Shown here: positions 1 through 47,255 of the stretch, piece after piece
Position numbering within the stretch: the stretch's first letter is position 1
Layout: every line of letters begins with the position of its first letter
Source: a virus
Virus record (IMG/VR): IMGVR_UViG_3300020213_000043
Span: 1-47,255 of that record
Reading direction: 5' to 3' (one strand)
DNA: 47,255 bases
Position numbers and translations under genes: made by a program
The notes under the pieces: generated by a model
What the model was told of the DNA's origin: nothing
The model's database searches: none
Seen by the model: the letters and a program-made list of their open reading frames with translations, nothing else

Positions 1-245
1 ATTATGCAGTTGAATTAAAATTAAACTATGCCGTATATCGGGGGGGCACTATCGGCACCTCCCGTGATTTCTGTATCGAGCGGAACAATAAAGTATTTTC
101 ACGCAACGAAATAATGAAGTTCGGAACGCCACAGGATGAATGGGGTGGATACGATGACAAGGGCACTGGAGAATTTCAAGGCAAGACAGATCCTTATAAC
201 CCATTAATTGACCTTGGAGGATATAACTGCAGGCATTCATTTAAT
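1..245. repeat. Terminal direct repeat, left copy (circular or permuted genome)
   Basis: These 245 bases recur at 47011-47255 with a single mismatch (G at 128, A at 47138). The mismatch is in the third base of a Thr codon and is silent. The reading frame of the minor head gene runs across the join without a break. The simplest reading is an assembly overlap of a circular or circularly permuted molecule of about 47,010 bp; a true 245-bp physical terminal repeat is less likely because it would lie inside a gene. Confidence 0.9.
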
Positions 246-320
246 TGGATCAGCGATGAACTTGCTTTTCATCTTAGATCAGAATTGAAACCAACCTCCC
301 AAAACCCGCAGCTCAATTAA
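1..320 (+). CDS. Minor head protein (SPP1 gp7 / Mu gpF-like), C-terminal part
   Basis: This is the 3' end of the gene that begins at 46413; the two parts join through the terminal repeat to give about 305 residues. The C-terminus has the pattern usual for phage minor head or head-morphogenesis proteins: TSRDFC, later KVFSRNEI, then DLGGYNCRHSFNW with the Cys-Arg-His signature before the end. Such proteins sit on the portal inside the capsid and follow the portal gene, as here. The stop at 318-320 is directly followed by the first late-promoter palindrome (326-342). The family assignment is from motif recall. Confidence 0.75.
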   Translation, partial: YAVELKLNYAVYRGGTIGTSRDFCIERNNKVFSRNEIMKFGTPQDEWGGYDDKGTGEFQGKTDPYNPLIDLGGYNCRHSFNWISDELAFHLRSELKPTSQNPQLN

Positions 321-325
321 GCATA

Positions 326-371
326 GGTTACACGATGTAACCTTTACCACTAAGCCATTTCCCCAATTTTG
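326..371 (+). promoter_or_regulatory. Late promoter copy 1: palindrome plus -7-like box
   Basis: Palindrome GGTTACACGATGTAACC at 326-342, then 21 bp, then CAATTTTG at 364-371, one base off the Bacteroidota -7 consensus TAnnTTTG. The same palindrome, 21-bp gap and box occur at 11705, 35878 and 44569. The palindrome occupies the place of the -33 box. It should drive the tail and fibre genes from 377 onward. Confidence 0.75.
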
Positions 372-376
372 CACCA

Positions 377-2275
377 GTGGCAATAAACGACATGTACCGA
401 TTTTGGATAGACGTGCCCGGACAGGGTATTGTCCAGGCCTACCCATTTAATTCTCAATTGAAATGGATTGATAAAAAAAGGACAGGCTATAGATTTAAAC
501 AGCGCACATTAGAGACTGCTTTAATTCTGAAGGATAAACCAGCTGATAGTATCTTTGACTTCACCAACTTAATGAACTTGGAGCGGTCAGGAATGACCTG
601 CACCCGTGTAAATATAACGGTTGACAAGTACTGTGACTGTGATGCCACGTGGCACGAAGATTTCTACGTTGGATACCTAAGACTTAACGAAGGCGAATGG
701 GACGTGTCTAACTGCACGGTCACTATACCTATTGTTGTTGATGACAAGTTCACATGCCTGACTACCTCATGGACGGATGAGATCAATATGTTTGATTACG
801 GAGACGATACGGTAACCACTAGCCCATTTGTCGGCGTCATTCAGTACGTGGAGTGTGAGACAGAATACAGTAAGACATGGTCACCGCCTGTACAGGCCAG
901 TGTCGTGCGTGCATACTTGCGAATATTCACGAACTCACACCTTCAGACACAGTGTCTATACGACCTAGAGCCAGGATCTGATTCCAACCCGTGGATTTTT
1001 ACAAACAATGCAGCTACCGGGAAGGTGCAGATAAAGCTTGGTGATATTTTCAACCCCGCAAAACTAAAACTAACTTTTACGGTAAAAACAAAATGGGCTA
1101 GAGAGTTCTATGCAGGCGTTACAATACCAGATGGCGATGGGTGGATAGCTGTTACGGGGGGATGGGCTAGGACACCATCAACTTTTACAGGACCATTTTA
1201 TGACGACACAACTGAGGAGGGGCAGCAGGCACTAATTGATTTTACGGGCTCCGATGATTTCAATGTTGGGGTAATGTATACCTTAAAGATTTTCGGAATT
1301 AATGATTTAGGTGAGTATGGTTTTCCAAATGGGAAAGAATTAGGACCTCTACTTGAATCATTACTTGAGCCGTGCGGTTTATCTGTTATATCTAATTTTT
1401 TAAATATAAATCCAGATGCAACGGCTCCTAATAATGTTTATTATCAAAATGCAGCCGTTGATTTTGAAGGTATTGTGCTTTATCAAATCTCAGATGTAGC
1501 GCGGATCGATGAAACGCAGTCTGCTACTATTGCTATCACGCAGGTAAAAAAGATACTGGATGCATTAAAGGTGGCTGGCAACCTTGATATAGATATAGAT
1601 GGCGACACGGTGCGCATTGAGCACCTAAGCTATTGGGCTGATACCGTGCAGATGGATCTCACGCTTTCAGATTTCATTTACCTATTAAACGATAAATGGA
1701 AATACACATACGATCAGGACGCACAGCCTAAGACAGAAATTATAGCGTGGGGGTCAGAGACGGACGGAAAGGGGAAAGACTTTGACGGCTATCCAATCAC
1801 CTATGATAACTCATGTGTAAATGATAAGGAAAATAAAAGTGAAAAGGTGTATATGGCAAGTAATTTTCTTTCCAATATTTTAAAAATAATTGGTAATGAG
1901 GATTACTATGATGACACAGAGACCATAGTAATGATGTCAACCAATGGCACATTTGTAATTAACTCAGCAGTTCAGCCTATATCCGGGACTTCGAAGTTAA
2001 ATGGGAATCTCGCAATGGGTTACCTCATTCCTAGATATTACAGATATGGCAGACCATTTAAAGAGGGGTTTATAAATAATTTATTGTTATTGATGTACAG
2101 ATCATTGAGGCTAAAGCTACAGGCACCTATAACTATCCCGATGGACTGCAATGATTATTTGAATAATTACGATCCGTCCGGATTAATCAAGACACAACTA
2201 GGGGCTGGTGAAATTGAATCAGCCACATATATTGACCCTGATCAGACTCTTGAAATAAAACTAAGGCATAAATAA
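377..2275 (+). CDS. Large tail protein (distal tail/baseplate type)
   Basis: A 632-residue protein, the first gene after the late promoter at 326-371. No catalytic motif or signal peptide is seen; the composition is that of a beta-rich virion protein with many Thr, Asp, Trp and Tyr. Its place, just before an Ig-domain tail protein and the fibre genes, suggests a distal-tail, hub or baseplate role; this is inference. The reading frame opens at GTG 377, only six bases past the -7 box, so a transcript starting there would be almost leaderless. ATG 392 (residue 6) is an alternative start with an A-rich leader. The stop overlaps the next start (TAATGG). Confidence 0.6.
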   Translation: MAINDMYRFWIDVPGQGIVQAYPFNSQLKWIDKKRTGYRFKQRTLETALILKDKPADSIFDFTNLMNLERSGMTCTRVNITVDKYCDCDATWHEDFYVGYLRLNEGEWDVSNCTVTIPIVVDDKFTCLTTSWTDEINMFDYGDDTVTTSPFVGVIQYVECETEYSKTWSPPVQASVVRAYLRIFTNSHLQTQCLYDLEPGSDSNPWIFTNNAATGKVQIKLGDIFNPAKLKLTFTVKTKWAREFYAGVTIPDGDGWIAVTGGWARTPSTFTGPFYDDTTEEGQQALIDFTGSDDFNVGVMYTLKIFGINDLGEYGFPNGKELGPLLESLLEPCGLSVISNFLNINPDATAPNNVYYQNAAVDFEGIVLYQISDVARIDETQSATIAITQVKKILDALKVAGNLDIDIDGDTVRIEHLSYWADTVQMDLTLSDFIYLLNDKWKYTYDQDAQPKTEIIAWGSETDGKGKDFDGYPITYDNSCVNDKENKSEKVYMASNFLSNILKIIGNEDYYDDTETIVMMSTNGTFVINSAVQPISGTSKLNGNLAMGYLIPRYYRYGRPFKEGFINNLLLLMYRSLRLKLQAPITIPMDCNDYLNNYDPSGLIKTQLGAGEIESATYIDPDQTLEIKLRHK

Positions 2276-3849
2276 TGGCAGTCAACATCAGCAATATTAA
2301 CGATCTGATCATCGGTGAAAAAGCCGGGGTTCCGTCCACATGGTCAAACATGGGATCGGAGACGCAGATAGACTGCCACAACTTTAAATTGTCAGGCGAG
2401 TCAATATGCAACGGGCTTGCAGCTATTGATTTGTTTTTGGAAATACCTGCCTTTGACCCCGTTGGTTACGTGAAGAATATAAAGAGCATCGAGCTTTCAC
2501 CAGGTAAAGACCTGGAGACATGGAAAAGCCTTGATCCTAGAATTATATTCACGATCTACGGGGATGAGTCTTTACATAACCTGCTAAGATTACTAGAGGC
2601 TCACGAAACTGTTACATTCACAAATATAGGTCAGGGCATTGCAGAGGAGACCCTATCTATGACCGTTGAGGCATCTCCGGACGGAGCATTGCTGCAATTT
2701 AAAATTACCCTTTCATTCGTTGATTCAGAGACCATCACCACTATATGCTGCGGCTCTTACTACGATGGCGCACCATTCAATGAGTGTGACGGAGAGGGCG
2801 AGACAGGAGACCCATCTAATGACCCGGAGTGTACTGATTACTCAGTAGCTATATCATTAACCACTCCTCCCGATACATTGACAGCAGTGTCTGCACTTGG
2901 CGGTGCGGGTGTTGAAACATTCAAATGGTATAAGGACGGCGTGCTATTTGGTACCGGGTCATCAATCAACCCAGTGGAATCAGCTACCTATAGAGTTGAC
3001 GCAAAGAAAGGCAATTGCACAGCCACGGACACATTTACTTTCTCACTTGGGTGTGATGGCTATGCCGTTACCATTGAGGAGGTTGTACTCGCTGACCTGT
3101 CAAGTGTATTTATCGCAATCGCCACGACAGTATCTACCTATCAATGGGAGGAAGAAATTGCAGCCGTATGGACTGCCATAGTAGGAGAGACGGGAATAAC
3201 ATATACACCATCAGCATCAGGGACATTCAGGGTTGTATCGACAGCAGGGGATTGTGAGTCTACCAGTGCCAGCGTTGTATATGTGGCTCCTGTTGACTGT
3301 GATACCATTTTTACAATCACACTCACCAATGTGGCTGGGGTATTGACAACAGCCATAGTTGGCTATGCGGGTGTATCAATACCTGCCTATCAATGGTATC
3401 TTGATACAGGCAACGGTAATGAGTTACTTGTCAGCGAGACCAGCGCAACGATTGCTAACCCGGCGGCTGGCTATTACACTGTAATAGTAACTATCGACTC
3501 ATGCACACAGGTGGCAGGTCTTTTAATCCAGTGCGATTATGCAAGCATTGACACACCTTGTGCTGATGATTCTGAGTGGTCACAGGAGTTTATTGGAAAC
3601 GATGTAGCTGTTTCTTTTACGGTTACTAATTTCTTACTTCCAGATCCGGCTCATGTAACCGCTGTTGAAATTAATGCCTCATTACTGGTGCAGGTCAACG
3701 GGGTAACGAGAGGCTTCTTGCTGGTGCCTCTGGACGGCACTAAATACGGCATTGATTATCCTAATCAGCAGATAGAATTAAATGCAGGTTTCCCGTTACT
3801 CACAGGCGAAACATTGACGATTATAAAATTAAGATGGATACAGACATGA
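2275..3849 (+). CDS. Tail protein with Ig-like repeats
   Basis: 524 residues. Residues 1 to about 175 form a domain that probably docks to the virion. It is followed by a Cys/Asp/Gly-rich linker and then about three Ig- or PKD-like beta-sandwich repeats, recognised by recurring Trp strands (FKWYKDG near 220, YQWEEE near 290, YQWYLDTG near 375) and by each repeat starting with a Cys-Asp turn. Ig-like domains are common surface add-ons of phage tail proteins and are thought to bind weakly to cell-surface glycans. The C-terminal ~100 residues form a separate domain. It is translationally coupled with both neighbours (shared bases at 2275 and ATGA at 3846). Confidence 0.6.
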   Translation: MAVNISNINDLIIGEKAGVPSTWSNMGSETQIDCHNFKLSGESICNGLAAIDLFLEIPAFDPVGYVKNIKSIELSPGKDLETWKSLDPRIIFTIYGDESLHNLLRLLEAHETVTFTNIGQGIAEETLSMTVEASPDGALLQFKITLSFVDSETITTICCGSYYDGAPFNECDGEGETGDPSNDPECTDYSVAISLTTPPDTLTAVSALGGAGVETFKWYKDGVLFGTGSSINPVESATYRVDAKKGNCTATDTFTFSLGCDGYAVTIEEVVLADLSSVFIAIATTVSTYQWEEEIAAVWTAIVGETGITYTPSASGTFRVVSTAGDCESTSASVVYVAPVDCDTIFTITLTNVAGVLTTAIVGYAGVSIPAYQWYLDTGNGNELLVSETSATIANPAAGYYTVIVTIDSCTQVAGLLIQCDYASIDTPCADDSEWSQEFIGNDVAVSFTVTNFLLPDPAHVTAVEINASLLVQVNGVTRGFLLVPLDGTKYGIDYPNQQIELNAGFPLLTGETLTIIKLRWIQT

Positions 3850-6800
3850 GAAATATAACTTTAATAGCGATACTGTTTTTGTTTTTATCTCCATTGACGG
3901 GGCAGATACAAGACTATCAGATCAAGGCACCATTACCAAAGGATAGCACATGGGTGATGCTTTCAAATACTAATTCAATTAGCCCTAAATGGGGACTTGG
4001 AAAATGGTTTCAATTAAACCCATTAATTGATTCATTGGTTGGTGTGTATTCCGGAGATCTTGACTGGATCAAACTAGGCACGGTCGCAACTGTTCCTAGC
4101 AACACGGATAGTATGTTCCATAATGGCACGGTTTCAATTGGAACTACAGCAGCCTATACCGGCATGTTAAATGTTATCGGAAGGCTTGATTTGAGATTTG
4201 GCGAGTTGCTTGATTACAACATAATGATAGGTAGGGGTACTGGAAATCTTAGTATGACCGGTGACTTGAATATTGGAATAGGAAGCCTTACGCTGGCTTC
4301 GGTAACGACAGGACAGTATAACGTAGCGATTGGGAGTAATTCTGCCGGATCTATAACGAGCGGGAGCAGAAACTTTGCCCTCGGGGCAAACACAATGAAC
4401 GAGATAACTACGACCAATGATAATGTGGGGCTTGGCCACGCGTCACTTAGCGTATATACTGGCGTTGGGTCTCTTGGCGTTGGGTCGCAAACGCTAGTGT
4501 CATCAGAAACCGGAAATTATAACTCAGCAATTGGATTTAAGGCAGGATTTCAATCTAATACTGGTGCGCTTAATACATTCCTCGGAGCGGAGTCAGGGTA
4601 CACAACCGATGGCTCTAGTAATGTTATGATTGGATATCAATCTGGGCGTTCAAATAGCGGATCAGGGAATATTTTTCTGGGAAAAGAATCAGGAGAAAAC
4701 GAAACAGGGTCAAATCGTCTTTATATAGATAATTCAAATTCGGCCACCCCATTAATCGGTGGTGATTTCGCAGCGGACACGGTGCGGATCAATGGGGACT
4801 TGTCGATTCGGGATGCCGTATCTGGTGCATCGACTGACAGCGTTATGGTATGGACACCATCGAACGGACGGGTCAAGATGCGTAACGCTTCGGCCTTTGG
4901 CGGCACAACTAATCTAACCATCGGCGGGGCTGGCCCGACTTATACGGTTGAATCCAGCACCGGAACTGATGTAACGGTTGCAGGGGCTGGAGGAATAACG
5001 CTATCTGAATCACCTGCAAACACGCTGGTAATTACACAGGGTGCGGAAGTTGACGGATCAATCACCAATGAGTTGCAGACATTAGCGACCACATCGGATG
5101 CAACGTCTAACACTACGACACTTTCGAATAGTGGCGGGTCGCAAAAATTAGTTGAGGGGACGGGCATAACATTGACCACAACAGGCACCGGATTAGATGG
5201 GATCGTAACTATCGCAAACACGGGAATCATTACCGAAGTTGACGGATCAATCACGAATGAATTACAGACCATCGCTAATACATCTGATGCAACGTCACAC
5301 ACGCAGACCCTTTCAAATTCTGGTGGGTCAACTCAGTACATAGAGGGGACAGGCATAACGATCACAACGGGCGGTACAGGGTTGAATGGAACAGCCACGA
5401 TCGCAACCACTGCGTTACTTACTGAAGTGGACGGGTCAATCACTAACGAGGGAAGCCTAACGGTAGCAGCCGGAACGGGAACCACGTCTATAATCAACTC
5501 AAACACCTCCGGATCAACAGGAGTTACCATTACAGCAGGAACGGGTCTGTCAATATCAGAGGCTGGTAATGTCATCACACTGACCAACACTGTCACAGAT
5601 ACCGACACCGATGCGCAACAGATCAGCGTAACGGGAGCATCTCAACCGTTCACCCTTGATCTTGATGCGGATGCCACTGATGCCACATTCACGGGCGCAG
5701 GGATAACGACAGTAACGAGGTCAACCAATGCGCTGACATTCACATCAACGGAGGTTGACGGGTCTACAACTAACGAACTGAACGTAATAGAAGAAGGTAA
5801 CGTCTCTGTCCAAACTGGAAATACAAATATCGACTTTCAAAGTATGTTTGATGTGGCCACAGACGGAGCCGGAGAGGTTAATATCTCATTCGACGGCGGC
5901 GAGGCTACAACGGTCACAACAGCCCAATCAGATGATTTCCTACTCATACACGATTCGGGAGCAGGAACTAACGAAAAGATGTTATGGTCTGATTTCTCAA
6001 TTGACCTGATCAGCTTCTACGATGGGGCGGTCTTACAAGGGACTGGTAACGCCGTTGATGTCGGGTCTGGTCTTGATATTAGTATGGTTGTCGCTGAGGC
6101 TAACATCAATCTTGATGCTTCAGAATTTCAAATTGACGGAACAGCAGAAGGCGTTGAGTATGTAATTATACATGATGCCGACACCACGGCTGGCCACCAG
6201 ATACAGCGGCGGTTAGTATCGTCATTTGGCGGTGCGGACGGGAACGGAATCTACACAGGTGACGGGACATCTCCTAGTGATGTGGATGTAACGCTAACAG
6301 ATAATATACGGTTTGGAAATGGTGCCGCAAACGATCTATTCATTGATGCAACTAATGACAGGATAGGAATGGGAACGGGTGGCCCATCATACGGGCTTCA
6401 CGTAGTTAATGACGCCGGCATGGCATTGGAGCCGGCGGCTACAGGTGTTAACCAGATACTGAAGATAGAGGGCACGGCAGACGGAGGCGGCGGAACTACC
6501 GCGCAGACCACCATACTAATGACTTACACGGATGCAGACTATGCGGCAGGGGTTGAGCAGTCCGCATTGAACATGACTGTTCATAAAGAAAATGATACCG
6601 GAAATCAGCGGACAAGCGCAAAGGTTACGATGGTCGAAAATGATGATGCCGATATGATTGTGATGGAGAAGAATGTTGATTTTTCAAACACGACTGAATC
6701 ACACATTGCATTTAACGCCGGGGTAGCGTGGACTCAGAATTATGGCGCATCAACAGGGGGTGTAGACTTAAATTTAGATAGGTCTTATTACACGGTTAAT

Positions 6801-7118
6801 ATAACGGGTGGCAATTTAACGGACACTATTAAATTGCCAGAGGTTGTGTCTACACTTGATAACTGGACAAATACACTTACATCCACTCAGGCGCAAGTGG
6901 GTCAGGAATACGTAATATCTAATCTACGATCCGGGGTTAACTTAATTATAGGCGCGTTCAATCCAGCAGGCACAAGTGATGATTTAATAGGCACGAGAAC
7001 GCCACCAGGCGGTGCGGCTGGGTCTGCTATAAGTATTGTACCCGGCAAGTCTGTTATAATTAAATGCTATCAATTTGCCAGTAGTCTTGGATACTGGAAT
7101 TATTGGCTATCAAATTAA
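3846..7118 (+). CDS. Giant tail fibre/adhesin with an N-terminal signal peptide
   Basis: About 1090 residues. I chose ATG 3846 because it forms an ATGA overlap with the previous stop; ATG 3834 would add four residues. It opens with a Sec-type signal (MRNITLIAILFLFLSPLTGQ), unusual for a fibre. Residues about 140-300 carry repeats of the N-x-[AF]-[IL]-G type (for example YNVAIGSNS, NTFLGAESG, NIFLGKESG), resembling YadA-head/Bacteroidota tail-fibre repeats, ending in RLYIDNS and PLIGGDF. Residues about 400-650 contain four EVDGS-x-TNE repeats. The C-terminal third is unassigned, and I see no S74 autoprotease end. Probable receptor-binding fibre; whether it is exported is unknown. Confidence 0.7.
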   Translation: MRNITLIAILFLFLSPLTGQIQDYQIKAPLPKDSTWVMLSNTNSISPKWGLGKWFQLNPLIDSLVGVYSGDLDWIKLGTVATVPSNTDSMFHNGTVSIGTTAAYTGMLNVIGRLDLRFGELLDYNIMIGRGTGNLSMTGDLNIGIGSLTLASVTTGQYNVAIGSNSAGSITSGSRNFALGANTMNEITTTNDNVGLGHASLSVYTGVGSLGVGSQTLVSSETGNYNSAIGFKAGFQSNTGALNTFLGAESGYTTDGSSNVMIGYQSGRSNSGSGNIFLGKESGENETGSNRLYIDNSNSATPLIGGDFAADTVRINGDLSIRDAVSGASTDSVMVWTPSNGRVKMRNASAFGGTTNLTIGGAGPTYTVESSTGTDVTVAGAGGITLSESPANTLVITQGAEVDGSITNELQTLATTSDATSNTTTLSNSGGSQKLVEGTGITLTTTGTGLDGIVTIANTGIITEVDGSITNELQTIANTSDATSHTQTLSNSGGSTQYIEGTGITITTGGTGLNGTATIATTALLTEVDGSITNEGSLTVAAGTGTTSIINSNTSGSTGVTITAGTGLSISEAGNVITLTNTVTDTDTDAQQISVTGASQPFTLDLDADATDATFTGAGITTVTRSTNALTFTSTEVDGSTTNELNVIEEGNVSVQTGNTNIDFQSMFDVATDGAGEVNISFDGGEATTVTTAQSDDFLLIHDSGAGTNEKMLWSDFSIDLISFYDGAVLQGTGNAVDVGSGLDISMVVAEANINLDASEFQIDGTAEGVEYVIIHDADTTAGHQIQRRLVSSFGGADGNGIYTGDGTSPSDVDVTLTDNIRFGNGAANDLFIDATNDRIGMGTGGPSYGLHVVNDAGMALEPAATGVNQILKIEGTADGGGGTTAQTTILMTYTDADYAAGVEQSALNMTVHKENDTGNQRTSAKVTMVENDDADMIVMEKNVDFSNTTESHIAFNAGVAWTQNYGASTGGVDLNLDRSYYTVNITGGNLTDTIKLPEVVSTLDNWTNTLTSTQAQVGQEYVISNLRSGVNLIIGAFNPAGTSDDLIGTRTPPGGAAGSAISIVPGKSVIIKCYQFASSLGYWNYWLSN

Positions 7119-7124
7119 CCATAT

Positions 7125-7862
7125 ATGAAAATACTATTTTTTATTCTTTTGTCGATTTCGATTTCTGCTCAAAATCCTAGGAATCAGTTTTACTATTTCT
7201 CTGACTTCCTTAATTCGCCATCGACCACATCGTCAGACAACGACCTACTTTCAACAGCCAGCGGTGCATCCGCTTTGGCCGCATCTTTTTCTAACTCAAA
7301 CAGATCCAACGCGGTTGGGGTCGTTGGCATTATAACAGGTACAGCAGCCACCGGAAGGGCGGCAGTAAACATACAAGGGACGGCACTAACGTTCGGCGGT
7401 GGTGAATGGAATCTTGAGTTAAGGATTGATTCACTTCAAGCACTATGTAGTGCCACAGAATCCTATGCGCTATTGGTTGGTTTCTTTGACACATACACAG
7501 CAGCAAATCAAACAGACGGAGTTTATTTTCTTTATGATTCAATTGGAGTATCAACCGGATCGGCCAGCTCTGACCGGTGGCAGACAGTAACGGCATCGAA
7601 TGGGACTAGAGCATTCTTTGAAACACAAACCGATGTATCGGTTAATCCAACAAATTTAAGAATAGAAATAAATGCAGATGGTACATCAGCTAGCTTCTTT
7701 ATTGACGGTGTTTCTATGCGGACGGAAAGTTTAAATATACCAATTGGGAAAACTAGAAAAACGGGCTTAGGGGTTCTGATAATCAAATCCGCTGGGATCA
7801 CATCAAGGGCTGTGTATGTTGATTATTTGGAATGTGTTTCACTTTTTAATTCAACAAGATGA
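7125..7862 (+). CDS. Secreted fibre-like protein, jelly-roll type
   Basis: 245 residues with a clear signal peptide (MKILFFILLSISISAQ, cut probably after SAQ). The mature part reads as a concanavalin-like or jelly-roll fold: GVYFLYD near 130, RAFFETQTDVSV, LRIEINADGTSASFFIDG, then IPIGKTRKTGLGVLIIKSAG and a final VDYLECV. Similar strings occur in phage fibre and receptor-binding proteins, so a carbohydrate-binding role fits. It lies 7 bp after the giant fibre and overlaps the lipoprotein gene by 4 bp (ATGA), so it is part of the same operon. The combination of an export signal with a fibre fold is the odd point. Confidence 0.55.
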   Translation: MKILFFILLSISISAQNPRNQFYYFSDFLNSPSTTSSDNDLLSTASGASALAASFSNSNRSNAVGVVGIITGTAATGRAAVNIQGTALTFGGGEWNLELRIDSLQALCSATESYALLVGFFDTYTAANQTDGVYFLYDSIGVSTGSASSDRWQTVTASNGTRAFFETQTDVSVNPTNLRIEINADGTSASFFIDGVSMRTESLNIPIGKTRKTGLGVLIIKSAGITSRAVYVDYLECVSLFNSTR

Positions 7863-8629
7863 AAAAGAAACTTTTATTACCAATTATCATATTGGCACTT
7901 TTCGCATCATGCCAATTAATGCCAGCCATTCAGCCGGACAATGACTGGATATACAACCCACCTGATACGGTAGTGATTGATACGGTAGCGATTGATACAA
8001 TAGTGAACGATTCAATAGTGATTGATTCGCTTCCGCCTGACCCGCTGGTCATTGATTCATGCACGGAATACACAATACAGAACACACCACAGTATGTGTT
8101 GCTATACATATACATAGCCGAAGGGCTCACGGGTAATTATAACTTTTGCGCTGGTAATTACTGCGATTCAATTGCAGTTGACGGGTCCGATATGGTTGAG
8201 AGAGTAACCTCAGTAATGGAATTATTCAACCCATCACTTGAATATGAAATTGTAGGGGAGTACCTGGACAATCTGCACATATTCGCATCCGGAACCAACA
8301 ACTCCGATCTATTCAAATTAAAAGTATCAGTTAGGCAGCCGGGTCAAAAGTTCTTCTTAGGCTATGTTAGCCAGGGGATGCTTCTACATGGGTCTGTTTC
8401 TTTTGAAAAACATATCGAGCTGATCGACAAATACAAATCACTTGCACGATTCAATTTTCTTGGCACAAATTGGGACAGTACGCAATACGTCATTGCGGCT
8501 GACTCAATTCTAGGTCAATGTTACGGCGGGAAGAAATGGGCTGATTTTCGCTTTAATGCCGTTCCGATTCCACAATTTATGATTGATAAATTCGAGGATG
8601 CAGGATGGGAAAAAGTACTACACAATTAA
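7859..8629 (+). CDS. Lipoprotein of unknown function
   Basis: 256 residues. MKKKLLLPIIILALFASC is a lipoprotein signal with lipobox FASC (Cys18). Residues about 36-65 are a low-complexity tether of VIDT/AIDT/IVIDS units, encoded by short DNA repeats around 7965-8035. The remaining ~190 residues form an unrecognised domain with several Cys. No acidic surface-export signal directly follows Cys18, so it may face the periplasm. A phage lipoprotein inside a fibre operon could modify the cell surface or block superinfection, but nothing here proves that. ATGA overlap with the upstream gene. Confidence 0.6.
   Translation: MKKKLLLPIIILALFASCQLMPAIQPDNDWIYNPPDTVVIDTVAIDTIVNDSIVIDSLPPDPLVIDSCTEYTIQNTPQYVLLYIYIAEGLTGNYNFCAGNYCDSIAVDGSDMVERVTSVMELFNPSLEYEIVGEYLDNLHIFASGTNNSDLFKLKVSVRQPGQKFFLGYVSQGMLLHGSVSFEKHIELIDKYKSLARFNFLGTNWDSTQYVIAADSILGQCYGGKKWADFRFNAVPIPQFMIDKFEDAGWEKVLHN
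7965..8040 (+). repeat. Short tandem repeats encoding the lipoprotein tether
   Basis: Imperfect 15-base units built on GTGATTGATACGGTA repeat across this stretch and encode the VIDTV-type linker that follows the lipoprotein signal. Confidence 0.6.
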
Positions 8630-8661
8630 TAGTAATTAATTAACCTTTAAATATTTTAAAC

Positions 8662-9105
8662 ATGAAACACATTTTTATTGCCATTACTTTTTTGCTTGCC
8701 GTGGCATTCACGGCAAGCGCACAAACGCCGCAAATGTATGCGGGGACGATGGGACCAGATACGGTGAACGCATCTGAAACCATCTACCACTACCCCGGCG
8801 GCACCAGTTTTGCAACGGCAAGACGCTTTCGTGATCTTGGAGCATTGGAGGTGCTGGTGCAACTCGATTCACTGAGTGGTGCTACTAATGTTGACGTAAC
8901 AGTTCAATACAGTTACGACATCTTAGGCACGCTGTGGTATGATGCGAGCACTACAAGCTTAAATGCTGGATCTAATACACTTGGGCGTTTTGTCCGGTTA
9001 GAAGATGCGGACTTGACAGCTACATGGGCAAGGATTAAAGCCGTGGGTACAGGTGTACAAGCAACTAGGTTCAGGTCTTCTTACGCATTTAAAAAGCGGA
9101 TCTAG
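8662..9105 (+). CDS. Small secreted beta-rich protein
   Basis: 147 residues with a signal peptide (MKHIFIAITFLLAVAFTASAQ). The mature part is short, beta-rich and without Cys: an N-terminal segment with YHYPGGTSFATARRF, then VLVQLDSLSGATNVDVTVQYSYD and FVRLEDADLTATWARIKAVG. This resembles small phage decoration or fibre-tip sandwiches, but I do not recognise the family. It ends the operon and is followed by a strong terminator at 9118-9157. Confidence 0.5.
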   Translation: MKHIFIAITFLLAVAFTASAQTPQMYAGTMGPDTVNASETIYHYPGGTSFATARRFRDLGALEVLVQLDSLSGATNVDVTVQYSYDILGTLWYDASTTSLNAGSNTLGRFVRLEDADLTATWARIKAVGTGVQATRFRSSYAFKKRI

Positions 9106-9117
9106 TGACCCGTAATT

Positions 9118-9157
9118 AAGAGGGGTATATGTCACTAATACCCCTCTTCTTTTTTTA
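9118..9157 (+). terminator. Rho-independent terminator
   Basis: An 11-bp perfect stem AAGAGGGGTAT / ATACCCCTCTT (9118-9128 with 9138-9148), a 9-base loop, then CTTTTTTTT. It closes the first part of the fibre operon. Confidence 0.9.
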
Positions 9158-9175
9158 TAACTCAAAAAAATAACA

Positions 9176-9844
9176 ATGAAAAATCTTATTCTATTATCAA
9201 TACTTTTTATTTCCTCAATTGCTTTTGCACAGACACCGTTTTCAATACTGTCATCACATGAGAACAAGCCGGCGGCACTGTCAGCCATATCGTTAAACAA
9301 TCCTTGGGTTGGCGCAAAGCTTGCGTACAACATTACAGGGGATGCATCTAACTCATTCCTGCTGTCTGCACGGGCATTATACATAGTGGCATCTGGTGAC
9401 AGATGGGCACTGCCTATCATCGGCAACGTGGGTCTCGACAAAACAGACAGCCTGTCAGCGGACAACGGCGTGAGCCTTGGATTATTCCCCTATTACTCAT
9501 TAACTACAACTGGCAAAGTCCAGGTACTTGTCCATGGTGGTCTCAATTACCATGTATACGACAGACCGGAGAATGGTTTCTATAATCAGGTCAGGATGCT
9601 GGCAGGGCTTGAATGCGCGCTATACGGAGATAGCGGTGGATCACCAATAACTTTATCAGTGGCACCTGAATACATAATTAACACTGGACCATTTAGAGCG
9701 TCCACGTTTGGAATAAATTTCACAGGGGTGTTACCAATTGCCAACGGGCTAGGGCTGCTCATTGAAGGGATCGCACCACTTAGTAAAGACTACGCATCCA
9801 CCGGGTTAAAGATCGGGGTGATCGTCAATAGTGATTTGAAATAA
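9176..9844 (+). CDS. Secreted protein, possible outer-membrane beta-barrel
   Basis: 222 residues with a signal peptide (MKNLILLSILFISSIAFAQ). The mature chain has many alternating strands rich in Gly, Tyr and Ser (for example WVGAKLAYNITG, SFLLSARALYIVA, LSVAPEYII, GINFTGVLPIANGLGLLIEG) and ends in TGLKIGVIVNSDLK, as in small outer-membrane barrels. A phage-encoded outer-membrane protein could mask the receptor or change the envelope; that is inference. It lies between a terminator and a small membrane protein gene, with no late-promoter palindrome of its own. Confidence 0.45.
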   Translation: MKNLILLSILFISSIAFAQTPFSILSSHENKPAALSAISLNNPWVGAKLAYNITGDASNSFLLSARALYIVASGDRWALPIIGNVGLDKTDSLSADNGVSLGLFPYYSLTTTGKVQVLVHGGLNYHVYDRPENGFYNQVRMLAGLECALYGDSGGSPITLSVAPEYIINTGPFRASTFGINFTGVLPIANGLGLLIEGIAPLSKDYASTGLKIGVIVNSDLK

Positions 9845-9849
9845 AAGTA

Positions 9850-10116
9850 ATGAACACCACAGAACACACGCAGCCAATGTTAGCGCACATCATTAAAGAC
9901 CCATGGACTTATCTATCCACCGCTGCCGCTGCAATGGTGTTGGCTGTTAATTGGATCGCTGAGTATGCAACTCCGATCATGGGGCTACTCGCTGGTATCG
10001 GAGGGCTTGCTGTGCTGTTACTTGGAATCCTTGAAAAAAGAAAGAAGAATAAGCTCCTAGATCTTGAGATAAAAATCAAGGAGGCTGAATATAGAAGTGG
10101 ACACGGAATTTACTAG
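9850..10116 (+). CDS. Small two-TM membrane protein, holin candidate
   Basis: 88 residues: about 18 soluble residues, two hydrophobic segments (about 20-37 and 42-60), then a strongly charged tail (EKRKKNKLLDLEIKIKEAEYR). Size, two helices and a basic C-terminus fit a class II holin. Against this, the lysin gene is 5 kb away and has its own membrane-protein neighbour at 14885, which is a better-placed candidate. Follows the barrel gene by 5 bp. Confidence 0.45.
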   Translation: MNTTEHTQPMLAHIIKDPWTYLSTAAAAMVLAVNWIAEYATPIMGLLAGIGGLAVLLLGILEKRKKNKLLDLEIKIKEAEYRSGHGIY

Positions 10117-10137
10117 ACACCAATAAAAAACACATAT

Positions 10138-11139
10138 ATGGCAGCAAAAAACGGAAATGCAGACATAGCCAGGGAGTACAGGGCAACATACGGAAGTAAG
10201 ATGCCGACTGCGAAGCTAGCTAGAATAATGTACGAAGGAAATAAGCTACAGTTTAAAGACGAAAATGCGGCTAGGGATTCGCTTAGATTTATAGAAGGCA
10301 AAAAAGGGTTAAGTATGATAACTAAAGCTGTTAGTGATTCTGAATTTTACAAGACAGAGCAAAGGCCATACAATCCGTACAACCTACCTGAATCAGATGA
10401 AACGATATGGGAGCCATATATACTTAATTCAAAAAGGACACTAATACTTTGCGACATCCACGTTCCTTATCACTCTATTACAGCTCTGACGGCAGCTATC
10501 AAGTGGGGCAAGGATAGAGACCCAGATACTATACTGTTGAATGGCGATGCTATTGATGCACACGGATTGAGCAGATATGTAAGAGATCCAAAGAAAAAAG
10601 ACTTCGCAGCTGAGTTAGCTATTTTTGCTGAATTGTTCCAAGTACTAAGGAAAGAATTTCCAAGAGCAAAAATAATCTTTAAAGAAGGGAATCACGAAAA
10701 TAGATACGACCAGTTTTTATATCAAAAAGCTGGGGAGCTTTCGGGGCTAAAAGAGTTCAGCCTCGAAGCAATTATACACGCAAGGGCTGAAGGAATTGAT
10801 GTTGTAAAGGAAAAGAGAATAATAAAGGCAGGGGCTTTAGATATCTTACACGGGCATGAATTTGCATCAGCACAATTTTCTCCCGTCAATGTAGCGCGAG
10901 GGCTTTTTCTTAGAGCGAAAACATGTGCATTGCAAGGACATAATCACCAGACATCGGAGCATTCAGAACCGACATTAAAAGGTGATTTGATTACCACATT
11001 TTCTGTTGGCTGCCTTTCTGAATTGCACCCAGCGTTTATGCCGATTAATAAGTGGAACCACGGAGTGGCAGACGTTGAGATTGATGGAGACGCTTTCAAT
11101 GTTTCGAACAAAAGAATATATAAAGGTAAGATACTGTAA
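10138..11139 (+). CDS. Calcineurin-like metallophosphoesterase
   Basis: 333 residues. Metal-binding motifs are in the family order: CDIHVPYH (Asp106, His108), LNGDAIDAHG (Gly136-Asp137), KEGNHENRYD (GNHE 184-187), LHGHEF and LQGHNH near the end. An N-terminal region of about 95 residues, helical and basic, precedes the catalytic core and may bind nucleic acid. Enzymes of this family hydrolyse phosphodi- or monoesters; the substrate is unknown. The gene lies between structural modules and is followed 2 bp later by the SPFH gene, suggesting co-expression. Confidence 0.85.
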   Translation: MAAKNGNADIAREYRATYGSKMPTAKLARIMYEGNKLQFKDENAARDSLRFIEGKKGLSMITKAVSDSEFYKTEQRPYNPYNLPESDETIWEPYILNSKRTLILCDIHVPYHSITALTAAIKWGKDRDPDTILLNGDAIDAHGLSRYVRDPKKKDFAAELAIFAELFQVLRKEFPRAKIIFKEGNHENRYDQFLYQKAGELSGLKEFSLEAIIHARAEGIDVVKEKRIIKAGALDILHGHEFASAQFSPVNVARGLFLRAKTCALQGHNHQTSEHSEPTLKGDLITTFSVGCLSELHPAFMPINKWNHGVADVEIDGDAFNVSNKRIYKGKIL

Positions 11140-11141
11140 GA

Positions 11142-11666
11142 ATGGGCATAGAGAAAATTATTGATTTCATTTTCCAGTTTCTTAACGACTTCCTCCCATT
11201 CTTTATCGTTAAGGATTGGGAGAAGTCGGTAGTTCTTAGATTTGGAAAAGTAAACAGGGTGAGGGCTTCGGGTGCGCATTGGAAAATACCATTTGCGGAG
11301 GAGCCAATTACCTACTCAGTAGTAACCACTACCATGGAGACACCAGTACAGACACTTGTGACACAAGACGGCCAAGACGTGACCGCAAAAGCTGTTGTTA
11401 AATATAGCCTTAGCGATGTGGTCGCGCATACAATACAGATATATGATGCAACTGATGCCATCGTGGATATAACTCAGGGGCACATAATGAACGAGATCAA
11501 TACCCACTCATACGATGAGTGCCGTGACACGCTAAGTTTATCCAACACCATTACCAAAAGAGTAAGGAATGAGGTGAAGCGGTACGGTGTGTATATTGAG
11601 CAGATTACCCTCACCAACTTCATCAAGACTACCAACTTTAGACTTTTCCAAGATTCTACAGAGTAG
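11142..11666 (+). CDS. SPFH/band-7 domain protein (stomatin/HflK-like)
   Basis: 174 residues. A hydrophobic N-terminus (IIDFIFQFLNDFLPFFIV) is followed by an SPFH core: VVLRFGKVNRVRASGAHWKIPF, then the pairing of METPVQTLVTQDGQDVTAKAVVKYSL, and the helical part up to VRNEVKRYGVYIEQITLTNF. This is the stomatin/prohibitin/HflK order, but the chain stops soon after the core and lacks the long C-terminal coiled coil. Family members form membrane microdomains and restrain the FtsH protease in bacteria. A phage copy could act on host proteases or the membrane; this is inference. Confidence 0.8.
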   Translation: MGIEKIIDFIFQFLNDFLPFFIVKDWEKSVVLRFGKVNRVRASGAHWKIPFAEEPITYSVVTTTMETPVQTLVTQDGQDVTAKAVVKYSLSDVVAHTIQIYDATDAIVDITQGHIMNEINTHSYDECRDTLSLSNTITKRVRNEVKRYGVYIEQITLTNFIKTTNFRLFQDSTE

Positions 11667-11704
11667 CTTTCGGTTAGCCGTCCAAAATTAGCACACGTCC
11701 AAAA

Positions 11705-11750
11705 GGTTACACTATGTAACCGTTGCATTATTCAAACTGGCTGATTTTTG
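11705..11750 (+). promoter_or_regulatory. Late promoter copy 2: palindrome plus -7-like box
   Basis: Perfect palindrome arms GGTTACA/TGTAACC around CTA at 11705-11721, then 21 bp, then GATTTTTG at 11743-11750. It drives 11794-14793 (tube/scaffold/capsid). Unlike copies 3 and 4, the start codon lies 44 bp downstream of the box, so this transcript has a leader. Confidence 0.75.
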
Positions 11751-11793
11751 TATTCATTCTGATCGGTTAACGATTCTGGAAAAAGAGACAAAC

Positions 11794-12471
11794 ATGATAG
11801 ATCCTTTTGAATCATACGTTGGCCCCAGTGGCTTTCCTAGTGCAGACTGTACACCACCTGTTTTTCCTGACCCGGTATTCTCCGATTGCCCTGATGCGTA
11901 TATAGCGCATGAGGGAGAGATTGACGAGATATATATCACTAATGTGGTATTCGATACGGGGACAAGTAAGTGGAAAGGCGTTGTGCTGCCAGTAAGTCAT
12001 ACGGTATCGGCAAACTTTATTGTAACAGGCATCGAGCGACTGGTGGGATTTGGGGATAAGCCTCTGGCAGAGGTGCTGACTGTGCCGCTTCCGAAGAATC
12101 AGATTAAGAATGTCGAAAGAAAGCACACGCTTAACTTCGATTTCACAGATCAGCCGATTGCTAATTACACACTCATAAGAGCATTGCAGGGATCGCAGCG
12201 TCTCTGTTTTTGGTATAAAACAATTGATGGTGATGTCTTCGGCGGAGCATCCGGCATAATTGCACGGGTGATCAATGCAGGTAATGTTCATTCTCGTGGT
12301 GAGAACGCGCTGCTTACGGGCACCATCATACTTGGCTGGGACAACATGTTTGATCCTCCACGTGACATACTTGATCCACCAGCTCCATTAATGGTAGGTG
12401 TGCAACCGCCTGAGCCATTGAGAGCTAAGGAGACAATACAAACAAAACAAGTGGCTGGTGCCACGGTATAA
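11794..12471 (+). CDS. Virion protein, possible major tail tube protein
   Basis: 225 residues, first gene of the operon that also carries scaffold and capsid, so probably made in large amounts. The mid-region (NYTLIRALQGSQRLCFWYKTIDG, then SGIIARVINAGNVHSRGENALLTGTIILGW) has the beta-strand pattern and conserved Gly/Trp end seen in tail tube proteins. A Pro-rich tail follows (DPPRDILDPPAPL). A head protein is the main alternative. A 44-bp leader with an A-rich start region separates it from the promoter. Confidence 0.45.
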   Translation: MIDPFESYVGPSGFPSADCTPPVFPDPVFSDCPDAYIAHEGEIDEIYITNVVFDTGTSKWKGVVLPVSHTVSANFIVTGIERLVGFGDKPLAEVLTVPLPKNQIKNVERKHTLNFDFTDQPIANYTLIRALQGSQRLCFWYKTIDGDVFGGASGIIARVINAGNVHSRGENALLTGTIILGWDNMFDPPRDILDPPAPLMVGVQPPEPLRAKETIQTKQVAGATV

Positions 12472-12479
12472 AAATACTT

Positions 12480-12806
12480 ATGGCAGAACCAATTAAAAAA
12501 GTAAGACGCAGACCATCGGGTCGTGCAGTAGTACATGCAGAACATGTTTCACGAGTAGATGCATACGGCGATAGAGCGGTAAAGACATTTACCCAAGAGG
12601 CATGGGATGCTATCCCTGGAGTTCATTTCATGAACAAAGAGGGCATTACGAAATTGTCAAAAGGTGGATGGGTGTTAGGACAGGGTAAACTTGCAGATGC
12701 ACCACCATCATTGAAAAAGGAAAGGCCTGTTAAGCCTGAGCCAGTCACACCGGTTGAAGATGCTCCTAAAGTGGAGAAGTCAACGGGGCTGGCATTTGAA
12801 AAGTAA
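12480..12806 (+). CDS. Small protein of unknown function in the capsid operon
   Basis: 108 residues. The N-terminus is very basic (KKVRRRPSGR); the middle contains FTQEAWDAIPGVHFMNKEGITKLSKGGWVLG; the end is a Pro/Lys/Glu-rich, probably disordered tail. It sits between the tube candidate and the scaffold. A head-completion or scaffold-accessory role is possible, but I recognise no family. Confidence 0.55.
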   Translation: MAEPIKKVRRRPSGRAVVHAEHVSRVDAYGDRAVKTFTQEAWDAIPGVHFMNKEGITKLSKGGWVLGQGKLADAPPSLKKERPVKPEPVTPVEDAPKVEKSTGLAFEK

Positions 12807-12823
12807 ATCATTGACATAATTAT

Positions 12824-13702
12824 ATGATAGAAATATCAGAGGAGCTTTTGGCGGTTGTGCTGGGAACAACGGCGGGGGAAATTACCGATGCCCTTAAAGA
12901 TGGTGAACAATTGAAACCACAGGAAGAAATAGACACATTCATCAAAACGAAAGTTGATGAGCGTCTCTACAAAGCCAAAACTGCTAGTAGGCTGGAAGGT
13001 CACGGCAGGGGAGTAAAAGAATCCTTGACAGCGAAGGAGAAAGAGCTTAAGGCTAAACTTGGAGTTGAAGGCAACACCATTGAGGAAATAGTTGATGCTG
13101 CATTACTTGCGGCAAAGGCACATTCTACATTGAATCCTGATGATGTAAAAAATAGCGAGGTCTTTATAAACGAGACTAAGCGATTAAAAAAACTCATCGA
13201 AGATAAAGATGTGGAGATAAGCTCAAAGGTGCAGTCATTCGCCAAGGCCGAAACGATGCGCATTGCTAAAGAGCAAGGTGTGTCACTTTTAAGTAAGTTA
13301 AAATTTGTGCTTCCAGAAAATGAAGATATAAAGGATGAGAATTTATCCAACTTGTTTGAAAAGTTGGAGAATGAGCAGACCCGGTTATCAGTAGTTGATG
13401 GAAAAATCATTGTCCTGGATGCCAACGGCAGACCAAAGGAGAATGAGGCAGGCACAAAAGAACTGACTTTTGAGGATCATTTTGTTGCGAAAGCAAAAAG
13501 GTATTTTCCACAAGCAGTTGCAGATGGAAGGCAATCACCGGCGAATAAAAATCAGGATCAGAAAACGGCTAACACCGATATGCCTGAAATGAAATCAACG
13601 GAGGACTTCTATACAGCACTGACAGCGGAAAAAGATACCACAAAGCAACGTGCAATTAAAGCTCACTACGAGAAGCTAGTTGAGGATGGGGTAATTACAT
13701 AA
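12824..13702 (+). CDS. Capsid scaffold protein (probable)
   Basis: 292 residues, rich in Lys, Glu and Ala, mostly helical with a probable coiled coil (about 60-180), no Cys, and charged throughout. Such proteins directly upstream of a capsid gene are usually scaffolds that template the procapsid and then leave. No protease motif is seen. It lies 27 bp upstream of the major capsid gene. Confidence 0.7.
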   Translation: MIEISEELLAVVLGTTAGEITDALKDGEQLKPQEEIDTFIKTKVDERLYKAKTASRLEGHGRGVKESLTAKEKELKAKLGVEGNTIEEIVDAALLAAKAHSTLNPDDVKNSEVFINETKRLKKLIEDKDVEISSKVQSFAKAETMRIAKEQGVSLLSKLKFVLPENEDIKDENLSNLFEKLENEQTRLSVVDGKIIVLDANGRPKENEAGTKELTFEDHFVAKAKRYFPQAVADGRQSPANKNQDQKTANTDMPEMKSTEDFYTALTAEKDTTKQRAIKAHYEKLVEDGVIT

Positions 13703-13728
13703 TTAACCATCTAAAAAATTAAAGCCTT

Positions 13729-14793
13729 ATGGCAGCAGGAACTTTTACAGCATCGGTTTTGCCCGATGTTCTTATCAAAATTAATGAAATGTTCAGCGGT
13801 GAGCGTCATACTCCCGAGCTGAATAAAGACATCCAGACAATTCAGGCACTGGCCGAAAGGCAGACAGCACGATTTGACAAGTTGGATGTTCTTCTTGATC
13901 ACATGGATTGTAGAGGGGCAAAGGTTGTTTTCTTAAAAGACTGCACGAATACTGCAATCAATTTGATTACTGACCCTATCACCTCATGCACATTGACAGG
14001 TGCTGAGACAGAATCTGAGTCATTAACACTGGCCAACAACCTTGGATATGCTGATTCCTTTTCTGTCAAAGAAGAGGACTGTAAAGATCTGTTTACCATT
14101 GCTGACAAGATCGCTTTTCTCATGGCTTCCAAAATGGCAGCTATTGAAGAGAAATTGAATCTTGCCTGCATTGCTTTTCTGATAGCCAATGAGCAGCCAG
14201 TAGCTGACCCATTGACCTACACAGAGACAGGCAACATCGTCAACATCCCGACAGATGCATGGACACCAGCATTGCTGGCAGAGATGGCCGTGATGGCTAA
14301 GCTGTCTAATCTGTACAGCCCATTCATCATATCAGGATCAAACCTGTATGTGGCGAATTTCCTTGCAGATTATCGCAGCCAAAGTTCTCCATCGGTTGAT
14401 GCTGTTTTGAAATCAGGTCCTTTCGATATCATTTTCGATATCAAGAACATTGATACCACCGTAGGAGCGAATGCAACATTTATGGTTGATCCTTCATCTT
14501 ACGCTTTCTGGTCTACTAATCAATTCCAGAACACAGCACCGCAAGAGTTCAGCAAAGGATCAACGCTGTATGTATGGAAGCAACGCGCACCTCGATTAGT
14601 TTACAATAACAACGGTGTTCTCACGCCTGTTTTCTTTGATATGTCTACACAGGAGACCTGTGCAGTGGTCAGTGGAACAAGGTATGTGAACCGGGTTTTT
14701 GAAATTGTATTCCGCGGAGGTCTGCAACTTGGACCACAGGTTTGTAGCGCGACGGATACCGGTATTCTCCAGTTCAATGAATTGGCAGAGTAA
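13729..14793 (+). CDS. Major capsid protein (probable)
   Basis: 354 residues. The call rests on context: directly after the scaffold, last gene before a strong terminator, under the late promoter at 11705. The protein begins MAAGTFTASVLPDVLIKINEMFSG, has a helical middle (about 120-160) and a beta-rich second half ending in FEIVFRGGLQLGPQVC, in keeping with the layout of HK97-fold capsid proteins. It contains six or more Cys, which is fairly high for a capsid protein. Confidence 0.75.
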   Translation: MAAGTFTASVLPDVLIKINEMFSGERHTPELNKDIQTIQALAERQTARFDKLDVLLDHMDCRGAKVVFLKDCTNTAINLITDPITSCTLTGAETESESLTLANNLGYADSFSVKEEDCKDLFTIADKIAFLMASKMAAIEEKLNLACIAFLIANEQPVADPLTYTETGNIVNIPTDAWTPALLAEMAVMAKLSNLYSPFIISGSNLYVANFLADYRSQSSPSVDAVLKSGPFDIIFDIKNIDTTVGANATFMVDPSSYAFWSTNQFQNTAPQEFSKGSTLYVWKQRAPRLVYNNNGVLTPVFFDMSTQETCAVVSGTRYVNRVFEIVFRGGLQLGPQVCSATDTGILQFNELAE

Positions 14794-14819
14794 TAAAGAA
14801 GCCATGATTTTTGAATAAT

Positions 14820-14859
14820 AAAAAGGGCAGCAAACCATGAAAGTTGCTGTCCTTTTTTT
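14820..14859 (+). terminator. Rho-independent terminator after the capsid gene
   Basis: A 13-bp stem with one G-T pair (14821-14833 with 14844-14856), loop ACCATGAAAG, and the T-tract formed by the descending arm. Confidence 0.9.
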
Positions 14860-14884
14860 CTTTTAACCAGTAAAATAAATACCT

Positions 14885-15274
14885 ATGATTCAGGAATTAA
14901 TTAACCGGCTGTTACTTGGCAATACCAAGTTGTCCGGCATAAGGACCATCCTTGTAAACACCATCGTGCTGATACTGGCAGTCTGGGAATTTGCCTCGAA
15001 AGATGGTGGCATATTCTCCATGCTGTGCGAGAGCTTCCAGATACTTTGCGATATTAGCACATCTCAATTCTATGTTGGTGTATTGGTTGTGATATCAGCG
15101 TTGAACAACGTGCTAAGATGGGTAACAGTAGCACCTGTTGGATTGACCGCATCACCAGCGCAGATGAACGCAGGATTTTTTAGGGCACCAACATGGGCGC
15201 AGGTAGCCATTAGCTATATAGCCATACTATCATTGTGCGTAATTGTTGTTGTAATAATTAACGCATTTGCATAA
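14885..15274 (+). CDS. Membrane protein, holin candidate next to the lysin
   Basis: 129 residues with three hydrophobic segments (about 22-37, 60-78 and 106-128). It ends at the base where the lysin gene begins (shared base 15274). A small membrane protein translationally coupled to a lysin is the usual place of a holin, which makes the membrane hole that releases the lysin. No family motif is recognised. Confidence 0.6.
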   Translation: MIQELINRLLLGNTKLSGIRTILVNTIVLILAVWEFASKDGGIFSMLCESFQILCDISTSQFYVGVLVVISALNNVLRWVTVAPVGLTASPAQMNAGFFRAPTWAQVAISYIAILSLCVIVVVIINAFA

Positions 15275-16440
15275 TGCCAGAGCTTCGCCGTATAGTGGGA
15301 TGCACAGAGACACATAACGCATTCAGCGATGAAGCGGCAGCATATAAGATGCTCAATTGGCTGAAGATAAAACCTGATGCCAACGGCGTGATCTATTGGC
15401 ATGTGGCTAACCTAACAGCTAAGATGGACAAGTACAAGGTGCTGTTTGCCTTTCAGACTTGTTTTATTAAATGGCAAGCGGCTTTTGATTTGATAGATCC
15501 GGTTGGCAGGGTCATTGAATTAAAATCAACAGATGACTGGCATCAGGCTCAGATCCGTTTATATTTCTTGGAGCCGGGAGCAACAAGCCAATCGGTAACT
15601 ATATCGGACGGATCGGCAAAGGTTATCAGTAATGCATTTCCGTTTGACGGGGCAATGGGTGTGCTGGCTCATAGATTGCACAACTCATTTGACCTGTACT
15701 TCGATGAAGGGGAGCAATGGAGCGACATTCATAAGTTTGAAAAAGTAGGTAATGATTATGTTCTGTACGTGCAATTATGGCAGGTCGCTATGCACGAGCT
15801 TGGGCATATGTTCGACATAGGCCACGCATCGGACAAGACTGCAATAATGTATCCAACCTATGACGGTGAACACATTGATATTGTGGCCGATGATCTGGCT
15901 GCATTATCAGAAGCTTTTTCAAAAACAAAGCAAGAAATAAAAAAGACCATGGTAGCAACAACGCCTCCGACAACATTAACAGACCCACGGGTCACCCATT
16001 TACAGGGGACTTTGCCCGTAGGCCCAAAGGCATATGGCAAACGATCACTGGTATCGATCAAGCAGATAGTGGTACACCACTCTGCCGATAATGGCACACC
16101 TGAATCAATCGCACGGTACCACGTGAACGGCAATAAGTGGCCCGGCATTGGTTACCATTTCATAATTGACAACACAGGTAAGATTTTCCAGACAAACGAC
16201 ATGGACACAGTTAGCTACAATGTGGCTAATCAAAATACAAAGACATTAGGGATATGCCTGATCGGTAACTTTGATATCCAGCAGCCTGTAGAGGCGCAGA
16301 TCGAGAGCCTTAAATGGCTGATCGGTGCCGTCCGTGGAGTAGTTGGGCAGCTGCCTATTTTTGGCCATAGAGATAAAGGGCAGACAGCGTGCCCAGGAAA
16401 TAATCTGTACAAAATTTTAAAATCTATCGATGTCAGTTAG
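15274..16440 (+). CDS. Lysin: matrixin metalloprotease fused to an Amidase_2 domain
   Basis: 388 residues, two catalytic domains. Residues about 20-215 form a matrixin-like (M10) protease: AFPFDGAMGVLAH, then LYFDEGEQW, the zinc motif HELGHMFDIGH (His174, Glu175, His178, His184) and the Met-turn IMYP (Met192). Residues about 260-388 form an Amidase_2/PGRP domain: IVVHHSADN (His268), GIGYHFII, GICLIGNFD, FGHRD (His365) and CPG (Cys373), the three zinc ligands of T7-lysozyme-like N-acetylmuramoyl-L-alanine amidases. A Thr/Pro linker joins them. The amidase should cut peptidoglycan; the protease target is unknown. It overlaps the next gene by 11 bp. Confidence 0.85.
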   Translation: MPELRRIVGCTETHNAFSDEAAAYKMLNWLKIKPDANGVIYWHVANLTAKMDKYKVLFAFQTCFIKWQAAFDLIDPVGRVIELKSTDDWHQAQIRLYFLEPGATSQSVTISDGSAKVISNAFPFDGAMGVLAHRLHNSFDLYFDEGEQWSDIHKFEKVGNDYVLYVQLWQVAMHELGHMFDIGHASDKTAIMYPTYDGEHIDIVADDLAALSEAFSKTKQEIKKTMVATTPPTTLTDPRVTHLQGTLPVGPKAYGKRSLVSIKQIVVHHSADNGTPESIARYHVNGNKWPGIGYHFIIDNTGKIFQTNDMDTVSYNVANQNTKTLGICLIGNFDIQQPVEAQIESLKWLIGAVRGVVGQLPIFGHRDKGQTACPGNNLYKILKSIDVS

Positions 16441-17506
16441 TACGTGTCTTTCCGGAATAGTAGGGCTGTCGGCCAATGACTGTGAATGCTTCGCAACCTC
16501 ACGGCCTGAAGACTATGCCGCATCATCATCAGGCTATTATATCGATGATCCTGAATATGGTTTTCCCCTCAAGATACCTCAGTCAATGCAAGAGTGTGGG
16601 GAGAGCAACCTTTGGAATGTGCTTGACCGGGCACGGGCTGCCGGTATCACTCAATTCATTACCGATTTTGGGGCTAACCTTTTAGCAGGTCCATATAAGA
16701 AGAAAATAGAGCCGTTCAACGGATGGATAGGGAAGGCCACCCATAGCTTTAATCTGACAACGACCAGCACGTATGCTGGTATCCGGATATGTCCCTATGT
16801 TTTTAGGGGCACCATGGCCAAGGTCTTTGAAATTGAGTTATACATTCAAGGGCGCAACGGTGACACCATTGCCGTTGGTCTTTATGATTTAGCAGCTCTC
16901 GAATCAGGAACTCCGCTGACTACCGTCAACGTGGTAATTTCGAATAACAAAGGGAAGACAACGCTGTCTACGGAGTACCTCTATGATTTCATGGACGATT
17001 ACTCTCAGGAGCGTGATCTGTGGTTGCTATATCAACCCGGCGTTGGTACGCCAAGAAATAATACAGTGAGATGTGCAACGTGCGGGGGTAAAGACCTATG
17101 GCAGAATTACTTTGCCATCGGTGGCGTCACAGGTATAGATCTGGTGACCATCAGCGAATTGACAACACAGGCCACCTACTCGTATGGGTTACGCGTTAAT
17201 TTAGGAGTAAGCTGTGGGCACACATGGATGTGTCAAAATTGGGACTACGATAATGACGCATGGGCTAGAGTAATGGCTGAGTGTATTATGCTTTTTGGAA
17301 TAAGGGCACTAGCAGGGATCATTCTAAAGGAGCCTGGCCCTAACAGATATACGCAGGTAACGAGGGAGGAGGTAGCACTTCACAGGGATCGTGTTAATAC
17401 GCTGCTTGGTCAGCGCATGCCATGGTTGGCGCAAAATGTACCGGCAACGGCTACCGATTGCTTTATCTGTAACAATAAAATAACCGTGTCAGAGTACATG
17501 GTTTAA
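16430..17506 (+). CDS. Unknown protein, probably virion-associated
   Basis: 358 residues with many Cys (more than ten, including CATCGG near 220 and CFICNN near the end), beta-rich in the middle. No motif that I recognise. It overlaps the lysin gene by 11 bp and is the last gene before a terminator, so it belongs to the lysis/late transcript. The paired Cys could bind zinc. A structural role is a guess from position and size. Confidence 0.55.
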   Translation: MSVSTCLSGIVGLSANDCECFATSRPEDYAASSSGYYIDDPEYGFPLKIPQSMQECGESNLWNVLDRARAAGITQFITDFGANLLAGPYKKKIEPFNGWIGKATHSFNLTTTSTYAGIRICPYVFRGTMAKVFEIELYIQGRNGDTIAVGLYDLAALESGTPLTTVNVVISNNKGKTTLSTEYLYDFMDDYSQERDLWLLYQPGVGTPRNNTVRCATCGGKDLWQNYFAIGGVTGIDLVTISELTTQATYSYGLRVNLGVSCGHTWMCQNWDYDNDAWARVMAECIMLFGIRALAGIILKEPGPNRYTQVTREEVALHRDRVNTLLGQRMPWLAQNVPATATDCFICNNKITVSEYMV

Positions 17507-17536
17507 GAGACCGGGTTTTTCATAGGTACTGGTTTT

Positions 17537-17568
17537 GGCCGTTGGATTAAGAGCCAGCGGCCTTTTTT
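17537..17568 (+). terminator. Rho-independent terminator
   Basis: Stem GGCCGTTGG / CCAGCGGCC (17537-17545 with 17554-17562, one G-T pair), 8-base loop, then six T. It ends the late plus-strand transcript just before the convergent gene at 17567; the T-tract faces only the plus direction. Confidence 0.9.
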
Positions 17569-18094
17569 AGTCTATAATTACAGCACTGTAATACTGGGAA
17601 AAGTTAGCCATGCATACCGATGGAGATTTCTTTGAACCCGGATAGATATCTAAATTTACCTTTGATGATTCTGCACGGATCATCACTATCTCATTAGTGG
17701 CTAGTAGCTGGTAAGAATCAGGAGGCATATCATATATAATAACAGTGCTGTATAACCCGGCTGATGATTCGTATTGACTAATTTTTCTGGTCAATGACTG
17801 CCCTGTTATAATCTCACCATTTGCCAGCTTGATCATGAGTTTGTCCTCTGTGTCGATGGAGAGTAGCCGGTCTGTGTAAAATATAGCGCATAGATAGGTG
17901 ATACCCTGAGCCGTTGCCAGACGAATGTCTAATCCTACAGTACTGTTTATTTTTGTGGAAAACCTAAAAACAGAGGTGCCGATGGTGGTGTCTCCGGTCA
18001 TTTCGTCCACATCAATCTCAATTTTAAAATCATTCTTTTGGCTGATCAGCGTCATTGCCAAAAAGAGAAGGGGCAGTAAGAGTAGTTTTTTCAT
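17567..18094 (-). CDS. Secreted protein on the minus strand, possible moron
   Basis: 175 residues with a signal peptide (MKKLLLLPLLFLAMTLISQ) and no lipobox Cys. The mature part is a small alpha/beta domain with few distinguishing features. It is the only minus-strand gene in the left 38 kb, flanked by a terminator and by the early promoter region, with its own host-type promoter (TATTTTTG at 18107-18100). That layout is typical of morons expressed independently of the phage programme, such as surface modifiers. Start ATG at 18094 lies only 6 bases past the -7 box, so its mRNA should be nearly leaderless. Confidence 0.6.
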   Translation of the reverse strand: MKKLLLLPLLFLAMTLISQKNDFKIEIDVDEMTGDTTIGTSVFRFSTKINSTVGLDIRLATAQGITYLCAIFYTDRLLSIDTEDKLMIKLANGEIITGQSLTRKISQYESSAGLYSTVIIYDMPPDSYQLLATNEIVMIRAESSKVNLDIYPGSKKSPSVCMANFSQYYSAVIID

Positions 18095-18099
18095 ATAGC

Positions 18100-18107
18100 A
18101 AAAATAG
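18100..18107 (-). promoter_or_regulatory. Host-type -7 box for the minus-strand gene
   Basis: TATTTTTG on the minus strand is a perfect match to TAnnTTTG. A TTG lies about 22 bases further upstream as a possible -33 element. Confidence 0.6.
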
Positions 18108-18206
18108 GTTATAACTAGCCATTATGCGCCAATTTGATTATAATTACCTGAAACGTTAAAGTTTTCTTAAATGTTTACAATACATGCACACCATCCGTAT
18201 ATATGC

Positions 18207-18214
18207 TATATTTG
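18207..18214 (+). promoter_or_regulatory. Early promoter -7 box
   Basis: TATATTTG fits the TAnnTTTG consensus and lies 22 bp upstream of the first early gene. No convincing -33 TTTG is seen. There is no late palindrome, as expected for a promoter read by unmodified host polymerase. It faces the minus-strand promoter at 18107. Confidence 0.6.
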
Positions 18215-18236
18215 CAGCAACAACAACAAAATTACA

Positions 18237-18431
18237 ATGAACAACAAGGACTTGGCAAAAATAGAGGGGTCATTGCCACGCGGTGGCAAGTGGAGGCTTT
18301 CCCAGATATTGGGATGTGACCCGTCTAAGATTACAAAAGCTTTTGCAGGCATGGTAAGAGATCCGGTTTTTTTGGGAAAGCTAAAACAGGCAGCTTTGAA
18401 AATAGCGGACGAATATAAGCCTTTGGTATAA
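18237..18431 (+). CDS. Small DNA-binding-like protein, first early gene
   Basis: 64 residues from ATG 18237, which has the A-rich start context common to the early genes; a longer frame from 18171 would start upstream of the promoter. GSLPRGGKWRLSQILGCDPSKITKAFAGMVRDP reads as a short helix-turn-helix (QILG-x-x-x-SKITKAFAG), followed by LKQAALKIADEY. Similar small proteins in Bacteroidota phages act as regulators. As the first early gene it could control the divergent promoters at 18100 and 18207. Confidence 0.55.
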   Translation: MNNKDLAKIEGSLPRGGKWRLSQILGCDPSKITKAFAGMVRDPVFLGKLKQAALKIADEYKPLV

Positions 18432-18465
18432 TAATAATAATATCTCTCATCTCAAAATCAAAATC

Positions 18466-18879
18466 ATGGAAGACATTTTTGAAAAATTAGCACACACGCT
18501 GAAGCCCATTGAGACCACCTACAAGAAAGTCACTGGGCAGATAAAGGACCGGGTGGTAGGTCTTAGCTTCGAAACAACGATTGACAAGATCATAGTGATC
18601 CTTGAAATATCCGGCTACCAGACAGGCGGGGTGATTACATCAACTGATGTGATCATCATTGAACACAATGATTTTCAGGAGTGGCTGCAGGAGAATGAAA
18701 AGATGCAAATCGACTTGGGCGAATTTGAGGACCCGACTACCTTCTACCTATCCTATGCTGAGTACATGATGGAGCATGTCGACAAAGAGACAATAGCACT
18801 TTATCTGGTGAGTCAAGATCTGGTCAGCGATGGCTACATATGGACAAGCCCGAAGCCCTCCAAAACATCGACTGTATGA
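18466..18879 (+). CDS. Unknown early protein
   Basis: 137 residues, acidic in the second half, no recognised motif. Starts after the AAAATCATG context shared by early genes; its stop overlaps the next start as ATGA. Confidence 0.5.
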   Translation: MEDIFEKLAHTLKPIETTYKKVTGQIKDRVVGLSFETTIDKIIVILEISGYQTGGVITSTDVIIIEHNDFQEWLQENEKMQIDLGEFEDPTTFYLSYAEYMMEHVDKETIALYLVSQDLVSDGYIWTSPKPSKTSTV

Positions 18880-19169
18880 GGCAAGTATACGAGGTGCCAG
18901 CGGAGGACATGGATCTGATAAAGGAAAATAATGTCTTCATATCCGGAATAAAAAAACGCATAGAGGCAGGCCATGATAAGTGGCTGACCGTTGGAGAGGC
19001 AGCCAAGTACATTAAGAAATCACCGGCCCATCTGAGGGGCAGGTTAAAAGACCTCATTGGCTTTCATAAGGACGGAACCAGAGGCAGCAAATCACCACTA
19101 CTATTTTCAATTGATGCACTTGACACCTATATGTCAAGGCACTACCACCCACCAGTGGAGCAAGAATAA
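18876..19169 (+). CDS. Excisionase/MerR-type helix-turn-helix protein
   Basis: 97 residues from ATG 18876, chosen because it makes the ATGA overlap with the previous stop. Residues about 35-90 (KWLTVGEAAKYIKKSPAHLRGRLKDL, then SPLLFSIDALDTYMSRH) match the small winged HTH_17/excisionase fold: LTVGEAA helix, recognition helix, wing, terminal helix. Probably a DNA-binding regulator. Without an integrase in the window a true excisionase role is unlikely. Confidence 0.65.
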   Translation: MRQVYEVPAEDMDLIKENNVFISGIKKRIEAGHDKWLTVGEAAKYIKKSPAHLRGRLKDLIGFHKDGTRGSKSPLLFSIDALDTYMSRHYHPPVEQE

Positions 19170-19201
19170 CTGTAGACCATTGGAGTGGCTACAATTAAAA
19201 A

Positions 19202-19231
19202 GGAACGCCGGGGTAAAAGTGTCCCGGCTCC
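19202..19231 (+). other. Hairpin in the early operon
   Basis: Stem GCCGGG/CCCGGC (19207-19212 with 19223-19228), extended by GGA/TCC across a small bulge. Only a weak T-tract follows, after seven A, so it may be an attenuator or mRNA-stability hairpin. Confidence 0.5.
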
Positions 19232-19271
19232 TTAAAAAATTATTTTTCTAACAATTTAAATAAACACAATC

Positions 19272-19772
19272 ATGGCAAACAAAAATGAGCAGGCAACCGT
19301 ACCTGATGAAAAAGCGGTAGTGCCAACTAATGGGCACGGAACACAAATTGCAAAAGCATCTGACAAAGTAGAGCGATTCACAACGGTGGATCTGGACACA
19401 GCGGCAGACCTCCCAGATCTTGGATCAGCGCAGGAGTTACCGATTGATCTGATGTCCACATACTGGACTCCTGAAAAAGAGGGAGAGGTGAAAAACCTTT
19501 TCTTTTCAACCATCGAAGAGGCTGAGTTAGTAGACAATGATTCAGGTGAAGTGAAGATGCTCCGTACAGCTTTCTTTTATGAAAAAACAGCGGATGGCAT
19601 TAAGACGATACGGAACGCCTCAAAAAGGCTGGTAGGGGCAATCGAGAGTAGCAGGATAGCACGCGGCACACCTGTGAGGATTACCTATCTGGGCAAGAAA
19701 AAGAATGTTAATAACGCTTTCAAAAGCGATGACTGGACTATCAAGCCATTACTGATTGCAGTTAAAGGCTAA
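19272..19772 (+). CDS. ssDNA-binding candidate (OB-fold-like)
   Basis: 166 residues: a disordered first ~50, then a compact domain with STYWTPEKEGEVKNLFFSTIEEAELVDN, LRTAFFYE and GTPVRITYLGKKKNVNNAFKSDDWTIKPL. The strand order and the terminal RITYLGK-x-W motif look like small phage OB-fold or annealing-associated proteins. It stands alone between hairpins 19202 and 19791 and upstream of the RecE-like nuclease, where an ssDNA-binding or annealing partner would be expected. The function is inferred from context. Confidence 0.4.
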   Translation: MANKNEQATVPDEKAVVPTNGHGTQIAKASDKVERFTTVDLDTAADLPDLGSAQELPIDLMSTYWTPEKEGEVKNLFFSTIEEAELVDNDSGEVKMLRTAFFYEKTADGIKTIRNASKRLVGAIESSRIARGTPVRITYLGKKKNVNNAFKSDDWTIKPLLIAVKG

Positions 19773-19790
19773 CGCCTCCCTGTTTTTTTA

Positions 19791-19823
19791 GGGGCAGGAA
19801 CTGAGATGCCTGCCCCACTTTTT
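19791..19823 (+). terminator. Rho-independent terminator
   Basis: Perfect 8-bp stem GGGGCAGG / CCTGCCCC (19791-19798 with 19809-19816), 10-base loop, then ACTTTTT. Confidence 0.85.
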
Positions 19824-19848
19824 AAAATCATTTTCAAAACACATAATC

Positions 19849-20331
19849 ATGGAAGCAACATTTAAAATAGGCGATACCGTAAGGGTCGTTAAAGAAAACA
19901 TGTGGATACATGTTGGTCAAGAGGGAAGGATCACTGAAATTGATTGCAGAAACAATCGGCCTAGAATGGCTACGCCATTTAATGGGAATTTATGGATGAA
20001 CCCAGACCATCTCGAATTGGTAATCCAACCAATCGACAAAAGCAGCATTAATGAAATGGCCGCAAAGTATCCGGGTGCTAGGGATGCGCTCAAAGAGCTT
20101 TTTCCCGATCATTCTTTTCTGCCTGAATTAATCTCTTTTGCCGGGTCGAGAGCAGAACTTTCTTTTTTATCTAATAAAGTATTTGGTGATGATTGTGCTA
20201 TGCAGGTGACTAATGCATGGGCTGATGATTTTCCAGAATACATAGGCAAGTGTTTTGGCGTGTGCGACATGTACGAAGTATCGCTAAAAAAAGGCATTGA
20301 CTGCACCATCGTTGTAATCACTAAAAAATAA
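19849..20331 (+). CDS. SH3/KOW-like protein, copy 1 of a tandem pair
   Basis: 160 residues. The first ~55 (FKIGDTVRVVKENMWIHVGQEGRITEI ... PDHLELV) look like a KOW/SH3-type barrel. A helical middle contains KYPGARDALKELFPDHSF, and the end reads GIDCTIVVITKK. The next gene is a diverged duplicate in the same order, with the same leader. Function unknown. Confidence 0.6.
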   Translation: MEATFKIGDTVRVVKENMWIHVGQEGRITEIDCRNNRPRMATPFNGNLWMNPDHLELVIQPIDKSSINEMAAKYPGARDALKELFPDHSFLPELISFAGSRAELSFLSNKVFGDDCAMQVTNAWADDFPEYIGKCFGVCDMYEVSLKKGIDCTIVVITKK

Positions 20332-20339
20332 ACATAATC

Positions 20340-20828
20340 ATGGAAGCAAAATTTAAAGTTGGTGACATGGTACGGGTAACAATAGCAAACTGTTGGATAC
20401 CTATTGGACATAAAGCAAGGCTCACTGAAATTAAAGTGGGATGCCTATCACATAGAATGGTTGGGCCAGATTCAACGTATTATTGGATGAGCCCCGACCA
20501 CCTCGAATTGGTAAGCCGACAGATCAACAAAAGCAGAATTGATGAAACCCTTGCCAAGTATCCCGGTGCTGAGGACGCACTAAGAGAGCTTTTTCCAGAT
20601 CATTCGTTTCGGCCTGAATTAATTTCTTTTAATGGGGCTTGGGAAGCACTTGCTAAGGTGTCAGATATGGTATTTGGCGACCCTTTGGCTATGCAAGTAG
20701 CAAAGGGATGGGCTGGTAATTATCCGGAATACCAAGGAAAATGCTTGGGCGTGGCTGGCCGGTTTGATGTGTCACTAGAGGAGGGCATTGACTCGACAAT
20801 CATTGTAATCACTAAAAAGCAAACATAA
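20340..20828 (+). CDS. SH3/KOW-like protein, copy 2 of a tandem pair
   Basis: 162 residues, alignable end to end with the protein at 19849: FKVGDMVRVT, SPDHLELV, KYPGAEDALRELFPDHSF, EGIDSTIIVITKK. The leader AACATAATCATGGAAGCAA is also copied. The divergence is well spread, so the duplication is not very recent. Confidence 0.6.
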   Translation: MEAKFKVGDMVRVTIANCWIPIGHKARLTEIKVGCLSHRMVGPDSTYYWMSPDHLELVSRQINKSRIDETLAKYPGAEDALRELFPDHSFRPELISFNGAWEALAKVSDMVFGDPLAMQVAKGWAGNYPEYQGKCLGVAGRFDVSLEEGIDSTIIVITKKQT

Positions 20829-20830
20829 TC

Positions 20831-21937
20831 ATGGAAGCAACAACATTTGAACCAACAGATGCAGATTTTGATCTGCTTGAAAAAGCACCGGTTAACGAAG
20901 CGTTAGCCACAGATCGGAATCTGATTATAAGGGCATTAAAACTGCACAGCGGAAATATACCAGATGCGCCTAAGATGAAAGTCATTACAGACGAAGGGGT
21001 GACCATACGGGACAGTTTTGAAATGTACCTAACAAATAAAGAATTCTATTCCACGGGGTCGTTTGCAAAACTAGCGCTAGGTACGCCATTAGATTTTCAA
21101 TGGGATATTTCAGAGGGCGTTAAAAAAGAACTGGAGCAGTATAAAGAAAGGTCTCACTTTGACCTTGGTACGTTCCTACACCTAGCAATATTAGAGCCGG
21201 AGCAGTGGGACATGGTAGTGGTAGAGCCGGAAGCATCAAGGGCTAGTCATGATGGATGCGATACGCTTATTGAATTTTGGGAGATGCAGACAGCCAGAGT
21301 GCCAGGATATAACATAGGCGCAGATATTAAGCTGGACCAAAAAAAGAACTACATAGACAAACTGAAAGTTGAATCTGGCAAAGCATGTATCACCGCAAAA
21401 GATGCGCTGATAATTAAAGTGCTGAAAGAAAGGTGGATGGATTACATGGGCGGCGCATGGTACTACATTCTGGAAAAAGCAATTAAGGAGGTGTCCATGT
21501 ATGCTAATGAGTATAATGGTTTACCGATGCGCATACGTCCGGACGGACTGCTTTTTGAAAACCAAATCGGAGTGAATGCTATAGTCTCTGTAAAGACAAC
21601 GTCTGCAAAAACGATACGGCAGTTTGTGAACCAGTGCGTTCAGCTGGGGTACAACATCAAAGAGGCTGCATATCAGGACATAGCCTCGCATGTCTCAGAA
21701 TACACATTCAACAATACCATATCTGTAATATTCCAGACCGTTGAGCCCTTCAATGTAGGGGTTTTTATTTGGAACAAAGACGATATAGCCATTGGACGCG
21801 GCATGTTCAATGATGCACATCAAGAGGCTATCCAATGTATCAAATCAAATTCATTTCCCGGATGGGAGGAGTTAGCAGACGATGGGGGGATGATTGAATT
21901 AGATATGCCCGGATGGGTAGGTGGATCGGGCGAATAA
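20831..21937 (+). CDS. RecE-like PD-(D/E)XK exonuclease
   Basis: 368 residues. FDLGTFLHLAILEPEQW (about 115) is the GTxxHxxxLEP signature of phage RecE/PD-(D/E)XK recombination nucleases. MRIRPDGLLFENQIGVNAIVSVKTTSA holds the catalytic Asp238 and Lys255, followed by QLGYNIKEAAYQDIA. The usual acidic residue two before the Lys is Ser253 here. Such enzymes resect dsDNA ends for phage recombination with an ssDNA-annealing partner. It lies upstream of the helicase/nuclease genes. Confidence 0.75.
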   Translation: MEATTFEPTDADFDLLEKAPVNEALATDRNLIIRALKLHSGNIPDAPKMKVITDEGVTIRDSFEMYLTNKEFYSTGSFAKLALGTPLDFQWDISEGVKKELEQYKERSHFDLGTFLHLAILEPEQWDMVVVEPEASRASHDGCDTLIEFWEMQTARVPGYNIGADIKLDQKKNYIDKLKVESGKACITAKDALIIKVLKERWMDYMGGAWYYILEKAIKEVSMYANEYNGLPMRIRPDGLLFENQIGVNAIVSVKTTSAKTIRQFVNQCVQLGYNIKEAAYQDIASHVSEYTFNNTISVIFQTVEPFNVGVFIWNKDDIAIGRGMFNDAHQEAIQCIKSNSFPGWEELADDGGMIELDMPGWVGGSGE

Positions 21938-21967
21938 TATTTAAATCATATTCAAAAACAAAAATCA

Positions 21968-22159
21968 ATGGAAGCTTTAGAAGAATCAAAGAAATCAGCA
22001 ACCTATGACAAGGCGAGGCTCCTTGAGTTTGCCGCGAAGCATGAGAATATAATGGTCCCGTCATTGAAAACAAAGGAAGCTAATGCAGCCCTTAAAATAG
22101 CACTTGATATGATCCTTGAGGCTATTTATTTAATCAGAAAAAGAGCAGAAGAATTATGA
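21968..22159 (+). CDS. Small helical protein
   Basis: 63 residues, charged and helical (ATYDKARLLEFAAKHENIMVPSL, then KIALDMILEAIYLIRKRAEEL). No family recognised. Its stop overlaps the 24-codon membrane ORF as ATGA. Confidence 0.5.
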   Translation: MEALEESKKSATYDKARLLEFAAKHENIMVPSLKTKEANAALKIALDMILEAIYLIRKRAEEL

Positions 22160-22230
22160 TCACCGACCTGATCATGCTCATCGGAGCATTAGCACTGTTC
22201 GGCCATTGGTTTGACAAAAAGGAAAAATAA
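22156..22230 (+). CDS. 24-residue membrane mini-protein
   Basis: MITDLIMLIGALALFGHWFD then KKEK: one hydrophobic helix with a basic end, starting within an ATGA overlap and ending just before a terminator. Translational coupling and the clean helix support it, although it is very short. Confidence 0.45.
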   Translation: MITDLIMLIGALALFGHWFDKKEK

Positions 22231-22250
22231 GATTCATTCTGTTCAGGTTC

Positions 22251-22282
22251 GAGCCGTGAAGCCATTAGTAGCGGCTCTTTTT
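22251..22282 (+). terminator. Rho-independent terminator
   Basis: GAGCCG / CGGCTC (22251-22256 with 22272-22277), 15-base loop, then TTTTT. Confidence 0.75.
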
Positions 22283-22293
22283 AAAAGACAAAA

Positions 22294-23646
22294 ATGATTG
22301 AGTTAAGAGATTACCAGTTAGACATAGCCAAAAAGGCAGCGCAAAAGCTAACTGAATATAAACTGGCATGCCTCGCAATGGAAGTAAGGACGGGTAAGAC
22401 ATTAACAGCCTTGCATGCCGCTGATTTGTACGGTGCAAAAAGTGTGCTGGTAATGACAAAATTAAAAGCAATCAAATCAATAGAAGGTGATTATGTAGCA
22501 CTGTTGCCGTCCTATAATATTGCCATAATTAATTACGAGCAGATGGACAGAATAAATCCATCAGATTACGATCTTATTATTATTGATGAAATTCAAAACT
22601 TTGGGGCATTCCCAAAGCCATCTGGCAGAATGATTAAGGCCAGAAAAATATGCGCAGGCAAGCCATGTATATTTTTATCAGGCACTTTCTCACCAGAATC
22701 ATACAGCCAGCTTTTTCACGAATTAGCAATATCGTCATTTGGTCCCTATAATTATTTTTTACAAGATAAGAAATGGGGGTTTAAATATGGTTTCTACAGA
22801 TGGGCGAAATCCGGATATGTAGCTATTATTAAAAAGAAAATAAGGGCTGGGCTAGAGGTGGATGATTATTCAAAGGCGAATGGGGATGTTATATGGAAGG
22901 ATATAAAACACCTCTTCATAATGTTCACGCAGGAGGAGGCAGGATTTGAGGCACCAGTTGAGGAGATTTTTTTAAGCGTTGACATGATGCCCGAAACATT
23001 ACGGATTTTAAAAACGATTGAAAATGACAGGATTTACAAAAGCAAAGTCCAGTCATCAGGGCGTGAAATAGTATGCACCGTAAATAGTGGCGCAGACTTG
23101 ATTAATAAAATGGCTCAGGTCTCTAGCGGCACATTGATATTTGATGACGAAAAGACAGGCGCAATCATTGACTGGACAAAGGCGCAATATATCCGTGAGT
23201 ATTTCTTTGGCAAAAAGATCGCAATCTTTTACAGATTCAAAGCCGAATTGACATTATTAAAACAATTCTTCCCAAGTCATACGGAGTCACCGGAAGAATT
23301 TAATTCACGAACTGACCTAACATTTTTGGGACAGGTGCAGTCAGCAAGGGAGGGTGTTAATCTAAGCAGCGCAGATGCGTTAGTGATGTATAACATAGAT
23401 TTCTCAGCCACGTCTTACTTCCAAGCAAGGGCGCGCATACAATCAAAAGAACGTAAAGGATCGGCACCGCTTTACTGGATATTTAGCAAATCAGGAATAG
23501 AAGCTAAAATTTACAAAGCGGTTTCAAACAAAAAGAATTTCACATACTCATATTATAGCCAAAATGTTAGAAAGCAAAATACAGGCAAAGATCAAAAAAG
23601 AATTGGAGATCATGGGGTGGTTGGTGTTGCGGCCAGTAGCCGTTAG
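22294..23646 (+). CDS. SNF2-type superfamily 2 helicase/ATPase
   Basis: 450 residues. RDYQLDIA is the Q-like motif, MEVRTGKT (about 29-36) Walker A, IIIDEIQN (about 96-102) the DExx box, FLSGTF motif III, and QARARIQSKERKG (about 377) motif VI. Layout and length fit short phage SNF2-like helicases that work in replication or recombination. The end overlaps the VRR-NUC gene by 83 bp in another frame, so the last ~25 residues have no conserved features. Confidence 0.85.
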   Translation: MIELRDYQLDIAKKAAQKLTEYKLACLAMEVRTGKTLTALHAADLYGAKSVLVMTKLKAIKSIEGDYVALLPSYNIAIINYEQMDRINPSDYDLIIIDEIQNFGAFPKPSGRMIKARKICAGKPCIFLSGTFSPESYSQLFHELAISSFGPYNYFLQDKKWGFKYGFYRWAKSGYVAIIKKKIRAGLEVDDYSKANGDVIWKDIKHLFIMFTQEEAGFEAPVEEIFLSVDMMPETLRILKTIENDRIYKSKVQSSGREIVCTVNSGADLINKMAQVSSGTLIFDDEKTGAIIDWTKAQYIREYFFGKKIAIFYRFKAELTLLKQFFPSHTESPEEFNSRTDLTFLGQVQSAREGVNLSSADALVMYNIDFSATSYFQARARIQSKERKGSAPLYWIFSKSGIEAKIYKAVSNKKNFTYSYYSQNVRKQNTGKDQKRIGDHGVVGVAASSR

Positions 23647-23842
23647 CATGTCTGGTTACCCTGATTTATGGTGTCTTAAAAGTGGGGTATGTGTCTTTGT
23701 AGAAGTGAAGATGCCAGGACAGAAGCCGACACCACTACAGGAGCACAGGCATAATGAATTGAAGCAGCAAGGCTTCACAACAATCGTTGCCACATCGGTA
23801 GATGACATTAAAAAAATTACAGGCTTGTATACTTTTTTATAA
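23564..23842 (+). CDS. VRR-NUC nuclease
   Basis: 92 residues, the normal size of stand-alone phage VRR-NUC proteins. Catalytic pattern: Glu3 near the start, GYPDLW (Asp34), FVEVKMPGQKPTPLQ with Glu47-x-Lys49 and Gln59. Such nucleases cut branched or structured DNA and often accompany SNF2-type helicases, as here. The start lies inside the helicase gene. Confidence 0.9.
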   Translation: MLESKIQAKIKKELEIMGWLVLRPVAVSMSGYPDLWCLKSGVCVFVEVKMPGQKPTPLQEHRHNELKQQGFTTIVATSVDDIKKITGLYTFL

Positions 23843-23908
23843 GCCCAAACTTTAAGTCCTGCAAAAGTGCAGGCGGTATAACTACTTTTTTCATATTGAT
23901 CTTAGGTC

Positions 23909-23964
23909 ATCCGGGGGCGAAGTCTTCCATGATTGTGCTTAACACCCACAGCCCCCGGATTTTT
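23909..23964 (+). terminator. Long-loop hairpin terminator
   Basis: Perfect 10-bp arms ATCCGGGGGC / GCCCCCGGAT (23909-23918 with 23951-23960), then TTTTAAAA. The 32-base loop is unusually long and could fold further. A smaller hairpin CCTGCA/TGCAGG lies at about 23858-23873 upstream. Confidence 0.65.
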
Positions 23965-24017
23965 AAAATGTAACAATTTTTTTTACCAAAATATATATAA
24001 AAAACACTGATAACCAT

Positions 24018-24410
24018 ATGATAAAAGGACGTAAGCCAAAGGGTGGATTAAAAACGATTAAGCACCCAGCTACATTGCCACTCACTCCAGAGCGGTTTGT
24101 GAACGAAACAATGCACACGGTCAACTACCTGAAAAAGTATCAGGAGAAAGCGGCAAAGCGTATACAATCGCTTAATACAGAGTATGCAAAAAAGTATTCT
24201 CAATATCAGATTGGGCAAGTAATTGATCTACCCGATGGCGCAAAAGATGGGTACACCACTTTTCTGATTGAACATGTACAACCAGAAATAAAACAAGGAG
24301 AGGACAAGGCATCTGTGACAATCACATTTATTCTTTATGGAATTTATAAAGGAGAAGGCAAAGAGGATTTAAAAGGAATCGTTAGACCCGAAGCCGAAAA
24401 ACCGATATGA
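24018..24410 (+). CDS. Unknown protein
   Basis: 130 residues. A basic N-terminus (MIKGRKPKGGLKTIKHP), a helical middle, then a beta-rich half with QIGQVIDLPDGAKDGYTTFLIEHVQP. ATGA overlap with the next gene at 24407. No family recognised. Confidence 0.5.
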   Translation: MIKGRKPKGGLKTIKHPATLPLTPERFVNETMHTVNYLKKYQEKAAKRIQSLNTEYAKKYSQYQIGQVIDLPDGAKDGYTTFLIEHVQPEIKQGEDKASVTITFILYGIYKGEGKEDLKGIVRPEAEKPI

Positions 24411-24592
24411 AAAAGAACAGATATAAGTATGTCTTAAAAGGCGTACACGGAAAAAATAAAGAGTGGACAGGAATATTTGAAACCAAAGAGGCGGCATTAA
24501 AATGGTTTGACGAATGGGGTGATTTCTGGAAAGAGCAAAAAAGAGACCTTGAATTAGTCAAGGTAGGAAAGAATGATATTGAAAGATTTTAA
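24407..24592 (+). CDS. Small charged protein
   Basis: 61 residues, Lys/Trp-rich: YKYVLKGVHGKNKEWTGIFETKEAALKWFDEWGDFW. This resembles small beta-beta-alpha modules, but the function is unknown. Coupled to the gene at 24018. Confidence 0.5.
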   Translation: MKKNRYKYVLKGVHGKNKEWTGIFETKEAALKWFDEWGDFWKEQKRDLELVKVGKNDIERF

Positions 24593-24604
24593 TAAAAAAA
24601 ATAT

Positions 24605-24895
24605 ATGTCCAACACAATTAAACGCCAATCTGTAAGTAAGTACCCGAAATGCTTTTTAATGTCAACAGATGAAGATGGTGAGGCAGTCCATTTCGACATC
24701 CTTTTTGCCGCTATTTTCTACGGAACAGATGCTGTTACCGCTGTTGCTGAGACACGCATAGATATCAGTGTTGGTAAACTACTAGAGAAAGCATTTGAAG
24801 AAATAGATAGGTCGGACGTGCTGATCCACTCACTGGAAGATAAGATAGAAGTGGTGAACAGATTAAGAAAGAAATGTAATCGGTGGATAAGATGA
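24605..24895 (+). CDS. Unknown protein upstream of the methyltransferase
   Basis: 96 residues without recognised motifs; a helical C-terminus (KLLEKAFEEIDRSDVLIHSLEDKIEVVNRLRKK). Its stop overlaps the methyltransferase start as ATGA. Confidence 0.5.
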   Translation: MSNTIKRQSVSKYPKCFLMSTDEDGEAVHFDILFAAIFYGTDAVTAVAETRIDISVGKLLEKAFEEIDRSDVLIHSLEDKIEVVNRLRKKCNRWIR

Positions 24896-25845
24896 ATCAC
24901 GGTTCACTATTTTCTGGAATTGGAGGTTTCGATATCGCTGCTGAATGGATGGGATGGGAAAACATCTTTCATTGTGAGTGGAATAAGTTCGGACAAAGTG
25001 TATTAAAATATTACTGGCCAAAAGCTATAAGTTATGACGATATCACAAAAACAGACTTCACTATTCACAGAGGACAAGTCGACATCCTCACAGGTGGATT
25101 CCCTTGTCAACCCTATTCGGTTGCTGGAAAACGAAAGGGCAAAGAGGATGAGAGACATCTCTGGCCGGAAATGCTTAGATGTATTAGAGAGTGCCGGCCG
25201 ACCTGGATCGTGGGGGAAAACGTTTCTGGCCTTATTAGTTGGAACGGGGGATTGGTATTCGAGGAGGTGTGCGCTGACTTGGAAAGTGAAGGGTACGAAG
25301 TCCAACCGGTTATACTTCCAGCTTGCGCCGTCAACGCTCCCCACCGAAGAGATCGGGTCTGGATTGTTGCCCACCGTTCAAACGCAAGGATTGAAGGTTT
25401 GCACGAACAGAAGATCGGTTCAGATCAATTACTCGCTCCTACCAACGCCGCAAGCACGGGACGAAAAGAATGGGAGCAACGAAGCCGGAACACGGATACA
25501 ACGGAAAATAAAACAAGGCTGGACGATAGACCTAAACGATCAGGCAGCGATGGGAATGCTACCAACGCCGAGAACAAGGGACTACAAGGGTGCAAGGACA
25601 ACGGAATCACTAAAGGAATCAGGAAGAACAGAAACAAACAGCTTGCCGGATGCATTCCACCAAACTGGGAAATGTTCCCAACTCAATCCCCAGTTCGTTC
25701 TAGAAATGATGGGGTTTCCTCCGAATTGGACGGAATTACCTTTCCAAAGTGGCGCAACGAATCAATCAAAGCAGGAGGAAACGCAATAGTGCCCCATCTC
25801 GCTTTTGAGATATTTAAAGTAATAGAAAAAATGCAAAACAAATAA
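24892..25845 (+). CDS. DNA (cytosine-5)-methyltransferase
   Basis: 317 residues from ATG 24892 (ATGA overlap; ATG 24883 would add three). Motif I LFSGIGGFD, motif IV GGFPCQPYSVAGKRKG with catalytic Cys72, motif VI GENVSG (Glu109), motif VIII NAPHRRDRVWIVAH, and motif X GNAIVPHLAFEIF are all present. The region between VIII and X, normally target recognition, is low in complexity (Asn/Lys/Arg/Asp-rich), and exactly there a second gene (25034-25789) is encoded in the +1 frame. Likely role: protecting phage DNA from host restriction. Confidence 0.93.
   Translation: MNHGSLFSGIGGFDIAAEWMGWENIFHCEWNKFGQSVLKYYWPKAISYDDITKTDFTIHRGQVDILTGGFPCQPYSVAGKRKGKEDERHLWPEMLRCIRECRPTWIVGENVSGLISWNGGLVFEEVCADLESEGYEVQPVILPACAVNAPHRRDRVWIVAHRSNARIEGLHEQKIGSDQLLAPTNAASTGRKEWEQRSRNTDTTENKTRLDDRPKRSGSDGNATNAENKGLQGCKDNGITKGIRKNRNKQLAGCIPPNWEMFPTQSPVRSRNDGVSSELDGITFPKWRNESIKAGGNAIVPHLAFEIFKVIEKMQNK
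25034..25789 (+). CDS. Gene nested in the methyltransferase, +1 frame (LLPTP-repeat family)
   Basis: 251 residues read entirely within the methyltransferase gene. The product looks like a real conserved protein: RDISGRKCLDVL, then GTGDWYSRRCALTWKVKGTKSNRLYFQLAPST, three repeats beginning LLPT/MLPT (LLPTVQTQGLKV, LLPTPQARDEKNG, MLPTPRTRDYKG) and the ending LNPQFVLEMMGFPPNWTELPF. I recall proteins of this kind beside or over phage cytosine methyltransferases in Bacteroidota. Function unknown; a link to the methyltransferase is inferred from the overlap. The start at ATG 25034 is the first possible, but the true start may differ. Confidence 0.7.
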   Translation: MTISQKQTSLFTEDKSTSSQVDSLVNPIRLLENERAKRMRDISGRKCLDVLESAGRPGSWGKTFLALLVGTGDWYSRRCALTWKVKGTKSNRLYFQLAPSTLPTEEIGSGLLPTVQTQGLKVCTNRRSVQINYSLLPTPQARDEKNGSNEAGTRIQRKIKQGWTIDLNDQAAMGMLPTPRTRDYKGARTTESLKESGRTETNSLPDAFHQTGKCSQLNPQFVLEMMGFPPNWTELPFQSGATNQSKQEETQ

Positions 25846-25851
25846 CCTCCC

Positions 25852-28527
25852 ATGTCCTCCCTATACGCATCAGCAAAAGATTACCTGGCAGCCGGCCTAT
25901 CTGTTATCCCCTGTTCCAACAAGAGACCGGTGATAGGATCATGGTCACAATACCAGCAGGCAGCCCCTACCCTATCTGACATTGAAAATATGTTCAGGTC
26001 CCCAAAAGCGGACCAGATAGCTGTGATATGCGGAGCCGTCTCCGGATCTCTTGAGGTGATAGATGTGGACTTAAAGAATGACACCACCGGCACACTGTGG
26101 GACTTGCTGTGGAATGACCTCCTTGAATATTTTAATAACTCAATGCCGTTGGTCGTGGTAACCACTAAGTCAGGCGGTGTGCATCTGTACTACAGGTGCG
26201 AAGTAATTGAAGGAAATCAGAAGCTGGCCAGCGTAAAAAACAAAGAAGGCAAAGCAGTAGTAATTATTGAAACAAGGGGCGAAGGAGGCTATGTCATCGC
26301 ACCACCATCAGCTGGATACACATTACCTGATAGCGCATCTTTAGCGGCAATAGCCACCATCACAACTGATCAGCGCACAGACATATTAGACATATGCCGG
26401 AAATATAACCAGGTATTTGTAACCGAAAGGCAGAAGGTATCTAATGTGCAGGCGAGCAATTACAAGCTCACTCCGTGGGACGCATACAACCAGGACACAT
26501 CAGAACCATGGATGGAGGTAATGACAGATGCCGGATGGGTGGAGACAGGTGATAAAGATGGTAGGACATATCTTTCGAAAGCGGGCTCCGACAATAAAAA
26601 CAAAGCCAATTGGAACCACGAAAAACGCCTCCTTTATATTTTCTCTACCTCCACAGAATTTGAAAGCGAAAAAGCATACACCCCATTTGCCATTTACGCG
26701 GTGCTGAAGTGCGCCGGTGACTTTGCAGAAGCCACCAGGCAGATACGCGCTGCAGGCTACGGTCAGCCATTCTCTGAAAAAGAAGAGGAGTTAATACACC
26801 ATGCCACCACACTTTCGGACAAACAGATAGATCCTTTTGATATTTTTAGAATTTTAACCCCTGAATACTTTACGGCTTACCCAGACATCAAAGACTTACC
26901 AAAGGAGGAGCGAGAAAAAAAAACGAATGAGGCACTAGCGCCAATAATACGGGCAGGGGCAGAGAGGGCAGCGCAAGCCAAGGGGCTTTTCTGGGTAAAA
27001 AGGGGGAAAGGATTAGCGATAGTTGGGAGTGAAATAGTTAAATTCCTGCAGGCACAGGGTTTCTGGCTATTCGTGCAGGAAAGCGCATCCATGGCCTACC
27101 GATTAGTACACATAGACACCGACAGCCATATCATCGAAGAGGTGCCGGTTGACAAACTTAAGAAGTGGGTGGGTAAATGGGTGACTGATAACATAGATGA
27201 TTATAAGGTCAGCGGCCATGAGCTAATGGTGGCACTCGTTGATTTCACCGGATGGGAGCGAATAATTGAATGGCTAGAAAGGGTGTCCATAGCTGACATA
27301 TCATTTTTGAGGGATACATCAACAGCATCGTATCTGCCTTTTAAAAACGGGATAGTACATATTACCAAGGACGATATCCGGATAATGGAGTACCAAGAGC
27401 TGCCAAAAAATATGCTGCTTTGGACAAACCAAATCAAGGACGATGATATAGAGTTAGTAGGTATCGAAAAGGAACTTGACCTAAACCAAACACCGGTTTA
27501 CCGATTCTTCAAAAGGATAGCAGGAATTAACCCAGACATCGAGAACCTACCCATTGAAGGACCGGACGGACTGATGGTTAATTATCCGGACAAGTACAAT
27601 AACCTAATGTCGTTCTTGACCGGAGCCGGCTATCTGCTCTCTAATTACAAGGATCCAGGCAGGCCATATGCATATGTGTTGGCTGAAGACACCGCAACAT
27701 CGAGGGAAGGAGGCGGAGCCGGTAAGGACTTGTTTATCAAATGCCTGATTCCTCTTAGGTCCGTATGTCTATTTCCTGCCAAGCTCTGGAAGGCAACGGA
27801 TAGTTTTGCATTCCAAAGGTATAAATTGGGTGATGATATCCTTTACTTGTCAGATCTGAACCGCAACTTTGATTTCGAGCTAATTTATAATGTGGTCAGC
27901 GAAGGATTGCCGATAGAGAAGAAGAACAAAGATGCCTTCATGGTGCCCTATGAGCTATCGCCTAAGGTAGTAGCATCAACTAACTACGATGTAGATGAGA
28001 CGAACGCACACGCGGCAAGGAGGCTCCGTAAGCTACTGTTTGCCAAATACTACAACCAGGTAGTTAGGCCAGAGGATGAGCTAGGAGGTATGTTCTGGGG
28101 TCCGGAATGGACACGCCGGGACTGGATGCTGTTCTACTTGCTGCTATTTGTATGCATCCAAACATATCTGGACAATGGGGTGATGAGGTTTGCAACAACC
28201 GAAAATATGAAGGCAAAGACCATAAAGCTAAAGTGTGGTGAAGACTTTTATGATTTCATTTCCGAATGGATTACCGCTAATGCCGGCAAGTGGGTGCCCA
28301 AAAAAGGACTGTATGATGAGTTCCTCGATGATTCTGAGCTGGAGCGAAAGGCTTACTCGAGCCGTAAGTTTGACTTTGCCATGAAATTCTACGCTGAGGT
28401 GAATGGGTACGTGGTTGGTGAGGTTAGAAATAAATCTCGTAATGTTGGGGATAGAGATCAGAAATACATTATATTTACCAAGGCAGGGCTAGTAGTGCCT
28501 GATTTCGCAGAAGGCACACCATTTTAG
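25852..28527 (+). CDS. Primase-polymerase fused to a superfamily 3-type helicase
   Basis: 891 residues. N-terminal prim-pol: GLSVIPCSNKRPVIGSW, VICGAVSGSLEVIDVD (Asp pair near 70), VVTTKSGGVHLYYR (near 100-115) and VIIETRGEGGYVIAPPS. The C-terminal ATPase (about 560-800) has REGGGAGKDLF as a divergent Walker A (Asp replaces the usual Ser/Thr), DILYLSDLNRNF as Walker B, KVVASTNYDVD as sensor/motif C and ARRLRKLLF as Arg finger. It should unwind and prime phage DNA. The noncoding putative origin follows directly, and a terminator lies at 28604. Confidence 0.85.
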   Translation: MSSLYASAKDYLAAGLSVIPCSNKRPVIGSWSQYQQAAPTLSDIENMFRSPKADQIAVICGAVSGSLEVIDVDLKNDTTGTLWDLLWNDLLEYFNNSMPLVVVTTKSGGVHLYYRCEVIEGNQKLASVKNKEGKAVVIIETRGEGGYVIAPPSAGYTLPDSASLAAIATITTDQRTDILDICRKYNQVFVTERQKVSNVQASNYKLTPWDAYNQDTSEPWMEVMTDAGWVETGDKDGRTYLSKAGSDNKNKANWNHEKRLLYIFSTSTEFESEKAYTPFAIYAVLKCAGDFAEATRQIRAAGYGQPFSEKEEELIHHATTLSDKQIDPFDIFRILTPEYFTAYPDIKDLPKEEREKKTNEALAPIIRAGAERAAQAKGLFWVKRGKGLAIVGSEIVKFLQAQGFWLFVQESASMAYRLVHIDTDSHIIEEVPVDKLKKWVGKWVTDNIDDYKVSGHELMVALVDFTGWERIIEWLERVSIADISFLRDTSTASYLPFKNGIVHITKDDIRIMEYQELPKNMLLWTNQIKDDDIELVGIEKELDLNQTPVYRFFKRIAGINPDIENLPIEGPDGLMVNYPDKYNNLMSFLTGAGYLLSNYKDPGRPYAYVLAEDTATSREGGGAGKDLFIKCLIPLRSVCLFPAKLWKATDSFAFQRYKLGDDILYLSDLNRNFDFELIYNVVSEGLPIEKKNKDAFMVPYELSPKVVASTNYDVDETNAHAARRLRKLLFAKYYNQVVRPEDELGGMFWGPEWTRRDWMLFYLLLFVCIQTYLDNGVMRFATTENMKAKTIKLKCGEDFYDFISEWITANAGKWVPKKGLYDEFLDDSELERKAYSSRKFDFAMKFYAEVNGYVVGEVRNKSRNVGDRDQKYIIFTKAGLVVPDFAEGTPF

Positions 28528-28603
28528 CCAAGTGGGGCACTAAGTGGGGCTACATCAAAGCTTTAGATAAAGCAAGTTAACTGTTTAAAATTCATACATT
28601 TAT

Positions 28604-28635
28604 ATAGAGTGGGGCATTATCTCCACTCTATTTTT
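28604..28635 (+). terminator. Rho-independent terminator after the primase-helicase
   Basis: A 10- to 11-bp stem (28604-28614 with 28621-28631; one G-T pair), loop CATTAT, then TTTTT. Its ascending arm carries the third of three GTGGGGC strings; the others are at 28532 and 28544. Confidence 0.85.
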
Positions 28636-28785
28636 ATGTTTTGCTCTGAAATTATTTTCAAAAATTAAATAAAAAAAAAGTTCAAGACCACAAAAAAGGG
28701 TGCCGATAGTGCCCCAGAGGGTTAAAATACTGATATATAGGCATTTAGCCCAAAATCATAGGTCCCCAGTTGAGTCCCCAAAGGG

Positions 28786-28824
28786 TATTCTTAAGTCCCC
28801 AGAGCTATTCTTAAGTCCCCAGCC
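28786..28824. repeat. 20-bp direct repeat, two copies
   Basis: TATTCTTAAGTCCCCAGAGC at 28786-28805 is followed at once by a second copy (28806-28824, truncated at the end). Two further GTCCCCA cores lie upstream at 28762 and 28774. Confidence 0.8.
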
Positions 28825-28979
28825 AAAAAACTGCAATAAAAAAATATTGGGGCTAAAAAACACGTTTTTCCATGGTCTCCTACCTCTGTACCTGAGTAGT
28901 AGTAGTTTAAAATATAAATATATACCCGGTGGAAGCATAGGAAATGGGTGAAAAAAGCCCCATCCAGGTAGGATACTAA

Positions 28980-29049
28980 CCCCTTACTAACCCCTTACTA
29001 ACCCCTTACTAACCCCTTACTAACCCCTTACTAACCCCTTGCTAACCCC
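28980..29049. repeat. 11-bp iterons with C4 runs at one-turn spacing
   Basis: Unit CCCTTACTAAC repeats six times from 28981, the last with one change (G for A), plus partial units on both sides. This gives seven CCCC runs exactly 11 bp apart. The other strand therefore reads GGGGTTAGTAA repeatedly, which could fold as a G-quadruplex. Confidence 0.95.
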
Positions 29050-29143
29050 TGCACCTAAATGTGAGACCCATCACTGATTTTCAATCTTTTCAATTTTAAT
29101 TGAAAATTGGTATAAAATTTAATATGTTAAAGTATATCAAAGA

Positions 29144-29175
29144 TGATACATGTGTCAAAAAAGATACTATCTTTA
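29144..29175 (+). promoter_or_regulatory. Promoter-like box with an operator-like palindrome
   Basis: TATCTTTA (29168-29175) is one base off TAnnTTTG and lies 28 bp before the start at 29204. Just upstream is TGATACATGTGTCA (29144-29157), a palindrome with two mismatched positions, placed between the expected -33 and -7 boxes as a repressor site would be. Confidence 0.45.
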
Positions 29176-29203
29176 CATTATTAATAACAACAAAAACAAA
29201 ATC

Positions 29204-29467
29204 ATGACAAATCAAGAAATAAATAACAAAGTAGAAGATATAAAAGCCAAAGGATGCAAATTATCAGATAAGGCCATCATTGCAATAATTATGAAAGGTC
29301 AAAAAAACAGCGCAAAAAACATAAAAAGGATAGCAAAGGGTTTTGATAAAAGAGCCGAAGCATTAGCCAACCCATCAAAAGGCAACTTAATTGTGGATGG
29401 TGTTGTGTATGATAATTTGAGTGATTATAACCACGCCTGTAGCGTAAGAATAATGAGAAATAGATAA
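29204..29467 (+). CDS. Small basic protein
   Basis: 87 residues from ATG 29204 in the AAAATCATG context. Lys-rich and helical (QEINNKVEDIKAKGCKLSDK, then KGQKNSAKNIKRIAKGFDKRAEALANPSKGNL). First gene after the origin region. No family recognised. Confidence 0.5.
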   Translation: MTNQEINNKVEDIKAKGCKLSDKAIIAIIMKGQKNSAKNIKRIAKGFDKRAEALANPSKGNLIVDGVVYDNLSDYNHACSVRIMRNR

Positions 29468-29483
29468 CCAAACAACACCGGCC

Positions 29484-29521
29484 CGGTGGTCAGGGCGAAA
29501 GAAAAACTTGCAATCATGAAA
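29484..29521 (+). repeat. Shared leader A, copy 1
   Basis: CGGTGGTCAGGG then an A-rich stretch and AAAAACTTGCAATCATGAAA. The same ~38-base block, including the start codon, recurs at 29724-29760, and its second half at about 30088-30111. Confidence 0.75.
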
Positions 29522-29707
29522 GCATTACAAAACTTTACAAACGAAATAGCTAATGTTGCTGAAGTATCTCATGAGTTCTTGGGTGATGGTCTTCAACGGC
29601 TATGCTTCAAGTGTTCAAAAGAGGTAGCTAATGATATCATCAGACACGCTGTTAGTATGGGACTGCCCCACGAAAGAAACAGCGAAGGAGTGAATATATA
29701 CGGTTAA
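29516..29707 (+). CDS. Small protein behind leader A
   Basis: 63 residues from ATG 29516 (MKALQNFTNEIANVAEVSHEF). An earlier ATG at 29486 would put the conserved leader inside the gene, so the later start is preferred. No family recognised. Confidence 0.5.
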   Translation: MKALQNFTNEIANVAEVSHEFLGDGLQRLCFKCSKEVANDIIRHAVSMGLPHERNSEGVNIYG

Positions 29708-29723
29708 TATTAAAACGCCTACT

Positions 29724-29760
29724 CGGTGGTCAGGGTAAACAAAAACTTGCAATCATGAAA
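29724..29760 (+). repeat. Shared leader A, copy 2
   Basis: CGGTGGTCAGGG, A-rich stretch, AAAAACTTGCAATCATGAAA; nearly identical to 29484-29521 although the genes that follow are unrelated. Confidence 0.75.
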
Positions 29761-30045
29761 ACATTTGAATTAGTAATGGGAGGTATCACAGTGGAGAACC
29801 TTTACATGTCCAGAGGTAGCGGCTACGGCCAGTACTACCTGAACGGAGATTTCACATTTGAAAACAAAAAAGTAAGAGTTAAGAAGCATACGACCGATTC
29901 CCAAGCATGGGATGATAACCAAGACTGCGAGACACCCGGTGAGTCATATGAGCTACTTATTAAAGTGCTTGGTCATTTATTGCCTGATATGCAAGAACAG
30001 GCAGCCGAAAAGATAGCCGACATGATCGGTGATCAGGTTAGCTGA
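29755..30045 (+). CDS. Small protein behind leader A
   Basis: 96 residues (MKTFELVMGGITVENLYMSRGSGYGQYYLNGDF), mixed beta then helical, ending with DMQEQAAEKIADMIGDQ. No family recognised. Confidence 0.5.
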   Translation: MKTFELVMGGITVENLYMSRGSGYGQYYLNGDFTFENKKVRVKKHTTDSQAWDDNQDCETPGESYELLIKVLGHLLPDMQEQAAEKIADMIGDQVS

Positions 30046-30105
30046 AGAGTGGCTAATGCCCGAAACCGGAGCGATCCGGTCTTAACCAAAAAAAAACTTG
30101 CAATT

Positions 30106-30327
30106 ATGAAAACGATAACTTACATGGGTGGGGACACCCAACAAGTCCCAGAAAACGTATCCGACAGGCTCCTGCTGGCAAGCACATCACCAAATATGTT
30201 ATGTGTGGAAGGGCTTATGCTGAACCAAAGCAAAAAAGATGCTCTTTCTATTCTTTTGGCTGCACCCGATAGGATACGCAAGTGTGCAATGTATGTCACG
30301 CTGATGCGCAAATATTCAAATCCGTAG
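30106..30327 (+). CDS. Small protein behind partial leader A
   Basis: 73 residues from ATG 30106, preceded by AAAAAACTTGCAATT, a copy of the leader A end. An upstream start at 30049 is possible but would include the leader. A terminator follows at 30353. Confidence 0.5.
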   Translation: MKTITYMGGDTQQVPENVSDRLLLASTSPNMLCVEGLMLNQSKKDALSILLAAPDRIRKCAMYVTLMRKYSNP

Positions 30328-30352
30328 GTTTCCGCAAGTTCCTGCGGCGTTG

Positions 30353-30376
30353 GCCCCGAACGGATCGGGGCTTTTT
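30353..30376 (+). terminator. Rho-independent terminator
   Basis: GCCCCGA / TCGGGGC (30353-30359 with 30365-30371), loop ACGGA, then TTTTT. Confidence 0.85.
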
Positions 30377-30403
30377 GAAACTAAATAATTAAATAACTTA
30401 TAT

Positions 30404-30682
30404 ATGACCGAAGATACTTACTGGAAAGAAAAATTAAGCAGGGAGCAACACCATCTTGATTATGAACATCAATCTAAAATGAACACGTTGGTTCAGACAG
30501 AAGAGATGAACTTATTTTCCCTACTTAAACCTAAAGTTGGAATAGATGGCAACCAACATTATGTCTTATATGGAGAGAACTTACAAGATGGAGTTGCTGG
30601 CTTTGGAGACACACTTATTCTTGCCATATCTGACTTTAATAAGAGTTTTTATAGCGTGGTGAAGAAAAAAAATAGCACATAA
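30404..30682 (+). CDS. Unknown protein
   Basis: 92 residues: a charged helical start (WKEKLSREQHHLDYEHQSKM) and a beta-rich second half (HYVLYGENLQDGVAGFGDTLILAISDFNKSFYSVV), like many small phage proteins of unknown role. Its stop is followed at once by shared leader B. Confidence 0.5.
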   Translation: MTEDTYWKEKLSREQHHLDYEHQSKMNTLVQTEEMNLFSLLKPKVGIDGNQHYVLYGENLQDGVAGFGDTLILAISDFNKSFYSVVKKKNST

Positions 30683-30713
30683 CCAAAGGCACCCACCACA
30701 GCAAACCAAATCA
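30681..30713 (+). repeat. Shared leader B, copy 1
   Basis: AACCAAAGGCACCCACCACA then GCAAACCAAATCA, before ATG 30720. The block recurs at 31054-31085 before ATG 31085. Confidence 0.8.
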
Positions 30714-30719
30714 GATAAT

Positions 30720-31088
30720 ATGCACTGGATACAAGTACAAAAACCACGATATAAAATAGATGGGTATATCTGGGTCTCCTGTGTGGCAGAAATAAGAAAA
30801 AATGATACGGGCGAAATAAGAGAATATAAAACTGATGAGCTTCTAAGGAATGGTGATATCACCCCATCTGTCTTTAAATGGGAGGATAATAACTATTCCT
30901 GTGACTGCAATAGGCGGTTGTGCTTTGATCGCGCATCAGATACGGATGAAGATACGGATGAAGATACCGATGTTGTATGTTCGCACGGTAAGTACTCCGT
31001 CAACCTGAAAAACAAAAAAGACGGCAAGGTCTATTATCGCGAATTTGGGGCGCAACCAAAGGCACCCACCACAACAAATAAATCATGA
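30720..31088 (+). CDS. Unknown Cys-containing protein with an acidic repeat
   Basis: 122 residues. SCDCNRRLCFDRAS then an acidic DTDEDTDEDTD stretch made by 12-bp DNA repeats, then VVCSHGKYSVNLKNKKDGKVYYREFG. Four Cys and a His could bind zinc. The end overlaps the next start (31085) and contains leader B copy 2. Confidence 0.5.
   Translation: MHWIQVQKPRYKIDGYIWVSCVAEIRKNDTGEIREYKTDELLRNGDITPSVFKWEDNNYSCDCNRRLCFDRASDTDEDTDEDTDVVCSHGKYSVNLKNKKDGKVYYREFGAQPKAPTTTNKS
31054..31085 (+). repeat. Shared leader B, copy 2
   Basis: AACCAAAGGCACCCACCACA then ACAAATAAATCA. It lies inside the end of the upstream gene, where it encodes PKAPTTTNKS, and directly before ATG 31085. Confidence 0.8.
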
Positions 31089-31297
31089 ACACAATAAACC
31101 ACAGAAAAGAAGCCTTAGCCCTAATGGCCTGGCTTAGGATCGAACAGATAGAACAAGGACTATCAGACCAGACCATATCTGACCGCACAGGCATTGGCAG
31201 GGCTAACATCAGCAGGATGTTCAATGGAAACCATCTCCCACGCCTTGATACTTATTTGAAATTAAAAGAAGCAATTAAGAAAAACATATCAGATTAA
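31085..31297 (+). CDS. XRE-family helix-turn-helix regulator
   Basis: 70 residues. GLSDQTISDRTGIGRANISRMFNGNHLPRLDTYLKLKEAI is a complete Cro/CI-type HTH_3 domain (helix 2 DQTISDRTG, helix 3 RANISRMFNG). It is Cro-sized and has no cleavage or oligomerisation domain. Likely a transcription regulator; candidate targets are the palindromes at 31329 and 29144. It is also one of several candidates for binding the late palindromes, without direct evidence. Confidence 0.8.
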   Translation: MNTINHRKEALALMAWLRIEQIEQGLSDQTISDRTGIGRANISRMFNGNHLPRLDTYLKLKEAIKKNISD

Positions 31298-31301
31298 ACC
31301 A

Positions 31302-31344
31302 TATATTTGCATCAGCCACTCCAAGGATCTACCTAATCAGGTAG
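31302..31344 (+). promoter_or_regulatory. -7 box and inverted repeat before 31349
   Basis: TATATTTG at 31302-31309 fits TAnnTTTG. Downstream, CTACCT-AATC-AGGTAG (31329-31344) is a perfect inverted repeat ending 4 bp before the start codon. It could be an operator or an mRNA hairpin that covers the start. Confidence 0.5.
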
Positions 31345-31348
31345 GGCA

Positions 31349-31759
31349 ATGTCAAAACTAATCACTAAGGCCGGAAACAAACCCGTACAGGTTGCACCTG
31401 TGCTGGTTAATCCAATAAGCCAACCGACAATACAACAGCCAGATGACGGGGGGGAGCGCACAACATCAAATGTAGATAGCTCCCCCATTTCTTTCACCTT
31501 CCAACCAATTACTCCACTATCATGGAAGCTCGCTAACCTGGGTATTGCCAAGCTATCCATTAACGCCACCATACGTGACTGGATGGATCACGACACAGCT
31601 ATCAGGAATTGGGTTCATACCTGCCTTACTGCATTCACTCAGCTCCCCAATGTGTTCACATGGTCGTGCCCTATCCCTGACCAATGGATCGATGAGATGG
31701 GCGGCAGTGAGATTATCTTTCATTGGGGCAAGACCGGGGAGGTATCAATTTGCAATTAA
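31349..31759 (+). CDS. Unknown protein
   Basis: 136 residues: a disordered Pro/Gln-rich first 45, then a helical domain with several Trp (SWKLANLGIAKLSINATIRDWMDHDTAIRNWVH). No family recognised. It has its own promoter-like box upstream. Confidence 0.5.
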   Translation: MSKLITKAGNKPVQVAPVLVNPISQPTIQQPDDGGERTTSNVDSSPISFTFQPITPLSWKLANLGIAKLSINATIRDWMDHDTAIRNWVHTCLTAFTQLPNVFTWSCPIPDQWIDEMGGSEIIFHWGKTGEVSICN

Positions 31760-31800
31760 ATGAATTAAATCAACAAACCAGCCTATACGCCTTCGTGCTT

Positions 31801-31824
31801 ATTCACTAATTCACTAATTCACTA
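31801..31824. repeat. 8-bp tandem repeat
   Basis: ATTCACTA three times in a row, 19 bp upstream of ATG 31843. Confidence 0.9.
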
Positions 31825-31842
31825 ATTAATAAATTTATAAAA

Positions 31843-32232
31843 ATGGAAGATATAATATTTGTAAAAAGAAGTTCCCATTCACAATTGAGAACAATTAAAA
31901 AACCAGTAATAAGGATGGAAATAAAAAACGGTCGATTTGTCGTCAGTGATATTGTCGCAAAGGCTTTAAGTGTTGATGATAACGATGGTTTAATGTTTGT
32001 ATTTAATCGGGGAGCAAAGACAGCTTATGTTCTAAAAGATGATGAAGATGATGCTTTCAAATTAAGTCGCAAAGACTCGCACAGCTTGCGTTTTTCGTCA
32101 AAAGATTTGATGCAGTTTTTTGATGATACTTTTGGTTTACTAGAAACAGGAAAGTCATCATTTGTCTTTAGTGTCGATTTACAAGCTAATGCCAAAGGTT
32201 GGCACGGGGTCTCTTTAAATAAACCGCAATGA
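31843..32232 (+). CDS. Unknown protein, start of the AT-rich small-gene region
   Basis: 129 residues, no recognised family. Base composition is more AT-rich than the replication genes. Leader ATTAATAAATTTATAAAAATG is of the A/T-rich type seen in the cassette-like genes. ATGA-type overlap with 32229. Confidence 0.5.
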   Translation: MEDIIFVKRSSHSQLRTIKKPVIRMEIKNGRFVVSDIVAKALSVDDNDGLMFVFNRGAKTAYVLKDDEDDAFKLSRKDSHSLRFSSKDLMQFFDDTFGLLETGKSSFVFSVDLQANAKGWHGVSLNKPQ

Positions 32233-32441
32233 CCGATAAAAACGAAACTCAGCCCATTACAAATATGCCGTTATCGGCTGGCATTTGCGACAATTGCGCA
32301 ATACCAAAAATGGTTAATTCTGGCAATGGAATTGATGAGCCATTAGACCCTATTTTATATTGTGATAAAATGAAAAGAGAAATAATGCCAGAATTACCAG
32401 AAGATAGATGTGTGGAATGTCGGTTTTATGATTACCGCTAA
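32229..32441 (+). CDS. Small Cys-rich protein
   Basis: 70 residues with CDNCA near 20 and C-x(n)-CVECRFYDYR at the end: two Cys pairs that could bind zinc. Its TAA stop lies within the left arm (CCGCTAAC) of the first hairpin element. Confidence 0.55.
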   Translation: MTDKNETQPITNMPLSAGICDNCAIPKMVNSGNGIDEPLDPILYCDKMKREIMPELPEDRCVECRFYDYR

Positions 32442-32504
32442 CGTTTTGCGGCTTGGCGTTCGGTTTTTTTCTTCAAAAAACTGACGCTAAGCCGCTGTTA
32501 TCGG
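32435..32504 (+). repeat. attC-like hairpin element 1 (long form)
   Basis: CCGCTAAC ... GTTATCGG with inner arms GCGGCTTGGCGT / GACGCTAAGCCGC around a T-rich/A-rich tip; about 70 bases. Arms pair with extra unpaired bases on one side, as integron attC sites do, and the ends carry the AAC/GTT triplets. The related elements are at 32937, 34060, 34471, 34921, 35206 and 35472. Confidence 0.6.
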
Positions 32505-32550
32505 CTGCCCTTCTTTCGGAATTATTATTAACAATTTAAAATAAATAAAA

Positions 32551-32931
32551 ATGTATAGAGAAATAGAATTTAGAGGCCAAAGTATTAACAACAACGAATG
32601 GATTTATGGTTACTATGTAAAAGACCCAAAAGGAGAGCATCGCATTTATTGGAAGCCCTTTGACGATGCAAGTAGTAATACTTATCATTTTGTAAAACCA
32701 GAAAGTATTGGACAATGGACTGGATTAATAGATATAGAAGGCAAGAAGGTTTATGAAAATCAAACAATAAACGCTCCTTCATATAATCCAAGTAGAATGA
32801 AATTAAAATTTATTGAAGGTGGATTTTGTGCAGTTCCTTTAAAAGATGATAATAGTTTTTATCCTATTGATATAAACCATTTCTATCCGTCAATTGGTTG
32901 CCAATTTAAAGTGGAGGATGATGTCGTTTAG
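32551..32931 (+). CDS. YopX-family protein
   Basis: 126 residues. The family signature is clear: YREIEFRGQSINNNEWIYGYY, then FVKPESIGQWTGLIDIEGKKVYENQTI. YopX proteins are common in phages and their role is not known. AT-rich gene, leader TATTAACAATTTAAAATAAA, followed 5 bp later by hairpin element 2: a self-contained small unit. Confidence 0.8.
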   Translation: MYREIEFRGQSINNNEWIYGYYVKDPKGEHRIYWKPFDDASSNTYHFVKPESIGQWTGLIDIEGKKVYENQTINAPSYNPSRMKLKFIEGGFCAVPLKDDNSFYPIDINHFYPSIGCQFKVEDDVV

Positions 32932-32936
32932 GGTTG

Positions 32937-32971
32937 CCGCTAACTTGCGCATACTCACTACATTATAGCGG
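32937..32971 (+). repeat. attC-like hairpin element 2
   Basis: CCGCTAAC then TTGCGCATACTCACTAC then ATTATAGCGG. The outer arms CCGCTA/TAGCGG pair, with two extra bases on the right side. Confidence 0.65.
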
Positions 32972-33000
32972 AATATATTAACCGAAACAAATAAACTATC

Positions 33001-33222
33001 ATGATAATAGAAAAAACATTTTACGCCGTGCAGTGCGACAACTGCAAAGTGATTGCAGATAATGATGACGATATCGCTTTTTGGTCGGACAGGATCGAAA
33101 GCATTACCAATGCGAGCGAATACGACTGGTATATAGACGGCGAAAAACACTACTGCCCAGATTGCCACTGCTTTGACTATGATGACAATTTAGTAGTTGT
33201 GTCTTCACGAGCAAAACCATAA
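33001..33222 (+). CDS. Small zinc-ribbon protein
   Basis: 73 residues: CDNCK near 12 and CPDCHCF near 52, an ordinary zinc-ribbon pair. Acidic between. Start context CTATCATG. Its composition is like the rest of the phage rather than the AT-rich units around it. Confidence 0.6.
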   Translation: MIIEKTFYAVQCDNCKVIADNDDDIAFWSDRIESITNASEYDWYIDGEKHYCPDCHCFDYDDNLVVVSSRAKP

Positions 33223-33227
33223 CCTAT

Positions 33228-33506
33228 ATGGACAAGAACAAGATAATAGCCGACTGGCTAGACTTCGCCAAGGATGTAACATGTGCTGATTTATGCGGCC
33301 AGGACTGGCTCGAGTCTTTACGGGCTAGATCAATTGATTCTATTTCTTCACAGCCAAATACAACAGATGGGGAGATAACCGCAATGCCTGAATATAGGCA
33401 GTGCATTAATTCTGCTCAATCATCAAGAGGTGATAGGGCAACAGGTTTCTTGTGGGGTTTTAAAGCCTGCGAAAACCTAATGAACAATGGTAAACTAAAA
33501 CAATAA
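33228..33506 (+). CDS. Unknown small protein
   Basis: 92 residues, no family recognised. Its final A is shared with the next start codon (33506), so the two are coupled. Confidence 0.5.
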   Translation: MDKNKIIADWLDFAKDVTCADLCGQDWLESLRARSIDSISSQPNTTDGEITAMPEYRQCINSAQSSRGDRATGFLWGFKACENLMNNGKLKQ

Positions 33507-33736
33507 TGAACAAGACCGAAGAATTAATTACGCTTTTGGAAGGCTATAACAAATGGAGGAAAGGACATGAATCTGCTACCATGCCTCTCCCTACACAGCT
33601 TTCAATAGCGATTGATGATGCAATAGCCCTTATCAAATCGCAGGAGGCCGAAATAGAACGGCTCGAATCGGAGGTGTCCGATCTGAAGCATAAGGTCAGC
33701 CTCGGAAAACACGGGTTCAAGATGGGGGATATATGA
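33506..33736 (+). CDS. Small coiled-coil protein
   Basis: 76 residues. A long charged helix IALIKSQEAEIERLESEVSDLKHKVSLGK at the end suggests a coiled coil. Coupled to both neighbours. Confidence 0.5.
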   Translation: MNKTEELITLLEGYNKWRKGHESATMPLPTQLSIAIDDAIALIKSQEAEIERLESEVSDLKHKVSLGKHGFKMGDI

Positions 33737-34065
33737 AGGCGAATAAACCTTTAACGGACAAAGACAACCCAGCCGATTTGGTAGGTGCTGTTATGGGCAG
33801 TAGATTACTAGGTAAAACCAATGCTATGATTTTATTAATGATACCCGCACTTAATTCAGGCAGCAAAGTTGGTGTTGCAGGCTGTAAAGACCCTAAAGAT
33901 ATAATTGAACGATTAAAGGCGCACGGAATTGAAGCTAAGAGTGAACCAATGATTGCAACACAACCATTAAAAACAGTTCACAAATTGAATAGCATTGAGG
34001 GAGAAATAATAGGTTTTAAAGGTGGCAATAAAGTTCAGACAGGTTTTCTGTTCTATTGCCACTAA
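33733..34065 (+). CDS. Unknown protein with possible nucleotide-binding segment
   Basis: 110 residues. GAVMGSRLLGKTNAMILLMIPAL resembles a degraded P-loop, then KVGVAGCKDPKDIIERLKAHGIE. The chain is too short for a full ATPase. It starts in an ATGA overlap, and its TAA stop lies in the left arm of hairpin element 3. Confidence 0.4.
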   Translation: MKANKPLTDKDNPADLVGAVMGSRLLGKTNAMILLMIPALNSGSKVGVAGCKDPKDIIERLKAHGIEAKSEPMIATQPLKTVHKLNSIEGEIIGFKGGNKVQTGFLFYCH

Positions 34066-34090
34066 CGGGTGACTACTCGCTACGTTATTA
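34060..34090 (+). repeat. attC-like hairpin element 3
   Basis: CACTAAC then GGGTGACTACTCGCTAC then GTTATTA. Core ACTCGCTACGTTAT is shared with element 5. Confidence 0.6.
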
Positions 34091-34118
34091 ATATTAACAA
34101 TTTAAAATAAATATAAAA

Positions 34119-34454
34119 ATGGACACAAAAAAGTATGACGGAATGGGAATATTCCAAGAAGCAAAACAAAGAGAAATTGACGGTATGGGATACTGGGCAA
34201 GACGATTTAAAATCGTTTGGCAAAGCAAAAAATGTAGTTGGCAATATATAATGTTAGATTGGGGTATTCGCTGGTCTGACCAATGGCAAATATTTCCCAT
34301 TGCAAACGTAAGCGATAATAGCCACAGGGCAATAATGTTCGGATTTTGGAAACTACACTTAACAATTTCTTATGCAAGGTCAGGAAGTTTTAACCAAGAT
34401 AGAAAATTATTCCTTCGTCAAAAGCTGTGGAAGTTCTATCAGTTGGTATCTTAG
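34119..34454 (+). CDS. Unknown AT-rich gene product
   Basis: 111 residues, Trp-rich (WARRFKIVWQSKKCSWQYIMLDWGIRWSDQW), no family recognised. The leader TATTAACAATTTAAAATAAA is the same as that of the YopX gene at 32551. AT-rich composition. A right half of a hairpin element follows at 34471. Confidence 0.5.
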   Translation: MDTKKYDGMGIFQEAKQREIDGMGYWARRFKIVWQSKKCSWQYIMLDWGIRWSDQWQIFPIANVSDNSHRAIMFGFWKLHLTISYARSGSFNQDRKLFLRQKLWKFYQLVS

Positions 34455-34470
34455 AGGTGCATATAAGGGC

Positions 34471-34497
34471 ATTCAGATACTCACTACATTATACACC
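34471..34497 (+). repeat. attC-like element 4 (right half only)
   Basis: ATTCAGATACTCACTAC then ATTATAC. It shares ATACTCACTACATTATA with element 2, but no clear left arm is seen. Confidence 0.5.
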
Positions 34498-34502
34498 CTC
34501 TC

Positions 34503-34679
34503 ATGAACGACACGAATAAGACCTGTACGAAATGCGCCGTAACAAAACCGCTTGATCAGTTCGGAAAGCATGATCCATCTTACGGCGATGGGCGCAAAAC
34601 GATGTGTAGGGAGTGCGCCAATAAGATCAGGAAAGCAAAGAGGGGATCCTCCCATGTTGAATATATGGGGTACTTTTGA
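34503..34679 (+). CDS. Small two-CxxC zinc-binding protein
   Basis: 58 residues: CTKCAVTKPLDQFGKHDPSYGDGRKTMCREC then a basic tail NKIRKAKRG. The CxxC-KPL-x-F-DG-CxEC pattern is a common small phage zinc-finger family. It begins MNDT, and its first 13 bases match those of the gene at 35520. Confidence 0.7.
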   Translation: MNDTNKTCTKCAVTKPLDQFGKHDPSYGDGRKTMCRECANKIRKAKRGSSHVEYMGYF

Positions 34680-34686
34680 TTGGGAA

Positions 34687-34759
34687 TTTATACCCGATAA
34701 GGTAGTATAAGTAATTCATTAATCATATTTATACCCGATAAGGCACGATAAGTAATTCA
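34687..34759. repeat. 32-bp direct repeat, two copies
   Basis: TTTATACCCGATAAGG followed by a variable 3-4 bases and ATAAGTAATTCA, at 34687-34718 and 34728-34759 (period 41). Noncoding. Confidence 0.85.
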
Positions 34760-34789
34760 CAGATAATAAAAAAGCAATACCATGGCAAA

Positions 34790-34895
34790 GTATATAAGTA
34801 GTAGCCTTGTGGCTGAATATCTAAGTAGGGGACAGGACTACGGGAGCCTTACCTAATGCAAGTATAGAATCTTGTTTTGGCTATTACTTATATAC
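34790..34895. ncRNA. Putative structured RNA with a 17-bp closing stem
   Basis: GTATATAAGTAGTAGCC (34790-34806) pairs with GGCTATTACTTATATAC (34879-34895) with one G-U. The 72-base loop contains smaller complementary strings. It lies in the 34680-34996 gap, which has no convincing gene. No reverse transcriptase is present, so a retron is not indicated. Confidence 0.4.
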
Positions 34896-34920
34896 ATGTT
34901 AGCAAATCGTTTTAATGTTT

Positions 34921-34951
34921 GCTAACTTGCGGCTACTCGCTACGTTATAGC
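34921..34951 (+). repeat. attC-like hairpin element 5
   Basis: GCTAAC then TTGCGGCTACTCGCTAC then GTTATAGC. Outer arms GCTA-AC / GT-TA-TAGC pair with a two-base bulge on the right side. No gene stop lies just upstream. Confidence 0.7.
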
Positions 34952-34996
34952 ACGAACCAAATAAATAACCTGCCTCCGGGCGCAAATAAATTTAAA

Positions 34997-35200
34997 ATGA
35001 ACTTAATAGAAGGATTACACGAAGAAATGGACAGAGTAAGAGAAATCATTAAAACATATGATGAATTACCAAATAACGCAGGGGCTTGGGCTTCTGCGAA
35101 TATGAAACATAGCATAAAGAATGCTGAAAGCTTATTGGCAATAGGTGATACAATAGGAATGATTAAAGCATACAACGATTTAAAGAAGTACGAGCATTAA
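34997..35200 (+). CDS. Small helical protein between hairpin elements
   Basis: 67 residues from ATG 34997 (A-rich leader AAATAAATTTAAAATG); a longer frame from 34919 would run through hairpin element 5. Helical and acidic (LIEGLHEEMDRVREIIKTYDELP). AT-rich. Lies between elements 5 and 6 as one unit. Confidence 0.5.
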   Translation: MNLIEGLHEEMDRVREIIKTYDELPNNAGAWASANMKHSIKNAESLLAIGDTIGMIKAYNDLKKYEH

Positions 35201-35205
35201 ATTCC

Positions 35206-35239
35206 CTATAACGGTTTGCGGCTTGGTGTCTGTTATAAG
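35206..35239 (+). repeat. attC-like hairpin element 6
   Basis: CTATAAC then GGTTTGCGGCTTGGTGTCT then GTTATAAG. The core TTTGCGGCTTGG matches the left arm of element 1. Confidence 0.6.
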
Positions 35240-35265
35240 CCTATTAACAACTAAATTAAGTTGAT

Positions 35266-35478
35266 ATGACAAAAAATGAATTAATCGCAAAGCAACAATT
35301 TGAGATTGAGGACTACAAATCCCAATTAATCAAGAACACGGAAATTGCAAGAGCAATTAAGGGTAAGTTTTATAATATAGGACAACCGCTTAATGATAAT
35401 GTTCTTCAAATGAATAAAGGCCAAATGAGATGGTGTTTTCAAGTTGTCGAATTAGTCGAGCAACTATATGGCTTATAA
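35266..35478 (+). CDS. Small protein between hairpin elements
   Basis: 70 residues, helical start (NELIAKQQFEIEDYKSQLIKNTEIARAIKGKF) and MRWCFQVVELVEQLYGL at the end. The TAA stop lies in the left arm of element 7. AT-rich. Confidence 0.5.
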   Translation: MTKNELIAKQQFEIEDYKSQLIKNTEIARAIKGKFYNIGQPLNDNVLQMNKGQMRWCFQVVELVEQLYGL

Positions 35479-35505
35479 CTTGCGGCTACTCGCTGCGTTG
35501 TAGCG
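35472..35505 (+). repeat. attC-like hairpin element 7
   Basis: CTTATAAC then TTGCGGCTACTCGCTGC then GTTGTAGCG. The core TTGCGGCTACTCGCT is identical to element 5. Confidence 0.65.
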
Positions 35506-35519
35506 CAATACATTAAATT

Positions 35520-35711
35520 ATGAACGACACGACCCTAACATATGCTATCCGCAACCTATACGGGATCAATCCGACCCAAGACGATATTGCCGAAATAAAA
35601 CAGGCCATCGCAACCGATAACGAAAATGACCGGCTATTCTGCAAACAGGTCATGAAGAAGAACCTGGCCGATAGAGGACTGAACGCGCAGGGGAGTATCT
35701 TTACAGATTAA
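35520..35711 (+). CDS. Small unknown protein
   Basis: 63 residues (MNDTTLTYAIRNLYGINPTQDDIAEIKQAIATDN), helical, no family recognised. It resembles phage rather than cassette genes in base composition. Confidence 0.5.
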   Translation: MNDTTLTYAIRNLYGINPTQDDIAEIKQAIATDNENDRLFCKQVMKKNLADRGLNAQGSIFTD

Positions 35712-35732
35712 CTCAATCCAAAACAAATAAAA

Positions 35733-35876
35733 ATGGAAAATTCAAAACAGCAGGTAAGAACTTTTAAATACATATCATTATTATGGCTATTGATAGCATT
35801 ATTTACTATTGGATTTCTAAGTGGGTTATGTTTTGGAGTTTTGCTTTTTTTATATACAGATACCCACACGCCTTAG
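35733..35876 (+). CDS. 47-residue membrane protein
   Basis: MENSKQQVRTFKYISLLWLL then a hydrophobic stretch with a GFLSG turn up to GVLLFLYTDTHTP: one long or two short membrane helices. Leader CAAAACAAATAAAAATGG is a normal start context here. The stop is 1 bp before the late palindrome at 35878. Confidence 0.55.
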   Translation: MENSKQQVRTFKYISLLWLLIALFTIGFLSGLCFGVLLFLYTDTHTP

Positions 35877-35877
35877 C

Positions 35878-35923
35878 GGTTACACTATGTAACCCCTCTA
35901 TTTTGTCCCCTCCCCTAATTTTG
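35878..35923 (+). promoter_or_regulatory. Late promoter copy 3: palindrome plus -7 box
   Basis: GGTTACACTATGTAACC at 35878-35894, 21 bp, then TAATTTTG at 35916-35923, a perfect TAnnTTTG. The tape-measure ATG is 6 bases further on (35929), which predicts a leaderless or near-leaderless mRNA. Confidence 0.8.
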
Positions 35924-35928
35924 GGGAT

Positions 35929-38412
35929 ATGGCAGACATAAGAGAAAAGATAACCTTCGATGATAGCGCCGTCATTAAGGGTCTTCAGAACCAGTACGAC
36001 TTAATCACCTCCGTTGATAAGGCTCTACGCAGCACAGAAGTGTCTTACAAGGAGGCTTTTGATATTGCCAGCAAGCAGCTGGAAAAATCAAACAAAGCCA
36101 CAACTGATGCTACCGGAAAGATAACCAGCCATATAATTGAAACAAATAAAGCCAAACATGCAACTGGTGGATGGGGCGATGCGTTACATGGAGTTGCTGA
36201 CGAAATCAATATAATGGGCACAAACCTAGGAGGGGTTGTATCTAATTTGAAATCAAAGGCGGCTGCTTTAAAAAATGTAACCAGCGCAATAGGTGGGACA
36301 GTAAGAGGGATGGGCGTGCTAAAGATCGCCATTGCAGCAACAGGGATAGGGTTGCTGGTTGTTGCCCTTGCCGCCGTTGTTTCCTTCATGGGAAAATCCG
36401 CAACGGCTGCTGACAAATTCGGAGCTACAATGAAGGGGGTAAGTGCAGGAGCCTCATTTCTTGGGACCAGACTTGCCAACGCCACGGACGCGTTGCTTAA
36501 ATTTATATCTCTCGACTTTAAGGGGGCCGCTGAGTCTTGGGCGGCAGCTACTAATAACTTTGCAGATGCGCTCAAGGAAACAGGCAGATGGACTAGGCAA
36601 CTGGCATTAGAGCGGATGGAGCTAGACAGGCTGGCCAGTGAGGAGACGGTGACCAATGCAAAGATAAAGGGGCAGGTAGCCGGGCTGCTTTTACAGGCTG
36701 CAGACAGAAATACAGCACTATCCACCAGAATAGGCCTACTTGAGCAGGTTAAGACGCTGGAGGTTGATTCAGCCGAAAGGGATTTCAGACTGAATCAAAA
36801 ATTATTTCTTAACGAAAATCTAAGACTAGCCCTGATCGAGAAAGAGAGAGAGCTAACCTCCGAAGAGATAAGAAATTTAAACGCGCTTAAGGTTGCGGCA
36901 ATAAATGCTGGCAATGCAAGGCAGGAGGTAGCCATCACGACCACCTCTAGAATTTCAGGACTAATTAAGCAGGAGAATGCGCTAAGCAGTGCAGCACACC
37001 AAGCAGAGCTTGCCAGGATTAAGGCGTTAAACGAAGCCCTGCAATCGCAGATAGAGAAGATAACAGAGGCTGCCGACAAAATAGCCAATGAGGCACTGGA
37101 TCCTGAGAGTAGGCTAAGGGCAGAGGCCAACCTTGCAACGCTGATTATAGAAGAGCAATTCAGAATCCTTGACCAAAGAGCAAAGGCAGCCGGTAAAGAG
37201 GTAGACCTGTCACAGGACAGGGCATACCTTTTGCTTGCCATTGAAAAACATCTGGCTCGTGATATCGAAAATGTAAGGGGTGAAAGCATTGCAAAGCTTG
37301 GAGAATCGGTCATCAAACCGCTGCAGGTCACAGAAAGGAAGGCTGTTGACATAGTTGGCAATGTACAGGATGCACTAATCAGGATGGGCGATAGCCCGGA
37401 GGTTAAGGGGTCGATGCTCACGCTGAACGAGAATCTTCAAAAAGCCTTTGGGCTAAACGAGGACGAGCTTGCATCTATAGGCAACAGCATATCATCCATA
37501 TATGCATCAATGCAGCAGGGCACAGCGGATGCGATTGAAAAGAATAATGAACTTCTCGATTCTCTTCAGCAAACAAGGGAGCAGGCCGATGATGATCTAG
37601 AAAAAGAAATCGAACGCCGGGAGGCTGGGCTTGCAAATAATGTAGTGGGGAAGAAAAAGGAGATTGAGGAGATCAAAAAACAGGAGGCCATAGCACAAAA
37701 AGAAGCGGAGAAGTTAAGGAAAAAAGCAATTGCACAGCAGCTTATAGCAGATGCCGTTGCTCAGGCATCTAACTTGGCAACCATGATATCTAATGTGGTT
37801 GCATCTCCGGGTGTCTCACTCCTTGGTCCTGCTGGTATACCTATTGCCATTGCCACCATTGCCGCCTTTATTGGTATCTTGGCAAAGGTCAAAACATCCC
37901 AAAAGAAACTATCAGGCGGTGGATCACTTGACCAGGATGGCGTTACCGGCTTTGTAAATCTTGGAGGGCGCACCGATAAATCAGGGGGCAGAGGTCACCG
38001 GGTTGAGGATAGTAACGTAGTTCTGGGAGGTCGTGAGTTCATCGTTGGCGAAGGACCAGCCAATGAGCATAGGGAACTACTTGAGAGTATCAACTCCGGG
38101 CGGTTCACTGGAAAGGAAGGACTAAAAGAAGGAGGCCAGAGAGGGCTTCACTTCGCACTTGGCTACAACGGAGAGCATGACCATGATAGTGCCATCATAA
38201 TGGCAGCGAGTGCCAGGAACAAGGAGCGAATGATAGTTGAGGGGATTGACAGAGCATTTGAGAAGCACGCTAACCGGATGATAGCGGCCATTGAAGAGAA
38301 GCCGGACACCACAGCCTACGAGCCCGGGATGATATTAAGGGAGCGGACAAAATCGGGGGTAAAAATTACGGAGACGGTGAAGGATTGGAGATGGAAGCCG
38401 GAGAGGAACTAA
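35929..38412 (+). CDS. Tail tape measure protein
   Basis: 827 residues. Long helical, Ala/Glu/Lys-rich coiled coil with hydrophobic segments near 129-154 (GVLKIAIAATGIGLLVVALAAVVSFMG) and about 610-655, the classical tape-measure layout. If about 1.5 angstrom per residue applies, the tail would be near 120 nm long. A His- and Gly-rich C-terminal part (GGRGHRVEDSNVVLGGREFIVGEGPANEHRELLESI) follows. The stop is 1 bp from the stop of the opposing frameshifted chaperone gene (38414). Its own late promoter is at 35878. Confidence 0.85.
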   Translation: MADIREKITFDDSAVIKGLQNQYDLITSVDKALRSTEVSYKEAFDIASKQLEKSNKATTDATGKITSHIIETNKAKHATGGWGDALHGVADEINIMGTNLGGVVSNLKSKAAALKNVTSAIGGTVRGMGVLKIAIAATGIGLLVVALAAVVSFMGKSATAADKFGATMKGVSAGASFLGTRLANATDALLKFISLDFKGAAESWAAATNNFADALKETGRWTRQLALERMELDRLASEETVTNAKIKGQVAGLLLQAADRNTALSTRIGLLEQVKTLEVDSAERDFRLNQKLFLNENLRLALIEKERELTSEEIRNLNALKVAAINAGNARQEVAITTTSRISGLIKQENALSSAAHQAELARIKALNEALQSQIEKITEAADKIANEALDPESRLRAEANLATLIIEEQFRILDQRAKAAGKEVDLSQDRAYLLLAIEKHLARDIENVRGESIAKLGESVIKPLQVTERKAVDIVGNVQDALIRMGDSPEVKGSMLTLNENLQKAFGLNEDELASIGNSISSIYASMQQGTADAIEKNNELLDSLQQTREQADDDLEKEIERREAGLANNVVGKKKEIEEIKKQEAIAQKEAEKLRKKAIAQQLIADAVAQASNLATMISNVVASPGVSLLGPAGIPIAIATIAAFIGILAKVKTSQKKLSGGGSLDQDGVTGFVNLGGRTDKSGGRGHRVEDSNVVLGGREFIVGEGPANEHRELLESINSGRFTGKEGLKEGGQRGLHFALGYNGEHDHDSAIIMAASARNKERMIVEGIDRAFEKHANRMIAAIEEKPDTTAYEPGMILRERTKSGVKITETVKDWRWKPERN

Positions 38413-38413
38413 C

Positions 38414-39225
38414 TTATCCCCTATCCCTCATTGATTGTTTTTTCCTTTCACCCTCTATACTCCTTGCCTCGAACGTGAGCTTTGTAAACCTTACTATATC
38501 CATACCCCACAGCTCAGTCATGCTATACTTGCCGACCATCTCACAGACATACAGCACTGTTTTGTGCCACTGTGAATCAATGAACGCAGCATAGTTGATT
38601 TCAGGAATGCGCTCCACAGGACGGCCATTCTTTGCTACCTGCAATCCTTGTTGATATTTGTTCCTGAAATTGGTATCTAGGAAATACTCTAGGTCTGTTC
38701 TGTACTCTGGAGCCTTATATCTGTCCCTGCTTCTTGATTTGGCAGTGACTGTATCTTTAGGAATGCTGATGAGAAGCCGTCTATTAAATTCACTTGAAGC
38801 TGAAAAAAACCACTGACATCATACCCCTCCTGATGTAATGTTGATACCTTCTCATCGTGCATTGCCTGGTCGAATTTAGATATGTCCTCACCTGCCTCAT
38901 TTAAAAACAAAGCACAAAAAGAAATAACATCCGGGATCTCAGCATCATCGAACCTTTTGATTGCATTAAGTTGATTGATAGATAGCTCCCTGGCTTGCTG
39001 AATGGCACCTATCATGTCATTGCCGGATGATGCAGCCATGTATATCTTACTCAGTGTATCATACATGCCCCTGAATGTGGTATTGAAGGTGAGCTTTGGC
39101 AGCTGCTTTAAATACTCAACATATCTGGTCGTTGATAAGGAGTAAGTCACATGGAACCGCTTACCGTTTGCAGCAATTACACCTGATGGGATATCTATTT
39201 CTTTTTGCTTGGGAGCTTCACTCAT
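38414..39225 (-). CDS. Tail assembly chaperone, frameshifted long form (GT-like)
   Basis: The short form (39225-38689) reads to a T7 run at 38809-38803, in frame GGT TTT TTT CAG. A -1 slip on T TTT TTT at residue 141 continues without a stop for 129 codons to TAA at 38416-38414, giving about 270 residues. In the -1 frame a TGA lies only four codons before the run, so the second frame opens exactly there. This matches lambda gpG/gpGT-type chaperones, whose long form loads the tape measure. The extension has no good start of its own (only TTG 38644). Confidence 0.8.
38689..39225 (-). CDS. Tail assembly chaperone, short form (G-like)
   Basis: 178 residues; helical middle (TTFRGMYDTLSKIYMAASSGNDMIGAIQQARELSINQLNAIKRF). 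It is placed between tail genes and the tape measure, as G genes are. ATGA overlap with the upstream gene. The slippery run lies at codons 139-141. Confidence 0.7.
   Translation of the reverse strand: MSEAPKQKEIDIPSGVIAANGKRFHVTYSLSTTRYVEYLKQLPKLTFNTTFRGMYDTLSKIYMAASSGNDMIGAIQQARELSINQLNAIKRFDDAEIPDVISFCALFLNEAGEDISKFDQAMHDEKVSTLHQEGYDVSGFFQLQVNLIDGFSSAFLKIQSLPNQEAGTDIRLQSTEQT
38803..38809 (-). other. -1 frameshift slippery site (T7)
   Basis: T TTT TTT within GGT TTT TTT CAG of the chaperone gene. I did not establish a downstream pseudoknot; a stimulatory structure may not be needed. Confidence 0.75.
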
Positions 39226-39521
39226 AGGTTAAACATTTTGGATTGGACTGCTGAGAGCCATATGGTACAGGCTACTATTGAAAGATGTGTTATGATTGAG
39301 TAATAAGCTGATGTGTGGATGCAGTATCCTAGATATACCCACAAGGCTAATTGCCCCGAAAGGCAGACATTGCACACCAGTAATTTATGCAGCTTTTTAT
39401 TTTTCACTAAGTCAATAAACTGACCCATGAAATCAAAAAGCATTTCAGGCTGAATAAGTAAAACCCAGACCTGCCCGATAACGGTGCAAACTATTATAAT
39501 AGTTAGGTAGTCTAACAGCAT
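39222..39521 (-). CDS. Small membrane protein
   Basis: 99 residues, three hydrophobic segments (about 3-22, 50-66 and 72-92). LLVCNVCLSGQLALWVYLGY has the CxxC-x(n)-W pattern of DUF1360-like small membrane proteins. A membrane protein within a neck/tail operon is unusual. It overlaps neighbours by 1 and 4 bp. Confidence 0.55.
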   Translation of the reverse strand: MLLDYLTIIIVCTVIGQVWVLLIQPEMLFDFMGQFIDLVKNKKLHKLLVCNVCLSGQLALWVYLGYCIHTSAYYSIITHLSIVACTIWLSAVQSKMFNL

Positions 39522-40036
39522 TAATCAAGGATTGAGTAGTATATCCATGTAGTAATAGACCCGGCGTTCATGTTAACCAGATTGGTTGCCGTGGACGTAC
39601 CTGTCAGTTGAATAATAGTGCCGGATGCAAGGCTCTCAATGCCGCCACCGCCAAGCGCTGATGATATAGTGTTTGCATTTGCTATAGATCCATACTTTGA
39701 AGGATTTCCGGCAACCCCAACAGCCATGCCGAAGGTGCTTGCTGGCCATCCGGAGGCAGCAAAAGCAATACTTACACTTACAACCACCCGATGGATCACG
39801 CCGCCAGCCGGAAGAGTGAACAAGTCTTCTGTCTCTACTGTCGCATTTGCCGTGAAGTCAGCGTGCGTCTTTGTTACTTTTGTTCTGAGTAGAATATCGG
39901 GAGATACTACCAGCACACCAAGCATACCGCTAACCGTTACCTTGTTAAGCTCACCAGTGGCTGGGTCACCGAACAAAACAATATCAGTGCCTACAGGTGT
40001 GGCGGCTGTGAATTGGTGATATTTTTTATTAGCCAT
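39521..40036 (-). CDS. Virion beta-sandwich protein, fibre/decoration type
   Basis: 171 residues. KYHQFTAATPVGTDIVLFGDPATGELNKVTVSGML is the N-terminal anchor pattern common in fibres of Bacteroidota phages. The rest (LFTLPAGGVIHRVVVSVSIAFAASG, VGVAGNPSKYGS, TNLVNMNAGSITTWIYYSI) is a jelly-roll/sandwich seen in decoration and fibre proteins. From its place before the chaperone it could also be the tail tube; I think that less likely. Confidence 0.55.
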   Translation of the reverse strand: MANKKYHQFTAATPVGTDIVLFGDPATGELNKVTVSGMLGVLVVSPDILLRTKVTKTHADFTANATVETEDLFTLPAGGVIHRVVVSVSIAFAASGWPASTFGMAVGVAGNPSKYGSIANANTISSALGGGGIESLASGTIIQLTGTSTATNLVNMNAGSITTWIYYSILD

Positions 40037-40736
40037 CTATAATTTTGGTTAAAGAGTCATCAACTACATATGTTGCTATCGGAGCGTCACAAGCTGAATG
40101 ATTCAGAACAGGAGATGCAGGGAAGCAATCAGGAAAGACAAGGGCAGTGAGCTTGAATACTAATCCAAAGGCAGCATATTGATTTATAAATTGAGCCTGA
40201 TCATCGGCAAATGAATATTCTGCAAATGGGTTGCCCTCTATTTCGCGGACAAACCGGATCTTCATTTTGTTGACATAAATATTAAAGTCAGCATCTGTGA
40301 CACCTAACACCGTCCAAGATATAGCCTGCTGCTTTATCATTATGTTGAAAAGCGTTTTTATAACCTCAGCTTTAGCGACATGGGTCATACCCTGATGGTC
40401 ATTCATCCAAACATTCACGCTAAAGTCTTGCTCAATATTAATTGCTCTTCGCTTCGGTATATTTTCGGCAGCAGTGCTTGACATATCTCCTTCAGCAGAT
40501 ATAAGCATAAGCGAGGCATAGCTCTTATCTGTCGTCATTACATTCAATCCGTTGTAATCAGTAGCGCATCCATCTATCGTAACATTTTTAGCAACTGGGA
40601 TTATTTTATCCGCAAACTGCCCATCCCTAACCTCTACCCTCTTGGTGTACGGTGTTACCATCCAACCTATCTGATCAGCCCATGTAAGTGACTCTAGTAA
40701 TGGCACAACTACTGTACCTATTATTTGCTCAATCAT
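40029..40736 (-). CDS. Neck/tail completion protein (probable)
   Basis: 235 residues without recognised motifs, beta-rich with an amphipathic N-terminus (MIEQIIGTVVVPLLESLTWADQIGW). Its place between the gene at 40733 and the fibre-like gene fits a tail terminator or completion protein. ATGA overlap with the upstream gene, 8-bp overlap with the next. Confidence 0.45.
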   Translation of the reverse strand: MIEQIIGTVVVPLLESLTWADQIGWMVTPYTKRVEVRDGQFADKIIPVAKNVTIDGCATDYNGLNVMTTDKSYASLMLISAEGDMSSTAAENIPKRRAINIEQDFSVNVWMNDHQGMTHVAKAEVIKTLFNIMIKQQAISWTVLGVTDADFNIYVNKMKIRFVREIEGNPFAEYSFADDQAQFINQYAAFGLVFKLTALVFPDCFPASPVLNHSACDAPIATYVVDDSLTKIIDG

Positions 40737-41293
40737 GCTAATTTATATTTTCTAAAAACGTTTAATACGCGCTGCAAATTTAATTTTTGCAAAAGGGCAA
40801 ACTCACTATCTGATGTCGCAAGGAAGTCACCAGATTGAGCCTTATTAAAATCAATTAACCTCTGCATCTCAGCATCATCGGAGCCAAAGACATACGTAGT
40901 TGATAGATCATCTGCATTAAGGACTATCGGCTTTATAGATTTCCACATCTTACCGGTAAATGAGAAGTTTTTAAAAGCTGTTGGCCTGTTGTTTATTTCT
41001 CTCCAATCTTTGTATGATGAAAAATATCCTTTAGCTTTTAATATTTCTTTTTGCTTTGCCTTGATATTAAAGTCTGCATTTTTTACAGATGATCCATGAT
41101 ACCAGTAAGGCACCAGGGCCTCTGAGTAACCTCCCGGTGAGCCTCCGTCTGCTGTTGCTCCATTCTCTACTACTCTAGCACTAACGAGTGCCAACTCATC
41201 GAACATCATCTTTCCTGTATCGGCGGTGCGCTGTGCCTTCAACTCTGCCATAGCAGCCTTTATATTAATAGCGCGTTCTGCGTAAGTTGTCAT
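40733..41293 (-). CDS. Head-tail joining protein (probable)
   Basis: 186 residues from ATG 41293 (a TTG at 41326 would lengthen it into the promoter region). NFSFTGKMWKSIKPIVLNADDLSTTYVFGSDDAEMQRLIDFNKAQSGDFLATSDSEFALLQKL has the layout of gpS/HK97-gp10-like virion morphogenesis proteins: a TGKMW segment, a strand pair and a long terminal helix. First gene of the minus-strand tail block. Confidence 0.5.
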   Translation of the reverse strand: MTTYAERAINIKAAMAELKAQRTADTGKMMFDELALVSARVVENGATADGGSPGGYSEALVPYWYHGSSVKNADFNIKAKQKEILKAKGYFSSYKDWREINNRPTAFKNFSFTGKMWKSIKPIVLNADDLSTTYVFGSDDAEMQRLIDFNKAQSGDFLATSDSEFALLQKLNLQRVLNVFRKYKLA

Positions 41294-41310
41294 TATAGTG
41301 GTAAAGTTAT

Positions 41311-41318
41311 TACATTTG
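41311..41318 (+). promoter_or_regulatory. -7 box for the terminase operon
   Basis: TACATTTG, a perfect TAnnTTTG, 36 bp before ATG 41354. GTTAT/ATAAC arms (41306-41310 and 41320-41324) flank it. Confidence 0.55.
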
Positions 41319-41341
41319 CATAACAATTTTGTTTAATACAT

Positions 41342-41349
41342 CAAATGTA
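41342..41349 (-). promoter_or_regulatory. -7 box for the minus-strand tail block
   Basis: TACATTTG on the minus strand, about 49 bp before ATG 41293. It overlaps the inverted repeat TACAT-CAA-ATGTA (41337-41349). It has no late palindrome. Confidence 0.55.
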
Positions 41350-41353
41350 ATAG

Positions 41354-41680
41354 ATGAAAGAAGCTCTCCATGAACAAGCCGGTATCAAAACTATCTATGC
41401 ATCTAATTTTCTACACGCTGCATTGTGGGCGTTTGTTAGCGGACAACGGCAAGCCGGAAAAGATATTAATGAATCAATAAGATGCTTTATGAAATTCATG
41501 GACTGTGAAGACGTTGAGTTTAATTCGCTAAAACAGACTTACTATCGGAAAAATTCTGAATATGTGCAGTCAGCCACGGCGATGAAGGCAGACACAAAAC
41601 AGGTCTTTGATTGCCAGCCGGATGAAATTGACAGGGTATTTTCTCAGATGAAAAATGCAATAAGCAAAAATATAAAATGA
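41354..41680 (+). CDS. Unknown protein, first gene of the terminase operon
   Basis: 108 residues, mainly helical (HAALWAFVSGQRQAGKDINESIRCFMKFM), no family recognised. ATGA overlap with the methyltransferase fusion. A regulator or packaging accessory is possible by position only. Confidence 0.5.
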   Translation: MKEALHEQAGIKTIYASNFLHAALWAFVSGQRQAGKDINESIRCFMKFMDCEDVEFNSLKQTYYRKNSEYVQSATAMKADTKQVFDCQPDEIDRVFSQMKNAISKNIK

Positions 41681-42840
41681 GCGAAACCATACCGATATCA
41701 AGCCTAAAGAATAATCCTAGCAATCCACGGATAATCAGGGATGAGAAGTTTGAGAAGTTGAAAAAATCAATTCAGGACTTTCCTAAAATGCTGGAGTTAA
41801 GACCTATGGTCTACGATCCGGCTACGATGCAGGTGCTTGGCGGTAATATGCGATTGAAAGCATTAAAGGAGCTGGGTCATAAAAATATACCGTTGATATG
41901 GCTAAAGCCATCCACCGGATTAACGGATGATGAGAAGAAAGAGTTTATCATTAAGGACAACTTAGGTTTTGGAGAATGGGACTGGCAGGAACTGGCCGCC
42001 AATTGGGACGAATCAAAGCTGGAGGATTGGGGACTTGAATGCCAATGGCCAGAGGAGATTATAGCCGATGCAGTTGAGGATGATTACGAGATACCTGAAG
42101 AAATATTTACAGATATAGTTCTTGGTGACCTTTTCGAGATTGGAGATCATAGGCTGTTGTGTGGCGATAGTACTTGTTCTGATACAGTTTCAAAGTTAAT
42201 GAATGGACAGAAAGCGGATATGGTGTTTACAGACCCGCCTTATGGGATGAACTTAGATACTGATTATTCTAAAATGCCTTCAACAAAAAAAGAAGGTAAT
42301 AAAAATTATAGTAAGGTTATTGGCGATAACAAAGATTTTACACATGAATTAATAAGTACAATATTCGCCTTGTTTGATGATGTTAAAGAGATTTTTATTT
42401 TTGGAGCTGATTACTTTTCAGAATTATTGCCAAACAAAAATACAGGCAGTTGGATAGTTTGGGATAAAAGAGTAGATGAGAATTTTGACAAAATGATAGG
42501 GTCTGCTTTTGAATTATGTTGGAGTAAATCAAAGCACCAAAGAAAAATAGCAAGATTTAACAATACCTTGTTTAGTGGTGAGGCAGATGCAAAAAATAAA
42601 TTTCACCCAACACAAAAACCATTAAAATTAGTTGAGTTTTTTTTAAAGAATTGGGGGGAAGAAAATGATTTAATCGTTGATATTTATCTTGGCTCAGGGT
42701 CTACAATGGTAGCATCACACCAATTGAAGCGAAAATGTTACGGCATGGAACTTGACCCTAAATACTGTCAAGTAATTATAGACAGAATGCGAAAGCTAGA
42801 TCCAGATATTAAGATACTAAGAAATGGAAAAGAACTTTAA
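41677..42840 (+). CDS. ParB-domain / DNA N-methyltransferase fusion
   Basis: 387 residues. Residues 1-100 are a ParB/Srx-type domain (SLKNNPSNPRI, VLGGNMRLKALKELG). Residues about 145-387 are an N6-adenine or N4-cytosine methyltransferase of the beta order: FTDPPYG (186-189) first, HPTQKP (310-315), then DIYLGSGSTMVA (about 335-346) binding AdoMet. The DNA coding for the methylase half after DPPY is visibly more AT-rich than the ParB half, suggesting a domain swap. Such fusions sit near terminase genes in many phages and protect DNA or mark it. The end overlaps the next gene by 17 bp. Confidence 0.9.
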   Translation: MSETIPISSLKNNPSNPRIIRDEKFEKLKKSIQDFPKMLELRPMVYDPATMQVLGGNMRLKALKELGHKNIPLIWLKPSTGLTDDEKKEFIIKDNLGFGEWDWQELAANWDESKLEDWGLECQWPEEIIADAVEDDYEIPEEIFTDIVLGDLFEIGDHRLLCGDSTCSDTVSKLMNGQKADMVFTDPPYGMNLDTDYSKMPSTKKEGNKNYSKVIGDNKDFTHELISTIFALFDDVKEIFIFGADYFSELLPNKNTGSWIVWDKRVDENFDKMIGSAFELCWSKSKHQRKIARFNNTLFSGEADAKNKFHPTQKPLKLVEFFLKNWGEENDLIVDIYLGSGSTMVASHQLKRKCYGMELDPKYCQVIIDRMRKLDPDIKILRNGKEL

Positions 42841-43204
42841 ACAGAAGAAGCAAATAAACCCCAATAGCCTTGCAAACTTAAAGCCGTTTGTAAAGGGCAT
42901 TTCTGGCAATCCAGGAGGCAAGAGCGAGAACAGGCTGCCGATGCACAGGGGAACTATCGCTAAGAAATGGCTGGCAGCAATTGAAAAAGGCAAAGACCCA
43001 ATAAGCGGAGAGCTGCTATATTTGTCACAGGAGGACATCGGGACTTTGTCGCTTATTAAGAAAATGAGGTCAGGGGATGTAAGCGCATACAATGCCCTGA
43101 TGGATTCGGCCTACGGGAAAGCAAGGCAGACCACAGAGATAACGGGAGCTGATGGTGATGCTATTGAAATGAAGATAACGGGAATGGTCATCAAAAAAGA
43201 TTAA
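42824..43204 (+). CDS. Small terminase candidate (DUF5681-like)
   Basis: 126 residues. NPNSLANLKPFVKGISGNPGGKSENR is the basic DUF5681-type start found in phage small-terminase-like proteins; a helical middle and GKARQTTEITGADGDAIEM follow. It lies 5 bp upstream of the large terminase. The DNA-recognition role is inferred. Confidence 0.65.
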   Translation: MEKNFKQKKQINPNSLANLKPFVKGISGNPGGKSENRLPMHRGTIAKKWLAAIEKGKDPISGELLYLSQEDIGTLSLIKKMRSGDVSAYNALMDSAYGKARQTTEITGADGDAIEMKITGMVIKKD

Positions 43205-43209
43205 CATTT

Positions 43210-44565
43210 ATGGACATTGAATTTCGTTGCATGGGAAACGAAAAACAATTCCAGGCATCTCAATACTGGATTGATGATACCACGGAGCAGATCCTTTATG
43301 GTGGTGCAAAGGCCGGGGGTAAATCATTTCTTGGATGCTCATTAATTTTTGGAGATGCTTTAATATATCCTAATACTCATTATTTTATTGCAAGAAAAGA
43401 ATTAGCAGACCTCCGAAAGTTTACCGTACCATCTGTAATTGAGGTTCTTTCCGGATGGGGTATACAAAAGTCAGGGTATAAATACAACGGGCAGGATAAC
43501 TATTTTGAACTCAGCAATGGCAGTAAGGTCTTTTTAATATCCTGCACATACTTACCATCTGATCCATTATTTGAAAGGTTCGGATCTATGCAGATGACAA
43601 GGGGCTGGATCGAAGAGGCAGGGGAGGTCAGTGAGGATGCAAAGAGAAACCTATGGATATCAATAGGGCGGTGGAAAAACCTTGAATACGGCCTTAAGAA
43701 AAAAATACTGATAACCTGCAATCCAAAGAAAGGTTTTTTGTACCGCGAATTTTATAAGCCGTTTACACTTGGCACTATCCCTGAATCAAAAAAATTTATT
43801 GCTGCATTAGTTTACGACAACAAAACAGCACCACTTGATTATATTCAATCGCTTGAGGACCTGCAAGGCGTTTCAAGGCAAAGGCTATTGCACGGTAATT
43901 GGGAATATGATGATAGCGATGATTCGCTAATTGATTATGATTGCATCCTCGATTCTCTTAATAACACCCATGTAAAACAAACTGGCAAAAGATATATTAC
44001 AGCTGATATAGCATTACAGGGTTCGGATAATTTTGTTATTCTGGTTTGGGATGGCTTCGTTTGCATCCATTCGGAAAAGATACCAAAGATCGGTCCAAGG
44101 GAACTGGTGGACAAAATAGGTGTTTTAAAAAGACGATTTAATGTACCAAATTCACACATAGCCTATGATGCTGACGGTGTTGGTGCTTATGTTGGTGGGT
44201 GGGTCGAAGGGGCAAAGGCATTTCACAATGGAGGATCACCAAAGAAGGTGTCTAACGAAAAGGAAGATTATGCGAATCTAAAATCACAGTGTTATTTTAA
44301 AATGGCAAAGCGTGACAATGAGCATGGTTACCATATGCAGGCACTTCCTGAATCAGACAGAGAGGCGTACATTGAGGAGATGGAGCAGGTAAAAAGAGGA
44401 GGCAAGGACCCTGACGGCAAATTAAGAATTATTAGCAAAAAAGAAGTAAAGGCAAACATTGGCAGGTCTCCTGATATAACAGATGCGAAGATGATGAGGG
44501 AACTTTTTGAGCTAACACCCCCAAGGATGGCCATGTCCGGCATAAACATCGAGGATCTAAATTGA
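43210..44565 (+). CDS. terL: Terminase large subunit
   Basis: 451 residues. Walker A YGGAKAGGKS (30-39), RKELADLRK, Walker B/catalytic GWIEEAGEV (Glu135, Glu136), coupling motif ITCNP (about 168-172). Nuclease domain: ITADIALQGSDN (Asp266), AYDADGVGAYVGG (Asp320, Asp322) and a last Asp in SPDITDAKMM near 420. This is the packaging motor and end-cutting nuclease. The late promoter for portal begins 4 bp after its stop. Confidence 0.95.
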   Translation: MDIEFRCMGNEKQFQASQYWIDDTTEQILYGGAKAGGKSFLGCSLIFGDALIYPNTHYFIARKELADLRKFTVPSVIEVLSGWGIQKSGYKYNGQDNYFELSNGSKVFLISCTYLPSDPLFERFGSMQMTRGWIEEAGEVSEDAKRNLWISIGRWKNLEYGLKKKILITCNPKKGFLYREFYKPFTLGTIPESKKFIAALVYDNKTAPLDYIQSLEDLQGVSRQRLLHGNWEYDDSDDSLIDYDCILDSLNNTHVKQTGKRYITADIALQGSDNFVILVWDGFVCIHSEKIPKIGPRELVDKIGVLKRRFNVPNSHIAYDADGVGAYVGGWVEGAKAFHNGGSPKKVSNEKEDYANLKSQCYFKMAKRDNEHGYHMQALPESDREAYIEEMEQVKRGGKDPDGKLRIISKKEVKANIGRSPDITDAKMMRELFELTPPRMAMSGINIEDLN

Positions 44566-44568
44566 TAT

Positions 44569-44614
44569 GGTTACACTATGTAACCTTTAGCCCCCAGCTA
44601 TTCCATCATTTTTG
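44569..44614 (+). promoter_or_regulatory. Late promoter copy 4: palindrome plus -7-like box
   Basis: GGTTACACTATGTAACC at 44569-44585, 21 bp, CATTTTTG at 44607-44614. The portal ATG is 7 bases past the box (44621). Confidence 0.78.
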
Positions 44615-44620
44615 CAGTAT

Positions 44621-46438
44621 ATGGATTTGTCACCTGACGAACTTTTTGCATTATTACTTAGGCGTGTCGCTGAAGACAAGCCCCATACTGATTATAAGAG
44701 AACAGTAGACCACGCCAATTGGTGCTACCAGATGGTTACGGGTGATGAGCAACGGGAGATACTAGTCACCTACAAAGTAAGGGAGACGCAGAAGCAGGTA
44801 GACCAGAGGGTGAGGATCACTAATAGCAGGACTCAGTACGTATGCAATAAGGTCAAGAAGCTATACAATGAGGTGCATCGGTGCGATGATGTTACGGAAT
44901 CAATAAGCTATCTATCCAGCAACAATGCCGACCTTATAGGGCTTCAGGATGCGCTAAATGTTTTTTACGAAAACAAACCCCTCGATAAATATATTGCAGG
45001 TCGTTTCAAAGATTTGGTATTTGAAGATCCGAACGCGTATATAATTACGGAGTTTGAGAATGATGACCCGATCAATAAAAAACCAACTGTCTACCCTTTC
45101 GAGGTCAGGGCCAGCGAGGTATATGATACCAAGCATCTTAATGGGGTCTTAAAATACCTCATTAGTTTTCATCCCATAACTTACCCCACTACCAGAAAGG
45201 GCACGGTCATAGGTCATCGGTTCACGATGTACGGTATCGGTTACTCCTTCGTTCTGCAGCACATTCCTAAAGACGCTATTTTTGAAATGCTTGAGGGTTG
45301 GGATACCATTTCGATTAAGGTCGATAAAGAAACAAGAAACTATATTTGGAAAGGTTTTGAATCAAAAACCACGGAGTGCCCTGCTTTCCGGGTCGGCTAT
45401 TCTGATGACCCAACCACACAGGGAAGGACTAAGGTCTCGCCCTTTTACCCTGCTGAAAAAATCATTACAGACCTGATTTGGAATAAATCAGAATACGATT
45501 TATCAAAAGCGCTCCATGGCTTTTATCAAAAATTTGTCTATGTCGATAAATGCGAAGCCTGCACGGGCGAAGGGCATCTACTAGATCGGGAGCGTGAGGG
45601 TCATTACGTGGCATGTACCTCATGCAAAGGCACAGGCAAAGACATCCATTCCACTGTTCAAGATGTGGTTATGTTCGATATGCCACAGGACGGAAGTACA
45701 CCAGTGCCGTTATCAAACCTCATTCACTTTGCCGCTATTCCAGATGCATTGATAAAAATGCAGCGTGAGGACTTTATAAGCGATCAGCGAGATGTATTCA
45801 ATGCCATTTTTGGGGCTAACGTCCTTGACAGGTCGGAGATCGTTGAGACAGCAACGGCAAAAAACTACGACTGGAGAGCGGTTAATAATACGCTATTCGA
45901 GTATGCGGATAATGTAGACGAGTTCTATAAATTCAGCGTCCGGACAACTGCAAACCACCGCGGTGAAGCTAACGGCCTGGTGGTTCAGCGTTCTTCCCCA
46001 TCTGACTTTAAGCTGGAGACAATCCAGGATCTTATAGATCAAAGAAGCTCAGCCGCTATGGCCGGGGTGCCTATGTCAGTTATCACGACTATTGACATGG
46101 CGATATTAGGAAAGCAGCACAAAGATGATCCGGATTTCATCAAAAATTACAAGGCATGGGAGCGGTTCAAACCAATGCGGGATAAGTCGAAAGACGAAAA
46201 AATGATCCTGCTCTCTACCTTGCCTTCGGATGATTCTGAGAAAGTGCTGTATACGTATTATGATCGCATCATGGCTGACATCTTTGACGAGGTGCCTAAC
46301 TTCGCAGATATGGATTACAAGAGGCAGAAAGCCATTGTCTATGCGAAGGTCAGCGAAATAACTGCATTGAAGGCACGACCAAACCTTAACAGCGTTTTAA
46401 ATTTCGCAATGGATGCACAGGAGCCCGTACAGCCGTAA
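44621..46438 (+). CDS. Portal protein
   Basis: 605 residues from ATG 44621; TTG 44612 would lie in the promoter box. Position after TerL, size, a helical start and stretches such as EILVTYKVRETQKQVDQRVRITNSRTQYVCNKVKKLYNEV fit a portal, and the minor head gene follows. An unusual insert carries two CxxCxGxG motifs (CEACTGEG, Cys311/314; CTSCKGTG, Cys332/335), like half of a DnaJ zinc finger. The end overlaps the minor head gene by 26 bp. Confidence 0.8.
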   Translation: MDLSPDELFALLLRRVAEDKPHTDYKRTVDHANWCYQMVTGDEQREILVTYKVRETQKQVDQRVRITNSRTQYVCNKVKKLYNEVHRCDDVTESISYLSSNNADLIGLQDALNVFYENKPLDKYIAGRFKDLVFEDPNAYIITEFENDDPINKKPTVYPFEVRASEVYDTKHLNGVLKYLISFHPITYPTTRKGTVIGHRFTMYGIGYSFVLQHIPKDAIFEMLEGWDTISIKVDKETRNYIWKGFESKTTECPAFRVGYSDDPTTQGRTKVSPFYPAEKIITDLIWNKSEYDLSKALHGFYQKFVYVDKCEACTGEGHLLDREREGHYVACTSCKGTGKDIHSTVQDVVMFDMPQDGSTPVPLSNLIHFAAIPDALIKMQREDFISDQRDVFNAIFGANVLDRSEIVETATAKNYDWRAVNNTLFEYADNVDEFYKFSVRTTANHRGEANGLVVQRSSPSDFKLETIQDLIDQRSSAAMAGVPMSVITTIDMAILGKQHKDDPDFIKNYKAWERFKPMRDKSKDEKMILLSTLPSDDSEKVLYTYYDRIMADIFDEVPNFADMDYKRQKAIVYAKVSEITALKARPNLNSVLNFAMDAQEPVQP

Positions 46439-47255
46439 GCGTGAGGAACTAATATCAAAACAATCAGACAGGCTTAATTCACAGATAGATAAATCACAGA
46501 ATAGATTTTACAAAATCCTGCTATCAAGTTTTATAGACAGCCTCCCTGTCGATGAGGACGGGGTATTAACTCCTAATATAAACTCACACTTCCTGCCCCA
46601 AAAACTTGACAACCTGTACGACCAGTTCATAGAGGATGACATTGCACCTATCATTGGGTCATTCAGTTTGGGCGTTAAAAAACTACTAGATGCCAACGAG
46701 GATTATTTTGATAGCATCAAACCATCGAATAACCACGAGGAAAAAAAGAACTCAATTCTTAGGGCGTTAGGCATAGGACTAGGCGTAACACTTGGCGGCT
46801 CCCTTATCCAGTCTTTCTTCACGGACAGGGCGTTGATCGGCACCGTTAAGGCATTGACCATGACGGCCATGAGTACAGGGCTGACCATAACAGCTTTCAA
46901 GATAGCGGCTAAGGAGGTCGTGCTAAGACAAGGGGGCGGGCTTCTTAAAAAACTATTCGAAGAAAAATTGCCAGACCCATATGTAAAAATAGATAGGGTC
47001 ATAGGCAACAATTATGCAGTTGAATTAAAATTAAACTATGCCGTATATCGGGGGGGCACTATCGGCACCTCCCGTGATTTCTGTATCGAGCGGAACAATA
47101 AAGTATTTTCACGCAACGAAATAATGAAGTTCGGAACACCACAGGATGAATGGGGTGGATACGATGACAAGGGCACTGGAGAATTTCAAGGCAAGACAGA
47201 TCCTTATAACCCATTAATTGACCTTGGAGGATATAACTGCAGGCATTCATTTAAT
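46413..47255 (+). CDS. Minor head protein, N-terminal part (continues at 246-320)
   Basis: ATG 46413, inside the portal end, starts MHRSPYSRKREELISKQSDR; 281 codons run to the window end in frame and 24 more residues follow after circular joining. The helical region includes SILRALGIGLGVTLGGSLIQSF and ALTMTAMSTGLTITAFKIAAKEV. The C-terminal signature is described for 1-320. The start is chosen because it is the first in-frame ATG and is coupled to the portal. Confidence 0.75.
   Translation, partial: MHRSPYSRKREELISKQSDRLNSQIDKSQNRFYKILLSSFIDSLPVDEDGVLTPNINSHFLPQKLDNLYDQFIEDDIAPIIGSFSLGVKKLLDANEDYFDSIKPSNNHEEKKNSILRALGIGLGVTLGGSLIQSFFTDRALIGTVKALTMTAMSTGLTITAFKIAAKEVVLRQGGGLLKKLFEEKLPDPYVKIDRVIGNNYAVELKLNYAVYRGGTIGTSRDFCIERNNKVFSRNEIMKFGTPQDEWGGYDDKGTGEFQGKTDPYNPLIDLGGYNCRHSFN
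47011..47255. repeat. Terminal direct repeat, right copy
   Basis: Matches 1-245 with one silent difference at 47138. Confidence 0.9.

Follow-up and report, generated by a model that had tools for sequence, protein, structure and literature searches.

The late promoters of phage P2 serve four late operons and respond to Ogr, a zinc-finger protein; they lack a -35 element and carry upstream a dyad element, TGT-N12-ACA, centred near -55. Class II CRP promoters have their activator site at about -41.5, with the half-sites TGTGA-N6-TCACA. In phage Mu, the late promoters Plys, PI, PP and Pmom depend on the activator C, which binds next to the -35 region, or across it, in promoters with non-consensus elements (PMC4461284). 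The sigma-A box of Flavobacterium psychrophilum is TAnnTTTG at -12 to -5 (PMC9723704). Little seems to be known about the timing of late genes in phages of Bacteroidota, and a limited search of the open literature returned no described late-activator regulon in these phages.

The window analysed here, the whole stretch of 47,255 bp, represents all or nearly all of a phage genome, as 245 bases are repeated at its two ends with one mismatch; it contains no tRNA. Judging from its sequence, the virus is a phage of Bacteroidota: the named phages with a related TerL are mostly phages of Bacteroidota, and this kinship matches the sigma-A type box TAnnTTTG at -12 to -5 (PMC9723704). A sister phage (G001; IMGVR_UViG_3300020045_006398; 46,931 bp, with a 121-bp terminal repeat) was found via TerL and shares 66% identity with the window in TerL, 70% in the portal and 64% in the protein at 13729, while a third phage, the 4,233-bp fragment L116, was found via portal alignment (portal identity 69%). 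Both are known from environmental DNA only. Single-sequence searches of IMG/VR with the MCP and the portal yielded no relatives, the aligned-portal search yielded the sister and L116 only, and the search of genome contigs for a portal relative was negative.

The 17-bp palindrome GGTTACAC[T/G]ATGTAACC occurs as exact copies only at 326, 11705, 35878 and 44569 of the window. All four copies are intergenic, face rightward on the plus strand and have an ortholog in the sister. The first (P1, GGTTACACGATGTAACC, 326..342) is followed by the box CAATTTTG at 364..371 and a GTG start codon at 377; the second (P2, GGTTACACTATGTAACC, 11705..11721) by GATTTTTG at 11743..11750 and an ATG at 11794, with a predicted leader of about 39 nt; the third (P3, GGTTACACTATGTAACC, 35878..35894) by TAATTTTG at 35916..35923 and the tape measure gene ATG at 35929; and the fourth (P4, GGTTACACTATGTAACC, 44569..44585), which also has an ortholog in L116, by CATTTTTG at 44607..44614 and the portal gene ATG at 44621. 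An earlier sequence-only reading had placed each palindrome 21 bp ahead of a NA[A/T]TTTTG box, and this proved exact at 4/4 sites. The mismatch search that it had proposed disclosed no further copy on either strand of the whole window even with up to three mismatches, matches of this quality averaging 0.17 in shuffled controls, with a maximum of 2. As NA[A/T]TTTTG occurs 42 times on both strands, or at only 4.4e-4 per position, four boxes sharing one distance are not a product of chance. An unbiased scan for inverted-repeat families at a constant distance upstream of all NANNTTTG boxes likewise returned this palindrome as a family of 4 in both the window and the sister; in first-order Markov random genomes a family of 3 arose once in 120 runs and one of 4 never. 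The same scan gave no family above two in six other TerL-related records and detected other inverted-repeat families in more distant phages, the window's own palindrome being absent from these six records and from four named phages.

The sister carries exactly four altered palindromes (TGTTACACATTGTAACA, of the form TGTTAC[A/T]CATTGTAACA, one of them with TGTTACT), and these precede the orthologs of the same four genes, with a gap of 21 bp at 4/4 and the boxes CAATTTTG, CAATTTTG, GAATTTTG and TAATTTTG. In L116, TGTTACATACCGTAACA is followed after 21 bp by CAATTTTG and then by the portal ATG. The 21-bp rule, which was to be checked in related phages, is thus obeyed at all five further sites (four in the sister, one in L116) and at 9/9 sites in three phages, although the phages are related and the sites not fully independent. 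Between the window and the sister, the boxes are identical at 7-8 of 8 positions, the spacers at 7-11 of 21 and the upstream flanks at 5-12 of 30, the last two values being not far from chance. The boxes were kept while the spacers and flanks drifted, and the comparison clearly bears the mark of selection on the palindrome, the box and the distance between them. The outermost base pair of the palindrome is G..C at 4/4 window sites and T..A at 4/4 sister sites, and this change in concert suggests that one factor with shifted specificity serves all four sites. At the 11705 promoter the start codon comes 43 nt past the box, as against about 32 nt for the first ATG at the sister counterpart, both with the 21-bp gap; the palindrome distance is fixed relative to the box, not to the start codon.

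Within the boxes, AnnTTTG is found at 9/9 sites, position 4 is always T, and a T at position 1 is present in 2/9 only. No TTTG stands at the expected -33 distance at the window, sister or L116 sites, and P2 has one GTTG 17 bp upstream of its box. As the first T is missing at 7/9 sites and the -33 TTTG is absent, these promoters should be weak on their own. The proposal that the palindrome replaces the -33 element is unproven, as the early promoter at 18207 (TATATTTG) also has no TTG upstream and a genome-wide -33 motif could not be found in F. johnsoniae (PMC7366714); across this phage's other promoters, the -33 element is poorly defined and not constant.

Start codons lie only 5-6 bases past the box at three of the four window sites, so the mRNAs from P1, P3 and P4 should be almost leaderless. 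In the F. psychrophilum register, with the box occupying -12 to -5, transcription would be expected to begin 1-2 nt ahead of the start codons at 377 (GTG), 35929 and 44621, and 0-2 nt before those of the sister, L116 being predicted to be arranged alike; the 11705 promoter and its sister counterpart would each give a leader a few tens of nucleotides long. In F. psychrophilum leaderless mRNAs account for about 5.5%, and in Bacteroides thetaiotaomicron 5' UTRs shorter than 10 nt account for about 3.7% (PMC9723704, PMC7366714). The short start is not unique to the palindrome class, as the minus-strand gene starting at 18094 begins 4 nt after a box.

Each palindrome had been said to stand before a virion gene block. 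This holds by profile for the gene after the 35878 site (tape measure, phrog_20660, 6.5e-8) and that after the 44569 site (portal, phrog_7376, 8.7e-11), whereas the genes directly after the 326 and 11705 sites gave no useful profile match. The 11705 block also carries a lysis amidase; the product of 15274-16440 is a lysis-type protein with a matrixin-like metallopeptidase domain and an N-acetylmuramoyl-L-alanine amidase (63% identity in the sister). A Band_7/SPFH domain protein is encoded at 11142-11666, at the end of the 377 block. The idea that all virion blocks carry the palindrome was rejected, since it is absent from 41354-terS-terL and from the minus-strand block 41290 to 38689, genes that are presumably also late; the leftward genes are taken as neck/tail genes from reading and position only. 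Part of the virion genes thus fall outside the regulon. The operon from 41354 onward, with the terminase genes, has a promoter of canonical form, TTG-N21-TACATTTG, with its box at 41311. In the divergent promoter region 41300-41354, TATTACATTTG ... CAAATGTAATA form two facing TACATTTG boxes as an inverted repeat, of which the sister keeps the rightward box only. Two DNA methyltransferases are encoded at 41677-42840 (ParB_N plus N6/N4 type) and 24883-25845 (C5 type), the former separating the terminase genes from the 41354 gene and lacking at the same place in the sister.

The four sites probably form a late-promoter regulon whose activator is a single dimeric protein, probably encoded by the phage, with its site at about -42, a reading to which we assign a probability of roughly 0.7. 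With the box at -12 to -5, which assumes the position of the transcription start, the palindrome spans -50 to -34 with its centre at -42, and its half-site centres lie 10 bp apart, about one helical turn. A phage-encoded protein made early would bind the palindrome as a dimer whose two subunits each take one half-site, at the position of a class II activator adjoining RNA polymerase at the NA[A/T]TTTTG box; its contact with the polymerase would compensate for the imperfect -7 box and the missing -33 element, and the 377 and 11794 blocks would be switched on together with the portal and the tape measure. We infer that the boxes act as promoters of late genes and that the factor is an activator encoded by the phage. 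Conservation in two other phages gives good support to the claim of one dimeric regulator that acts on four promoters from a class II-like position at a fixed distance. Counting against it, the asymmetric palindrome centre has a single orientation at 8/8 window and sister sites, a constancy that need not be expected of a dimer with full symmetry.

The same arrangement might be produced by a phage repressor dimer which covers the -33 region and keeps the four promoters off early, late expression then following from loss or titration of the repressor. A site spanning -50 to -34 could stand in the way of polymerase, and related Sphingobacterium phages have a different, operator-like palindrome that overlaps a canonical -33 TTTG, with a spacing to the box of exactly 13 bp. 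Repressors, however, tolerate variable spacing, while the distance here is exactly 21 bp at every site, and cores that look weak fit help rather than blocking. Activation would therefore be preferred over repression from the exact spacing and the weak cores, and the repressor is considered unlikely. Somewhat less probable again is that the phage copied host operators, so that the virion genes respond to a host activator. The isolated pattern GTTACA-N3-TGTAAC is present in 23/395 Bacteroidota genomes, more than the reversed control pattern; nevertheless, the bare palindrome occurs at most twice per genome, the palindrome with the 21-bp gap and box occurs in 0 of the 395 genomes, and the palindrome differs in concert between the sister phages. 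The earlier alternative of a phage or a host activator is thereby narrowed, as absence of the rule from the sampled host genomes suggests a phage-encoded factor and makes a host one unlikely.

Least probable is a palindrome that works as RNA, as a hairpin in read-through mRNA that serves as a processing mark or as the site of a translation regulator. The predicted stem has -4.5 to -7.8 kcal/mol and the sister change is compensatory in the stem too, yet the conserved distance is to the promoter box rather than to the start codon, the innermost pairs are mismatched in some sites (sister P3, L116), no U-run follows, hence no intrinsic terminator, and transcripts starting at the box would exclude the palindrome. 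In searches of all IMG/VR, the strict rule was matched by three sites of the sister and by a single unrelated sequence on two contigs, with the box CAGATTTG; the looser rule returned the four sister sites, L116 and a roughly chance-expected number of matches. The remaining scattered matches, several inside repeated families, are judged coincidental from their sequence context. No paper printing the palindrome as a motif was found with the forms tried.

Four small regulators had been named for binding tests, of which those at 18237, 18876 and 41354 have sister counterparts and that at 31085 has none. The plus-strand gene at 18237..18431 encodes a 64-aa protein with an HTH-like segment and is the first gene after the early-type box at 18207; its predicted structure is helical at low confidence (pLDDT 65), it has no convincing profile match and no significant PDB match, and it gave one marginal match among 296 Bacteroidota genomes. 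The gene at 18876..19169 (plus strand) has a weak HTH_17 match. The 108-aa helical protein of 41354..41680 (plus strand), encoded just upstream of the terminase genes under its own canonical promoter, has a predicted structure with pLDDT 70 and no significant PDB fold match. The pre-terminase gene of Sphingobacterium prophages was considered as a homolog of 41354 and rejected, homology not being detectable. Family or fold support for the three conserved candidates is weak or absent. As a matter of judgement rather than result, 18237 is placed foremost as the candidate activator, though well short of even odds, followed by 41354 and then by 18876, which is ranked level with the prospect of something else.

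Other Bacteroidota phages show other arrangements. In the Sphingobacterium-type phages and prophages L071, L076, L081, L124 and L132, the different palindrome mentioned above, about ACTTAWCCATTTGGWTAAGT, is found twice per phage, each time exactly 13 bp ahead of the -7 box. The TTTG that it contains forms the -33 element at N20, and one box of each pair lies 4-5 nt before the ATG of a gene of about 124 aa just upstream of the terminase genes; this palindrome looks like a putative operator over a canonical promoter. In Cellulophaga phage phi10:1 (L169), a shared element resembling TATAAAT-(N)-ATTTAT adjoins the -7 box without a gap at 25974, 32104, 36041 and 40961, preceding the portal, the protease and two tail genes, and may represent a second late-promoter type in a cultured Bacteroidota phage. 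Several TTTTGCCTAAGCAAAA-like inverted repeats surround candidate -7 boxes at about 1590-1943 in Bacteroides phage Versailles (L170), just after the integrase gene.

An undescribed family of phage late activators, which would work with the unusual Bacteroidota RNA polymerase from a changing palindrome at -42 and feed largely leaderless late transcripts, with 5' ends at the start codon or 1-2 nt ahead of it, into a special route of translation, is a tentative proposal to which we give somewhat less than even odds. The anatomy is directly testable, given the four promoters with their common spacing rule and a sister whose palindrome is shifted, and the promoter together with its activator, if found, would give a simple inducible expression tool for Bacteroidota.

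Compared with the sigma-A promoters of Bacteroidota (TAnnTTTG with a -33 TTTG), the downstream box here corresponds to the -7 element or a variant of it, but its first T is usually missing, its fourth position is always T, and upstream there is a palindrome and no -33 element. A palindrome near -42 and a fixed helical phase are shared with class II CRP promoters, where the site centre lies near -41.5 (here -42, with 21 bp at 9/9 sites and the start position assumed), whereas the half-site and its spacing are unlike those of CRP. The likeness to P2 and Ogr lies in four units, an upstream dyad and no -35 element; the Ogr element itself is not matched, as the sites here have GTTACA-N3-TGTAAC at -42. 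Neither an Ogr/Delta zinc-finger protein nor, against PHROGs and Pfam, a Mor/C-family protein was matched among the scanned proteins, which covered the small ORFs in part. Mu, too, has four late promoters, one dimeric phage activator and host RNA polymerase, but it uses enterobacterial sigma-70 -10/-35 elements in an architecture that varies among the four promoters, whereas the sites described here combine a box of the Bacteroidota -7 type with constant spacing.
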